Shown in pieces: positions 1 through 64,000 of a stretch of DNA of 64,000 nucleotides. Position 1 is the first letter of the stretch. The number at the start of each line of letters is the position of its first letter. This stretch comes from Diphasiastrum complanatum. Its lineage: Eukaryota > Streptophyta > Lycopodiopsida > Lycopodiales > Lycopodiaceae. The notes below the pieces were generated by a model, which did not search any database, had not been told where the DNA came from, and saw nothing but the letters and a program-made list of their open reading frames with translations. The stretch covers positions 1 through 64,000 of the forward strand of contig MU832168.1 of assembly GCA_029204225.1 (NCBI GenBank), given 5' to 3'. The position numbers were made by a program, and so were the translations under genes.

Positions 1-380
1 TGGATGTCCTTTAGAAATTGTCAATGACAGAGGAACCCATTTTATTAATAATACTATTGCTGAATTGCTGAAATACTTTATGATTATTCATAGAAGGACA
101 ACACTATATAATCCAAAGGCAAATGGATTAACTAAAAGAGAAAACAATATTCTATTTAAGATTTTAAATAAAATTACAGATCTTATCAATGAAAGACCGC
201 ATCAGATTTTTCGATTGGAGGAGGATCGATTCTGTGCACTACAAGAGACAATATTGGTGCAGAAAAAGAGAAAAGTGACAATATTGGTGCAAAAATAATT
301 TGATCCAGTTGGCAGATCTTGAAGGAAATCTACTTGATACAAGAGTAAATGGCTCTCATATTAAGAAGTATAATCAACCA
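1..380 (+). pseudogene. Ty3/gypsy integrase C-terminal fragment
   Basis: The frame starting at base 2 reads the second half of a Ty3/gypsy integrase core: the second catalytic Asp is in a VNDRGTHFINN block, followed by HRRTTLYNPKANG. In the family the catalytic Glu follows ANGQ(V/A); here the block reads ANGLTKREN, so the Glu position appears to be Lys. From about 310 to 380 another frame gives LADLEGNLLDTRVNGSHI, which resembles the C-terminal beta-barrel of gypsy integrases. Between them is a frame break and a 30-bp duplication. The fragment begins outside the window, has no LTR visible here and ends where a copia fragment begins near 480. It is dead DNA. The family assignment is firm; the loss of the Glu is read by eye. 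Confidence 0.8.
247..298. repeat. 30-bp tandem duplication in gypsy fragment
   Basis: The 14-mer gacaatattggtgc starts at 247 and again at 277, giving two copies of a 30-bp unit. It adds codons to the decayed gypsy frame and looks like a local slippage duplication. Confidence 0.75.
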
Positions 381-481
381 TAGTAGAAAGTTTGCAAATA
401 AATCTCTTGGTTTTACGTATGCAATTCAAAATCTATGCTTTTCCAAGAAAACATTTATTAATTTTTTTATTATTTCATTCA

Positions 482-1221
482 TGCTAATTCTATTCTAGAA
501 AGATTTCATATGGTAGATGCAATATCCTGTGATACATCTATGGAGTCAAATATAAAACTAACTATAAGAGGTAATGAAAGATCCTTCAAAGACATTACTC
601 CCTATAGGAAGCTAGTTGGTTCACTCAAATCTAACGATCACAAGACCAGATATAGGCTATTGTATTGGGATATTGAGCCAATTCATGCAAGATCCTAGTG
701 AGGAGCATTGGAAGATAGGGAAACGAGTTTTGAGATACATCATTGGAACTCAAGATTTTGGCATATTGTGATAAGAAATCCATAAGTGCATTGTATTTTC
801 ATAGGTGATGGAGCTATATCATGTATGTCAAAGAAACAAGCCACTATCTCATTGTCATCTAGTGAGGCTGAGTACAAAGCACTTACTCATTGCACAAAAG
901 AGATGGTATGGATCAAGAGGATGATCAAGGATCTTCACTTGCTAGATTTTTCAGAGAGCCCAATCATTTTTTGTGACAACCTATCAGCCCAAAAGTTGGC
1001 AAGCAATCCTATCTTTCATGCTAGGAGCAAGCATATTGAGGTGGCATATCACTTTGTGAGGGAGCAAGTCATGGCAATGGAGGTGGAGCTTCAACATGTT
1101 TCTTCAAGGGAATGTGTAGCTGATATCTTCACAAAAGCATTGGGAAAATACTTGTTTATGAAACATAGGACTTCACTTGGAGTATTCTCAAAGTCTATGC
1201 TAAAACTAGTTGAAGAGGGAG

Positions 1222-1226
<5 letters not shown>
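482..1226 (+). pseudogene. Copia element K: RT C-terminus and RNase H
   Basis: The first part (485-698) reads the end of a copia reverse transcriptase (SILERFHMVD, then ERSFKDITPYRKLVGSL). A frame break follows, then RNase H (786-1226) with SLSSSEAEYKALTHCTKE, FCDNLSAQKLASNPIFHARS and ADIFTKALGK. It is close to the same region of element F at about 34800-35620, so it is the same copia lineage. The 5' two thirds of the element (gag, protease, integrase, most of RT) are absent; the left border abuts gypsy DNA near 480. The last codons run into a purine-rich gaagagggag tract directly before the 3' LTR at 1222, the usual polypurine tract position. Frameshifts around 640-790 make it non-functional. 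Confidence 0.85.
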
Positions 1227-1862
<636 letters not shown>

Positions 1863-2495
1863 TGTGAAAAAAGTGGATCTTGAATTGATCCAAACTCCCA
1901 AAATGCTTGGCTAAGATCTTTGCACAACAAGCTACAAAAGCTAGAAATGGCAAAGCATCCTAATGCTACCTTTGATACACATGAACTTGACAAAGCATTC
2001 AAGAGACAAAAGAAACTAATAAAAGGTACTGATGGCAGCCAAAAACAACAGCATACCAGCCCTACAATAGCAGCCTATCATACACAAAAGCTTGAAGACA
2101 ATACACAAAGCAATGCTCTTAATGGAGGAAGAAACTGTGACAATGATCTATTGATCTCTCTCAAAAATACAATAAGTTTCTCCAACCTGTTCTCCACGAA
2201 TTTCAGCCTAACATAGGTGAGAGAGATGACTTTCTCTCCTCTCTCTAGAACTTAGGACCCAAATTTAGGACACCAGTAGCCTAAAATAGCCAATTTTGGC
2301 CTATATGTCCAAATAACATGATTTTGGTGTCATTTCGAAGGTCCTGAAGTTTGAGACTTCTTTAACATAAAATATATACTAAAATAAAAGTATCTAGGCC
2401 TCTTTCACACGTGTGAAATGTTAGATCCAAAAACTATGTACAAAAATTGCCAATTTAGGCCTCAAACTAGCTAGGAAATGTTGACAATTTTCACA
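1863..2495 (-). repeat. 3' LTR of element A
   Basis: 633 bp, bounded by TG...CA (read on the minus strand as TGTGAAAATTGTCAACATTT ... TTTTTTCACA). The first ~48 bases equal those of the F LTR. It carries a perfect CACACGTGTG palindrome at 2406-2415. Confidence 0.9.
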
Positions 2496-2508
2496 CTCTC
2501 TCTTCAAA

Positions 2509-5106
2509 TTAACTTGCTAGTTTTACAACACTGCTTTTCTCCAACATAAGAATGATCTCCATCATGATAATAGATCTCTTCTCAAGTGTTCTAATATGTA
2601 GAATATGAAGTACAACATAATTGATATAGATAATAGTGTCCATATAGGGTGCTTCACTATTTCTTACATCAAGTTTACATAGAATGGTGAACATGATACA
2701 TGTAAAAGAACATAGAATTATAAAAGGATTCCTCCATGTATCCACCTTTGAATTCTCTGTAAAACAGCAGCAAACAAGCTGTAAGTGAAAGTAACCAACA
2801 AGTGTTTGCATGCCTCCTCCACATTCCACTATGCCCATAGTGAATGCACCATGTATCTCCATGAATGAACCTCCATCACCACCTTGCCTTTGTAGATATC
2901 CAATCCATGAAAGCCCTTGAGTGAATGAATGCCAAAATGATGTGTTCTCTGCTCCATTTGAATGAGCAAAACCTAAACTTGAAATACCTGAAGTATCTCC
3001 ACAAGATTTGCATAAAACCCTTGATCCTACATTGTCAACAATTTGCCAATTTGCCAACACTAGGATGCCAGATCTTGAACTTTGCTCAAAAGTAAACATA
3101 TTGACCACTTCAATATCTTTCAAGATTTGAATGAATGCATGTACTTGATCATAAGAACTAGCAATGATAACTATTCCATCTCCAAGATCCAAAGGATGCA
3201 AAACTATGGAACTAGTTTCATTGAATTTTGACAATTCCAACACATTGACATGACAATGTTCATACATGAGATTAAACAAATAAGGTAGAGTAAAAGGACA
3301 CTTCCTTGCTACTCCAAGAACCTTACTTGAACCTTCAAGAACCTGTAAAAACATATCCAAAATGCTTTGCCCATGTGGCTCCCCTTTGATGCTTTTGACT
3401 AGCTTCCAATTGCTACTTGCCTCTTGGTGTTGATGAAGCAATTCAAGATCAACATCTTGATCTTCCAATAAAACATCAAGGACTTTGCATTTATAAACAT
3501 CTTCAGATTTGAACCTTTGAAGATACTCCCTCTCAAACACATGATTAACATCCCACAAGATCTCATCATTGCTTGATTTCAACCTTTCACTATAGTTAGT
3601 GAAAACAATGTCACCATCATAAACCAAAAGATAGATTTCTACACTTCTATACATCATGAAGTAGAGTAGATAAAGTTGAGTATCAAACCTAATCAAACCA
3701 GCCCATTTGAGATCAAACCAAACCTCAATGAGCTCACCAATGAGATCTTCCTTGTCTTGGAGAAATTGCCACTTGAGTTGCTCCATGTAGTCTTCTTCAT
3801 CCAACTTTTTGCCATCTTGATCATGCATGAACACTCCACCAAAATCATAGCAACCTTTGAGTTGATGAAGAGATGTAAGATCCATGCCTTGAATCTTCCC
3901 AAGAGTCACTCTTCCTTTTCCCTTTCCTTCACAAGACTCCCTCTTAATGATCACACCACAAAAGTTAGCAATCTCCCTCTTGATAGTTGCATCATAAGAA
4001 ATGGAAGATTCTTGAACATTAGAAGCCATGAAAATAATACATAGTTCCTTCAACATAAGAATGATTGAAGTACTTTTTCTTGTCAAACCTGGACTTCTAA
4101 TCAATGATATAGGTAATGATAATGAACCCTCACTATCATTCACAAAAGCATCATTCAAAGTACATCCTACTTTGAACACTTCACATTCACCTCTCCCTTT
4201 TGACTTGAGATCTTCCTCACCAAGTCTCACGATAGAACCTTTTGATCTACTTTCTTTATGAATACATGTGACACCACTTGTTTCACAAATGACTTTTTTG
4301 GACTCATCACATAAAGATACAAAAGAAACTTTTTCTTCAATCATGCTCAAAGCACCATCTCTTTCCAAATGAGTAAATAAGTCATTAGCAATAACCGGTT
4401 CCAAAGAAGAGTTTTCATCACCTCCATTGATGAAGTTAGCTCTCTTCTTACCTTTTTCATTTTTGCACTTGCCATGTAGTTCCATTGATGAGCCACCAAG
4501 ACTTGGAAATCTATGAGTAGAAGAGTTCAAACATGATACTAATTTAGCACCACCAAACTCCATTTGACTAGTAGGTAGCACTAGTCCATCTTCAAGATCC
4601 AATGGATCCAAAACATTGATCATAGATTCACCAAAAGTTGCCAAGTTAGCACAACAATAACTATCTCCAAGAAGCTCATTAGATCTCAACCTAGATCTAC
4701 CATAAGGAAGTTCTTTAGACTTTGCATAAGATCTACCAATCTTATTGATGCTAGGGATTGACTTTTGAAAGTTGAGAGAACCACCAACATCCATTTCATT
4801 CCTCTTGTTAGACATAACAAATGCATCAAGCTTGTAAAGTCTACCTTGTCTATTTCCCATAGCAATCAAGACATCTCCCCTAGTAATGAAGCAAACATCC
4901 CCAACAAACTTTGTCTTGTACTCTTTTTTTAACATTTGACCAACACTTAGCAAATTCCTTGAAAGTGAAGGAATGTAAAGAACACCATGAAGCCTTACAT
5001 TCCTATTAGTAGAAAGGCAAATAGGAATTGAGCCAATACCTTTGATCATACATTCACCACCATTTGGCATGTGAACGACTTTCTTGGTTCCAACATAAGA
5101 GATCAA
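2509..5106 (-). CDS. Element A downstream open frame (protease end plus unknown tail)
   Basis: 865 codons without a stop. The first ~105 residues are the end of the copia protease/pre-integrase region (IKGIGSIPICLSTNRNV, VLYIPSLSRNLLSVGQM), continuous with the gag frame before a one-base insertion near 5133. The next ~760 residues show no integrase HSD/DNGGEY boxes and no YVDD. One stretch, IYLLVYDGDIVFTN at about 3580-3630, faintly resembles the RT catalytic strand with YVDD changed to YDGD, but the spacing to neighbouring RT motifs is wrong. Two short blocks resemble each other (VLDPLDLEDGLVLP and VLHPLDLGDGIVII). Function unknown. The long open frame suggests recent activity or past selection on the fused protein. 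Confidence 0.6.
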   Translation of the reverse strand: MISYVGTKKVVHMPNGGECMIKGIGSIPICLSTNRNVRLHGVLYIPSLSRNLLSVGQMLKKEYKTKFVGDVCFITRGDVLIAMGNRQGRLYKLDAFVMSNKRNEMDVGGSLNFQKSIPSINKIGRSYAKSKELPYGRSRLRSNELLGDSYCCANLATFGESMINVLDPLDLEDGLVLPTSQMEFGGAKLVSCLNSSTHRFPSLGGSSMELHGKCKNEKGKKRANFINGGDENSSLEPVIANDLFTHLERDGALSMIEEKVSFVSLCDESKKVICETSGVTCIHKESRSKGSIVRLGEEDLKSKGRGECEVFKVGCTLNDAFVNDSEGSLSLPISLIRSPGLTRKSTSIILMLKELCIIFMASNVQESSISYDATIKREIANFCGVIIKRESCEGKGKGRVTLGKIQGMDLTSLHQLKGCYDFGGVFMHDQDGKKLDEEDYMEQLKWQFLQDKEDLIGELIEVWFDLKWAGLIRFDTQLYLLYFMMYRSVEIYLLVYDGDIVFTNYSERLKSSNDEILWDVNHVFEREYLQRFKSEDVYKCKVLDVLLEDQDVDLELLHQHQEASSNWKLVKSIKGEPHGQSILDMFLQVLEGSSKVLGVARKCPFTLPYLFNLMYEHCHVNVLELSKFNETSSIVLHPLDLGDGIVIIASSYDQVHAFIQILKDIEVVNMFTFEQSSRSGILVLANWQIVDNVGSRVLCKSCGDTSGISSLGFAHSNGAENTSFWHSFTQGLSWIGYLQRQGGDGGSFMEIHGAFTMGIVECGGGMQTLVGYFHLQLVCCCFTENSKVDTWRNPFIILCSFTCIMFTILCKLDVRNSEAPYMDTIIYINYVVLHILHIRTLEKRSIIMMEIILMLEKSSVVKLAS

Positions 5107-5128
5107 AGAAGTAAAGAACTCCTTGTGA

Positions 5129-6094
5129 CTAGTTCATGTGTGAACTAGATCCACTGTCTATCGACCATGAATCCTTGTCACTTCCACTTGACATTAGACT
5201 TGAAGAACACATCATGAGAAAATCACAAGAATCTAGATCCTCATTAGAAGTCCAAAAGTTGTTTTGCTTGCTACCTTCATTACTTTGCTTCTTATGACAT
5301 TCATTTGCAAAATGACCTTTTATCCCACAATAAAGGCACTTGAACTTTGACTTGTCTGTCTTTCTAAAAGAAGTAGAAGAGGAGGAGAAAGAGTGATCAT
5401 CATGATCCGAGTTACCACATTTGGACCATTTTCCTTTGCCTTTACCTTTGCCTTTGACTTTGCCTTTTGTGAAGAAAGCCTCTTCACCTCCACCTTGCAA
5501 GGATGCACCATCAAGCTTTGATTGCAACCTATGTTCTTCAGCCAACAAGATTTCTTGCAAGTCAACCACACTTGGAAAGACTCTTTGAATGGCAAAACTT
5601 TGCACAAGGTTAGCATGTTCATCTAGCAAGCCATTCAACATAACCTGGACTATTTCGCCATCTTTTATGTTTTCATCAATACATGCTAGATCATCACTTA
5701 AGGACTTAATCCTCAATACAAATGCATGAGCACTTTCACCCTCTCTTTGCCTACTAGAAAATATTCGCCTCCTTAGGGTCAGTACCCTATATGTGGACTT
5801 TGATTCAAAGAGCTTCTTCAAGGCATTCCATGCCTCACTTGCACTTTGACACTTACCAACTTCCTTGAGAAGTTCATTGGTAACATTCATTTTAATGATA
5901 TGAAGAGCCCTTTTGGCCTTCTTATCAAACCTTTGTTGCTCTTGAATTGTGGGTGGTCTCTCTTCAATTCCTGCAACTATGTCCATGAGTTCATTCAACT
6001 CAAGTAAGGATTCCATCCTCACTTTCCAAGTAGAGTAGTTTGATGAACTCAACCTATCATTAGTTTCTAACATGATCCCGCCATTGGAAGCCAT
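5129..6094 (-). CDS. Element A gag and protease start
   Basis: 321 residues starting MASNGGIMLETNDRLSSSNY, a copia gag with the DUF4219-like start and UBN2-like body, then a CCHC zinc knuckle (CLYCGIKGHFANEC) and the protease active site SIDSGSSSHM at the very end. It binds and packages element RNA in the family. The stop follows the protease motif immediately because one extra T (plus strand, 5133 or 5134) shifts frame; the protein otherwise continues in the frame of 2509-5106. About nine tenths of the residues match the gag of element F by eye. The ATG was chosen because the same start is used in F and C. Confidence 0.85.
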   Translation of the reverse strand: MASNGGIMLETNDRLSSSNYSTWKVRMESLLELNELMDIVAGIEERPPTIQEQQRFDKKAKRALHIIKMNVTNELLKEVGKCQSASEAWNALKKLFESKSTYRVLTLRRRIFSSRQREGESAHAFVLRIKSLSDDLACIDENIKDGEIVQVMLNGLLDEHANLVQSFAIQRVFPSVVDLQEILLAEEHRLQSKLDGASLQGGGEEAFFTKGKVKGKGKGKGKWSKCGNSDHDDHSFSSSSTSFRKTDKSKFKCLYCGIKGHFANECHKKQSNEGSKQNNFWTSNEDLDSCDFLMMCSSSLMSSGSDKDSWSIDSGSSSHMN

Positions 6095-7220
6095 GAATAT
6101 AATGAATCTTCAACTTTTAGGCTCTGTCCTAATACACTTAACACTCACTTTCCTCTCAACGAATGATGAATAAGGAGATCTCAGAAGATCTAGGACCCTA
6201 AAACACTTCTTTCTTGAACCTGGCTGGTTTCCAAGCATAGAAAGGAAGATTGAAAACACATGCAACACTTTGCACACACTAAGAATGGATTACAAACTCA
6301 AACCAAACTGAACACACTCTTGCTTAAGCTCTCAAACTTTCTAGCAAGTGACCAAATCAAGTTATGGTGTGAAGAGTTACTTGCATTCTTAGAAAATACA
6401 AAAGACTAGGCTGCCAAGAATACCTAGAATTGAACAAACTTGATCAAGATATGATCAACACACTAAGATATTGATTCAACCTATAAAACCAATGTAAACC
6501 ACACTTCTAAAAGTCTATAAACTCCAGCAAGTGATAAATACAAGCTTTAGAGGTGAATGAAAGAGCACACTTAGTGAATCACAAGACTAGCTTCACTAGC
6601 TTGTCAGATCTTGGTGTTTAGATGTAGATCTAAGATCACTTCACATGAGAATGTTCCTCAACCTATTAAGAACCTGAAAACACATTTGCATAATGGTTAA
6701 AACCTTCCAGCAAATGCTCCAACCAAATTACATTAGGAGAGCTACGTACATGCCTAACAAAGTACACCAAAATTTATGCAAAAGATTGTTGACAATCTGT
6801 TCACCCAAAAGGGGATCTTTCATCCAAGTGGGAGCTTTGCTCAGCCTTTTGGAGAAATACAAAATCACTCAAAGAGTATTTGTCATCCATTTAAAGAGAA
6901 GGTTCATCCACTTAAGGAGAGTGTTCATCCACAGAAGTGGAGATTGTCAACAATACATTGAACAGAACATTGTTAATATTGAATATGCACAAGCCTCACA
7001 ATCAACAAATGATTAGGTGTTATGATCCAATCCAAAATAGCTTCTTCTCAGCCTCTGATCTTCAAAAGACTTGAAATATGCTTTTGATCCACAAGTTCAA
7101 CTCACAAAACAAAGGTTAGTAAGATTTGATCAACAATGCAATGCATAATCATGCTAGAACTTGATCAAATATCCAAATATCACCATAAATGGAAACCTTA
7201 CTAAAAATAACAGCCAACTA
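6095..7220 (-). other. Untranslated leader of element A
   Basis: Non-coding leader between primer-binding site and gag start. It matches the leader of element F (30514-31670) over much of its length, for example the segment around 6830-6930 and the segment ending near 6130. Open frames on the plus strand here have no family match. Confidence 0.7.
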
Positions 7221-7232
7221 GCTCTGATACCA
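7221..7232 (-). other. Primer-binding site of A
   Basis: TGGTATCAGAGC on the minus strand, complementary to the 3' end of plant initiator-Met tRNA, directly next to the LTR end TTTTTTCACA. Confidence 0.9.
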
Positions 7233-7802
7233 TGTGAAAAAAGTGGATCTTGAATTGATCCAGACTCCCAAAATGCTTGGCTAAGATCTTTGCACAACAA
7301 GCTACAAAAGCTAGAAATGGCAAAGCATCCTAATGCTATCTTTGATACACATGAACTTGACAAAGCATTCAAGAGACAAAAGAAACTAATAAAAGGTACT
7401 GATGGCAGCCAAAAACAACAGCATACCACCCCTACAATAGCAGCCTACCACTTCTGGAAACCTCTTAAGATCATACACAAAAGCTTGAAGACAATACACA
7501 AAGCAATGCTCTTAATGGAGGAAGAAACTGTGACAATGATCTATTGATCTCTCTCAACAATACAATAAGTTTCTCCAACCTGTTCTCCACAAATTTTAGC
7601 CTAATATAGGTGAGAGAGATGACTCTCTCTCCTCTCTCTAGAACTTAGGACCCAAATTTAGGGCACCAGTAGCCTAAAGTAGCCAATTTTGGCCTATATG
7701 TCCAAATAACATGATTTTGGTGTCATTTCGAAGGTCCTGAAGTTTGAGACTTCTTCAACATGAAATATATACCAAAATATAAGTATCTAGGCCTCTTTCA
7801 CA
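7233..7802 (-). repeat. 5' LTR of element A, truncated
   Basis: Direct repeat of 1863-2435 with a few substitutions and a small insertion. It stops at tttcaca, inside what is the CACACGTGTG palindrome in the other LTR; the last ~85 bases, which would be the upstream promoter part, are missing and element J DNA begins. Confidence 0.85.
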
Positions 7803-7812
7803 TGAGTCCTCA

Positions 7813-8551
7813 ATGACAATGGCCGAGTCATCAAGTTGCATGCAAATTGTCCATTCAAGTGTGCATCTTGCAAGGGTGGTGAGCATTGGAGAGTCTACTA
7901 TCTCTGAGTACTTGTTAAATATTATTAGTAGACATGGAGTGAATTGTTGCTTATCTTTAAGATCAATGGTGTTTAGTGCTCTCTATGACAAGACAATGAA
8001 ATTAGATGCTTTCAACTCTCCATTTGTTGTTGATAAAGCCATTTCATTGGATAACTATTTTTGTAATAGTTTGAATAGTGTCATAAAAAATGAAACATCA
8101 ATGGTGTTGGAAATCTTTGGGTCCACATGCTTTGAGCATGATCATTCCAATGTAAGGACCAAAGATTATCCTATTTCAATGATAAAATGGTAGTGTTTTG
8201 CTCTCCAAGTAGAGATTGTAGAATCTACTTGTTTTCCATCAAAGAAGTTGTCAATGGTGGAAATGTGATCTTTCAAAAGTGGAAGATTTGTAAACTTGAA
8301 TAAGCACCTTTGTATCAACACCTTATTCAATTCATTGATGGTTTGTAGCCAAGTCAAGGGGAGGAGCAAGCTCAAGACCCAAGGACTCCAAGAAGAATCT
8401 TGAGTATCAAGATGGAGCCATCAAGGATCAATCATATGGATCAAGCAAGGCAAGTTGTCTTTGACAACATTATTTATGCACTTAAAATTTTAATTGATGT
8501 ATCTTCAAGTGCACAAAATGCCTTGGAATCCATGGCTTGGCATGATGTATA
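7813..8551 (+). pseudogene. Element J decayed integrase tail
   Basis: Reads MQIVHSSVHLARVVSIGEST and then VLEIFGSTCFEHDHSNVRTK, the same degenerate integrase as in H. The first position of the copia catalytic triad (HSD in active members) is HSS in both copies. A small deletion near 8188 relative to H (H has MIGIMVV) shifts the frame and gives a stop at 8191-8193; the H-like sequence continues in another frame to about 8551 (ALESMAWHDV). Confidence 0.75.
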
Positions 8552-8763
8552 GTTTTTGAAGTGTGCTACATGTATATAGACACATTTATGGAACATCTTG
8601 TAAGGGATCCTCTAAGAGGTGGTGAAAGATCCTTCATGGACATCATTCTCTATTGGAGTCTCAAAAGTTCCTTGTTTGTAGCTGAATTTTTTAGACACTT
8701 CTAAAAGCTCTCATTCATCTATCAAGAGAGCTGTAAATAGATCAAGCTAAATTTGAGGAGGAG

Positions 8764-9464
8764 TGTGAAGAATTGCCAAAAATTGGCAAATCTAGCTTGA
8801 TCAAAAACCATGTAGAATAGTGTAAATTGTGTACACAAGTGGGTCCCACACATGTGAGGCCATGATGCCACATGGGAAACCCATCCTAATGTAGGTTAGG
8901 TCAAGTCAAGAGAGTTGGTCATGTCTATTTGGTGGTCATCCCTACTTTATAGGACCTACACCTAAGTTTAAGGTGAAAATTTGACCAACTAGCTACCTAC
9001 CAAGCATAACTCTAGGATCTAGGCTAGGGTTTCATTTTAGATCAAGGGGAGTGAGTTAACTTCCTTATTACATGCTGGAAATCCACCTAACTTCAAGAAG
9101 GAAGTCGAATTTGCTATGTATTCCCTCTCTCCATAGTGAGAAGATAGAAAATTTTTGGAGCTCATTGGCAATCTCAAGCTAGTTCACTATGTACATTGAG
9201 TTTTTGTGATCCAAATGAAACCAAATCAATTTCTACTTGTTTCTCAGGTTGAAGGCCATCCTACAGCCTATAGTACACATGTGTGGGCTAGGAAATCAAT
9301 GTTTATCAATGCTTTTGATTGTTAATGCTTGTTGTTTGTCAAATTGCCAATCTAGATCAACTTTTTTGTGTCTAGTTTTTTGATAGATTGTTAAGCAAAC
9401 ATCCAATCACTCTTGTGGATCTTTTGTAGATCCATTTGTGGTCCTAAATTACAGTACTTTCATA
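8764..9464 (+). repeat. LTR of element J
   Basis: 701 bp, same length and sequence family as the H LTRs (read in the opposite orientation). It ends ctttcata instead of ctttcaca. Two palindrome sites are in the decayed form: CACACATGTG at 8847-8856 and ACACATGTGTG near 9266. Confidence 0.85.
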
Positions 9465-9944
9465 ATCCTTTGCCTGGTCTATTGCATAAAGATCTGATCC
9501 AGATCTACTTATAGCGAGGTTGGCGAAGGTTAATTTTAAAAATAGAAGGCTAAAGTGACTGTTCCACAATTCCACCTTTTGTAGAAAGTTTTACACCTTT
9601 CTACAAGAATATCCATTCTCTGAGAGGGACCTTCACCTGAACCTTCGCCAGAGTCACAGTCAGTCCATCGTACTATTTTTGGTAATTAGTAAGTTGGACA
9701 AACATTAACTCAAGGTTAGTTGTTATATTGAGATATTTTTGTCAGAAAAGTGTTCCCTTTTGCAAAAATAACAGTATCACTCTTGAACCTTCGCCTGAAC
9801 CTTCGTCGATTTGTCTGAGGTTTTCAAATTTAGTGATCCATCATTTTTGAGTTTGGCGACGATTCGTTACATCAAGATTATCCAAAAAGTCCATTTCAAT
9901 CCTCGCCAAGCTGCAAAAAGTCATTGTTTGTCAAAAAGAACCTT
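9465..9944. other. Unassigned sequence
   Basis: No coding signal or recognised repeat. It contains several short blocks of the type ccttcgcc / cttcgcctgaacc (about 9520-9880), which suggests non-coding retroelement leader or LTR sequence of another family. Confidence 0.4.
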
Positions 9945-10162
9945 CTCTAAAGCTTGTATTTATCACTTGCTAGAGTTGATAAACTTTTAGAAGTGTGGTT
10001 TACATGTGGTTTTATAGTTTGGATCAATATCTTAGTGTGTTGATCATATGTTGAGATCAAGTTTGTTCAATACTAGGTAAACTTGGCATCCTAGTTTTGT
10101 GTATTTTCTAAGAATGCAATTAACTCTTCACACCATAACTTGATTTGGTCACTTGCTAGAAA
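9945..10162 (+). mobile_element. Fragment of A/F-type copia leader
   Basis: Matches the F leader at about 31217-31430 (cttgtatttatcacttgct, tagaagtgtggtttacatg, cttcacaccataacttgatt) on the plus strand. The match stops abruptly near 10162, where a minus-strand RT begins. Confidence 0.75.
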
Positions 10163-10755
10163 TAGCAAATATCAGGGCGAGTAGTCGTCGGATAAATCAA
10201 ACTTCCAACTAGTTGACGAAATAGTGTAGCATCAACTTGACCACTATCATCAATACGAGACAACTTTTTACCAGCTTTGCATGGAGTGATGAAAGATTTG
10301 GACTCTATCATGTGAAATCTCTCTAGAATCTCACGAACATATTTGCTTTGACATAGTCTGATATCATTGCCATTCTGCCATACTTCAACCCCAAGCAATA
10401 ATGCATAAGATCTAAATCTGTCATCTCAAATTGCTTGCACAAGTTGGCTTTGATGGAGTGAATGAGATTCTCATTGCCCATGATAATTATATCATCAACA
10501 TATAACACAACCAAGGCAATGTTGTCATTGTTTATAAGAATATAAAGATTTGGATCTGAACTTGTTCTCATAAACTTGTGAGAGAGAACGGTAATGATCA
10601 ATATGTCCATACCATGCATGTGGCGCTTGCTTGAGACCATAAAGTACTTTGTGTAGCTTTCATACTTTATGTTATTGTTCCTTCGCAACAAAGCCTTGTG
10701 GTTGGAGCATGTATACTTCCTCTTCTAGGTCACCATTCAGGAATGCTGATTCCAC
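10156..10755 (-). pseudogene. Copia reverse transcriptase fragment (element L)
   Basis: Reads SAFLNGDLEEEVYMLQPQGF near 10690-10755, then VVLYVDDIIIMGNE with the YVDD active site, then LCQSKYVREILERFHM and LFRQLVGSLIY. Frame breaks near 10400 and 10690 disable it. The sequence is clearly different from the RT of F, I and E, so it is another copia lineage. Confidence 0.85.
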
Positions 10756-10789
10756 CCAAAATGGGATGCTAAAGATGTAGCGTAGTCCA

Positions 10790-11015
10790 CTTAGCCACTA
10801 ATTCGTGAGGGTATTCGTGAGATCACAAATTGGTATTCGCGAGGGGAGGAGAGCGCAACTGCTGGAGGAAGTATTTGCCCGGGTATTCATAGGTGGATTC
10901 GTAGGTGAAACTCGCCAATCAGATAGGTAGGATTCGCCAACCAGAGAACGCGCAAAAGATTCGTGAACAATTTGTGCAGAAATTCGTGAGAATTCACGGA
11001 AGACTGATTTGTGAG
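10790..11015. repeat. Dispersed ATTCGTGAG-type repeat
   Basis: The block attcgtgag and close variants (attcgcgag, attcgtagg, attcgtgaa, attcgccaa) recur about ten times in ~220 bp of the L leader. The spacing is irregular. Confidence 0.55.
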
Positions 11016-11273
11016 ATCAGATCACCTTAGTTGTGCTTGAGATCAGATCAAATATCAGATATTTCTTTGTTGTAGTTCGAAATATGAATGCGCGATTATC
11101 TGTGGGTTAAAGTAGATGTGACATGTGCGCTCTGACTACCAATCGATCCAACATCAAGCTGGGTGCATTTCTTACGAGCAAGATTACTTAAATGTTAACA
11201 GCTGAGGGCTGCTCAGAATCGTCCTGTTGCACACCACAACCAAGGTCGATTTTGAGAGTGAGAAAATCGTGTG

Positions 11274-11312
11274 AGGGTTAGGTTTAGGTTTAGGGCCCGT
11301 TAGATTTAGGGC
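11274..11312 (+). repeat. Short telomere-like tract
   Basis: gggttaggtttaggtttaggg followed by agatttaggg: two to three imperfect copies of the plant telomere heptamer TTTAGGG. Too short to mark a former chromosome end. Confidence 0.5.
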
Positions 11313-11885
11313 ACGATGTGAGGGTTATTTTTTTTTTTTTGTATTTTTGGCAGAAACTTCAAAATGAAAAATTGGAAATTTTTTTCCAAAGGAACGAAAC
11401 TGCAACAGTGAAGGGTTGAAGTGCTTCTCTCCCAAAAATTCACCAAAAATCTAAAATTATACCTCCTTCACAAGAATTGCCATAATTCCTTCAATTTCCA
11501 ACCAAATTGGCTCCAAATTGGCTCAAATTCAAGCTAAGAGTGAGATTTACAATCCTTTAAAAATATAGTCATAAAATTTGGCCAAAAGTACATCAAAAAT
11601 GGCAGAAAACAGACTGCAAAAACTTAATTAGCTAAAATTGGAATGAAAACACTAAAATGGCCATAGCTTGGTCATTATAGCTCTAAATCAGAAAATCACA
11701 GTACCGCCAAAAAGCTAAAAGAGAGACCTATTGATTAACAGCAAGAAACTACACAAAAAAATGAGAATTAAATGGTCAGAAACTGAAACAAAACTTGCTG
11801 AAAGTTGAAAAATCAAGAAAACTAGAACAAGAAACTCTACCAAACTTAGCAAAATCCACCAAATCTGATGGGGAAAGGATCTAAT

Positions 11886-11897
11886 GCTATGATACCA
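11886..11897 (-). other. Primer-binding site of L (one mismatch)
   Basis: TGGTATCATAGC on the minus strand; one base differs from TGGTATCAGAGC. Seven bases separate it from the LTR end. Confidence 0.65.
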
Positions 11898-11904
11898 AAA
11901 AAAT

Positions 11905-12447
11905 TGTCATGTGCCAATCTTAGCATTCAAACATCTAATCCATTCATTACACATCAAAATATCATGACAATGCAAGAAATCAAGAAACTAGTCAAAATTC
12001 AAGAAACTAACTAAATGCAGCCAAATTTCACCAAAATGGGTAAAGATAGAATCCATTATTCATTATTATTGGTCATTCGCAAGATTATGCTTGAAACTAG
12101 AGCGTGATCATAGCTCTCATGTGATTGTAGGTACGTGAACCATCAATACTATCAAGAAAGCTCTCAAAGAGAAGCTTCAAGATCACAAAAGTTCAAAATT
12201 CATAAACGTAGAATAGCCTCCAAATTAGCACGACCTCCTCTATTTATAGTGGGCCTTTTGTGCGTCTTATTACCTCAATTTGGGCCTTACAACCAGTATT
12301 ATGGTTCTCGCCAATACAAATGTGACATGGTTGTTTGCACCTTTTTATTAACTATTCTAATGACTAATTCTAGACTAGTTTAGCTCCATGGCTATTTTTG
12401 GTAATTCATTAGTAAGCTCATGGGCCAATTACATACAGCACATGACA
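11905..12447 (-). repeat. LTR of element L
   Basis: 543 bp bounded by perfect 10-bp inverted ends TGTCATGTGC / GCACATGACA. A TATA box (TATAAATAGAGG on the minus strand) lies inside it, as expected for an LTR promoter. No partner LTR is in the window. Confidence 0.7.
12241..12248 (-). promoter_or_regulatory. TATA box of L LTR
   Basis: TATAAATA on the minus strand, followed by GAGG, in the middle of the LTR and about 350 bp upstream of the primer-binding site. Confidence 0.55.
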
Positions 12448-12856
12448 CATGAGATACTTTTCATTCCTAAATTACTTTTCATTCCTAGATTACTTTTCAT
12501 TCCTATATTTTATTGCATTACTTCATGTGCATTATGAATGACAATACTTTATTGCACTACTTTATGCACATCATAAATTTCATTTAGATTTCTATATGTG
12601 ATATTGATTCTTGTTTGAAATTTGACATTGCACATGGTTTTGAATTCTTAGTCAGTTATTACGTCAATCCACATCTCGAAATTCAACATTGCAATTTTTG
12701 AAAAAAGAACATTGCACATATAAAAGCAATGGCAATATAGCACGATCATTTGCAATAATAATATATTCATAATCTCAATCAATGTATTACAAAATTGGTG
12801 CTTTAATTTTGCATGAGTCTCTCTAGATCTAACATCAACTAAAAACCGCATCAACT
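12448..12856. other. Unassigned sequence with a short tandem repeat
   Basis: At 12454-12510 the unit attacttttcattccta occurs three times in tandem with small changes. The rest has no recognised content. It separates L from the damaged left end of element C. Confidence 0.5.
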
Positions 12857-13595
12857 AAAACAATCCATATTGATTTCTTGGCTTGCTACAAAAGTTGTAC
12901 CATGCAAGTATGTAGCTCATTAATGCAAAATGCCAAGTTTGGCCTACATAGAACTCGAGCTACACGGTTATTGCATATAGTTTATAGACATAGAATTAGC
13001 ATGATTATGCTTGTAAAAACTCGTGGCAACTCACATGCATTAATTGTAAGTGATCCATAGTGACATGCAAGGCATGCACAAAGTTTATTGGACACATGCA
13101 TGATGATTTGGACATTTCTAGTTAGAACTAGTACACTTGTAAAAAGTTGGTAGAATTTCATGCATGACAAGTGACAAATGTCACATAGACTCTAGATGTC
13201 AATGTCATTTTGGAATGGATAGATATGGTTCTACCTCGAGCTACCTCAATCTCCATAAATATGTGTAGCTCTCCACACAATTGATAATGAAGAACCAAAG
13301 TTTTGTAGCTATCTCATGTCATTTTGGATCTAAACAAATATTGCTTGTTATCTCTTTATCTCTAACTCGTGTTGAGGCTAATGCTCATACATTGAAATCT
13401 TGTATTTTTTCATTCTTTGATCATTGCTATTATATTCTGTTGATTAACATGCTAGATTGTGGATTAGCCATTTCTTCTGAACTAGATTTTGTTGATCGAT
13501 CTAGATATAGGTTATAGTGCCAATCACAAAGCTTAATTAAGATCAGTCACTCTTGTGGACATTCCCCACACGTGTGAATTCTAGAAATTTTGTCA
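12857..13595 (+). repeat. 5' LTR of C (left end damaged)
   Basis: Direct repeat of 21856-22623; lacks the terminal TGTTAAAATTG and a ~28-bp stretch present in the 3' LTR. A perfect CACACGTGTG lies at 13567-13576, near the 3' end. Confidence 0.85.
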
Positions 13596-13607
13596 TGGTA
13601 TCAGAGC
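13596..13607 (+). other. Primer-binding site of C
   Basis: TGGTATCAGAGC directly after the LTR end ttttgtca. Confidence 0.9.
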
Positions 13608-14367
13608 CACATTAAGCATTGCATGCTAACAACTCTGATTGTACAAGAAACTGAGAGCTAAATCGAACAAAAAAGCAGTTTTACACTTTTTTTCTAACCC
13701 TTCTCTGAAGTTTATTTGGATCAAATCGGACTTGAACTGAATTTTTAGACCTGAATTGAGGAAGTACGGAATTCTGGAATTCCGCACGTGTGAAAATCAA
13801 AGTTTTTCAGTCCCTTTGTTCTCCTTACTTATAGATCCAAAGATAGTAGTCTTATAGCTTGATGGAAAGCATTTGATTTGTACTTTCCATAGAAATTGAA
13901 ACCAAATCAATATGATGTGTCTAGCAAGAGTTATAAGCTCTTAAAGAGGATAGGGATAGGTCCAAAATCCAAGTGACACCATTTTGATTTTATTCAATTA
14001 TACTTTGTTCTGAATTCATTGTTTTGAGCATCCAACACAAGAAACTGTAGATCAAGACTGAGTTTGAAGTATCTGAACACCCTTTGAGCCTTCTGAGTGT
14101 CAATAGTGTTTTCTTTTGAAGCATTTCACATGTGCCAAAAGTAGGATTCAAACCAGCCAAAGTGTCACAAACCACTTTTTGTGTCTGATCTATATAACTT
14201 GTCTTGTTGAATATTTGAGATTCATCTCATATATAGTTGCAACTGTTTCACATAGGAAGGTAGTTCAACCTTGAAAATACCTATAGTGAAAGAGAGCAGC
14301 AACTCTAAGTCTGATAGGAACAAGCTCAAACATATTTCAATCCAATAACTAAGAAGTCTTTATTATA

Positions 14368-15651
14368 ATGGCATCTCAAGGAGGATATCTTTTAGAAGCC
14401 AGTGAAAGACTAAACACTTCTAGTTACTCAATTTGGAAGTTAAGAATGGAGTCTGTTTTGATTCTCCAGGATGTTATGGATATTGTGCTTGGTGTTGAGG
14501 AGGAGCCTCAAGCACAGGTTGAAATTCCTAAATACAAGAAGAGAGCTAGAATGGCTCTACATTTCATTAAGATGAATGTATCTAATAAAATTTTGAGAGA
14601 GATAGGATCTTGCACTACAGCCAAAGAAGCTTGGGATGCACTAAAGACCATCTATGAAGCAAAGAATACTTCTAGAATAATCACTCTTAGGAATCAGATT
14701 TTCCAAAGTTTCCAAAAAAGTGAAGAGAGTGCATCTAGCTATGTTCTGAGAGTTGAAGATTTACATAGAGAGCTTTCCTATGTTGGTGTTACCAATAACC
14801 AAGTTGAGCTAGTTCAAGTCATACTGAATGGCTTGATGGATGACTATGATAATCTTGTTCAGTCTTTTGCTATTAAGGAGGAGTTACCTAATCTAGAAAC
14901 TCTCCAAGGAATTCTTATTTTTGAAGAATCTAGACAAAGCTATAAACTCTCCAGGATGAACAAACTTGAACATGGTGGAAGTGACAAAGACCTCTTTGTC
15001 AAAGGCAAGCAGAGAGGAAGGAGTAAGAACCAATTCTCTCAAGCATACAACAAAGACAAAGCCAAAGATCGAGATCAAGATGGTGAAGAGGATGATACAT
15101 CTCATCCCTCTAACTCAAAAACCAAGAAGAAGAAAGTGAAGTGCTTCTTCTGTGGCAAAAAGAGGCACTATGCCTCTAATTGCTTTAAGAAGAAAAACCA
15201 ACTCAAGCAAGCTAATCTCTCCAAAGAGATTGAAGAAGATTCTGTTGCAAGTGATGGAGAAGGATCACTTATGGTGTCCAATTTTTCTTCATCACCTTTC
15301 AAGAAAGATGAAGCTTGGTACATAGACAGTGGAGCCTCTTCACATATGTGTTGTTCAAAGGATTCATTTGACTCAATCTTACCTTTCAAAGGACTCAAGA
15401 GATCTATTTACACAGCTAATGATCATGAGTGTCCAATAAAAGGAATTGGCAACATTCCATTGAAACTTGCTTCCTCAAAAGTTCTTGCACTTTCTAATGT
15501 TCTTTTCATTCCAAAACTTACAAAGAACTTAATTAGTGTGGGAAAGTTGCTTGATAATGGTTGTGATGTAAAGTTCAACTCCAATACTTGTTTTATCAAG
15601 AGAAAAGATGAGATCCTTGCTGATGGAACTAGATGTGGTGGAATTTTTTAG
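14368..15651 (+). CDS. Element C gag-protease
   Basis: 427 residues starting MASQGGYLLEASERLNTSSY: copia gag, then a zinc knuckle at about residue 260 (CFFCGKKRHYASNC; the usual Gly before His is Arg), then the protease WYIDSGASSHMC at about residue 317, then the LTKNLISVGKLLDNG block. It ends at a TAG in GGIF-stop-LNSYENA, where relatives read Lys, so a single nonsense codon separates it from the integrase that follows in the same frame. The start was chosen by position after the leader and by agreement with A, F and H. Confidence 0.85.
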   Translation: MASQGGYLLEASERLNTSSYSIWKLRMESVLILQDVMDIVLGVEEEPQAQVEIPKYKKRARMALHFIKMNVSNKILREIGSCTTAKEAWDALKTIYEAKNTSRIITLRNQIFQSFQKSEESASSYVLRVEDLHRELSYVGVTNNQVELVQVILNGLMDDYDNLVQSFAIKEELPNLETLQGILIFEESRQSYKLSRMNKLEHGGSDKDLFVKGKQRGRSKNQFSQAYNKDKAKDRDQDGEEDDTSHPSNSKTKKKKVKCFFCGKKRHYASNCFKKKNQLKQANLSKEIEEDSVASDGEGSLMVSNFSSSPFKKDEAWYIDSGASSHMCCSKDSFDSILPFKGLKRSIYTANDHECPIKGIGNIPLKLASSKVLALSNVLFIPKLTKNLISVGKLLDNGCDVKFNSNTCFIKRKDEILADGTRCGGIF

Positions 15652-15949
15652 TTGAATTCTTATGAGAATGCAAACCTTTGTAAAGTTGTTTTGTTATCTA
15701 AGGAGGAGCTGTGGCATAGAAGGTTGGGACATCCTAACTTTACATCTATGTCTTCTATGGTTAAAAAGGAGAAGGCTATTGGTCTTCCAAAAGATTTCAA
15801 GCCTTGTGAGGCTTGTGCCATTGCAAAGTTACATTTTTCCTCTTCTAAAAGTATTGGTGGTGCAACATGTTTTGTCACCTTTATTGATGACTTTACTAGA
15901 TACACTTGGTTGTATCTACTTTCTTCAAAGGCTACGGTTTTTTATCACT
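15652..15949 (+). pseudogene. Element C integrase, N-terminal part
   Basis: Continues the gag-protease frame after a TAG. It has the zinc-binding start (ELWHRRLGHPNF, CEACAIAKLHF) and FVTFIDDFTRYTWLYLLSSK. The ~25 residues that normally lie between these, holding the HSDVHG box with the first catalytic Asp, are missing in frame (KLHFSSSKSIGGAT). Cut by the insertion of H after base 15949. Confidence 0.8.
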
Positions 15950-16650
15950 TGTGAAAGTACTGTACTTTAGGACCATAAATGGATCTACAAAAGATCCACA
16001 AGAGTGATTGGATGCTTGCTTAACAATCTATCAAAAAACTAGACACAAAAAAGTTGATCTAGATTGGCAATTTAACAAACAACAAGCATTAACAATCAAA
16101 AGCATTGATAAACATTGAAATCCGAGCCCACACGTGTGTACTACAGGCTGTAGTACGGCCTTCAACCTGAGAAATAAGTAGAAATTGATTTGGTTTCATT
16201 TGGATCACAAAAACTCAATGTACATAGTGAACTAGCTTGAGATTGCCAATGAGCTCCAAAAATTTTCTATCTTCTCACTATGGAGAGAGGGAATACATAG
16301 CAAATTCGACTTCCTTCTTGAAGTTAGGTGGATTTCCAGCATGTAATAAGGAAGTTAACTCACTCTCCTTGACCTAAAATGAAACCCTAGTCTATTTCCT
16401 AGAGTTATGCTTGGTAGGTAGCTAGTTGGTCAAATTTTCACCTTAAACTTAGGTGTAGGTCCTATAAAGTAGGGATGACCACCAAATAGACATGACCAAA
16501 TCTCTTGACTTGACCTAACCTACATTAGGATGGGTTTCCCATGTGGCATCATGGCCTCACATGTGTGGGACCCACTTGTGTACACAATTTACACTATTCT
16601 ACATGGTTTTTGATCAAGCTAGATTTGCCAATTTTTGGCAATTCTTCACA
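15950..16650 (-). repeat. 3' LTR of H
   Basis: 701 bp, TG...CA. CACACGTGTG at 16129-16138 and a CACATGTGTG variant near 16558. A TATA-like actttatagg lies near 16465 on the minus strand. Confidence 0.92.
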
Positions 16651-16860
16651 CTCCTCCTCAAATTTAGCTTGATCTATTTACAAATCTCTTGATAGATCAA
16701 TGAAAGCTTTTAGAAGTGTCTAAAAAATCCAGCTACAAAGAAGGAACTTTTGAGACTCCAATAGAGAATGATGTCCATGAAGGATCTTTCACCACCTCTT
16801 AGAGGATCCCTTACAAGATGTTCCATAAATGTGTCTATATACATGTAGCACACTTCAAAA

Positions 16861-19041
16861 CTAAACATCATGCCAAGCCATGGATTCCAAGGCATTTTGT
16901 GTACTTGAAGATACATCAATTAAAATATTAAGTGCATAAATAATGTTGCCAAAGACAACTTGTCTTGCTTGATCCATATGATTGAGCCTAGATGGCTCCA
17001 TCTTGATACTCAAGGTTCTTCTTGGAGTCCTCGGGTCTTGAGCTTGCTCCTCCACTTGACTTGACTCCAAACCATCAATGAATTGAATAAGGTGTTGATC
17101 CAAAGGTGCTTCTTCAAGTTTACAAATCTTCCACTCTTGAAAGATCACATTTCCACCATTGACAAATTCTTTGGCTGAAAACAAGTAGATTCTACAATCT
17201 CTACTTGAAGAGCAAAACACTACCATTATTCCTATCATTGAAATAGGATAATCTTTGGTCCTTACATTGGAACGATCATGCTCAAAGCATGTGGACCCAA
17301 ATATTTCCAATACAAATGATGTTTCATCTTTTATGACACTATTCAAACTATTACAAAAATAGTTATCCAATGAAATTGCTTTATCAACAACAAATGTAAA
17401 TTTCAAAGCATCCCATTTCATTGTCTTGTCATACAAAGTAATAAACACCATGAATCTTAAAGGTAAGAAACAAGTCACCTCATGTCTACTAATACTTTCC
17501 AGAAAGTATTCAAAGATAGTAGACTCTCCAATGCTCACCACCCTTGCAAGATGCACACTTGAATGGACAATTTGCATGCAATTTGATGACTCGGACATTG
17601 TCATTGAGGACTCCCTTGGAACTCTCATGCTTTGAGGCTGATCCTCAAAATCTTCCTCCTTTTGATGCTCCTCCTCAATGCAAGCAAGATCACACTTTTC
17701 CAAGATCTCCTCTTGAGTGATCTCCTCCTTTGCCAAGCTCATTCTTTCAAAAGCAACACTAGCTTCCAACTTAAACAATCTTCCATGTTTAAATCCCTTT
17801 GCAATGCAAACATCATTCTTCAAGATGAAGCAAACACCATGCTTAAAGTGGACATCCAAACCACTTTCTAAGAGTAGACCAACACTAAGCATATTCTTGG
17901 TGATTGATGGTACATAAAGGACATTTTCTAGATCCATGCATTTTGAGGATTCTAGACACAAAGAGATGGTGCCAACACCATCTATCCTACACTCTTCATC
18001 ATTTGCAGTAAAGACAAACTTTTTAGCATCATTGAATGAGTGTAAGGTTGAGAAAAAGTCCTTTTCACAAGACATGTGGGAGCTAGCCCCACTGTCAATC
18101 CACCAATTGTCTCTTGAATTGCTATTGCTTGTTGGTGAGGATGTAGATGCCATCAAGAATACATCTACTTCATCCTCCTCCTCCTCCTTTGCAAGGTTTC
18201 CTTGTTTGTCCTCCTCCACTTGTGCTCTTAGCCTCTTGTAACATTTAGATGCATAATGCCCCTTCTTTCCACAAAAGAAGCATTTTTGCTTTGACTTGTC
18301 CTTTGAGCTTGATGCATCATCCTCTTCTTTGGCCTCCTTTGGATGCTTCTTCTTTCCATTGGTCTTCTTTTTGCCCTTCAATGAGAAATTGGCTTTCTCA
18401 TCACCATCCTGCAAAGACAAGGAACTCATCCTAGATTTTGCATGGAGCATCCTACACTCTTCAGCCACTAATACACTGTGAAGTTTTTCTATAGTTGGCA
18501 AAGTGTCTTGAATGGCAAAACTTTGGACCAAATTTGCAAAGTCATCTCCTAGACCATTAAGGACAATTTGTACAAGCTCTCCATCATGAATCTGCTCTCC
18601 AATGGAAGCCAACTCCCTATTTAGAGACTTGATTCTGAGTACATAATCCTGTGCACTCTCCTCACTTCTCCTCATGCTTTGCAAAATTTGATTTCTAAGC
18701 ATAAGAACTCTAGAAGTGTTGCTAGACTCATAGATTGATTTTAAAGACTCCCAAGCCTCTTTAGCGTTAGTACAAGCTGATACTTCTCTCAACAAATCAT
18801 TGCTCACATTCATCTTCACACAATGAAGTGCAAGCCTAGATCTCTTCTTGTATCTAGCTAACTCCTGTGCACCTAGAGGTTCATCTTCATCTTCAATCAA
18901 GAACTCATAAAGGTCTTGGAACACTAAGAGTGACTCCATTCTAACCTTCCAAATAGCATAATTTGTAGAATTCAACCTCTCACTAGCTTCTAGAAGGTAT
19001 GCTCCAGCAGATCCCATCTTACTAGTGACTTCTACAAACAA
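16861..19041 (-). CDS. Element H gag-protease-degenerate integrase polyprotein
   Basis: 726 codons; the likely start is Met 9 (MGSAGAYLLEASERLNSTNY) by comparison with the gag of C. Order: gag body; zinc knuckle 254-267 (CFFCGKKGHYASKC); protease Asp 316 (WWIDSGASSHMS); NMLSVGLLLESGLDV block; then a run resembling integrase, with MQIVHSSVHLARVVSIGEST where active copia has HSD (first catalytic Asp replaced by Ser 495). The region with the second Asp and the Glu (DNGGEY, NGVAER) is deleted. VLEIFGSTCFEH and PRTPRRTLSIKMEPSRLNHM match the integrase C-terminal part and linker, then the frame ends. RT and RNase H are absent. Packaging and maturation functions could still be made. Confidence 0.85.
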   Translation of the reverse strand: MFVEVTSKMGSAGAYLLEASERLNSTNYAIWKVRMESLLVFQDLYEFLIEDEDEPLGAQELARYKKRSRLALHCVKMNVSNDLLREVSACTNAKEAWESLKSIYESSNTSRVLMLRNQILQSMRRSEESAQDYVLRIKSLNRELASIGEQIHDGELVQIVLNGLGDDFANLVQSFAIQDTLPTIEKLHSVLVAEECRMLHAKSRMSSLSLQDGDEKANFSLKGKKKTNGKKKHPKEAKEEDDASSSKDKSKQKCFFCGKKGHYASKCYKRLRAQVEEDKQGNLAKEEEEDEVDVFLMASTSSPTSNSNSRDNWWIDSGASSHMSCEKDFFSTLHSFNDAKKFVFTANDEECRIDGVGTISLCLESSKCMDLENVLYVPSITKNMLSVGLLLESGLDVHFKHGVCFILKNDVCIAKGFKHGRLFKLEASVAFERMSLAKEEITQEEILEKCDLACIEEEHQKEEDFEDQPQSMRVPRESSMTMSESSNCMQIVHSSVHLARVVSIGESTIFEYFLESISRHEVTCFLPLRFMVFITLYDKTMKWDALKFTFVVDKAISLDNYFCNSLNSVIKDETSFVLEIFGSTCFEHDRSNVRTKDYPISMIGIMVVFCSSSRDCRIYLFSAKEFVNGGNVIFQEWKICKLEEAPLDQHLIQFIDGLESSQVEEQAQDPRTPRRTLSIKMEPSRLNHMDQARQVVFGNIIYALNILIDVSSSTQNALESMAWHDV

Positions 19042-19810
19042 GAAATAGATTTGATTGACTTGAAACTCACAAATGTCTCACACTTGCAGTGTTTCACTCA
19101 AATTTGATTTCTAATCCAACAAATGGACTTATAATCATAGTTCTATCACTCCCTCACAAAGCTGGAATGAAGATAAGATGAAGTGAAAACTACTTTCAAA
19201 CAAATCTTGCCAAGAAATGGATTTGATTGTCTCTAGAAACTCACTAAGGTCTCTCTCTTGTAGTTTTTCACTCAAATTAGATTTCTAATCCAACAATTGG
19301 ACTTATAATCTCAGTTCTAGCACTCCCTCACAAAGTTGGAATGAAGATAAGATGATGTGAAATCTACTTACAATCAAATCTTGCCAATTTTGGCTATTTC
19401 TGGACAAAAAAATGACTTAATCTCTTTCTTCCTTCTTAGTGTACTTTCAAGACCTGTTTTTAACCTTAATAGGACTTGAACTCAGCCTAGATTAATTAGA
19501 TTCCATGAAACAAATTCAAATCTAATCAATGGCAAATGATCTTGGTAGATTATCCTAGGATCTCCACCAAAAATTACACCAATAGCTCACAAATTGAATT
19601 TTTTTGGATCAAATGAATACCTTGCATTAAATGCAGGTTCAGAGGTGCCCACACATGTGGACAGTACGGATTTGGACCCCTACCAAGTTTGGGATCAAAT
19701 CTCCTCACCATAATCAAGATTCTAGCTTGCCCTCTCAATACTAGTTTTTAGCACCAAAACTTGCTAAAAATGGATTTGCATTAGATCAATGGCTTATGCT
19801 CTTGTACTTG
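19042..19810 (-). other. Leader of element H
   Basis: Non-coding. Two ~150-bp segments (about 19040-19200 and 19210-19375) are imperfect tandem copies of each other: both contain the tctcac..cttg..gt.tttcactcaaat block and the cactccctcacaaag.tggaatgaagataagatga block. Confidence 0.7.
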
Positions 19811-19822
19811 GCTCTGATACCA
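19811..19822 (-). other. Primer-binding site of H
   Basis: TGGTATCAGAGC on the minus strand, directly next to the LTR end ctttcaca. Confidence 0.92.
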
Positions 19823-20523
19823 TGTGAAAGTACTGTACTTTAGGACCATAAATGGATCTACAAAAGATCCACAAGAGTGATTGGATGCTTGCTTAACAAT
19901 CTATCAAGAAACTAGACACAAAAAAGTTGATCTAGATTGGCAATTTAACAAACAACAAGTATTAACAATCAAAAGCATTGATAAACATTGAAATCCGATC
20001 CCACACGTGTGTACTACAGGCTGTAGTACGGCCTTCAACCTGAGAAACAAGTAGAAATTGATTTGGTTTCATTTGGATCACAAAAACTCAATGTACATAG
20101 TGAACTAGCTTGAGATTGCCAATGAGCTCCAAAAATTTTCTATCTTCTCACTATGGAGAGAGGGAATACATAGCAAATTCGACTTCCTTCTTGAAGTTAG
20201 GTGGATTTCCAGCATGTAATAAGGAAGTTAACTCACTCTCCTTGACCTAAAATGAAACCCTAGTCTATTTCCTAGAGTTATGCTTGGTAGGTAGCTAGTT
20301 GGTCAAATTTTCACCTTAAACTTAGGTGTAGGTCCTATAAAGTAGGGATGACCACCAAATAGACATGACCAACTCTCTTGACTTGACCTAACCTACATTA
20401 GGATGGGTTTCCCATGTGGCATCATGGCCTCACATGTGTGAGACCCACTTGTGTACACAATTTACACTATTCTACATGGTTTTTGATCAAGCTAGATTTG
20501 CCAATTTTTGGCAATTCTTCACA
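19823..20523 (-). repeat. 5' LTR of H
   Basis: 701 bp, same length as its partner; CACACGTGTG at 20002-20011. Confidence 0.92.
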
Positions 20524-21826
20524 TCACTTTCTTATCTTCAAAGATTATGTAGAAAAATAGTTTTCTTGCAAAGTTAAAGCTTTAAGATGTGATGGAGGAG
20601 GTGAATATATCTCCAACAAGTTTTATAATTATTGTGAAGGTGAGGGAATAAAGAGAGAATTTTCTTGTGCCTATTCTCCATCTCAAAATGGAGTAGCTGA
20701 GAGGAAAAACAGATCTTTATGTGACTGTGCTAAAGCAATTCGAGTAGCAGTTTCTTTGCCTATTGAATATTGGGGTGAAGCTATAAATTGTGCAAACTAT
20801 TCGTGCAATAGATTAGCTCACAATGCTCTTGCTGAAAAATCACCTTTTGAAGTCTTGTTTCAAAAAAAACCTAAGGTAGATCACATTAGAGTTTTTGGTT
20901 GTACTTGCTTTGTTAATATGCCCTTGGAAACAAGGAAAAGAGATGATCCTAATTTTGTTAAAGGGATCATGGTTGGATATGCATCCAACAAGAAAGCTTA
21001 CAGGATCTATGTTCCCTCTACCTCAACTACAATTGAGAGTAGAGATGTGATATTCCATGAAGATCAAAAATACATTCTTGAGAAGGCCGAGTTCAAAGAT
21101 TCTCACAAAGATACTCCAATCATCAACCTTGAAGATCATCATGGAGAGATGGGGCCTAGATTTGAGGAGGAGTCACCTCAAATTTTTTCACCAAGGAGAT
21201 CTCAAAGAGAAAGATCCGAGCCTAGAAGGCTTACCTATGAAGATAGAAGAAAGCAAGTGGAAATCAACTCCACTAATTGTGCCTATTTTATTTCTCATGA
21301 GGAGCCGAAGGATGTATATGATACTATCAACTCAAAGGAATGGTACCTTGCCATGAAGGAAGAATATGATGCTTTGATGGCCAATAATACATGGGAACTT
21401 GTGGATCTTCCATCCAACAAGCATACCATTGGTTGCAAATGGGTTTTTCAAGTCAAGTATAATCAAGATGGCACAATCAACAAGTACAAGGTGCTCACTA
21501 CAACAACAAAGGAAGTGCTTTGGATCAAGAGGTTACTAGTGGAGCTAAAGATAATTATGGAAGAAAATATACCTACGATCATGTGTGACAACATTTCAGC
21601 TCAAGCCCTTGCCAACAACCCAATATTCCATGCAAGGAGCAAACATATCGAAGTTGCACATCACTTCGTGAGAGAGAAGCTCATTGGAGGTGAAATCAAA
21701 TTGGAGCACATCGACACATCATCTTGCATTGCAGATATGCTCACCAAACCTTTGAGCAAAAGTTCCTTCAACAAGCATAGAGCCAACCTTGGAGTTATAC
21801 CAAGATCCATGTTCAAATCAATATAG
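20524..21826 (+). pseudogene. Element C integrase end, short RT and RNase H
   Basis: Continues C after H. A TAG at 20558-20560 replaces Gln. Integrase block RCDGGGEYISNK (second Asp kept, Asn changed to Gly) and NGVAERKNRS (Glu kept) are followed by the C-terminal VFGCTCFVNMP. RT starts normally (EWYLAMKEEYDALMANNTWEL, GCKWVFQVKYNQDG) but at about 21490 jumps from NKYK straight to TTTTKEVLWIKRLL of RNase H, removing the YVDD core in frame. The end (MCDNISAQALANNPIFHARS, ADMLTKPLSK) is intact and stops before the polypurine tract. Confidence 0.85.
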
Positions 21827-21843
21827 ATCATTTTTAGGAGGAG

Positions 21844-22623
21844 TGTTAAAATTGAAAAACAATCCATATTGATTTCTTGGCTTGCTACAAAAGTTGTACC
21901 ATGCAAGTATGTAGCTCATTAATGCAAAATGCCAAGTTTGGCCTACATAGAACTCGAGCTACATGGTTATGTATTGTCTAGTTTGATAAATGCAACTTGC
22001 ATATAGTTTGTAGACATAGAATTAGCATGATTATGCTTGTAAAAACTCGTGGCAACTCACATGCATTAATTGTAAGTGATCCATAGTGACATGCAAGGCA
22101 TGCACAAAGTTTATTGGACACATGCATGATGATTTGGACATTTCTGGTTAGAACTAGTACACTTGTAAAAAGTTGGTAGAATTTCATGCATGACAAGTGA
22201 CAAATGTCACATAGACTCTAGATGTCATTTTGGAATGGATAGATATGGTTCTACCTCGAGCTACCTCAATCTCCATAAATATGTGTAGCTCTCCACACAT
22301 GAAGAACCAAAGTTTTGTAGCTATCTCATGTCATTTTGGATCTAAACAAATACTGCTTGTTATCTCTCTAGCTCTCTCTCTCTCTCTCTCTAACTCGTGT
22401 TGAGGCTAATGTCATACATTGAAATCTTCTATTTCTTTCATTCTTTGATCATTGCTATTATATTTTGTTGATTAGCATGCTAGATTGTGGATTAGCCATT
22501 TCTTCTGAACTAGATTTTGTTGATCAATCTAGAATCAGGTTATAGTGCCAATCACAAAGCTTAATTAAGATCAGTCACTCTTGTGGACATTCCCCACACA
22601 TGTGAATTCTAGAAATTTTGTCA
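21844..22623 (+). repeat. 3' LTR of C
   Basis: 780 bp, starts TGTTAAAATTG after ttttaggaggag and ends ttttgtca. The palindrome that is CACACGTGTG in the 5' LTR reads CACACATGTG here, a CpG-type change. A short ct-repeat near 22369-22391 is absent from the 5' LTR. Confidence 0.88.
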
Positions 22624-23488
22624 CACTCTACATCATTAGCAGTATAGATTGATCTTTTTGTACCTACATAATGTATGAGACTTGTAAAAGAATTCCTAGA
22701 ACTGGACATATGGGAACTAGCCCCAGTATCTATCCACCATACTTCTTCACTTTTGAAAAGGAAAGATGAAAAACTTGACATCAATAAAGAATCTTCCCTA
22801 TCACTCTCATTACCCTCACACTCTTCCTCATTAGTAAGGTTAGCTTGTTTAAATTGGTTCTTCTTCTTCAAATGGTTTGATGTATAGTGGCCTTTCTTGC
22901 CACAAAAGAAGCATTTAATCCTTGGCATCTTCTTCTTGCCCTAGATGTCGTAACTTGTAAGGATTGATCCTCATCACCTTCTTTGGCTTTATCCTTATCC
23001 TTCTTGAAGTGTTGCTACTATCATTTACCTTTGCATCTTCACTTGTCCTTGGTGAAGAGTGCTTTATCATCTCCACCATCCTTCAATGAAAGTCTATTGA
23101 TCCTCAGTAGCTTGTTCTCTTGTCTGCTTTCTTCAACAATGAGAACCTCTTGAAGAGTCTCCAAAGATGGTAGCTCCTCCTTGATAGCATCTCCAATACT
23201 AGCTAACTCTTGATGAAGATATTTTACTCTCATAACATAACTTGAAGCACTCTCATCAACTCTCTGATAACTTAGAAATATTTGGTTTCTAAGTGTGAGC
23301 AATCTTGATGTACTCTTAGCTTCATAGATTGTTTAAGGATATCCCAAGCCTCTTTGGCAATGGTGCAAGAACTAATCTCCCTTAACACCTCATTGGACAA
23401 ATTCATTTTAATGAAAGGAAGAGCAATCATTGTTCTCTTCTTGAATGTTGTAGCTTCATTAGGAGCTGTAGGTTCTACTTCAACTCCA
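22624..23488 (-). pseudogene. Element D gag (C-terminal part) and protease
   Basis: Minus-strand copia. 23272-23493 reads EAWDILKQSM after IALPFIKMNLSNEVLREISS; a frame break leads to 23039-23302 (LTLRNQIFLSYQRVDESASS), where ~25 residues of gag are missing; then a zinc knuckle (CFFCGKKGHYTSNH, last Cys lost) and protease WWIDTGASSHMSSS, with Thr instead of Ser after the Asp. The N-terminal 40 residues are on the far side of element E at 43175-43296. On the left the frame is cut by the C LTR. Confidence 0.8.
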
Positions 23489-23493
23489 GTCAC

Positions 23494-24146
23494 TGTTAGA
23501 AATTCACAATTCTAGCTTGACTAGTTTTGGTCATATGACTTGTAATATTAGATGGTCATGATGTGGCTTGTCACACGTGCCAAATAGCATATAATTCCAT
23601 TCATAAGGATGTTCTCAAGTTGACCTAAGTGATAGAACCTTTGGAATGAGTCCAAATCATGCTTAGATACAAGAGAGAAAAAGTAGGAGCTATTTTTGGT
23701 AATTTTTACATTGTTGAGGGATCTCCAAGATTCCAACTCTAACTTGGTAGGGATGAAAGATCCACCAAAATTAGCATTAGGAATATTTAGGGTACTCATA
23801 CCTGTCCAAAACCGTGATGGATCATGTATATATAGGTGATGATCTCTCACCAAAATCAATCAAGCAATTTCATGGGTTTTCTCTCATATTGGTGCAATTG
23901 CTCTCTATGTTCATATTTCTTTGAGATCTTGTGATTTGTAATCAATATAGGATTGAATGTGGGTCTGGTTTACAGTACTCAGACTGTGGCACGTGTGAAG
24001 GCTTCTTCCAGGATTTGAGCCATTTAGTGAGGTTCAAGCATAGATTTTTGATGGATTTTGATGGTGCAAGCTGTGCTACCATTATGGGATCATTTTTTCT
24101 CATCATTTCAAATGTTTTAGGATCCTTATTTGCTGTAATTTTCAAA
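23494..24146 (+). repeat. 5' LTR of E
   Basis: 653 bp, starts TGTTAGAAATTC; TATA-like gtatatatag near 23826-23835. The end reads ttcaaa where the 3' LTR has ttcaca. CACGTG cores near 23572 and 23988. Confidence 0.88.
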
Positions 24147-24158
24147 TGGTATCAGAGC
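24147..24158 (+). other. Primer-binding site of E
   Basis: TGGTATCAGAGC directly after the LTR. Confidence 0.9.
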
Positions 24159-24923
24159 CTAAATGTTGAAATGAGCTAAATCCTTGCTTTTCATTCAATT
24201 TGATCACAATTTTTTATCTAAATCTAGTGTCGATTGGATCTTAGCATCTAGTATTAATTCTAGAGCTCAAAGTGAGTCAATTACATTGTAGATTGGTGTG
24301 TGACTTCATTTGCAGGTGTTTAGTCAGAGGCAAAGTTGAATTCAATCCGCATTACCAAGATAGCAAGTTTTGCTTGCTCCAAGCATTGATTTCTAAGCAA
24401 GTTTTGGAGGTGATTTCGTAGAGGAGGCTTTCTAGCATTCAAGGAGAGGGAAGATCAGAGATTTGGAGACTCTTCAAAGTTGTTCTAAGGAGTTGTGGAC
24501 ACCTCCTAAAGTGGTATAGGTTCAGTCCAACCTTATGCATCAAATTAGATTAATTTTGATCAATTTTTTGGTTGTGATTGGATAGTAGATTGTGTTGCAT
24601 CCTGTTAAGTTACATGTAGATATTTTGCAAATAATTTTGTAAGGATATTAGGTTGCTGAAATTCACTCTTGATCAGATCATTTGGAAGCTTTTATGTTCT
24701 TTATAGAAAGAGGGGCAATTCTACTAGTTTTGTCTACTTCAATCAAGCAAGTGCATTATTTCTAGTATTCTATGATTTGATTTTGTTCAAGATCATTCTT
24801 AGATCTTTATAGGAAGTCTATTACTGATCTTTTCAGGTCTCTAAGAAGTAGGATAAGGTATATCTTTAATCAAATCAATAGAAGTAACCTTCATTTGTGT
24901 CAAGTCCTTGATTAGGAGAAGAG

Positions 24924-26103
24924 ATGGCATTTTTAAATGCATATCTTTTGGATACTAATGAGAGGCTCAACAAAACTAACTATTCCATATGGAAATTTAG
25001 AATGGAATCCATCATGATCATGCAAGATCTAATGGAAATTGTAAATGGTAAGGAGGGTGAACCTATACATCGCCAAATACAACAAGAGGTGGAATATTGC
25101 ACTACATTGTATAAAAATGAATGTTGCAAATGAATTCTTAAGAGAGGTAGGAGATTGTACTTTGGCTCAAGATGCTTGGTAAACTTTGCAAAAGGTCTAT
25201 GAATCCAAGAACCAAACTAGGATGTTAGCTTTGAAGAAACAAATTTATAGGACCTATCAAAATAAAGGAGAGAGTACACATACTTTTGTCTTAAGAGTGA
25301 AGGAATTGAATAAAGAGCTAGCCTTCATAGGTGATACTATCAAGGATGAAGAGCTTGTTCAACTCATCTTGAATGGACTAAGCTTTGAATTTGACATTTT
25401 GGTTTAGGAATATGCAATTATGGGTAAGCTATGCATACTTGAAGAGCTCCAAGGCACACTCATGGCCGAGGAGTAAAGAAGGAGCCAAATGCAAGAGAGG
25501 GTGGATAGACTTTCCATCCAAGGTGGAGATGACCAAGCTCTCAGAAGTACCCTCAAAGGCATCTCCATCAACCACCAAAGTCAAGAAGGACAAATCCAAG
25601 GTGAAGTGATACTATTGTAGCAAGATGGGACATTATGTCTCGGATTGCTTCAAGAGGAAGCAAGATCAAAGCCAAGACAACATGAGCAAGGAGGAGGAGG
25701 AGAAGAGTTCACATGAGGACTCCCTCATGATGTCCATATTTTATTCAACAAGCTTCAAAGGAGAAGATTCTTGGTGGATCGATTCAGGTGCTAGTTCACA
25801 CATGACTAGCAAAAGAAAGTTTTCTCTTCTCTCTTATCTTGTGATGGACCTATAAAATCTATATATACAGCAAATGATGAAGCTTGTAGTATTGAAGGAG
25901 TTGGTAGCATTCCCCTTTGCTTAGGATCTTCCAAAATATCAACATAGAAGGTGTTTTGTACATTCCTACAATAACAAAGAATCTATTGAGTGTTGGCCAA
26001 ATGGTAGACAATGGTTTCAATGTTGATTTTGCTTCAATTGAATGTTTCATCAAGAAGAAGGGTAAGATAGTGGCTAAGGGCACTAAACTTCACAAACTCT
26101 AAA
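24924..26103 (+). pseudogene. Element E gag-protease relic
   Basis: Starts MAFLNAYLLDTNERLNKTNY, then frame breaks at about 25080 and 25130. QKVYESKNQTRMLALKKQIY and VQLILNGLSFEFDILV are gag body. The zinc knuckle first Cys codon is TGA (25605 region: K-stop-YYCSKMGHYVSDC). Protease WWIDSGASSHMTSKRK at about 25780. The ITKNLLSVGQMVDNGFNV block follows. At least four lesions; not functional. Confidence 0.85.
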
Positions 26104-26105
26104 AG

Positions 26106-26896
26106 TTGAATGCATTTGTGGATGCTAATGTTGTCATGTTGGCAGAGAAGAGCAAGATATCTAACTTCACTTTATGGCACAAAAGACTTGGACATGCCAA
26201 CTCGGGTTCCATGGAGGCTATGATCAAGGAGGAGTATGCTTTAGGCCTACCAAGGTCTATTGGGAAGGAAGACAAGGTTTGTGAAGCATGTGCTTTATCT
26301 AAGACACATAAGAAGGTGTTTCCTAACTCCATCACAAAGTCATCTCATCCTTTGGTCTCATACACTCAGATGTGCATATTGCTAGCACCAAATCTAATGG
26401 AGGTTCATCTATGTTTTAAACCTTCATTGAAGACTACTCAAGATATTGTTGGGCGTTCTTACTTTCCTTCAAGTCTTACTGTTTCATACTTCTGTAAAGT
26501 TAAAGCTGTTTGTGGAAAAGCATCATAATCATAGCATCAAGATACTTAGAAGTGACAATGGTGGAGAATTCATCTCCAATAAATTTAAGGCCTTTTGTGA
26601 GGAGGAAGGGATCAAGAAAGAATCTTCTTGTCCTTACACCCCTCAACAAAATGGAGTTGCTGAAAGAAGGAATAGAACATTATGTGAATTTTCTAAGGCT
26701 TTAAGATTGGATGCTTGTTTGCCCAAATCTTTTTGGGGTGAATCTCTTGTATGTGCAAACTACTTAATGAATAGGGTGTCTTGCAAAGCAATTGAAGGCA
26801 AAACTCCTTATGAGACATTGTATGGAAAGAAACCCAATATTAATTGCTTGAAAGTTTTTGGGTGTATATGTTATGTACATGTGCCATTGAAATGTG
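26106..26896 (+). pseudogene. Element E integrase relic
   Basis: LWHKRLGHANSGSMEAMI and CEACALSKTH give the zinc-binding domain. The first catalytic Asp survives only in a shifted frame (IHSDVHIAS near 26367). From 26510 the frame is clean: ILRSDNGGEFISNKFKAF, YTPQQNGVAERRNRTLCEF, LKVFGCICYVHVPLK. The match ends at 26896, where gypsy DNA starts, about 200 codons before the RT resumes. Confidence 0.85.
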
Positions 26897-26920
26897 AGCA
26901 GACACTTTCTTCCTTTTGGG

Positions 26921-26962
26921 ACAAAATTTCATCTTATGTCCAGGCTTCTTACAGACAAAACA
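26921..26962 (-). pseudogene. Gypsy gag zinc knuckle
   Basis: CFVCKKPGHKMKFC, a complete C-x2-C-x4-H-x4-C nucleocapsid knuckle, preceded by a Lys/Arg-rich stretch. It lies in a different frame from the gag body at 27049-27741, so there is a frame break between them near 27000. Confidence 0.85.
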
Positions 26963-27048
26963 TAAGTTCTCTCTTTTAGCCTTTTCCCGGAACATAGATT
27001 TCTTGAATCTCTTTCTCTTCGGCTTCCTGGGTTCCGATGCTGCTTGAT

Positions 27049-27741
27049 CTAATTCGTCAAATTTTTTGCTTGGTCTGGACCGCGCTTCTTACCCTTCTTG
27101 GTTTTCATAGTGGTTGGAATTTGCGCAAACTGCTTCCTGGATGCCACCGCTGTGGAATCATATGCTTTCGCAATCCGAAACGCATCCTCGAGGCTTTGAA
27201 GCACATTTCGCTTGCATTCGTTTTGATAGTCAGCTGACAAACCTAGGACAAACTGCCATAATGCCAACTTCGCATCAAATGATGAAACCTTATTCCATAG
27301 GTCCATGAATTCCTGGATATAAGAGTCTAAACTCTTTTTACCCATTTTGTAGTTCACAAACTTCAGGTAGTAGTCCACGTCATCAGCAACTGCGAAAGCT
27401 TTCTTGAAAACTTTCGCAAACGCATCCCAATTAGTTAGCTTTATCGGTAAATCTCGCCACCACAATGACACTTTGCCACGTAAGAACAGCATGACATTTT
27501 CAATTTTCTTCTCATCAGGAACACCATGCAGATTGAAGTAACTACTCCACTTGGCCAGCCAGTCCTTGATGACCTCAAGTTTCTTCTCCTTCTTCTCGCC
27601 CACATAAACCTCCGGTTGAAAACCGAGATTGGGTGAAGACATCAATTTGACTTGATTCAACAGAACCTCCATTTGCTGATCTCTCATCAGATTACAATTA
27701 TTCATATCATTGAGTGTCGTACTCAACTGTTGACAAATCAC
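27049..27741 (-). pseudogene. Gypsy gag (retrotransposon gag domain)
   Basis: About 230 codons. The segment LEVIKDWLAKWSSYFNLHGV through LRGKVSLWWRDLP, FKKAFAVADDVDYYLKFVNY and SLDSYIQEFMDLWNKVS is a classic Ty3/gypsy capsid-type gag domain. The N-terminal start at 27741 is not certain. A second copy lies at 29292-29843. Confidence 0.85.
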
Positions 27742-28324
27742 TATATAAGATGGCGCACCTGGATTTGCAGCTTGATTTGAAGTTTCTTCGTCAAATCACT
27801 ATTTTTAGTCAAATTCATAGACATTACAAGATATTGAAAAAAAAAACTAGAAATTTTGAGTTTTCGCACATTTTAATTTTTTAAAAAAATTTTACGTTTT
27901 CTAAAATTTCATAAAAAATCACAGTTAGTTATTAAGCAATCGAAATCGAAATCGAAAATTCGATTCACTTGTTTGATTCTTAGTTTTACTCTGTTAATGT
28001 CCCTCATGCATGCAAGACATGCGACATTAAACTTATTTTTTACTTATCTTTGGATACAGGACACCAAATTGGGTGCTGTAAAGCTCAGTACAGAGGGAGA
28101 CCTAGTAAACAAGACACTTGCCATGTCAACCTGGCACCTAGGATCCACGTGCGAGTTCAAAACAACCAATTATACTGTAGGAGGACGGACTTTTTCAACA
28201 ATATGTCCAAAAATATGCAAACAGTCAACCATGCCTAAAAGTGATGATCCAAACAGTCTTAGATGGTCTCAAAGAGTTCCATGAAGCCTTCATACAGATC
28301 CACCTCTCCAAACTTGTAAGGCTT

Positions 28325-28336
28325 GCTCTGATACCA
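28325..28336 (-). other. Primer-binding site of gypsy fragment 1
   Basis: TGGTATCAGAGC on the minus strand, next to the putative LTR end. Confidence 0.7.
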
Positions 28337-28859
28337 CTATAAGGGAAGCTCCTTAGATCATGCTTACAAATCCTAAACACAAAAGGATAACACACTCTGA
28401 AAAAACCACCCAACCAAGTAGAAGCATCCAATCAATCTCTAGAAGCCTCACCCCCAAGCCAAGGAACAAGAAGCATGAATGTAGAGTGAGAGCCTGGCAA
28501 TGAATCAAGAACCGTGATGAGGAGTAGGGCGAGTTTGGACCTCTTATATAGAGCCAAAAGCATCGTGGACACATAGCCATGCATAGCCCTATGTTCCCTA
28601 TACATGGATTCACCTAGAATAGAATCCTATTCATGGACCAACTATTCATAGAATTGCTATTGATAACTCTACACATGCATACACTATCTCATACCTTGTC
28701 TAAACTCCATTCAGTGTGTCCTGGACCTCAGAAGGATATTAGTTACTTTCGGGTCACGTCCAGTATGACGTGGCATAACTAACAACTTGTTTCACTAGAG
28801 TACCGTGTATCCAAGACTAGGAGTATACTATATCCTATGTACTGGTCATGGACATAACA
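28337..28859 (-). repeat. Putative gypsy LTR
   Basis: On the minus strand it starts TGTTATGTCC and holds a clear TATA box (ctctatataagagg near 28542-28553). The end next to the primer-binding site reads cttatag, not the usual CA, so that border is uncertain. Single copy in the window. Confidence 0.55.
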
Positions 28860-29290
28860 GTCTTCAAGCTTAAGATGAATTCAATTGGCAGTGTTAACAA
28901 CCATAAAGCAAGATTAGTTGCAAAAGGTTATGCTCAAGAGAGAGGGATAGACCATGAGGAAACTTTTGCACCTATGGCCAAGATGGTCACAATAAGGCTA
29001 ATCATTGTGCTTGCATCACATTTTGGATGGATCCTATGTCAAATGGATGTCTCTAATGCCTTCTTGAATGGTTTTTTGGAACAGGATATCTATATGGAGC
29101 AGCCATAGGGGTTCATCAAGCATGGAATGGAGGACAAAGTATGCCATCTCCAAAGAAGTGTCTATGGCTTGAAGCAAGCCTCGAGATCTTGGAATTCAAG
29201 ATTACATTGCTATCTCATTTCACTTTCTTTTGTTCAAAGTGAATATGATCTCACTCTTTACATTAAGTGAATATGATCCCACTCTTTACA
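28860..29290 (+). pseudogene. Element E reverse transcriptase, copy 1
   Basis: [20 protein letters not shown], then [16 protein letters not shown] and [19 protein letters not shown]; a TAG follows the MEQP motif where relatives have Glu. Then VCHLQRSVYGLKQASRSWNS. It ends before YVDD in a 27-bp direct repeat (aagtgaatatgatc..actctttacat twice at about 29236-29290) and gypsy fragment 2. Confidence 0.85.
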
Positions 29291-29843
29291 TCCGAAACGC
29301 ATCCTCGAGGCTTTGAAGCACATTTCGCCTGCATTCGTTCTGATAGTCGGCTAACAAATCTAGGACAAACTGCCATAATGCCAACTTTGCATCAAATGAT
29401 GAAACCCTATTCCATAGGTCCATGAATTCCTGTATATAAGAGTCTAAACTCTTTGTGCCCATTTTGCAGTTCACAAACTTCAGGTAGTAGTCCACATCAT
29501 CAGCAACTACAAAAGCTTTCTTGAAAACTTCCGCAAACGCATCCCAAGTAGTTGGCTTCAACAGTAAATTTTGTCACCACAATGACGCTTTGTCGCGTAA
29601 GAACAGCACAACGCTTTCAATTTTCTTCTCATTAGGAACACCATGCAGATTAAAGTAACTACTCCACTTGGCCAGCCAGTCCTCGACGACCTCAAGTTTT
29701 TTCTCCTTCTTCTCGCCCACATAAACCTCCGGTTGAAAACCGAGATTGGGTGAAGACATCAATTTGACTTGATTCAACAGAACCTCCATTTGTTGATCTC
29801 TCATCAGAATACGATTATTCATATCATTGAGTGCCGTACTCAA
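29291..29843 (-). mobile_element. Gypsy fragment 2, left part (gag)
   Basis: Second copy of the gypsy gag seen at 27170-27725, with the same order and some changes (for example WDAFAEVFKKAFVVADDVDY). Frame broken near 29570. Element F is inserted at its right end after duplication of ctcaa; the fragment resumes at 36280. Confidence 0.85.
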
Positions 29844-30498
29844 TGTGAAAATTGTCAACATTTCCTAGCTAGTTTGAGGCCTAAATTGGCTAAAATTGTA
29901 AATAGTTTTGGTTCTGGAGTTTCACACGTGTGAACCAGGCCACAATGTTTTTATTTACTGTATTTTTTCAGTATGATGAAGTGTCAAACTTCATACCCTT
30001 CAAAATGAGACCATTTTGATGTATTTTGGTCATATAAGCCATTTTTAGCTATTTTTCCTATATAGGGAATATCTAGGGTCAAGTACCTTCTAGAGAGAGG
30101 AGAGAGAGTCATCTTCCTCATCCATAAATAGTAGGGAAGTCGTGGAGAACAGGTTGGAGAAACCTTTTGTATGCTTCATTGAGATCAATAGATCATTGTC
30201 ATTGTTTCTTCCTCCATTGAGAGCATTGTTGTGTGTATTGTCTTCAAGCTATTGTGTATGATCTTAGGTGCTTTCCAAAAGTGATAGGCTGATGTATTAT
30301 GGACTGTATAATGCTATTTTGGGCCGCACTTGATGTTTATGGAAGTTTCCATTTGTGATAAATGCTTTTTGATCAAGTTCTTTGCATTCTAGGTAGCATA
30401 GAATGTGTTGCCAATTCCTAGCTTATGTAGTTTGGAGTGCAAGCATTCAAGCCAATGATCTTGGAGTTTAGATCCACTTAGGATCTGTATTTTTCACA
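29844..30498 (+). repeat. 5' LTR of F
   Basis: 655 bp, TG...CA. CACACGTGTG at 29923-29932; TATA-like cctatataggg at 30058-30068. Confidence 0.95.
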
Positions 30499-30513
30499 TG
30501 GTATCAGAGCTGG
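30499..30513 (+). other. Primer-binding site of F
   Basis: TGGTATCAGAGCTGG, immediately after the 5' LTR. Confidence 0.95.
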
Positions 30514-31670
30514 TTGGCTTCTATTTACAGTAAGTCTTCCATTTTTGGTGATATTTGGATGTTTGATCAAGTTCTAGCATGATTTTGCATTGCTTTGTTG
30601 ATCAAATCTTACTAACCTTTGTTTTGTGAGTTGAACTTGTGGATCAAAAGCATATTTCAGGTCTATTGAAGATCAGAGGCTGAAAAGAAACTATTTTGGA
30701 TCAGATCATAACACCTAATCATTTGTGATTGTGAGGCTTGTGCATATTCAATACTAACAATGTTCTTTTCAATCCTATTGTTGACAATCTCCATTCTTGG
30801 ATGAACACTCTCCTTAAGTGGATGAAACTTCTCCTTAAGTGGATGACAAATGCTCTTTTGAGTGAGTTGTAATTCTCCTAAAGGCTGAGCAAAGCTCCCA
30901 TTTGGATGAAAGATCCCCTTTTTTGGGTGAACATATTGTAAGCTCCATTGTGAAGAGCATATTGTAAAGATTGTCATCAATTTTGGCATAAATTTTGGTG
31001 TACTTTGTTGAGCATGTAAGTAACTCTCCTTATGTAATTTGATTGGAGCATTTGCTGGAAGGTGTTAACCATTATGCAAGTGTGTTTTCAGGTTCTTAAC
31101 AGGTTGAGGAACATTCTCATGTGAAGTGATCTTAGATCTACATCTAAACACCAAGATTTGACAAGATAGTGAAGCTAGTCTTGTGATTCACTAAGTGTGC
31201 TCATTCATTCACCTCTAAATCTTGTATTTATCACTTGCTGGAGTTTATAAACTTTTAGAAGTGTGGTTTACATGTGGTTTTACAGGTTGAATCAATATCT
31301 TAGTGTGTTGATCATATGTTGATCAAGTTTGTTCATTACTAGGTAATCTTGGCATCCTAGTTTTGGGTATTTTCTAAGAATGCAAGTAACTCTTCACACC
31401 ATAACTTGATTTGGTCACTTGCTGGAAAGTTTGAGAGCTTAAGCAAGAGTGTGTTCAGGTTGGTTTGATTTTGTAATCCATTCTTAGTGTGTGCAAAGTG
31501 TTGCATGTGTTTCAATCTTCCTTTCTATGCTTGGAAACCATCTAGGTTCAAGATAGAAGTGTTTTAGGGTCCTAAATCTTCATAGATCTCTTTATCTATC
31601 ATTTGTTGAGAGAAAAGTGAGTGCTAAGTGCTTTAGGACAGAACCTAAAAGTTGAAGAAACATTAGAATC
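30514..31670 (+). other. Leader of F
   Basis: Non-coding leader of about 1.16 kb between primer-binding site and gag ATG, shared with element A and, as a fragment, with 9945-10162. Confidence 0.85.
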
Positions 31671-33554
31671 ATGGCTTCCAATGGTGGGATCATGCTAGAG
31701 TCTAGTGAAAGGTTGAGTTCATCAAACTACTCTACTTGGAAAGTGAGGATGGAGTCCTTACTTGAGTTGAATGAACTCATGGACATAGTTGCAGAAATTG
31801 AAGAGAGACCTCTCACACTTCAAAAGCAACAAAGGTTTGATAAGAAGGCCAAAAGGGCTCTTCATATCATTAAAATGAATGTTACAAATGAACTTCTCAA
31901 GGAAGTTGGAAAGTGTCAAAGTGCAAGTGAGGCATGGAATGCCTTAAAGAAGCTCTTTGAATCAAAGTCCACATCTAGGGTATTGACCCTAAGGAGACAA
32001 ATATTTTCTAGTAGGCAAAGAGAGGGTGAAAGTGCTCATGCATTTATCTTGAGAGTTAAGTCCCTAAGTGATGATTTAGCATGCATTGATGAGAACATAA
32101 AAGATGGTGAAATAGTCCAAGTTATGTTGAATGGTTTGCTAAATGAACATGCTAACCTTGTGCAAAGTTTTGCCATTCAAAAAGTCTTGCCAAGTGTGGT
32201 TGACTTGCAAGAAATCTTATTGGCTGAAGAACATAGGTTGCAATCAAAGCTTGATGGTGCATCCTTGCAAGGTGGAGGTGAAGAGGCTTTCTTCACAAAA
32301 GGCAAATTCAAGGGCAAAGGCAAAGGCAAAGGGAAATGGTCCAAAGGTGGTAACTTTGATCATGATGATCACTCTTCCTCTTCCTCTTCTACTAAGAACA
32401 ATAAGTCAAAGTTCAAGTGCTTTTATTGTGGGATAAAAGGTCATTTTGCAAATGAATGTTATAAGAAGAAAAGAGAGCAAGGAGAGAGGCAAGGAAATCT
32501 TACAATAGATGAGGAAGAACATAACACATGTGAATCACTTGTTATGACTTCAAGTTTGTTAGCCAACATAGATGATAATGATCCTTGGTGGATTGATAGT
32601 GGAGCCTCATCTCACATGACAAGACATAAGGAATACTTTACATCCTTATTGTCTTATGAGGGAGAAGGTAACATCATCTACACTGCAAATGATGGTCAAT
32701 GTGACATCAAAGGCATAGGCACTATTCCTATTTCCCTTTCAACAAATAGGAAAGCAAATCTTGAAAATGTTTTGTACATTCCTTCAATCACTAAGAATTT
32801 GCTTAGTGTAAGTCAAATGATTGACAAAGGACTTGATGTGGAGTTCATTGGAGATGCATGTTTGATAAGTAAATGTGGATCCTTGATTGCTCAAGGTAGG
32901 AGGCATGGTAAACTTTTCAAGCTTGATGCATGTGTGATCTCTAATCATGAAGGATGTATGGCTAGGGAGCAATTGACAAACCAAGAAGTTTGGCACAAGA
33001 GGTTGGGCCATCCCAACTTCAAATCTTTGGAGGTAATGGCAAAGAAAGAGCTTGTTCTTGGTCTCCCTAAAAGTCTTGTTGCAAACAATAGTGTTTGTGA
33101 ACATTGTGCCTTGTCCAAATCTCATAGACTTGCTTATTCTAGATCTACTTCTAGATCTAAAGAAGCTTTTCAACTTGTGCATTCTGATATTCATTCTTCT
33201 AGTACAACTAGCAATGGTGGGGCAAAGATGTATGCAACTTTCATTGATGACTTTAGTAGGTATACTTGGATCTATCTTCTTAAAAGTAAGGATGAAGTGT
33301 TTGCTGCATTTGTCAAGTTCAAGAATGAAATGGAAAACCAATTCAATACAAAGATCAAATGCTTAAGATCTGATAATGGAGGGGAATACACCTCAAATAG
33401 GTTCAAAGACTTTTGTATAGCACATGGGATTAAGAGGGAGATGTCTAGTCCTAGGACTCCACAACAGAATGGAGTGGCCGAGAGGAAGAATAGAACCCTT
33501 TGTGAATGTGCCAAGGCAATGAGACTACATGCTAATCTTGCTAAGTCTTTTTGA
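31671..33554 (+). CDS. Element F polyprotein, first part (gag-protease-integrase)
   Basis: 627 residues from MASNGGIMLESSERLSSSNY. Order: gag (DUF4219-like start, UBN2-like body to about 190); zinc knuckle 250-263 (CFYCGIKGHFANEC); protease Asp 309 (WWIDSGASSHMT); integrase zinc-binding part (VWHKRLGHPNF, CEHCALSKSH); catalytic Asp 506 (HSDIHS), Asp 568 (RSDNGGEY) and Glu 604 (NGVAERKN), giving the standard 35-residue D-E spacing. Codon 628 is TGA, where relatives have Trp in SFWGE. The same frame resumes directly after it. With the stop, gag, protease and most of integrase can be made but not RT. Confidence 0.93.
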   Translation: MASNGGIMLESSERLSSSNYSTWKVRMESLLELNELMDIVAEIEERPLTLQKQQRFDKKAKRALHIIKMNVTNELLKEVGKCQSASEAWNALKKLFESKSTSRVLTLRRQIFSSRQREGESAHAFILRVKSLSDDLACIDENIKDGEIVQVMLNGLLNEHANLVQSFAIQKVLPSVVDLQEILLAEEHRLQSKLDGASLQGGGEEAFFTKGKFKGKGKGKGKWSKGGNFDHDDHSSSSSSTKNNKSKFKCFYCGIKGHFANECYKKKREQGERQGNLTIDEEEHNTCESLVMTSSLLANIDDNDPWWIDSGASSHMTRHKEYFTSLLSYEGEGNIIYTANDGQCDIKGIGTIPISLSTNRKANLENVLYIPSITKNLLSVSQMIDKGLDVEFIGDACLISKCGSLIAQGRRHGKLFKLDACVISNHEGCMAREQLTNQEVWHKRLGHPNFKSLEVMAKKELVLGLPKSLVANNSVCEHCALSKSHRLAYSRSTSRSKEAFQLVHSDIHSSSTTSNGGAKMYATFIDDFSRYTWIYLLKSKDEVFAAFVKFKNEMENQFNTKIKCLRSDNGGEYTSNRFKDFCIAHGIKREMSSPRTPQQNGVAERKNRTLCECAKAMRLHANLAKSF

Positions 33555-35624
33555 GGGGAAGCTTTAGCATGTGCTAACTATCTATGTAATAGATGGACAA
33601 GTGCTTCCTTGGATGGTAAAACTCCTCATGAGGTTCTTTATGGTAGAAGGCCGAGTGTCAAGCATTGTAGGATCTTTGGATGTACATGTTTTGTCAATAT
33701 CACACTTGATGATAGAACTAAAGAAGATCCTTCATCAAAGAAGGGTGTGTTTGTTGGCTATAGTGAAGTAAGCAAGGCTTACAAAGTGTACATTCCTTCT
33801 ACAAAGAAAGTTGTCATAAGTAGGGATGTCATCTTTCATGAAGAGAATGTTTCCAATGTTGTTGATGTTGATGTTGATGTGCCTACTAATCATCATGATG
33901 TGCAAGATGTCTTGGATGAAGATGGAGATGCCACTCCAAAGCAAACTTCAAGGAAGACTCAAAGGCAAAGGGCTAAGCCATCAAGGCTAACCTATGATGA
34001 AAAAGGAAAGCAAGTGGTGGACAACTCTAACTTTGTTTTTCTTACCTCTTTTGATGAACCAACTTGTGTAGGTGAAGCAATTCAAAAGAAGGAATGGATC
34101 CAAGCCATGGATCATGAGCATCAAGCACTCATCAAAAGCAACACATGGAGGTTGGTAAAGCTTCCAAAGGACAAGAAGGCAATTGGTTGTAAGTGGATCT
34201 TCAAGATCAAGACAAATCAAGATGGATCAATCAACAAGTACAAGGCAAGGTTGGTGGCAAAGGGGTATGCTCAAGAATATGGTATTGACTATGATGAGAC
34301 CTTTGCACCCGTGGCAAAGATGGTAACTATTCGAATCCTAATCTCTCTTGCAACTCTTTATGATTGGGATATGTGGCAAATGGATGTTACTAATGCCTTC
34401 TTGAATGGTGATCTTGAAGAAGATATTTACATGGAGCAACCCGAGGGCTATGTTTCACATGATGAGCCTAATCATGTGTGCTATCTCCAAAAGAGTTTGT
34501 ATGGGCTAAAGCAAGCACCAAGGAGTTGGTATGCTAAGCTCAATTCCTTCTTACTTTCTCAAAACTTTGTTATGAGTGAGTATGATCATTCTCTCTACTT
34601 TAGATTGAATGAAAATGATATCACTTTACTTTTGATCTATGTTGATGACATTATCTTAAGTGGTGGTAACAATCTAGATATAGATGAAATCAAGATGGCA
34701 CTCAAAAGAGAGTTTGAAATTCAAGATCTTGGTAAACTTCATTATATCTTAGGAATAGAGATTATTAGAACTTCTAAATCTACATTCATATGTCAAGAAA
34801 AGTATGTTAACTCTATTCTAAAAAGGTTTCATATGGAAGATTGTAAAGTTGTTTCTACTCCTATGGAATCAAATGTAAAGCTAACTACAAGAAGTAATGA
34901 AAGATCCTTCAAGGACATTACTCTCTATAGAAAGCTAATAGGATCTCTTATATGGTTAACCATCACAAGACCTGATCTAAGCTTTGTGGTTGGTAAACTA
35001 AGTCAATTTATGCATGATCCTAGTGAGGCTCATTGGAAGCTAGGAAAGAGAGTACTTAGATACATCTCGGGATCTAGAGATTTTGGCATCTTGTATGGAG
35101 GTACTACACCTAACCTTTGTGGATTTTCAGATTCAGATTTTGCAGGTGATCAAATGGATAGGAAGTCAACAAGTGCCTTTGCAATCTATCTTGGAGATGG
35201 AGTGGTCTCATGGCTATCAAAGAAGCAACCAACTATCTCTCTATCTTCCACCGAAGCCGAGTACAAGGCATTAACAACATGCACCAAGGAGATTCTTTGG
35301 ATCAAGAGGATGTTATTGGATCTTCACTTGCTGGAACCAGAGAAGACTCCAATCATACTTTGTGATAACCTTTCAGCCCAAAGCTTGGCAAGCAATCCTG
35401 TTTTTCATGCAAGGAGCAAGCACATTGAGATTGCTCACCATTTTGTGAGAGATCAAGTCATTGCCAAAGAGGTGGAGCTTCAACATGTCTCTTCAAAGGA
35501 GTGTGTGGCTGATATCTTCACCAAACCATTGGGAAAGGACCTATATTTAATGCATAGATCTAATCTTGGAATGTGCTCAAAGACTATGTTGAAACTAGCA
35601 TCCAATGTTGAAGAGGGAGTGTGA
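33555..35624 (+). CDS. Element F polyprotein, second part (integrase end, RT, RNase H)
   Basis: In frame with the first part after the TGA. Integrase C-terminal part (IFGCTCFVNITLDDRTKEDP, VISRDVIFHEE), linker, then RT: WIFKIKTNQDGSINKYKARL, WQMDVTNAFLNGDLEEDIYM, SLYGLKQAPRSWYAKL, and the active site YVDD at residues 990-993. RNase H has FSDSDFAGDQMDRKSTS, SLSSTEAEYKAL, CDNLSAQSLASNPVFHARS and ADIFTKPLGK. No other stop or frame break to the end at the polypurine tract. It would be translated only by readthrough of the TGA or from an internal start. Confidence 0.9.
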   Translation, partial: GEALACANYLCNRWTSASLDGKTPHEVLYGRRPSVKHCRIFGCTCFVNITLDDRTKEDPSSKKGVFVGYSEVSKAYKVYIPSTKKVVISRDVIFHEENVSNVVDVDVDVPTNHHDVQDVLDEDGDATPKQTSRKTQRQRAKPSRLTYDEKGKQVVDNSNFVFLTSFDEPTCVGEAIQKKEWIQAMDHEHQALIKSNTWRLVKLPKDKKAIGCKWIFKIKTNQDGSINKYKARLVAKGYAQEYGIDYDETFAPVAKMVTIRILISLATLYDWDMWQMDVTNAFLNGDLEEDIYMEQPEGYVSHDEPNHVCYLQKSLYGLKQAPRSWYAKLNSFLLSQNFVMSEYDHSLYFRLNENDITLLLIYVDDIILSGGNNLDIDEIKMALKREFEIQDLGKLHYILGIEIIRTSKSTFICQEKYVNSILKRFHMEDCKVVSTPMESNVKLTTRSNERSFKDITLYRKLIGSLIWLTITRPDLSFVVGKLSQFMHDPSEAHWKLGKRVLRYISGSRDFGILYGGTTPNLCGFSDSDFAGDQMDRKSTSAFAIYLGDGVVSWLSKKQPTISLSSTEAEYKALTTCTKEILWIKRMLLDLHLLEPEKTPIILCDNLSAQSLASNPVFHARSKHIEIAHHFVRDQVIAKEVELQHVSSKECVADIFTKPLGKDLYLMHRSNLGMCSKTMLKLASNVEEGV

Positions 35625-36274
35625 AAATTGTCAACATTTCCTAGCTAGTTTGAGGCCTAAATTGGCTAAAATTGTAAATAGTTTTGGTTCTGGAGTTTCA
35701 CACGTGTGAACCAGGCCACAATGTTTTTATTTACTGTATTTTTTCAGTATGATGAAGTGTCAAACTTCATACCCTTCAAAATGAGACCATTTTGATGTAT
35801 TTTGGTCATATAAGCCATTTTTAGCTATTTTTCCTATATAGGGAATATCTAGGGTCAAGTACCTTCTAGAGAGAGGAGAGAGAGTCATCTTCCTCATCCA
35901 TAAATAGTAGGGAAGTCGTGGAGAACAGGTTGGAGAAACCTTTTGTATGCTTCATTGAGATCAATAGATCATTGTCATTGTTTCTTCCTCCATTGAGAGC
36001 ATTGTTGTGTGTATTGTCTTCAAGCTATTGTGTATGATCTTAGGTGCTTTCCAAAAGTGATAGGCTGATGTATTATGGACTGTATAATGCTATTTTGGGC
36101 CGCACTTGATGTTTATGGAAGTTTCCATTTGTGATAAATGCTTTTTGATCAAGTTCTTTGCATTCTAGGTAGCATAGAATGTGTTGCCAATTCCTAGCTT
36201 ATGTAGTTTGGAGTGCAAGCATTCAAGCCAATGATCTTGGAGTTTAGATCCACTTAGGATCTGTATTTTTCACA
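35620..36274 (+). repeat. 3' LTR of F
   Basis: 655 bp, CACACGTGTG at 35699-35708. No difference from the 5' LTR was found in the stretches compared. Confidence 0.95.
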
Positions 36275-36279
36275 CTCAA

Positions 36280-36835
36280 CTGTTGACAAATCACCATACA
36301 AGATGGCGCACCTGGATTTGTAGCTTGATTTGAAGTTTCTTCGTCAAATCACTATTTCCAGTCAATTTTATAGACATTACAATAAATTGGAAAAAAAAAA
36401 CTAAAAATTTTGAGTTTTCGCACTTTTAATTTTTTTTTTAAATTTTACGTTTTCTAAAATTTCATAAAAAATCACAGTCAGTTATCAAACAATCGAAATC
36501 AAAAATTTGATTCACTTCTTCGATTCTTAGTTTTACTCTGTTAATGTCCCTCAGGCATGCAAGACATGCGACATTAAACTGATTTTTTACATTACAAAAT
36601 TTTACGTAAAAATTCAGTTCTACGAAGTCAGTTATAAAATCCAGTTTTGTATCTAACCATCAAAGTACATGCGTATGACCACTCAAAACAGATCTAAACT
36701 ACTCATGCATGTCAGAATCACTCTGAGAAACCACATGCAGACATTCCATGCAACCACAGTACCTTGAACTAAGAAATTGACATGCATGCCATCAGAACAA
36801 TTGGAAATTTTACCAATTTTGCTCACAAAATTGGA
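36280..36835 (-). mobile_element. Gypsy fragment 2, right part (leader)
   Basis: Resumes the gypsy sequence after F: 36280-36590 matches 27725-28045 (tgttgacaaatcac, gatggcgcacctggattt, atgtccctca.gcatgcaagacatgcgacat). Beyond 36590 it differs from fragment 1. No LTR here; element E sequence returns at about 36836. Confidence 0.75.
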
Positions 36836-37431
36836 TTCTATGTCAAATGGATGTCTCTAATGCCTTCTTGAATGGTTTTTTGGAACAGATATCTATATGG
36901 AACAGCCATAGGGATTCATCAAGCATGGAATGGAGGACAAAGTATGTCATCTCCAAAGAAGCATCTATGACTTGAAGCAAGCCTCGAGATCTTGGAATTC
37001 AAGATTACATTGCTATCTCATTTCACTTTCTTTTGTTCAAAGTGAAACTATGCTCAAAGTCTTTCGAAGAATTTTAAGATGGAAAAGTGTAAAAGTGATG
37101 ACACACCAATGGAGCAAGATGTAAAAGTGCCAAACGCTCAAAGTGCCAAATGAAGATGATGAAAGATCTTTCATGGACATCACTTTGTTTAGGCAGCTTA
37201 TAGGCTCCTTAATGTGGATCACTATAGCTAGACCAGCTCTTAGCTTTAGTGTATGTAGGTTGAGCCAATCCATGCAAAAACCATTGAATATCCATTGGGA
37301 AAAGGCTAAGAGGATTCGGGTACATTGGATTTTGGGATTCTATATAGAGGAGATGTGATTAACCTTCATGCATTTAGTGATTCAGATTTTGCAGGCGACA
37401 AGAGGGATAGGAAATCAACAACTGACTATTC
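36836..37431 (+). pseudogene. Element E RT copy 2 and RNase H start
   Basis: Repeats the RT segment of 29025-29245 ([32 protein letters not shown]), then jumps from SLSFVQSE to a block equivalent to ILKRFxMEKCK..TPMEQ, deleting the YVDD core. Then ERSFMDITLFRQLIGSLMWI and, after a frame break, DSDFAGDKRDRKSTT, where G is inserted. Confidence 0.8.
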
Positions 37432-38255
37432 TGTGAGAAATTGGCAAAAATCTAGCTTGGTATTTTTCATGATATAAGTTTGTAAGTGAATCTCACATGT
37501 GTGGAGGATGTTCCCACGTGTGGAGAATTCTAAAGTAAATCAAAATGTTTGATATAGGGGTCTCATAGAATTTCATAGTCAAGCATTTAGGTGTAGGATG
37601 TTGATAGGGTCAAATTTGGCATAGATGGCAGATTATCCATTTCCACTTGTAATGTCACTATTGAGCCAAAATAGAGTAGGAGGCCAAACTCGTGCCAATT
37701 AGAGTGTAGACAAGTGTAATGCTTTTGTTTGATGAAGTTTAAGAGGTCCAATAGGATTTAGAGGTGGAACCATGAGTGGTCCAATAGAATTTGAGATTTG
37801 CTTGAAAATGGTCCAATAGAATTTAGAGGTGCATGGATCAATGGTCCAATAGGATTAAGAGGTGGAAAAGTGTGGTCCAATCATAGTTAAGCATAGTGGT
37901 AGCTCGTGGATCTACTAGTATCATTGTACTCCTCATTTGGATCTAATTGATTTTGAGATTGAGTGGATTTTGAGTGTAAGTGATTTTCTAGATTTCTCTC
38001 TCTACCCAAGAGCTCATGATGGTTTTTCTCTCTCTACCTGAGGAGAGCAGCTTGTTTTTACTTAGAATAATTTTTTAATACTTCCCACACGTGTGAGTGA
38101 GATTTGGAAGTGATTGAATGCATGTAGTAGTGTGTTTTTGCCATAGGATCTAAGATTGATCTTGAATCTCAATCTAGTCTTGATCTTGGTGCATCTACAC
38201 ATCTTAGGAGATCACAAGTACATGTTGTGGACAATCTACACGTGTGAAATCAACA
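37432..38255 (+). repeat. 5' LTR of G
   Basis: 824 bp, starts TGTGAGAAATTGG, ends gaaatcaaca. CACACGTGTG at 38086-38095 and further CACGTG cores near 37515 and 38241. A phrase of the type gtccaatag(a/g)att recurs at 37749-37855, four times. Confidence 0.9.
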
Positions 38256-38267
38256 TGGTATCAGATC
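38256..38267 (+). other. Primer-binding site of G
   Basis: TGGTATCAGATC; one base different from TGGTATCAGAGC at position 11. Confidence 0.85.
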
Positions 38268-38837
38268 CTACCTAAGGTTACCATGCATTTTGATCCATTT
38301 AAATGAAAACTATTCATCAATCTTGAGCTAAAAATTGTCAAGGTCCATTTTCCTAGCTATCTTGTTCAATTTTGGATCAAAAGAGATCAAAAGGACATTG
38401 ATTGGGTCTGACCTGGTACTGTACGGAATCAGGTGCTCAGACACATGTGAGGAACATCCAATTTCAGTTTGGAAGTTCTCTCTCATGCTTGATCCATTAT
38501 AGCTTGTTTTGAAGCTATTTTTGTCTAGTTTATGATGCAATCAGTTTCATTCCATTTGGTTGAGCCAATCAAAAGTTATAAGCTTTTGAAGAGGGTTAGG
38601 TAGGGCACCTAGACCTGGGTGGACATATTTGGTTTGGTCAAGAAATTGCCTGTTTGATCCAAAATCATAGTTGAATGCTTACCAATCTCATCTATATGTG
38701 ATTTAGGCACTATTTTGAGATCTTAGCCATTTTGTTTCATGCAATATCATTGTATTTGAGTCAAATTTGGTTTCTTAGTGTATTTTACACGTGGTAAGAG
38801 CGTTTGATCCTAACTTTGCCCATACTCCATCATTTGA

Positions 38838-40766
38838 TGTGAAGTAGATCTAGTTTTGGAGCCTCAAGTCCTTCAAGAAGTACAAAAATACAAGAAGAGA
38901 GCTAAGATGGCTCTCCACTACATTAAGATGAATGTCTCTAATGAGATATTGAGGGAGATTGGTGATTGTTCTACATCCAAGGAAGCTTGGGATTGTCTCA
39001 AGTCCATCTATGAGGCTAAGAACACCTCTAGGCTCCTCACTCTTAGAAATCAAATCTTCCAAAGTAGTCAAAAGAGTGATGAGAGTGCATATAATTATGT
39101 TTTGAGAGTCAAGGATATTCATAGGGAGCTTGCATGTATTGGTGACTCAATCAATCAAAGTGAGCCAGTCCAAGTCATTCTCAATGGCTTGAGAGATGAA
39201 TATGACAACCTTGTCCAATCCTATGCCATTAAGGAGGAGCTACCAAGTTTGGAGGCCTTTCAAAGTGTGCTTATTTTTGAAGAATCAAGACAAGAGTACA
39301 AACTCTTGAGGATGGACAATCTATCACTCAATCATGATGATGGCAAAGTTCTATTTTCCAAGCACAAAGAGAGGAGTAAGAAGCAACACCATCACTTCTC
39401 TAATGACAAAGCTAAAGACCAAGATGGAGAAGAGGAAGATGATTCCTCTAATGCTTCATCATCCAATCTCAAGAAAAAGAAGATCAAGTGCCTTTATTGT
39501 GGCAAGAAAGGCCATTATGCCACCAATTGCTTCAAGAAGAAGAATCAACTCAATCAAGCCAACATCACCAATGAGAAAGAAGACTATATTTCAAGTGATG
39601 GAGAAGGCTCTCTTATGGCATCAAGCTTCTCCTCTTCCACCTTCAACAAGGATGACTCATGGTATATTGATAGTGGAGCATCTTCACATATGTGTGGCTC
39701 CAAGCACCTTTTTTCATCTAGTATGCCTTATGATGGAGTCAAGAAGACCATATACATTGTAAGTAAGCATGAGTGCAATATTGAAGGAGTAGGGATTATT
39801 CCCTTGAAGCTTGCATCTTCCAAAGATCTCTTTCTCAACAATGTTCTTTTTGTCCCAAATCTTACAAAGAACATCTTAAGTGTTGGCCAACTTCTTGATA
39901 GTGGCTTTGATGTCAATTTCAATACTGACAATCGTGTGATCAAGAAGGATGGTGAGATCCTTGCATATGGAGCAAGATTTGAAGGCATCTACAAATTGGA
40001 TCCAAGTGAGAGTGCAAACTCTCTTGATGTTTCTTATATGTCCAATATTTCAAAGGAGGATGATCACACAAGATGCGCATATCTTCTCTCTTCAAGTATT
40101 ATGGTGTATGATTATTCCTTATTATTCAAAGCATATGTTGAGAAGAAATTCTCATTGAAGATCAAAGCTTTGAGGAGTATTGGAGCTCTTGAAAGAATAG
40201 CACCATATGAAGTTTTATTCAAGATGGAGCCTAAGGTTGATCACCTTAGTGAACTTGGTAGTGCTTGCTTTGCACATATTCCCATGGAAACAAGGAGGAA
40301 GGATGATCCAAGCTCATTGATCATGATTGGATACTCATCCATCAAGGAGGCCTTTAGTGTCTTTACACTCTCTATTTCAAAAGTGATTGTGAATAGAGAT
40401 GTCATGTTGTATGAAGATTCAATCTTGGAAGTGGCCAAGATCAAGGCTTCTCAAGAAGCATCACAAGTTATCTTTTTTGAAGGTATTCAAGTTATGATGG
40501 GGCCAAGGTGTGAGGAGGAGTTTCTTCTTCATATGATTTCAAGAAGATCTTCAAGATGCATGGCCGAGTCTTTATGTCTCACCTTACATGGCAAAGAGGG
40601 GCATCTTTCATGTTGTATCTACTACAACACATTCATATATGCTTCTCTTCCTTTGCTTGGAATGCTATATTGCTTCATTGAATTTTTTGGATCTCAAAGT
40701 TCAAGAAAAGCTATACTAGTTTTGTATGATGCTTATGTTATATGTTTTGTGTCATTATTGACTTAG
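38838..40766 (+). CDS. Element G gag-protease and stripped integrase
   Basis: About 640 open codons. The first ~45 gag residues are deleted: the frame opens after a TGA at 38835 with VDLVLEPQVLQEVQKYKKRA and no ATG at the expected place, so the start is unknown. Gag body, zinc knuckle (CLYCGKKGHYATNC), protease WYIDSGASSHMCG, LTKNILSVGQLLDSGFDV. Then DDHTRCAYLLSSS and FKAYVEKKFSLKIKALRS, integrase core pieces; the HSD box before and the DNGGEY-to-NGVAE segment after are both missing, the frame passing from KALRS to APYEVLFKMEPKVDHL. The integrase C-terminal part follows (SACFAHIPMETRRKDDPSS, VIVNRDVMLYED). After ~40500 the tail is unrecognised. No RT. Confidence 0.82.
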   Translation, partial: CEVDLVLEPQVLQEVQKYKKRAKMALHYIKMNVSNEILREIGDCSTSKEAWDCLKSIYEAKNTSRLLTLRNQIFQSSQKSDESAYNYVLRVKDIHRELACIGDSINQSEPVQVILNGLRDEYDNLVQSYAIKEELPSLEAFQSVLIFEESRQEYKLLRMDNLSLNHDDGKVLFSKHKERSKKQHHHFSNDKAKDQDGEEEDDSSNASSSNLKKKKIKCLYCGKKGHYATNCFKKKNQLNQANITNEKEDYISSDGEGSLMASSFSSSTFNKDDSWYIDSGASSHMCGSKHLFSSSMPYDGVKKTIYIVSKHECNIEGVGIIPLKLASSKDLFLNNVLFVPNLTKNILSVGQLLDSGFDVNFNTDNRVIKKDGEILAYGARFEGIYKLDPSESANSLDVSYMSNISKEDDHTRCAYLLSSSIMVYDYSLLFKAYVEKKFSLKIKALRSIGALERIAPYEVLFKMEPKVDHLSELGSACFAHIPMETRRKDDPSSLIMIGYSSIKEAFSVFTLSISKVIVNRDVMLYEDSILEVAKIKASQEASQVIFFEGIQVMMGPRCEEEFLLHMISRRSSRCMAESLCLTLHGKEGHLSCCIYYNTFIYASLPLLGMLYCFIEFFGSQSSRKAILVLYDAYVICFVSLLT

Positions 40767-41422
40767 ATATGTTTCCAATACTTTTTGAAAGCAAGATATT
40801 GTATTGTCAAAAGTATTCTCTTGGTTCTAGTAAGAACAAGATTGAGCTTGGTACTCACTTTTTTGAAAATCATGTTTTCACATGTTTTGAGGCAAATTGT
40901 AAACTCCTCTTGAGATTAAGTGAAGCATCCAAAGTGGACACTTACATCCTTGAGAGAGTAACTAGCCTAGAAAAGACCAAGGTAGTCTTTGATATCAAGA
41001 TTAGATCCATCATGGATATAGTTCATTGTATGTGGACTAGTCAAGCTAGAAAGCATAATCTTGATAATCATCATTGTTTCACATCTTATGATCTTGATCT
41101 CCATGATCCTTATGAGGCTTGGAAGCCTCAGATTTCTCTATTTATGGTGCATCCATCATGCAAGTGGAACTTTCAAAGCAAAGATCATCATCAAGCATGG
41201 AGGAAGCCCATGATCATAGTGGCATATTGGTGGAGCACTCTTCAAAGGCATTGGCAAGAGATCTCTACCAAAGAGATCTTATCATGGATATGGTGAGGGT
41301 GCTGCTATGATGGATCCCTTGGCTGATCTTCACTTCTTATGCATACCAAAGGATGCACTCAAAAAGATTTACAAACTTCTCAAGTGATCTAGTACCTTTC
41401 CAAGCTATTTTTTGAGGAGGAG
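40767..41422 (+). other. Element G 3' region without recognised gene
   Basis: Open stretches (for example 40742-41296) are not like RT or RNase H. It ends in ttttttgaggaggag, the polypurine tract, before the 3' LTR. This replaces the ~3 kb of pol seen in F. Confidence 0.6.
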
Positions 41423-42229
41423 TGTGAGAAATTGGCAAAAATCTAGCTTGGTATTTTTTATGATAGAAGTCTGTAAGTGAATCTCACATGTGTGGAGGAT
41501 GTTTCCACGTGTGGAAAATTCTAAAGTAAATCAAAATGTTTGATATAGGGGTCTCATAGAATTTCATAGTCAAGCATTTATGTGTAGGATGTTGGCATAG
41601 ATGGCAAATTATCCATTTTCACTTGTAATGCCACTATTGAGCCAAAATAGAGTAGGAGCCCAAACTCGTGCCAATTAGAGTGTAGACAAGTGTAATGCTT
41701 TTGTTTGATGAAGTTTAAGAGGTCCAATAGGATTTAGAGGTGGAACCATGAGTGGTCCAATAGAATTTGAGATTTGCTTGAAAATGGTCCAATAGAATTT
41801 AGAGGTGCATGGATCAATGGTCCAATAGGATTAAGAGGTGGAAAAGTGTGGTCCAATCATAGTTAAGCATAGTGGTAGCTCGTGGATCTACTAGTATCAT
41901 TGTACTCCTCATTTGGATCTAATTGATTTTGAGATTGAGTGGATTTTGAGTGTAAGTGATTTTCTAGCTTTCTCTCTCTACCCAAGAGCTCATGATGGTT
42001 TCTCTCTCTCTACCTGAGGAGAGCAGCTTGTTTTTACTTAGAATAATTTTTTAATACTTCCCACACGTGTGAGTGAGAGTTGGAAGTGATTGAATGCATG
42101 TAGTAGTGTGTTTTTGCCATAGGATCTAAGATTGATCTTGAATCTCAATCTAGTCTTGATCTTGGTGCATCTACACACCTTAGGAGTTCACAAGTACATG
42201 TTGTGGACAATCCACGTGTGAAATCAAAA
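41423..42229 (+). repeat. 3' LTR of G
   Basis: 807 bp, CACACGTGTG at 42062-42071; ends caaaa where the 5' LTR has caaca. Confidence 0.9.
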
Positions 42230-42234
42230 TATTC

Positions 42235-42503
42235 AACTTTCACATGAGAAGGTGTGGTTTCATGGCTTTCCAAAAAGCAAAAGTATATATCTATCTTCAA
42301 CCAAGGCCAAGTACAAGAAGCACATTGAGATATGCCATCACTTTGATAGAGAAATGGTGCAAGCCAAGGAAATTGCTTTGAGGCATGTTCCAAGAAATGA
42401 ATGTGTAGCTGATCTACTTACTAAACCACTTCAAAAGACACATTTTATGAAGTTCAGATCATCACTTGGAGTGATTAGTAAATCAATGATTGAACCACGG
42501 TAG
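42235..42503 (+). pseudogene. Element E RNase H end
   Basis: Resumes E after G: GVVSWLSKKQ, then with frame breaks KHIEICHHFDREMVQAKEIA and ADLLTKPLQKTHFMKFRSSL, stop at 42501-42503. The middle of RNase H (CDNxSA block) is deleted. Confidence 0.8.
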
Positions 42504-42517
42504 ATAGCGCCAAGGAA

Positions 42518-43174
42518 TGTTAAAAATTCACAATTCTAGCGTGACTAGTTTTGGTCATATGACTTGTAAATAGTTAGATGGTCATGATGTGGCTTGTCAA
42601 ACATGCCAAATAGCATAGGATTCCATTCATAAGTATGTTCTCAAGTTGACCTAAGTGATAGTACCTTTGTAATGAGTCTAAATCATGCTTAGATACAAGC
42701 AAGAAAAAAAGTAGGAACTATTTTGGGTAGTTTTGACATTGTTGAGGGATCTCAAGATTCCAACGCTAACTTGGTAGGGATGAGTGCTCCACCAAAATTA
42801 GCATTAGTGATAGGTTTAGGGCTACTCATACCTGCCCAAAACCATGATGGATCATGTATATATAGGTGATGATCTCTCACCAAAATCAATCAAGCAATTT
42901 CATGGTTTTTCTCTCATATTGGTGCAATTGCTCTCTATGCTCATATTTCTTTGAGATCTTGTGATTGTAATCATTATAGGATTGAATGTGGGTCTGGTGT
43001 ACAGTATTCAGACTATGGGAGGCCGTACTTTCACATGTGTGAAGGCTTATTCAAGGATTTGAGCCATTTAGTATGGTTCAAGCACGGATTTTTGATGGAT
43101 TTTGATGGTGCAACTTGTGCTAACAATATGGAATCATAATTGTCTTAGGGTCCTTTTTTGCTATAATTTTCACA
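42518..43174 (+). repeat. 3' LTR of E
   Basis: 657 bp, starts TGTTAAAAATTC, ends ttttcaca. Diverged from the 5' LTR by many substitutions and small indels. Contains a CACATGTGTG variant near 43033. Confidence 0.88.
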
Positions 43175-43296
43175 GTCACTATGTCCATTACATCTTGTAG
43201 AACCAATAAAGATTCCATTCTTATCTTTAAAATAGCATAGTTGGAAGATGTTAATCTCTCACCATGCTCCAAGAAATGTATACTAGTGGAAGACAT
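43175..43296 (-). pseudogene. Element D gag N-terminus
   Basis: Minus-strand start at 43296 reads MSSTSIHFLEHGERLTSSNY and then ILKIRMESLLVLQDVMDIV, joining exactly to TGVEVEPTAPNE at 23493 once element E and one gtcac copy are removed. This is the clearest proof that E split D. Confidence 0.88.
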
Positions 43297-44025
43297 ATTC
43301 TTTTTGAAAATTCTAGTAATGACAAAAATATGGAATTGAATCTATTGCTACTCTTCTCAATCTAGGATCTAACTTGGAATATCGATCCAACCTATTGAAA
43401 AACTTGCAGCAAATATATGAGAACTAGCTCACAACACAAAATCAATCAACTTGAATCTAGATCTAGCTTCTATCAAATGATGAAGCATAACAAGATTCAT
43501 GTCACTTTCTACCTCGAGTTTCAAAAGATGAATACACTCTAGGAGCTCCACATACAACTCAAACACAATCAATTTGTGTGAAATGATGTGATATGACATC
43601 TAAAACTCGTCTTCCAATTCTATCTTTGATTGAAAACACAAAGTGAAAATATTGATGAGATTGAATAGATGTGTGCTCTCTTTGGCATATCACACAAGAT
43701 GGGGTGCACTCCCTATCACTTTGATTGCCTATAGCTTTCTAAAAACAAATCAAATTGATTTAAAATCATTAGCGCAACATTCTACACTTCAACACCTCTC
43801 TATCTAGCTATCAAACACAAAAAAAATGGATCAATACTTTAGATATACCACCTATTTGAAATAGGTTGATCTCACACGTGTGGAAATTCAAGTCCATACA
43901 GATCTCATTTAATGCAAATCAGTATTGATTTGATCAATCTTTGATCCAAAATTGGTTTGATTGAAACCGAGATTGAATTCCTCTCCCAAATTCGAGTTCT
44001 TGCAAGCAATTACTCTCAACACAAA
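43297..44025 (-). other. Leader of element D
   Basis: Non-coding; contains CACACGTGTG at 43873-43882. Confidence 0.7.
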
Positions 44026-44037
44026 GCTCTGATACCA
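44026..44037 (-). other. Primer-binding site of D
   Basis: TGGTATCAGAGC on the minus strand, next to TTCACA of the LTR. Confidence 0.88.
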
Positions 44038-44440
44038 TGTGAAGTATTTAGCACGTGTGAACTTCACCACACACCTTACAGAATCTTAATGAGGTGTTGT
44101 GATTGCACATGAATGATCAAAGAATAGATTACTTAAAAAATCCAAGACAAGAGCACAATGGCATACCACAGACTCAAAAAACTAAGTCCTCACTATGAGA
44201 GACACTGATTAGAAATAATTCTAAGTGCTCACTATGGCAAAAATAGGCTACTCTCGAGTAGAGAGAGAATATGAAGCCAAAAAACTAGAGTAGAGAGAGA
44301 ATGTTCAAAAGCTCATCAAAATCTCAATATTCACAATATGGCAAACTAGTTAAGAACTCCCTACATCAAGAGGCTCGAGTTCCTAGGTGGATTTCCAAGT
44401 AGTTTCATTCTACAGTCTACTTATCTGTTTTTAGTCAAAA
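44038..44440 (-). repeat. 5' LTR of D (outer end undetermined)
   Basis: Starts, in plus coordinates, with tgtgaagtatttagcacgtg directly after the primer-binding site. The other border cannot be fixed because the partner LTR is absent; the estimate stops before the hAT relic. Confidence 0.5.
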
Positions 44441-44503
44441 ATCTTCAGTTTTAAAGTATATCCCTTTAGGTCTATAATATTTTGTTTTATCACTTCGTAG
44501 ATC

Positions 44504-45796
44504 ATGTCTAAATGTCAAAAGACTCTTTTCAGTATTCTTGGCTTTGAAAAAGTTAATGTTCATGATATGTCTAATAAAGTTCCAAGTGCAGTAGGTAGTT
44601 CTACTGATGATCCTATTGATTTAACTGATATTAATTTAGATGGAAAATCTATAGAGGAAGTTGATCAAATAAAAAAAGCATCAAAGCTTTGTGTCCTAGT
44701 TGGAAGGACACATTTCCATGGGTTAGATTCGATAAAACCATTGGTCGTGTTTCCTATACATGGTGTGAAAAAAATCCTAATAATCTTACAGAATATGGTA
44801 GAAATGGTTCTATAAATATCAAACTTAGTGCTATTAAAAATCATGCAAACTCTGAATTACATAAGATTTCTAACTGGGTTGTGAAGGATGGCAGGAAATC
44901 TTTTGAAGAAGGAATGAAGAAGCAAGCTCTAAGTGTCGATACCTCTATACAACATCTTTTTCATTCGACATATTTTATTGCTAAACATAATTTTGCTTTC
45001 ACAGATTTTGAAGATATTCTGATCTATTTACGGGCATCTTGTGCTCCCAATGTCCCTCGTGGTATATATGAGAATGGTAAAGCATATCGAGGAGCACTTA
45101 AAGGTAACTTTTATATGAGTATAGTGATAGATAGAGATATTGATGGAACTGACTTACAAAGTGCTATAGATTTTCAAAAACAGTTTTTGAGCTTTATCAT
45201 AAAAAATTTGAAGAAACGTTTTAAAGATAGTCACAATTCTTTCATCGTTGAAAATTTTATCACCTTGTGTTTTTCCTTTGGGTGGATATTGTGAGTTGAA
45301 AAGCTTTGGTGATGATGATGTTGATAACTTGGTAAACTTTTATGGAAAATCTAAAAAATTGGACAACAATAATGAAACTATAGAACCTTTTATAGATAGT
45401 TTATCATTTAGACGAGAGTTTACTAGATTTAAAATGCAAGTTTCAAATGAATGGAAAGGTAAGAGTTTGAAAGAAACTTGGTTGAACATTGGATCTAATG
45501 AAACTTGGCGAGAAAAATACCCTAATATGTTAAAATTAGCTAAAGTTGCTTTGTTACAATGTTCTAGCACTGCAGCATGTGAGAGAGGGTTTAGTATGAA
45601 AAACTGGATCAAAGATAAATTACGTAATTCTTTGTCTACTTCAAATGTTGATGCTCTTATGCGTATATGCATAGAAGGCCCTCCATTAGACGATTCCATG
45701 GATTTTTCTCACGCTATCAAATTGTGGAAAAAAGATACGTCAACAAGCCGACATATATATGATTATTGTGAACCTAGTTCTTCAGTCCAAGTATGA
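44504..45796 (+). pseudogene. hAT-family transposase relic with TTF-type zinc finger
   Basis: Three overlapping frames form one damaged protein: an N-terminal part from MSKCQKTLFSILGF; a TTF-type zinc-finger region (SWKDTFPWVRFDKTIGRVSY, then HANSELHK); and the C-terminal hAT dimerisation domain (LAKVALLQCSSTAACERGFS). This order is that of ZNF862-like hAT proteins. One frame break lies near the A7 run at 44671, another near 45255. Between about 45120 and 45190 the RNase H-like catalytic core normally found in the family is missing. It cannot transpose by itself. No terminal inverted repeats or 8-bp duplication were identified. Not related to the surrounding copia elements. Confidence 0.8.
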
Positions 45797-47560
45797 TTTC
45801 TTTACATTATGCTATGTAAAAATATAACTTTTCATCATTATAGTTTTTCAAATTTTTAAACATGTAAAATCTATAAATGGCCTATGATGGTGTACATATT
45901 TTGTATACACATGATGATTGATATAAATTGTAATTTTTGTTTTTATATATGTTTGTTTTTTTTATAAAGCATCTCATATTATGATTCATTGTTTAACTTT
46001 CTATTTAAAAAGTTTAACATTTTGACTACTTTGTTAGAATTGATTTGAATAATGTAAATGGCTATCTTAGTACATTCAAAGATGACACATAGCAAGCTTG
46101 ATGCCTATCAATGCATAAATGCATGTTTGGGTGTCCGACAAGTACTTGATTTTGGCCTTGCCTCCAAGCCTGTACACATTGTGAAAGTCTCTAGTAAGTA
46201 GTAGTTGAATTCAAACGCCACACAAGACAATCTAAACAGAGCTATAAAGCACTCATAGTTCTCTGACTTTTTCATGCACAACAAATCTAATTTTGAATCT
46301 GATTTTCAGCCAAGTTTGCAAGATTGCAGGCAATGCTTTTTCCTCCTCATCCTATCTGATTTGATCTATAAAAGTTAAAACTATATGCTGTGAAAAACAT
46401 TAAAAAACACATTTTAGGTACGTCAAGTATGAATGTTTACACTACGGAGACTGAATTCTGGTCTGACTCCAAATGCTAGATAGGGATCTGAATTTGTTGA
46501 ATTTAAATCACTATTCTCCTTACTTGTACATGCTGAAGAATGAAGGATCTGGTGGCCAATTGACGCTCTAATTTAAGGACATAAATCTTGCTGAAAATCA
46601 CCTATAATTGGGCCAAGGAACTTGCTGGAATTAGGCAGGATATCTTACATGCTTTTGCTTCAATATTCAATGTGGATTTGGACGAGAAAGATAGTAGGTG
46701 GATGACTTGACTTCTGCCCAAGACAACCTTCTCCATCTCCTAAAGGTCTGACAACAAACTCTACATGCAACTCAAGATTTCTAGATAAAACTTACATGCA
46801 AAGTATGAATCACAAAGGTTGATACTTATAAGCACAAGCTGAGTTTTGTACACAGAATAATCTGATTTCTGCTCATGGTCAAAGACTAAAAACGTGCATG
46901 CAAGTATCTTATAAGATCCCAACAGATAAACTTTCAATGTTAAATAGAAAAGACTCCCCTCATATTTGGAAGGCAAAATTTAGAAGGATTAGGGCCTAGG
47001 CACATTTCTTAGGGCAATCTGAGAATTTTTCATAAGAGGATTGTACACAAGGGTCCACCACCAAGGAAAATTCCATACAAATTTTTCATCTAACATTTTA
47101 ACTACTTTGTTAGAATTGATTTGAATAATGTAAGTGGTTATCTTAGTATCACATTTAAATGTCATTAGATTTTGACATTTTAATTACTACTTATAGTGGA
47201 TCTGAGTTCTATATGCAATGCAATTAACACTCTAATAAAATTTTTAATATTTTCTTTTCTCATATTTTTGTTAGCTAATGTCTTATCAATTTTGTATTCC
47301 CTATTTGTTTGACATTCATATGATTATTGTTAGTTAGCTGATTTCTGGAGACTTGAGACAATAATGTTTGAGGCTTGAGCTGAAATTTTTGAATTGAACG
47401 TGATATCTAAGTTTCACATACATAATCAATGATCTTCTGAGGCCAATATCTGTATATGTGATGTTTTGCAATATGTTACATTGTGTTATCAATAATGATA
47501 ATTTTCAAAATATTAGAAGCTCACTGATATCATTCTGATTAGGTTATTTGTCAGTTAAAA
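45797..47560. other. Non-coding sequence with a ~60-bp direct repeat pair
   Basis: 46017-46075 and 47094-47150 share taacattttgactactttg..agaattgatttgaataatgtaa, in direct orientation about 1.08 kb apart. Nothing coding is seen between or beside them. Confidence 0.5.
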
Positions 47561-47669
47561 TTGTTGGAAAATATTTACTTTTTACAATGTAGATTTTGGA
47601 TTTGAGAACAAACTTGTACTCGGATTTCCGCAACGTTTGACGCTGTAATCATCCAATATGTTAGAAATT

Positions 47670-47795
47670 TAATATTAAAAGCTTTTAGCGACCTTTGAAA
47701 TTTTTCAGTTATAGGCTTTTGGCCGTCTTAAATTTTTCACTTTTAGGCTTTTGGTCGCCTAAATTCTTTCTTTTAGGTTTTGAGCTTTCAACATT
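47670..47795. repeat. Degenerate ~35-bp tandem repeat
   Basis: Three to four imperfect units of the type ttttaggcttttggtcgcc plus a ttaaatttttca linker. Confidence 0.55.
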
Positions 47796-48700
47796 TTCAA
47801 AAGCCTAATGGGTGTAATGCCCAGTAGGTTTTATGTAAGGTTGAAAAAAATGTTTTTCGCAAGCGTTGATTGAGACAATGGGATACAAGTCATTCCAGTA
47901 CAACCGATAGTGACCCTCTAAATATCTGAGAACGCATATCGTGGCTCCTTGTACCCTGCAAGGTCTTTTGAGAACACGTCTCATGCCTCCCTCTACCATC
48001 GAAATTCCTGTTCCTTTCTTTCTAATTTTACTAAATTTTTTCCTCTTTTAGTGAGTGTCAAATTTAGGCATTTCATGTTGATGGATGGTGCAGTGGTGCA
48101 CTATCAAACGGGTCATGCTTCATTCTAGTTGATTTTTGTCGTTTGATATATCAATGTTTTGCACTTGAAATGCTGATTAAATTGAGGTCCTTTTTTGGGG
48201 TTGGTGGTGCAAAAAAACTAAGTGTAAATTACCAGCACTAATCTAACCTCTATAAGAAGATAAATCATTTTGTCATAGTGAGACATCTGCTATATATTGT
48301 TACTTAAACTACCATCTATGAAAGATGAAAAATAACTATCAACTATATTAATAGATTGCACAAAAAGAGCATTGTCAGATTGACACATTCTCACAATAAT
48401 GAAATGATTGCACTTTCTGACATACAAAAATACTTAGTAATTTTTAATAACACACACAAACATCAAAACATGACATGCATAAACATCAAAACATAACCTG
48501 TATTGCAAGTAAGCTTCCTTACATAATTCACTTGACTTTGCCAATCAACTTCAAAAGACAAGTACATTTTACAAAAAGTGCATTGAATTGATCCAAATTG
48601 AAAGTATATATGAAAGCCTCTGTATTTATAATATCATTTCTGAAACTAGTCTAAGGTTGATAAAACGAATGAATCATGTTGTTCTAGAATTTTATTCTAG
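47796..48700. other. Unassigned sequence
   Basis: No gene or known element recognised. A 64-codon open frame on the minus strand (47805-47999) has no match I know. Confidence 0.35.
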
Positions 48701-49503
48701 CAGCAACATTGCCCTTGTTGGATTATTTTCCTGACTATCGACTAATCGATCTTTTAATCTGCATCCACTTATTATCTAGTTCTACAGTTCCCTTCGTGTT
48801 TCTACTGCAAAAATACTCAGGAAATCGCTCATAGGTGGATCCGACGTATTAACATCATTCGACAAACTTTACAAGCATTCGACAAACTTTAGAAGCATTG
48901 ACAAACTTCAGTGACTTCGAAGACTTCGGTTACTTCACAAGCATTGAAGACTTCGGCCACTTTAGACACTTCGGCTACTTCAGAGACTTCGGCCATTTCA
49001 ACTACTTCGGAGACCTCGGCCACTTCGGCCATGTCGATGGATGACAGTTAATTGCTCCACTCGTTTTGAAGCTAAAAACTTGCCCTAATCCTATAGCAAG
49101 TAAATTTCCATGAAGTACCAACTGGATGGATGCCAGCTCACTATGGCCCACCGGCCATTAAGATCTATGACCTAATTAGTTGTCCTATTGGACGTGCCGC
49201 ATTTGCTTAGTATAAATAGCTGATCTTATTTCTATTATGCAACACTTTTACAGAGTATTGTAGCATCTCTCCCAAGCTTTCAAGCTTGAACACTCTTGAG
49301 CATTCTAGCTCAGTTCTTTAGAGTTCTTTAGAGCTCTTTAGAGTTTTGCTATTAGCGTTTACTGCTTATCAACAGAAGCGTTCAGACAGAGTTATCAGTT
49401 ACTCAGAGATAGCTTAGAGTACGTGGTTCCTATCCGCAATTCTCTTGTGCTCATCATCATCTATTTTATGTTGAATCAATCTATCCTTTATTGCATTCAG
49501 TAG
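48700..49503 (+). repeat. Possible solo LTR
   Basis: The ACTTCGG array is followed by a TATA box (tataaatag at 49211-49219), a tract rich in agttctttagag repeats (49313-49345), and an end reading ttgcattca. This resembles the U3-R-U5 order of a gypsy-type LTR. Neither partner LTR, primer-binding site nor target duplication was found, so this is tentative. Confidence 0.3.
48850..49036. repeat. ACTTCGG-type minisatellite
   Basis: About fifteen copies of (g/c)acttcgg(c/a) or close variants spaced 6-18 bp apart, for example cttcggccacttt, cttcggctacttc, cttcggccatttc. GC-richer than its surroundings. Confidence 0.7.
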
Positions 49504-51023
49504 TATGTCAGAATGTATGCTTCTCTATAATTATTTGAACGTGACTCTTGTCATTATATTTTGTTTAATATTGATAGACGTAGTCATGCATTATGCTGCG
49601 CTCGATAAGTCTTCACTACCTTCGACTTGTCGTTATTGCATATCACCTGTTTCCAACAACCCTAACTTCAAATTTTGCTCCAAGTATTTGATTTGTGACA
49701 AATATGATAAGAAAATGTGAGGTGAAATTTCTTGTGTCAGTTGAAGATGATAATGAGAGATATATAAAATTATCACTAGAAATCCTACTTGTGCACATAT
49801 AACATACCATCAAATACTATTGAGCATGTCAAATGGCTAACTATCATCATTGCCAACTCGTTAGTGTTGCAATCATAAAACATGTGTCAATCCCATGCAT
49901 GAGATCAAATACCATGTCTCTGGGCTTGGAAAAGCTTGCAAAATGTAGTTCTTTAATTTGTAATTGTGCTAGACCCCACAAATATGTTGATCTTCATGTT
50001 GTATCCATTTACACACACAAAAATGTCGATCTTCATGTTGTATCCATTTACTCGCTTTGGCCCTATCTTAAAATATGTCATCGAGCTATCTTTGAAAATG
50101 AATGGCCCCAAATTTTTCCAAGATTGTCACTATGAACAATAAAGTTAGAATTGTACAATAAAGATAATGTGATGGATGGAAAAGAAATATAATGTTAGTT
50201 TCATTGGGAGAAAAGCCTCATATTTCAGATATAGAAGCTAGAATTGTATGGAGTTCATCTGAAATGCATGCTTATCTTTAGATGGACGTTCTAGGCTCAC
50301 AGCTTTCTTGATTTTGTGAGTGCTTCTGGAGTGAACGTGACCTGAGAAATCCACTGACGGGCTGGATTAAACATATACTACAACATGAATTGGATCTTTT
50401 TGCCTGATTTGGCAATGTATTAAGAAGATAACTTCAAGAATGCCTAACCGCCTGGTAACGGGCAAAAACAACCTGTAACCAGAGTAAAGAAACCATAAAC
50501 CATGTTTTACAGATCCTCGCTGATAGAATCTACATGTTTCAAAAAGGATTCCATCTATGTTCAACATTGTCATTGCAAAAGAGCATGAATTGTCATGTCT
50601 TACATGTGTTGTATTGTAGCATACCAAGAAAACTAGGCATGGAACTGTCTTTTTCTCCCCTCCAATCATGTTTTAGTTGCATCTCCCTTTTTTTAATTAT
50701 GGGTCAGCATATCCACCTCATTTTGTTGGACAGTGTCTGTTTTTTTGCTCTTCCTCTAGAGCCACACTTCTACGCTCACCACTGACTTTATAAGCCAAAG
50801 TGTGTGTGGTGTACTCAAGCCTATGGCCACCAAGATCATTTGCCCTCTCTACATTTTCCAATATCTTTTTTCAAGTAGAAGTCATATTGTTGTCATGAAT
50901 TTGTGGATTCTCTTGCCTATTGCCCCTATCACAACACGCTACACCACATCACTACAAATCACACGATCAAGAAAATCTCTCAAACATGGCCACATCCAAT
51001 TCGCCTACCTTCAAGAAATGACA
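49504..51023. other. Unassigned sequence
   Basis: Only short chance-like open frames. A 36-bp near-repeat occurs at about 49988-50050 (tgttgatcttcatgttgtatccattta / tgtcgatcttcatgttgtatccattta). Confidence 0.4.
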
Positions 51024-51283
51024 TAATAATGTTTTGTATGTTCCATCCATTACACAAAACTTGCTTAGTGTTGGTCAACTAATGGACAAAGGACTAGATG
51101 TACATTTCAAGAATGGAGTATGTTCCATCTTGAAAAGTGATAAGTGCATAGCTAGTGGCATTAAGCAAGGAAGGCTTTTTAAGTTGGATGCAAATGTGCC
51201 ATTGAAAGTGTGAATATGGTAAGGGAGGAGTTGACTCAAGTGGAGATTTAGCATAAAAATTAGGCCATTTTAATCTTCAATCA

Positions 51284-52756
51284 ATGGAGTCCATGGCATC
51301 AAAGGATCTAGCCCTCCGCCTACCAAAATCATTCAAGAAGTGTGGCAAAGTGTGTGAGGCATGTGGCCTTGCAAAGTCACATGAGACTTCCTACAAGAGA
51401 TCTTTGACAATATCTACTTCACCCTTGGATCTTATTCATTCAGATGTACATGCTTTTTCTCATGAAAGTAATGGAGGTGCCTTAATGTACGTGACTTTCA
51501 TAGATGATTGTACTAGATTCACTTGGATTAAATTATTTTCTAAGAAAAGCCTTGTATATGAAGCTTTTGTAAAGTTTAAGTCTCTAGTGGAAAAGCAATT
51601 TAGTTCTTGCATTAAAGTTCTAAGATGTGATAATGGAGGAGAGTATATCTCCAACAAGATGAGAGACATTTGTGAGATCAATGGCATTAAGAGAGAGCTT
51701 ACTTGTTCCTCCACCCCCCAATAAAATGGGGTGGCCGAGAGGAAAAATAGGAGCCTTTGTGAATGTGCAAAGTCTTTAAGACTTGATGCATCTCTACCCA
51801 TCTCTTTTTGGGGGGAGGCCATAACTTGTGCAAATTTTTTATGTAATAGGCTTCCTAATAGTGCTATTGGTGGGATCTCACCATTTCAAGCTTTGTTTGG
51901 AAATAAGCCCAATGTAGAAGACTTTAAAGTGTTTGGATGTATATGTTATGTCCACATTCCTTTGGAAATTAGAAGGAAAGAAGATGCAACTTCCTTCAAA
52001 GGAATATTTGTAGGCTATAGTGAAAATAGCAAAGGATATAGGATATTTAATCCTATTTCAAGAAAAGTAAAAGTCAGCAAGGATGTCTTATTTGATGAAT
52101 CTCAAAGTTACAAGACGTCTCCAAATGCATCTAATCCTTTATGTGTTGAATATCTTGAAAAACCCGAGGAGGAGCTTCTTGAAAGTGATCTTTTGGAAGA
52201 TCAAGATCAAGAACCAAAGGGGCCAAGGAGATCCACAAGGAGCAAGGCCGAGCCTTCAAGGCTCACATACTTTGAGAAAGGAAAGCAAAGGGAAGACACA
52301 TCTCCTTCTAGCTCTTACTCTTTTCTAACCACAATGCTTGAAGAGCCATCATGTTATGAAGATGCAAGTAGATCACAAGTTTGGATAGATGCAATGCAAG
52401 TAGAGTTTGATGCTTTGATAGATAATCAAACTTGGAATCTTGTACACCTTTCATATGGGAAGAAGGCACTTGCATGTAAGTGGATCTATAGATTAAAGTA
52501 CAATCAAGATGGATCTATAAGTAAGTACAAAGCTAGATTGGTTGCTAAGGGATTTCTTCAAACTAAAGGCATAGATTGTGAAGAAACATTTGCACCTGTA
52601 GCAAAGGTTGTAACCATTAGATTGATCATTTGTATTACTACTTTATTCAAGTGGAATCTCTATCAAATGGACGTGACCAATGAATTTTTGAAATATACAT
52701 GTTGCAACCCGAGGGCTTCATCGAGGATGGTGACGAGGACAAGGTTTGCCACTTAA
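51284..52756 (+). pseudogene. Element I integrase and RT start
   Basis: Catalytic Asp (IHSDVHAF), Asp (RCDNGGEYIS) and Glu (NGVAERKN) are all present, but a TAA at 51722-51724 replaces Gln just before NGVAER. Before 51284 the GAG-pre-integrase Trp codon is TAG. The C-terminal part (VFGCICYVHIPLEIRRKEDA) and RT start (ALACKWIYRLKYNQDG, YQMDVTNEFL) are in frame. At about 52690 a small deletion shifts the frame at the NAFLNG motif. One of the few integrases here whose triad is intact. Confidence 0.85.
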
Positions 52757-53256
52757 GGAAGAGCCTATATGGCTTGAAGCAAGCACCTAGAGCTTGGTAC
52801 TCTAGGTTGCATAATTTTCTCTACTCCCTTGGCTTTGTGATTAGCTCTTATGAGTTTTATTTGTACATCAAATGTAGTGATGGAAAGATCATCATTTTAG
52901 TTCTTTATGTTGATGATACCATATTGACTAAAAATGATGGTGAAGGCATAAGAAATGTTAAAGCTTCTTTGTCTGGTGAATTCAAGATGGTAGATCTAGG
53001 ACTTCTTAAGTTCATACTTGGAATAGAAGTTGCTAGAGGTAGCGATTTTACTTTTATAAGTCAATCAAAGTATGCTACTTCCATTCTTGAAAGGTTTGGC
53101 ATGAAAGATTGTAAAGGCATTGACACCCCTATGGAGCAAGTTTGTAAAGTTTTTAATGATGGTGATGAAGCATCCTTTGAGGACATCACGCTCTTTAGAA
53201 AGCTAATAGACTCCTTAATCTATTTGACAATCAATAGCCCAGTGCAAGCAAACTAA
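52699..53256 (+). pseudogene. Element I reverse transcriptase core
   Basis: MLQPEGFIEDGDEDKVCHLR, then SLYGLKQAPRAWYSRL, LYVDDTILTKNDGEG with an intact YVDD, LLKFILGIEVARG, and LFRKLIDSLIYLTI. The ATG at 52699 is the Met of the normal YMLQPEGF motif and not a true start. Confidence 0.85.
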
Positions 53257-53655
53257 GTCAATATATGCAAGGTCCCTTGATGCATCATTGGAAAAGTGCC
53301 AAGAGAGTGCTTAGATATGTCTCATCTACTAGATTTTTTGGCATTCTCTATCAAGGATCTAATTTGTACTTGAGGGCATTTTTGGATTCGGATTTTGCAG
53401 GAGACAAGATGGATAGAATATCTATAAGTGCATTTGTCACTTTTCTTTGTGGAGGAGTGATATCTTGGCTTTCCAAAAAGCAAGATATAATTTCTCTTTC
53501 CTCTTGTGAATCCGAGTACAAGGCATTGACTTCAACAACCAAAGAACTCCTATGGCTTAGAAGACTTTTGGTGGAACTACATTCTATAGGCTCTGAATAT
53601 GTCAACAGTGCTCTTGGAATTGTAGATAGATATACATTAGACTTACCAAGTTAGA
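53257..53655 (+). pseudogene. Element I RNase H, truncated
   Basis: HHWKSAKRVLRYVSSTRFFG, FLDSDFAGDKMDRIS, CGGVISWLSKKQ, SLSSCESEYKALTSTTKELL. After LVELHSIGSEYV it diverges; the CDNxSAxxLA to TKPL end is missing. Confidence 0.85.
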
Positions 53656-53667
53656 AGTGAGGAGGAG

Positions 53668-54420
53668 TGTTAAAAGTCTCACTTCCAGCTTGATGTACTT
53701 GGTTAATCTTGAGATATTTGATCATGATAGGATCTCACACGTGTGGAGCATGTTCCCACATGTGAAAGGATGTACATAACTTACTTTTATAAAGTTAGAT
53801 TGATTTTAGATGGATCCACACAAGTGTGAAATTGACCTTTGAGTAGAATCTAGAAAAAGTCATTTTAGTCAAACTTTTTGTAAATAGAATGCACTTCCAT
53901 TTGAATGAGTAAATGCTCCCACATGTCAAGATGCCATTCACACGTGTGGATAAGGTTGTAGATGATAAGATAGAGAGATTCCATAAGATCATATTTTATA
54001 GGGAATATTCCTATGAATGTGGATGATTAGCTTTTTTGTTTCTAGTCAGCTTTGGAAAATGAACATATATGGCTCCCATTGGTGGATCTGGATGACTAGG
54101 CACTATTCACACGTGTGAAGGCTTGTTGGACAGTACTCAGTTCGTGGATGTACTTGATCTATAAAGGGATCAACCAAATCAATGAGTAGTTGATGTGACA
54201 TTGGCAAATTCTATTTTCCTTGTGATTTTCACATTTGTCTTGAGTTTTTATGATTGGAATGCTTGTGTAAAAGTACTTCACTCTCTATTTACAGACCATA
54301 CTAGTACTATCCTCCACATGTGTGAGACCGCTCTTCATAGTTTTTAATCATTTGATCCATTGCTCTTGATAAAATCATAGTGTAATGCATCTAGATCAAG
54401 ATCTAACACTTAGAACTTGA
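53668..54420 (+). repeat. 3' LTR of I
   Basis: Starts TGTTAAAAGTCTC after ggaggag. Three perfect CACACGTGTG palindromes (53736, 53939, 54108) plus CACATGTG variants; TATA-like ctataaaggg at 54159-54168. Right end estimated. Confidence 0.7.
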
Positions 54421-54450
54421 TAGATCATTGGATTAGGCAATCAATAACTC

Positions 54451-56529
54451 TTAATGATTGTTTTGTAAAATCATACTTGTCCTTTTTTTTTTAAACTGAC
54501 ACCTACACATACTAGCTCCTACATGGTCATTCCTTCTCTTGGGATTCACCATGAGGCTCACATGATTTTGAACTATTATCCTAGCTAGTATTTCTCGGCT
54601 CTCATTCTCGTCTCTCTTCTTCCTCAGGGACCTCCTCGGTCTAGAGTGAGAGGTGCTCTTTAGAATATCTTGGCTCGGCATCTTGGGGATTCCTCGAAAT
54701 CAGCCGACGTCATCCTCCCCGAATCTGTCGTAGGACCCATTGCAACACATATGGAATGACGTCATTTCAACTTTCGCATTGGCGCTTGGAAAAGCGTGGA
54801 TCTTCTTTCTCTTGCATAAAACCAAATGCTTATTCGTCGCAAAATTGTTTCACAAAACTGAGATGTCTCAATGGCTTTTACATTCCCGCCCGCTTGAGAA
54901 CCTCCTACAAGTCCTGCTCACCTTGTCGCCTCGCGGATTGTTTTCTCATGCCCATTTTCCTTCCTAGGGCTTCAAATACTTGGAAACATAATTTGTTTTT
55001 GAAGGGTAATGGCCCCAGTAGTCTCGCACCTTATGGATGAATCCGAATTCCTGCTAGTCTTCCACCAGCATGACATAGAGAGAGGACATGAAGGCCGCTC
55101 TATAATAGAGTCGGGCCATCATCTGGGGGTCATCTTCTGATTGGAGGGCTATGTTGGTCTAAGCCTTGATCCTAGAAGCGGATCATGAGAAAGGCTATGG
55201 ATCTGCAATACTCGGCACTTTCTCGCACGCATAAGTCGGCACTGGACTTATATCTGTGGCCAAAATCCAGTAGTTGCATCCTCAGGTCATCGATCGATGA
55301 GCTTTCTAAAACCCCCGGGATAACCGGCCAGTTGACATCTTCACTACGTGGTCGCTCTGTTGGCCATGGGTTTCTTCTTTTGATCGGCATATAATAGGGG
55401 TCAACCCTCTTCCAGGGTGGTGCCCTTAGATACTCGTGCAGCCTCCTGCTATCCTTTACGACTTTAATTCGCCATTCTGGCTACGGTTGCAAAGCGACAA
55501 TGATCTCAGTCCTCGTGGAATATTGATCTTGATCGATGTCGTCTTTTCTGCCCCTCATCGGAGGTATTTTCTCTCGAACCTTTCTGATTCCCGTGTATCG
55601 GCCATCTGGGGGGGTTGCTTTTTGCTATTGTTGTGGCTTTGTCAAATATTCATCCAACGCCTTGGCACCTGCATTTTCCTGGACCTTTCACTTGTTGAGC
55701 TCAACAGTCACTTCGGCAGAAAAGTGACTGCCACCAATGCCTCATGTGTCTAAGAAATCATAGGTCGTATCTCATATTCATAAACGCATCAATGTGTAAT
55801 ATTGTCAGCACCCCTTTTATACAACTGTCTGTGGCGATAAGTTGAAAAGGTCCGCCTTTATCAAAGATTTTCTTTTGGCTACTGTATTTTCTTTTAGCCT
55901 GCCAGTTGTAAGGAACTGAGTGATTTCCTCAGCCCATAGTGGAGTGGCATCAATCTAGAAAAGACATGCATCAAGTAAATCATCGTTGACTGGTGCATCA
56001 GCTTTTTCAACATTTTGATGTTTCGCCATAAACATCACAAGCGTTCTCAAAGACTTGTAAAAATCTCTGAGGGGTCCGAATGACCATCGTACTTAGGGAG
56101 ATCTAGTTTTGGTGTGCGTTTTTCAGTATGAGGTCCATGGTTGGTAGAAGCCCCATTTAGGTGAGCTCTTGCGTGAGAAGACTTGGCAGCATGAAAATGT
56201 GGTCAGTCATATGAAGGTTCGGCCCTAGTGGGTTCCCATCTCTTGAATGGGTTTGTGGATGGCTCATGTATTTGGGATTTCATTCGAGGGTACCGATTGT
56301 GTCTAGCTTGCTCAGTGGAAGGTGACACCATCTCGGGCTGATAATCATCTGTCAAATTGGGACCGTAAGGACGATCCATGTGTAATGTCAGAAGGATCTT
56401 GGTGGCTATGTGGTTGGGGTTTTTTTTTGTTTTATGATTATTATTATTTTTTGTTTTTTTTTTAAGGGTTTGAATGTAAACTGGAGAAAAGGTACAGTGC
56501 TCAGAGTATTGTGACTGGCGTGGAACCAA
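54451..56529 (-). pseudogene. Rearranged Ty3/gypsy relic
   Basis: Minus strand, GC-richer than the copia DNA. 56030-56529 reads a gag-like start ending in LDLPKYDGHSDPSEIF. Around 55810-55960 it reads WAEEITQFLTTGRLKENTVA and KADLFNLSPQTVVYKG, the linker from RNase H to the integrase zinc-binding domain. So gag is joined to late pol with ~3 kb missing. Further left, 55172-55390 is a clean frame (SEDVNWPVIPGVLESSSIDD, LLDFGHRYKSSADLCV) that I do not recognise. Confidence 0.6.
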
Positions 56530-56609
56530 ATTGCACAGTATCCAGGTGAGTCATAGTCAAAGGAATTTGGCTACAAGTCTAGTCAAAGATTGAGTAGACT
56601 TTCAAGTAG

Positions 56610-57000
56610 GTGCTCGGCTCGATCGAGATGCCAAGGCCGAAGGCTCGATCGAGATTGGATGTCAGGACTTGGTCGAGATTGGATGTCAGGACTCGGTCGA
56701 GACTTGATGTCAGGACTCGGTCGAGAAGTCAATGTAATGAATCGGTTGAGATTTGACAAGTGGACTCAGTCGAGATGACACTACAATGACTCGGTTGAGA
56801 TGAGATTGAGATTGTTCGGTCGAGAGTGGACTGAGAAGACTTGGTCGAGATCGGACTGAGAGGACTCGGGGTTGAAATCGACGGACTGAGAGGACTCGTC
56901 GGTCGAGATCGGACTGAGAAGACTCGATCGAGATCTGACAGGTAGGACCCAGTTGAGATTTGTAACCCAGGAGTCGGTCGAGATGGTTAGTCAGGAAGAT
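56610..57000. repeat. ACTCGGTCGAGAT minisatellite
   Basis: About fifteen imperfect units of 20-27 bp with the core gactcggtcgagat, joined by tggatgtcag or ggactgagag linkers. The first half uses the gatgtcagga linker, the second half the ggactgagagg linker, so two higher-order variants follow each other. Confidence 0.85.
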
Positions 57001-57394
57001 CAACTCCTATGATAAGCTACTGGTATTTTCTAGATATGTACACACATGGGAACAATCTCTCACACGTTGGAATCATCCTCATTCACATGGAAATCCTTGA
57101 TCAACATGTAAAATGGTGACAAATGGCAATTTCATACTCGACTAGCTTTTCACTAGTTGATACTTGTGTTAATCAAGACATTTTCTATCTAACTAAAAAT
57201 GAATGCATTCATCATGCACTTCCAAATGGATTCACAATCACAATCTGCTCTAATGGTAGACAAACTCGATGTTTCGAATTACCATTTGTGAAATTCAAAA
57301 TGAGGGTAGTACCGATGGCCAAGGAATTGCGGGAAATGGTCGTTGGAACCAAACTACTTCCCAATGTCAATGAGCAAGCCATTTCTAAATGCTT

Positions 57395-57465
57395 CTTGGT
57401 TTTCAAGGGGAGGTTCGAACTTGGGACCAAAGAGACTTTGGATGCCAAGCTAACCAACTGAGCCA
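57395..57465 (-). repeat. tRNA-like sequence, possible SINE head
   Basis: On the minus strand tggctcagttggttagc fits the pol III A box and aagttcgaacc, about 30 bases later, fits the B box. It is flanked by agccatttctaaatg (57378-57392) and agccatttgtaaatg (57462-57476), a likely 15-bp target duplication with one mismatch. It sits in the gag relic. The short length fits a retroposed tRNA-like unit; no structured tail was recognised. Confidence 0.5.
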
Positions 57466-57469
57466 TTTG

Positions 57470-58411
57470 TAAATGGAAGCTCAAGGATGGCAAGGCATTT
57501 GTCTTGATCACCCTTAATATCTTCGACACACAGATTGGCCATATCAAACAAGCCCAATCTTTGAAAGAGGTTTGGGACATATTGAGTACACTATGTGAAG
57601 TGAGAGATGTCACTTCAAAGCTGCATTTGAGGAGAAAGTTCTTCTCACTCATAATGTTAAAAGGTGATTTTGTTCAGAATCACATTAATCCATTCAAGAC
57701 TCTATTGGAGCAAATGGCAGCAGTAGGTTCAATGTCGAAGACTCTGACGGTGTAATGACCTTATTCTCTAGCCTGCCATCCTCATATAAAAATTGGGTGA
57801 TGATGATTTCCACACACTCAGATATTACATTGTCTAGAATCATAATCATGATGCTACATGAGGAGACAAGAAGGAATGGAGCATCTTCGTCCTCTATCAG
57901 TGACCCGCAGGCATTATTCTCAAAGAAGAACACAAGGAAACAACAAAAGAAGAAGGCTATCAGACAAACCAACAGCAATCAAACAAACCAACGGCAATCA
58001 GAAACAGTCACAAAAGACTCTAAATCTACAATCTGCTCGGAACAAGAAGAGACTTTACTGCAAGAGGACGAACCATGAAATCCAGGATTGTTGGATCTTG
58101 AAGTTCAACAATGACAAGAAGAAGCATTCGGAGCCAATACAGCCAACACGAAGCAGAAAGTCCAAGAAGACGACGACGAGCAAGAGGCCTTCATGGTGAA
58201 CCATCACCATGTCGAACAATCGGAGGAGTGGTTCCTCGATTCTGGAGCAATGCAACACATGGCAAGCCATCAAGAATGGTTTATCGATTATTCATCCTAC
58301 AACACTAAGAAGTTTGTTCACCTTGGAGATAGCAGCTCACACAAAATCGAAGCTGAAGGTACTGTAAAACTGAATTTTCGTAATGGACTGTCATTGTACC
58401 GTAAAAGGTGA
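57470..58411 (+). pseudogene. Copia gag-protease relic of a different lineage
   Basis: Reads WKLKDGKAFVLITLNIFDTQ, EVWDILSTLCEVRDVTSKLH, then MTLFSSLPSSYKNWVMMIS: a UBN2-type gag with a frame break at 57755. A zinc knuckle YCKRTNHEIQDCWILKF has lost its first Cys. The protease WFLDSGAMQHMASHQEWF follows at about 58230, then FVHLGDSSSHKIEAEGTV. Truncated soon after. It differs strongly from the gag of A-I. Confidence 0.75.
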
Positions 58412-58429
58412 GCGAGGTAGAACAATCTT

Positions 58430-63737
<5,308 letters not shown>

Positions 63738-63998
63738 CTATCTAGCTCTTAGTCGCTCTCTCTCTCTGAGGCAATCTCTTTCTCGATCCCGATCCCTCTC
63801 TCTCTCACGATCTCTATCTCCGGAACGACTTTTTTCTTTATCCCATTGTCGTTCCCTGCTTTTACCTCTTTCAAAATTGCCACGATCTAAATCATTGGAT
63901 CTGTCCCTCTCACCATATCGATCTCGCTCTCTTCCTCTCTCTCGAACTCTATCTTTTTCATGATCATACTCCTGGTCATAATCCCTCGGAAACTGATA
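63738..63998 (-). CDS. C-terminal exon of an Arg/Asp/Glu-rich protein (partial)
   Basis: On the minus strand the frame entering from the right edge reads YQFPRDYDQEYDHEKDRVRE and continues for 86 residues to a TAG at 63738-63740. About 60% of residues are Arg, Asp or Glu, with repeated RDRER and some RS pairs. Such low-complexity tails occur in plant splicing factors (for example U1-70K and other SR-like proteins), but the tail alone cannot name the gene. The other two minus frames do not give a similarly regular pattern, though the ct-rich plus strand makes some Arg-Glu content expected. The upstream exons and domains lie outside the window. It is the only candidate host gene here. Confidence 0.5.
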   Translation of the reverse strand, partial: YQFPRDYDQEYDHEKDRVRERGRERDRYGERDRSNDLDRGNFERGKSRERQWDKEKSRSGDRDRERERDRDRERDCLRERERLRAR

Positions 63999-64000
63999 TC

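Follow-up and report, generated by a model that had tools for sequence, protein, structure and literature searches.

A 14-bp palindrome conserved in LTRs and leaders of a copia lineage, with a predicted role as a BZR1/BES1-type binding site

The repeated palindrome of the 64-kb window (the whole stretch of Diphasiastrum complanatum DNA analyzed here) is a 14-bp unit, YYCACACGTGTGRR, and not the bare 10-mer CA-CACGTG-TG at its center or the G-box CACGTG within that. We predict that YYCACACGTGTGRR is a DNA-level site of a host transcription factor, maintained by selection in a single large Ty1/copia lineage, both within LTRs and within leaders. A given element can have it in up to five places: close to the LTR start (often as a doublet), in the middle of U3, some 50 bp before TATA, in R/U5, and in the leader after the PBS. 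The R/U5 and leader sites are often accompanied by CCGTAC, a motif with a GTAC core whose distance from them is helically phased. On balance, the palindrome is probably an enhancer element of this copia lineage that is read by BZR1/BES1, likely with a GTAC-binding partner.

Abundance and extent of the palindrome

A preliminary description had listed 12 perfect copies of the 10-mer in the window as exceeding chance. All 12 were found at their coordinates, against a mean of 0.02 copies in dinucleotide shuffles of the window (n = 100). The window was also screened for words of 10 bp with counts of at least 8 on both strands, low-complexity words being excluded, and the palindrome was the most over-represented of those screened. 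When up to one mismatch was allowed, 27 sites were found in the window versus 0.56 expected; of the 15 additional sites, 11 were CACATGTGTG or CACACATGTG, the expected products of decay at the central CpG. The whole host genome (1.74 Gb) contains 86,555 copies of the 10-mer versus 1,886 of its reversed control, and 71,778 CpG-decayed forms versus 2,122. Site density is one per 5.3 kb in the window, which had been chosen for its wealth of exact sites, versus one per 20 kb in the genome.

The preliminary description called the CACGTG at the center of the palindrome the plant G-box; the genome-wide counts do not support the G-box as the unit. CACGTG alone is hardly enriched (337,052 copies versus 317,605 of the reversed control), with no general enrichment of the core irrespective of its outer flanks, while 25.7% of all its genomic copies lie within the 10-mer. 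On these counts the generic G-box was discarded as the unit. The selected part is the CA..TG and YY..RR surrounding CACGTG: 74,691 of the 86,555 genomic sites (86.3%) have the YY..RR flanks that complete YYCACACGTGTGRR. Sites from all sources (78) group into 29 flank clusters, so that some share alignable flanks. In the 21 clusters with an exact site, Y is found at -1 and -2 and R at +2 in every case, and R at +1 in 19. One sampled locus, L002, overlaps another, L001, and was omitted from the flank clusters, the homology comparisons, the locus sample and the local companion count. An ordinary G-box factor (a bHLH protein such as PIF or MYC, or a bZIP protein), as the preliminary description proposed, for which the flanks merely tune binding, would account for the CACGTG core and, in three families, for a site that precedes a TATA word by 40-53 bp. 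We consider such a reader unlikely, since the strong preference for CA..TG and YY..RR suits the 10-bp BZR1 site better than a 6-bp G-box.

Distribution in the copia elements of the window

Of the 12 exact sites in the window, 11 are LTR sites and the remaining one (43873) is a leader site, with no copy inside coding sequence. ORFs in the window encode the Ty1/copia domains Retrotran_gag_2, Pol_BBD, rve, SH3_retrovirus and RVT_2; the gag-pol frames of element F (31656..35624, plus strand) have the first three and then the last two, which mark it as Ty1/copia, and a PBS, TGGTATCAGAGC, adjoins the LTR ends of the window elements. In what follows, strands are given for oriented features only. Element A, a minus-strand copia element, has an exact site at 2406..2415 in its 3' LTR (1863-~2492), some 80 bp in from where the LTR starts; the alignment of its 5' LTR (7233..7802, minus strand) to the 3' LTR stops within the palindrome. 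Element F has exact sites at 29923..29932, 79 bp into its 5' LTR (29844-30498), and at 35699..35708 in its 3' LTR (35620-36274). The two LTRs are 100% identical; the PBS is at 30499, and TATATAGGG is found at about 30059.

In the 5' LTR of element C (12857-13595), the exact site (13567..13576) is at the U5 end and precedes the PBS (13596) by 29 bp; the matching copy in the 3' LTR, at 22595, is a CpG-decayed form. The leader of this element carries a composite at 13764..13792 (plus strand) made up of GTACGG, a 13-bp gap and CGCACGTGTG. In the minus-strand element D, an exact site is paired with GTACGG at a gap of 14 bp in both the 3' LTR (15950-16650; composite at 16129..16158, minus strand) and the 5' LTR (19823-20523; composite at 20002..20031, minus strand). 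A CpG-decayed site (16558..16567) is located some 85 bp in from the start of the LTR, and another is paired with GTACGG at a gap of 4 bp in the leader (19650..19669, minus strand).

Element G has sites at several positions in its 5' LTR (37432-38256). A doublet of CACATGTGTG and CCCACGTGTG, 19 bp start to start, is found near the LTR start (37494..37522, plus strand), followed by an exact site at 38086..38095 and, at the U5 end, by TACACGTGTG (38237..38246), 19 bp before the PBS at 38256. The leader composite (38421..38449, plus strand) consists of GTACGG, a 13-bp gap and GACACATGTG, and the partner of the 38086 copy is at 42062..42071 in the 3' LTR (41423-42230). An LTR-like repeat at 42518-43172, of the same family as the one at 23494-24144, has CCGTAC, a 3-bp gap and CACATGTGTG at 43023..43041 (plus strand). 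The leader site of the minus-strand element H (43873..43882) lies 155 bp after the PBS start (44037) and has a decayed CCATAC 11 bp away. Element I has no partner LTR inside the window, and its LTR (from ~53666) was therefore inferred from a polypurine tract and homologous copies. It contains a doublet near its start, made up of an exact site and then CCCACATGTG, 19 bp start to start (53736..53764, plus strand), a second exact site at 53939..53948, and a third at 54108..54117, which is 52 bp upstream of TATAAAG at 54160. A fourth, CpG-decayed site (54315..54324, plus strand) lies 155 bp downstream of the TATA, with CCATAC 13 bp away.

In a sample of 27 loci, 26 belonged to LTRs or leaders of copia elements (24 were assigned directly and 2 by inference), so that within this sample the density outside LTRs is not equal.

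Conservation relative to flanking sequence

The carrier elements belong to a single copia lineage, and their LTRs can be aligned in part, so the earlier statement that these LTRs are otherwise hard to align holds only in part, as the grouping of sites into flank clusters also indicates. The count of 12 copies stands, but the proposal of nine independent sites in seven elements overstated independence: elements A and F are members of the same family, and the site found some 80 bp into the LTR of each is homologous between them, with a flank identity of 0.78. Families (Fam1-Fam15, about a dozen hand-defined families) were delimited by eye, and copies within one family are not independent.

Despite its CpG core, the palindrome is conserved above its flanks. 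At 36 homologous places whose retrieval did not depend on the site, there were 24 mismatches in 360 site positions versus about 69 expected at the flank rate, and 7 of the 24 were not CpG transitions. In 18 homologous pairs, chosen by hand with one per site class, 15 site mismatches were found versus 38.9, a result reached in none of 20,000 random-window draws; many of these pairs are unremarkable singly, and the signal lies in their sum. Ten pairs without window targets, likewise picked by hand for each site class, gave 9 site mismatches versus 22.7, reached in 22 of 20,000 draws. Spread of a functionless site by copying from a single ancestral LTR would be in keeping with the single lineage and with the homology of some sites. 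It is nevertheless highly implausible, since the sites change less than the flanks of the same alignments and since position and phasing are kept across families; pure inheritance was rejected on the site-versus-flank comparisons. The earlier idea of a common switch kept across families is thus upheld as regards a shared element under constraint, but its unit is not the plant G-box.

A companion GTAC motif

About one quarter of genomic sites have CCGTAC within 30 bp, and the companion is found genome-wide 21,593 times in one arrangement (control 28) and 2,690 times in the other (control 27). The four most enriched 6-mers near sites are CCATAC, CCGTAC, AAGTAC and CTGTAC. The GTAC core, which we take to be a site for SBP/SPL-type factors, therefore occurs near the palindrome above chance. 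The gap between the two motifs was 3±1, 13±1 or 23±1 bp for 98 of 100 matches in one listed set, for 89 of 100 in a second, and for 20 of 25 in the local count; these phase windows were set after the listed gaps had been seen, and hand-chosen gap lists (12 gaps; 17 values) were not relied on. The gaps step by about 10 bp, a helical-turn rhythm.

Candidate DNA-binding proteins and related systems

The most likely reader of the palindrome would be a homodimer of the BZR1/BES1 family, because the published best site of that family is exactly this 10-mer. CA-CACGTG-TG is described as a 'perfect' BIL1/BZR1 site, and CATGTG as the best-tolerated E-box variant (PMC12668046). The perfect BIL1/BZR1-binding sequence (BBS) is defined there as the 10-bp C(G/A)CACGTG(C/T)G, with which the exact 10-mer agrees, and the commonest variants found here (the CATGTG form, and CGCACGTGTG at 13783) are forms ranked as tolerated or preferred. 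The host genome encodes BES1/BZR1-type DNA-binding domains: it has 26 BES1_N (PF05687) matches, some with stops or duplicated, and none of 14 control genomes has any. One of these host domains, P0001, matches the BZR1 chain of 5zd4 (E 9e-33), with a nearly identical basic stretch. The most likely partner would be a GTAC-binding factor, for example an SBP/SPL protein. In Arabidopsis, BZR1 interacts with SPL9 and the two jointly regulate targets (PMC8509050), as paired CACACGTGTG and GTAC motifs would suggest, although the abstract of that study mentions neither transposons nor a fixed motif spacing.

The most likely effect would be that of a multi-site enhancer by which the element is transcribed, as copies that are not transcribed have no descendants. 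In Arabidopsis the 'perfect' site is linked to repressed genes (PMC12668046), and activation therefore cannot be taken for granted. With an observed/expected CpG ratio of 0.26, the window is poor in CpG, which suggests methylation, and this may block binding. More tentatively, the lineage might share a two-factor enhancer grammar, in which BZR/BES1-type palindromes at nucleosome-like intervals are combined, downstream of the start site, with GTAC (SBP) partners in helical phase. Such a grammar could make transcription of the elements depend on the host network for growth hormones and developmental phase, and some 86,000 intact best-affinity BZR sites might titrate or rewire that network.

The BBS is described from Arabidopsis promoters, mostly of brassinosteroid-repressed genes (PMC12668046), whereas here tens of thousands of copies of the same palindrome, with flanking YY/RR and a companion GTAC motif, are found in the LTRs and leaders of retrotransposons. 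Host-factor sites, for stress factors, are likewise known in plant retrotransposon LTRs, namely ONSEN/HSFA2, EVADE/WRKY and PHRE/TCP-DOF-GATA (PMC12786077). Those sites are named for single families, while one site and one spacing rule are common here to about a dozen families and to U3, R/U5 and leader; the main text of that review contains no G-box, BZR1, bHLH, SBP or brassinosteroid. Literature searches, covering the titles and the starts of abstracts of the papers listed, with most subscription journals outside their scope, gave no report of the 10-mer motif in retrotransposons and no match for CACGTGTG together with BZR1. The control regions of LTRs usually change so quickly that their sequence does not reveal a shared regulatory code. 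Here motif, flanks, positions and partner spacing can be read in about a dozen families defined by hand and are backed by counts over the whole genome, giving a precise and cheap prediction of host factors that drive (or restrain) abundant transposons of the host genome. If BZR-type factors do bind, high-affinity BZR sites number in the tens of thousands in this plant, and transposons probably hold most of them, to judge by 26 of the 27 loci sampled, which would bear on the shaping of hormone networks by transposons and on stage-specific transposition.

Position relative to the PBS and TATA

The site has a fixed place relative to TATA and the PBS in many families, but not in all. In the genome, 4,049 sites lie 135-165 bp after a PBS versus 232 at 335-365 bp, and 5,141 lie 165-195 bp before it; the gap to the PBS is 178-179 bp in 72 of 100 matches listed. 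The mapping against TATA called for in the preliminary description gave a mixed picture: in addition to the three families with the site at 40-53 bp, three lack a TATA word and three others have one that does not fit.

Palindromes near the PBS in leader RNA are familiar from other retroelements, as in the retroviral DIS and the Ty1 palindromes and cyclization sequences. The sites described here could similarly act in genomic RNA, through dimerization kissing loops, R/U5-leader pairing around the PBS, or 5'-3' circularization. The R/U5 and leader sites are indeed transcribed, on either side of the PBS and at nearly constant distances from it. Nine transcribed segments were folded, and in two of the seven with two or more recognized sites the sites pair with each other; in the other five they do not. 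The flank bases show no covariation, the -1/+1 pairs being anti-complementary (TA 48, TG 28, CA 22, CG 2; Fisher p 0.0095), and flank complementarity within a family is about equal to that across families. Unlike the retroviral DIS and Ty1 palindromes, the motif is also found in U3, upstream of TATA, and its companion gaps have a DNA-like phasing. An RNA role is consequently improbable. An RNA dimerization palindrome is not supported, with neither covarying flanks nor a conserved loop presentation and with inconsistent folds, and nor is the earlier suggestion of a conserved structural site (RNA or cruciform pairing), on the lack of pairwise covariation and the steps of about 10 bp.

Successive sites lie about one nucleosome repeat apart, as they might if they positioned nucleosomes or an insulator protein. 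Over the initial 2.06 Mb of C1, the 100 exact sites listed, less the one at 579763, which has no listed neighbor within 700 bp, gave 68 consecutive spacings of 11-699 bp, of which 41 were at 145-217 bp, 17 at 333-392 bp and none in 244-332 bp. These spacings come from copies of few families, however, and the apparent steps may be inherited. We regard this explanation as very improbable by itself; nucleosome spacing and factor binding are compatible with each other.

It should be noted that the proposed BZR1/BES1-read enhancer does not predict the near-constant PBS distances, which count against it. CpG decay at R/U5 sites is also mildly biased to the sense strand (1,134 C-to-T versus 753 G-to-A), as would be tolerable by wobble in RNA pairing; a symmetric DNA site does not predict this bias, which likewise counts against the enhancer. 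A sequence resembling a 3' splice site, TTTTCAG/TTTCAGGT, is found upstream of R/U5 sites.

Occurrence of the palindrome in the window and in the genome

All twelve perfect copies of the palindrome CACACGTGTG that the preliminary description had placed in the window were present at the claimed coordinates. In 100 dinucleotide shuffles the mean was 0.02 copies, and among the 10-mers screened in the window this word was the most over-represented. Beyond the 12 exact sites, the window holds 15 with one mismatch, and 11 of these read CACATGTGTG or CACACATGTG, as expected from decay of the CpG at the centre; CpG observed/expected is 0.26 across the window.

When counts were taken over the 1.74 Gb host assembly, the 10-mer was found 86,555 times (1,886 for the control, the motif read backwards) and its CpG-decayed form 71,778 times (control 2,122). 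The bare core CACGTG is barely enriched, with 337,052 copies against 317,605 for its reversed control, so that 25.7% of all genomic CACGTG lies inside the 10-mer. The pattern YYCACACGTGTGRR, which adds two bases on each side, is fitted by 74,691 of the 86,555 exact sites (86.3%), where about 6% would be expected with free flanks. Grouping 78 sites by their flanks gave 29 clusters; in the 21 with an exact site, Y occupied positions -1 and -2 in 21/21, R position +1 in 19/21 and R position +2 in 21/21. Because the bare core is barely enriched and the outer flanks are biased, we regard the selected word as a 14-bp palindrome, and the earlier view of the G-box as the unit does not hold.

Location of the sites in LTRs and leaders

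Copia LTRs in the window were mapped by self-alignment, the primer-binding site (PBS, TGGTATCAGAGC) and the polypurine tract, and copia domains were present in the window ORFs. Twenty-seven distinct loci around exact sites, close to the beginning of contig C1, were sampled. For 24 of the 27 the evidence was direct (LTR, leader or PBS); L004, the 3' LTR of the L003 family, which follows a copia polypurine tract, and L028, counted via homology to the L026/L033 LTR, bring the total to 26 and leave L006 unassigned. The families have a common layout, with a site 60-90 bp from the LTR start, often as a doublet 19 bp apart, further sites in mid-U3 and, as the last position, a leader site after the PBS.

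The placement relative to TATA boxes, which the preliminary description had proposed to map, is regular in many families but not in all. With the proviso that a TATA word is a short sequence, of which some LTRs contain additional copies, one family has a site 40 bp upstream of such a word and two others have one 49-53 bp upstream. Six families have the R/U5 site 155-176 bp downstream of TATA; in one more, Fam8, this distance is 249 bp, stretched beyond the usual by a long CT microsatellite in the LTR (window 1532-1648), between a TATA word and the R/U5 site. Among our hand-defined families, Fam3, Fam4 and Fam5 showed no TATA word, and in Fam2, Fam11 and Fam15 it was present but did not fit. 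Genome-wide, 4,049 sites follow a PBS at a gap of 135-165 bp versus 232 at 335-365 bp, and 5,141 precede one at 165-195 bp; the reversed controls gave 0 in all three counts. Of 68 site-to-site spacings, 41 were 145-217 bp and 17 were 333-392 bp, with none at 244-332 bp; these resemble nucleosome repeats and may be inherited. In several families, words like 3' splice sites (TTTTCAGG, TTTCAGGT or TTTACAG) closely precede the R/U5 sites (L016:567; L026, minus strand, 594; L031:581; window 54288).

Conservation and inheritance

As judged from sequence comparison, the palindrome is both conserved and inherited across the copia elements. The elements belong to one lineage, and A and F to one family, so the independence of the sites was overstated in the preliminary description; their conservation above that of the flanks stands. 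At 36 homologous places that had not been fetched for the site, there were 24 mismatches in 360 site positions, whereas the flank rate predicts about 69, and 7 of the 24 were changes other than CpG transitions. In a set of 18 pairs that represents every site class once, 15 site mismatches were counted against a mean of 38.9 in random 10-bp windows of the same alignments, and 0 of 20,000 random draws was as low. The test was repeated on 10 pairs with the target outside the window, because the window had been singled out for exact sites; here there were 9 mismatches versus 22.7, a value reached by 22 of 20,000 draws. Mere inheritance, with the site kept no better than flanking bases, is thus contradicted both overall and outside the window. 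At window positions 23990 and 38237 the site is no better conserved than its surroundings, and several other pairs are unremarkable singly.

A GTAC companion motif

The four 6-mers most enriched beside the sites were CCATAC, CCGTAC, AAGTAC and CTGTAC, three of which are CCGTAC or its CpG-decay products. GTAC is the core of the SBP/SPL binding site. The companion accompanies mostly R/U5 and leader sites, with a U3 exception at L031:401. Genome-wide, CCGTAC points at an exact site from <=30 bp in 21,593 cases (control 28) and has the opposite arrangement at 2,690 exact sites (control 27). Among the matches listed, gaps of 3+-1, 13+-1 or 23+-1 bp, windows chosen after viewing the gaps of the former arrangement, account for 98 of 100 with CCGTAC pointing at the site and 89 of 100 in the opposite arrangement (nine more are at 10 bp), same-family copies being non-independent. 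In a local set that counts decayed forms and is reduced to a single row per cluster, gap and orientation, these gap windows contained 20 of 25 rows, and the best-fit period was 9-11 bp with a broad peak. Such phasing is as would be required for two proteins on one DNA face.

A palindrome near the PBS might instead pair in RNA. The -1/+1 flanks are anti-complementary (TA 48, TG 28, CA 22 and CG 2 among 100 matches listed), and complementarity of U5 and leader flanks was about the same within as across families (10 rows), both of which speak against pairing. Nine transcribed segments were folded, and in 2 of the 7 with two or more recognised sites the two sites paired mutually. A pure DNA reading fits neither the excess of sense C-to-T over G-to-A decay at the R/U5 site (1,134 versus 753) nor the PBS gap of 178-179 bp in 72 of 100 copies listed, though family structure may explain both.

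A candidate factor and its putative role

PMC12668046 gives C(G/A)CACGTG(C/T)G as the 'perfect' BIL1/BZR1 homodimer binding sequence, with CA-CACGTG-TG as a probe; the CATGTG form is the best-tolerated E-box variant, and the CATATG and CAGCTG forms are almost unbound. This order of preference is also the order of abundance of the window variants (12 exact, 11 CATGTG-type, 2 CATATG and 1 other), but CpG decay predicts an identical order. The BES1_N domain had 26 matches in the host genome, several being fragments, duplicates or stop-containing; one translated domain matched BZR1 of 5zd4 with E 9e-33 and a nearly identical basic stretch.

Our best reading is a multi-site LTR/leader enhancer, putatively read by a BZR/BES1-type dimer, which a GTAC-binding partner would join at the downstream sites; SPL9 is described in PMC8509050 as interacting with BZR1. 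The sites would be maintained because an element copy spreads only if it is transcribed. PMC12668046 also links the 'perfect' BZR1 site to repression in Arabidopsis, so the site may restrain the elements rather than drive their transcription. Host-factor sites in plant LTRs are already known, those for HSFA2, WRKY and TCP/DOF/GATA being named in a review (PMC12786077). The part that seems new is the motif-and-spacing grammar across about a dozen copia families; among the titles and abstract starts listed by literature searches, no prior report of such a grammar pointing to BZR-type factors was found.

Other features of the window

In element A, the 5' LTR matches the 3' LTR to mid-palindrome and then continues as a D-family-like fragment (window 7794-7810 and 2400-2415), so that the palindrome itself apparently contains a rearrangement breakpoint. 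The LTR of element G has an internal short repeat at 37740-37920 with several near-copies of GGTCCAATAGRATT, and similar words occur in locus L020. The 10-mer is absent from a stretch with a Ty3-type gag frame (27052-28336, minus strand; PBS-like word at 28336). Beside element H is a hAT-type transposase-like gene (44665-45796), made up of a pair of overlapping ORFs that encode zf-C17orf113 and hAT dimerisation domains. The final 9.4 kb (54601-64000) also has no 10-mer, and its composition is unlike that of the nested copia block (GC 0.394 versus 0.366; CpG observed/expected 0.53 versus 0.20).
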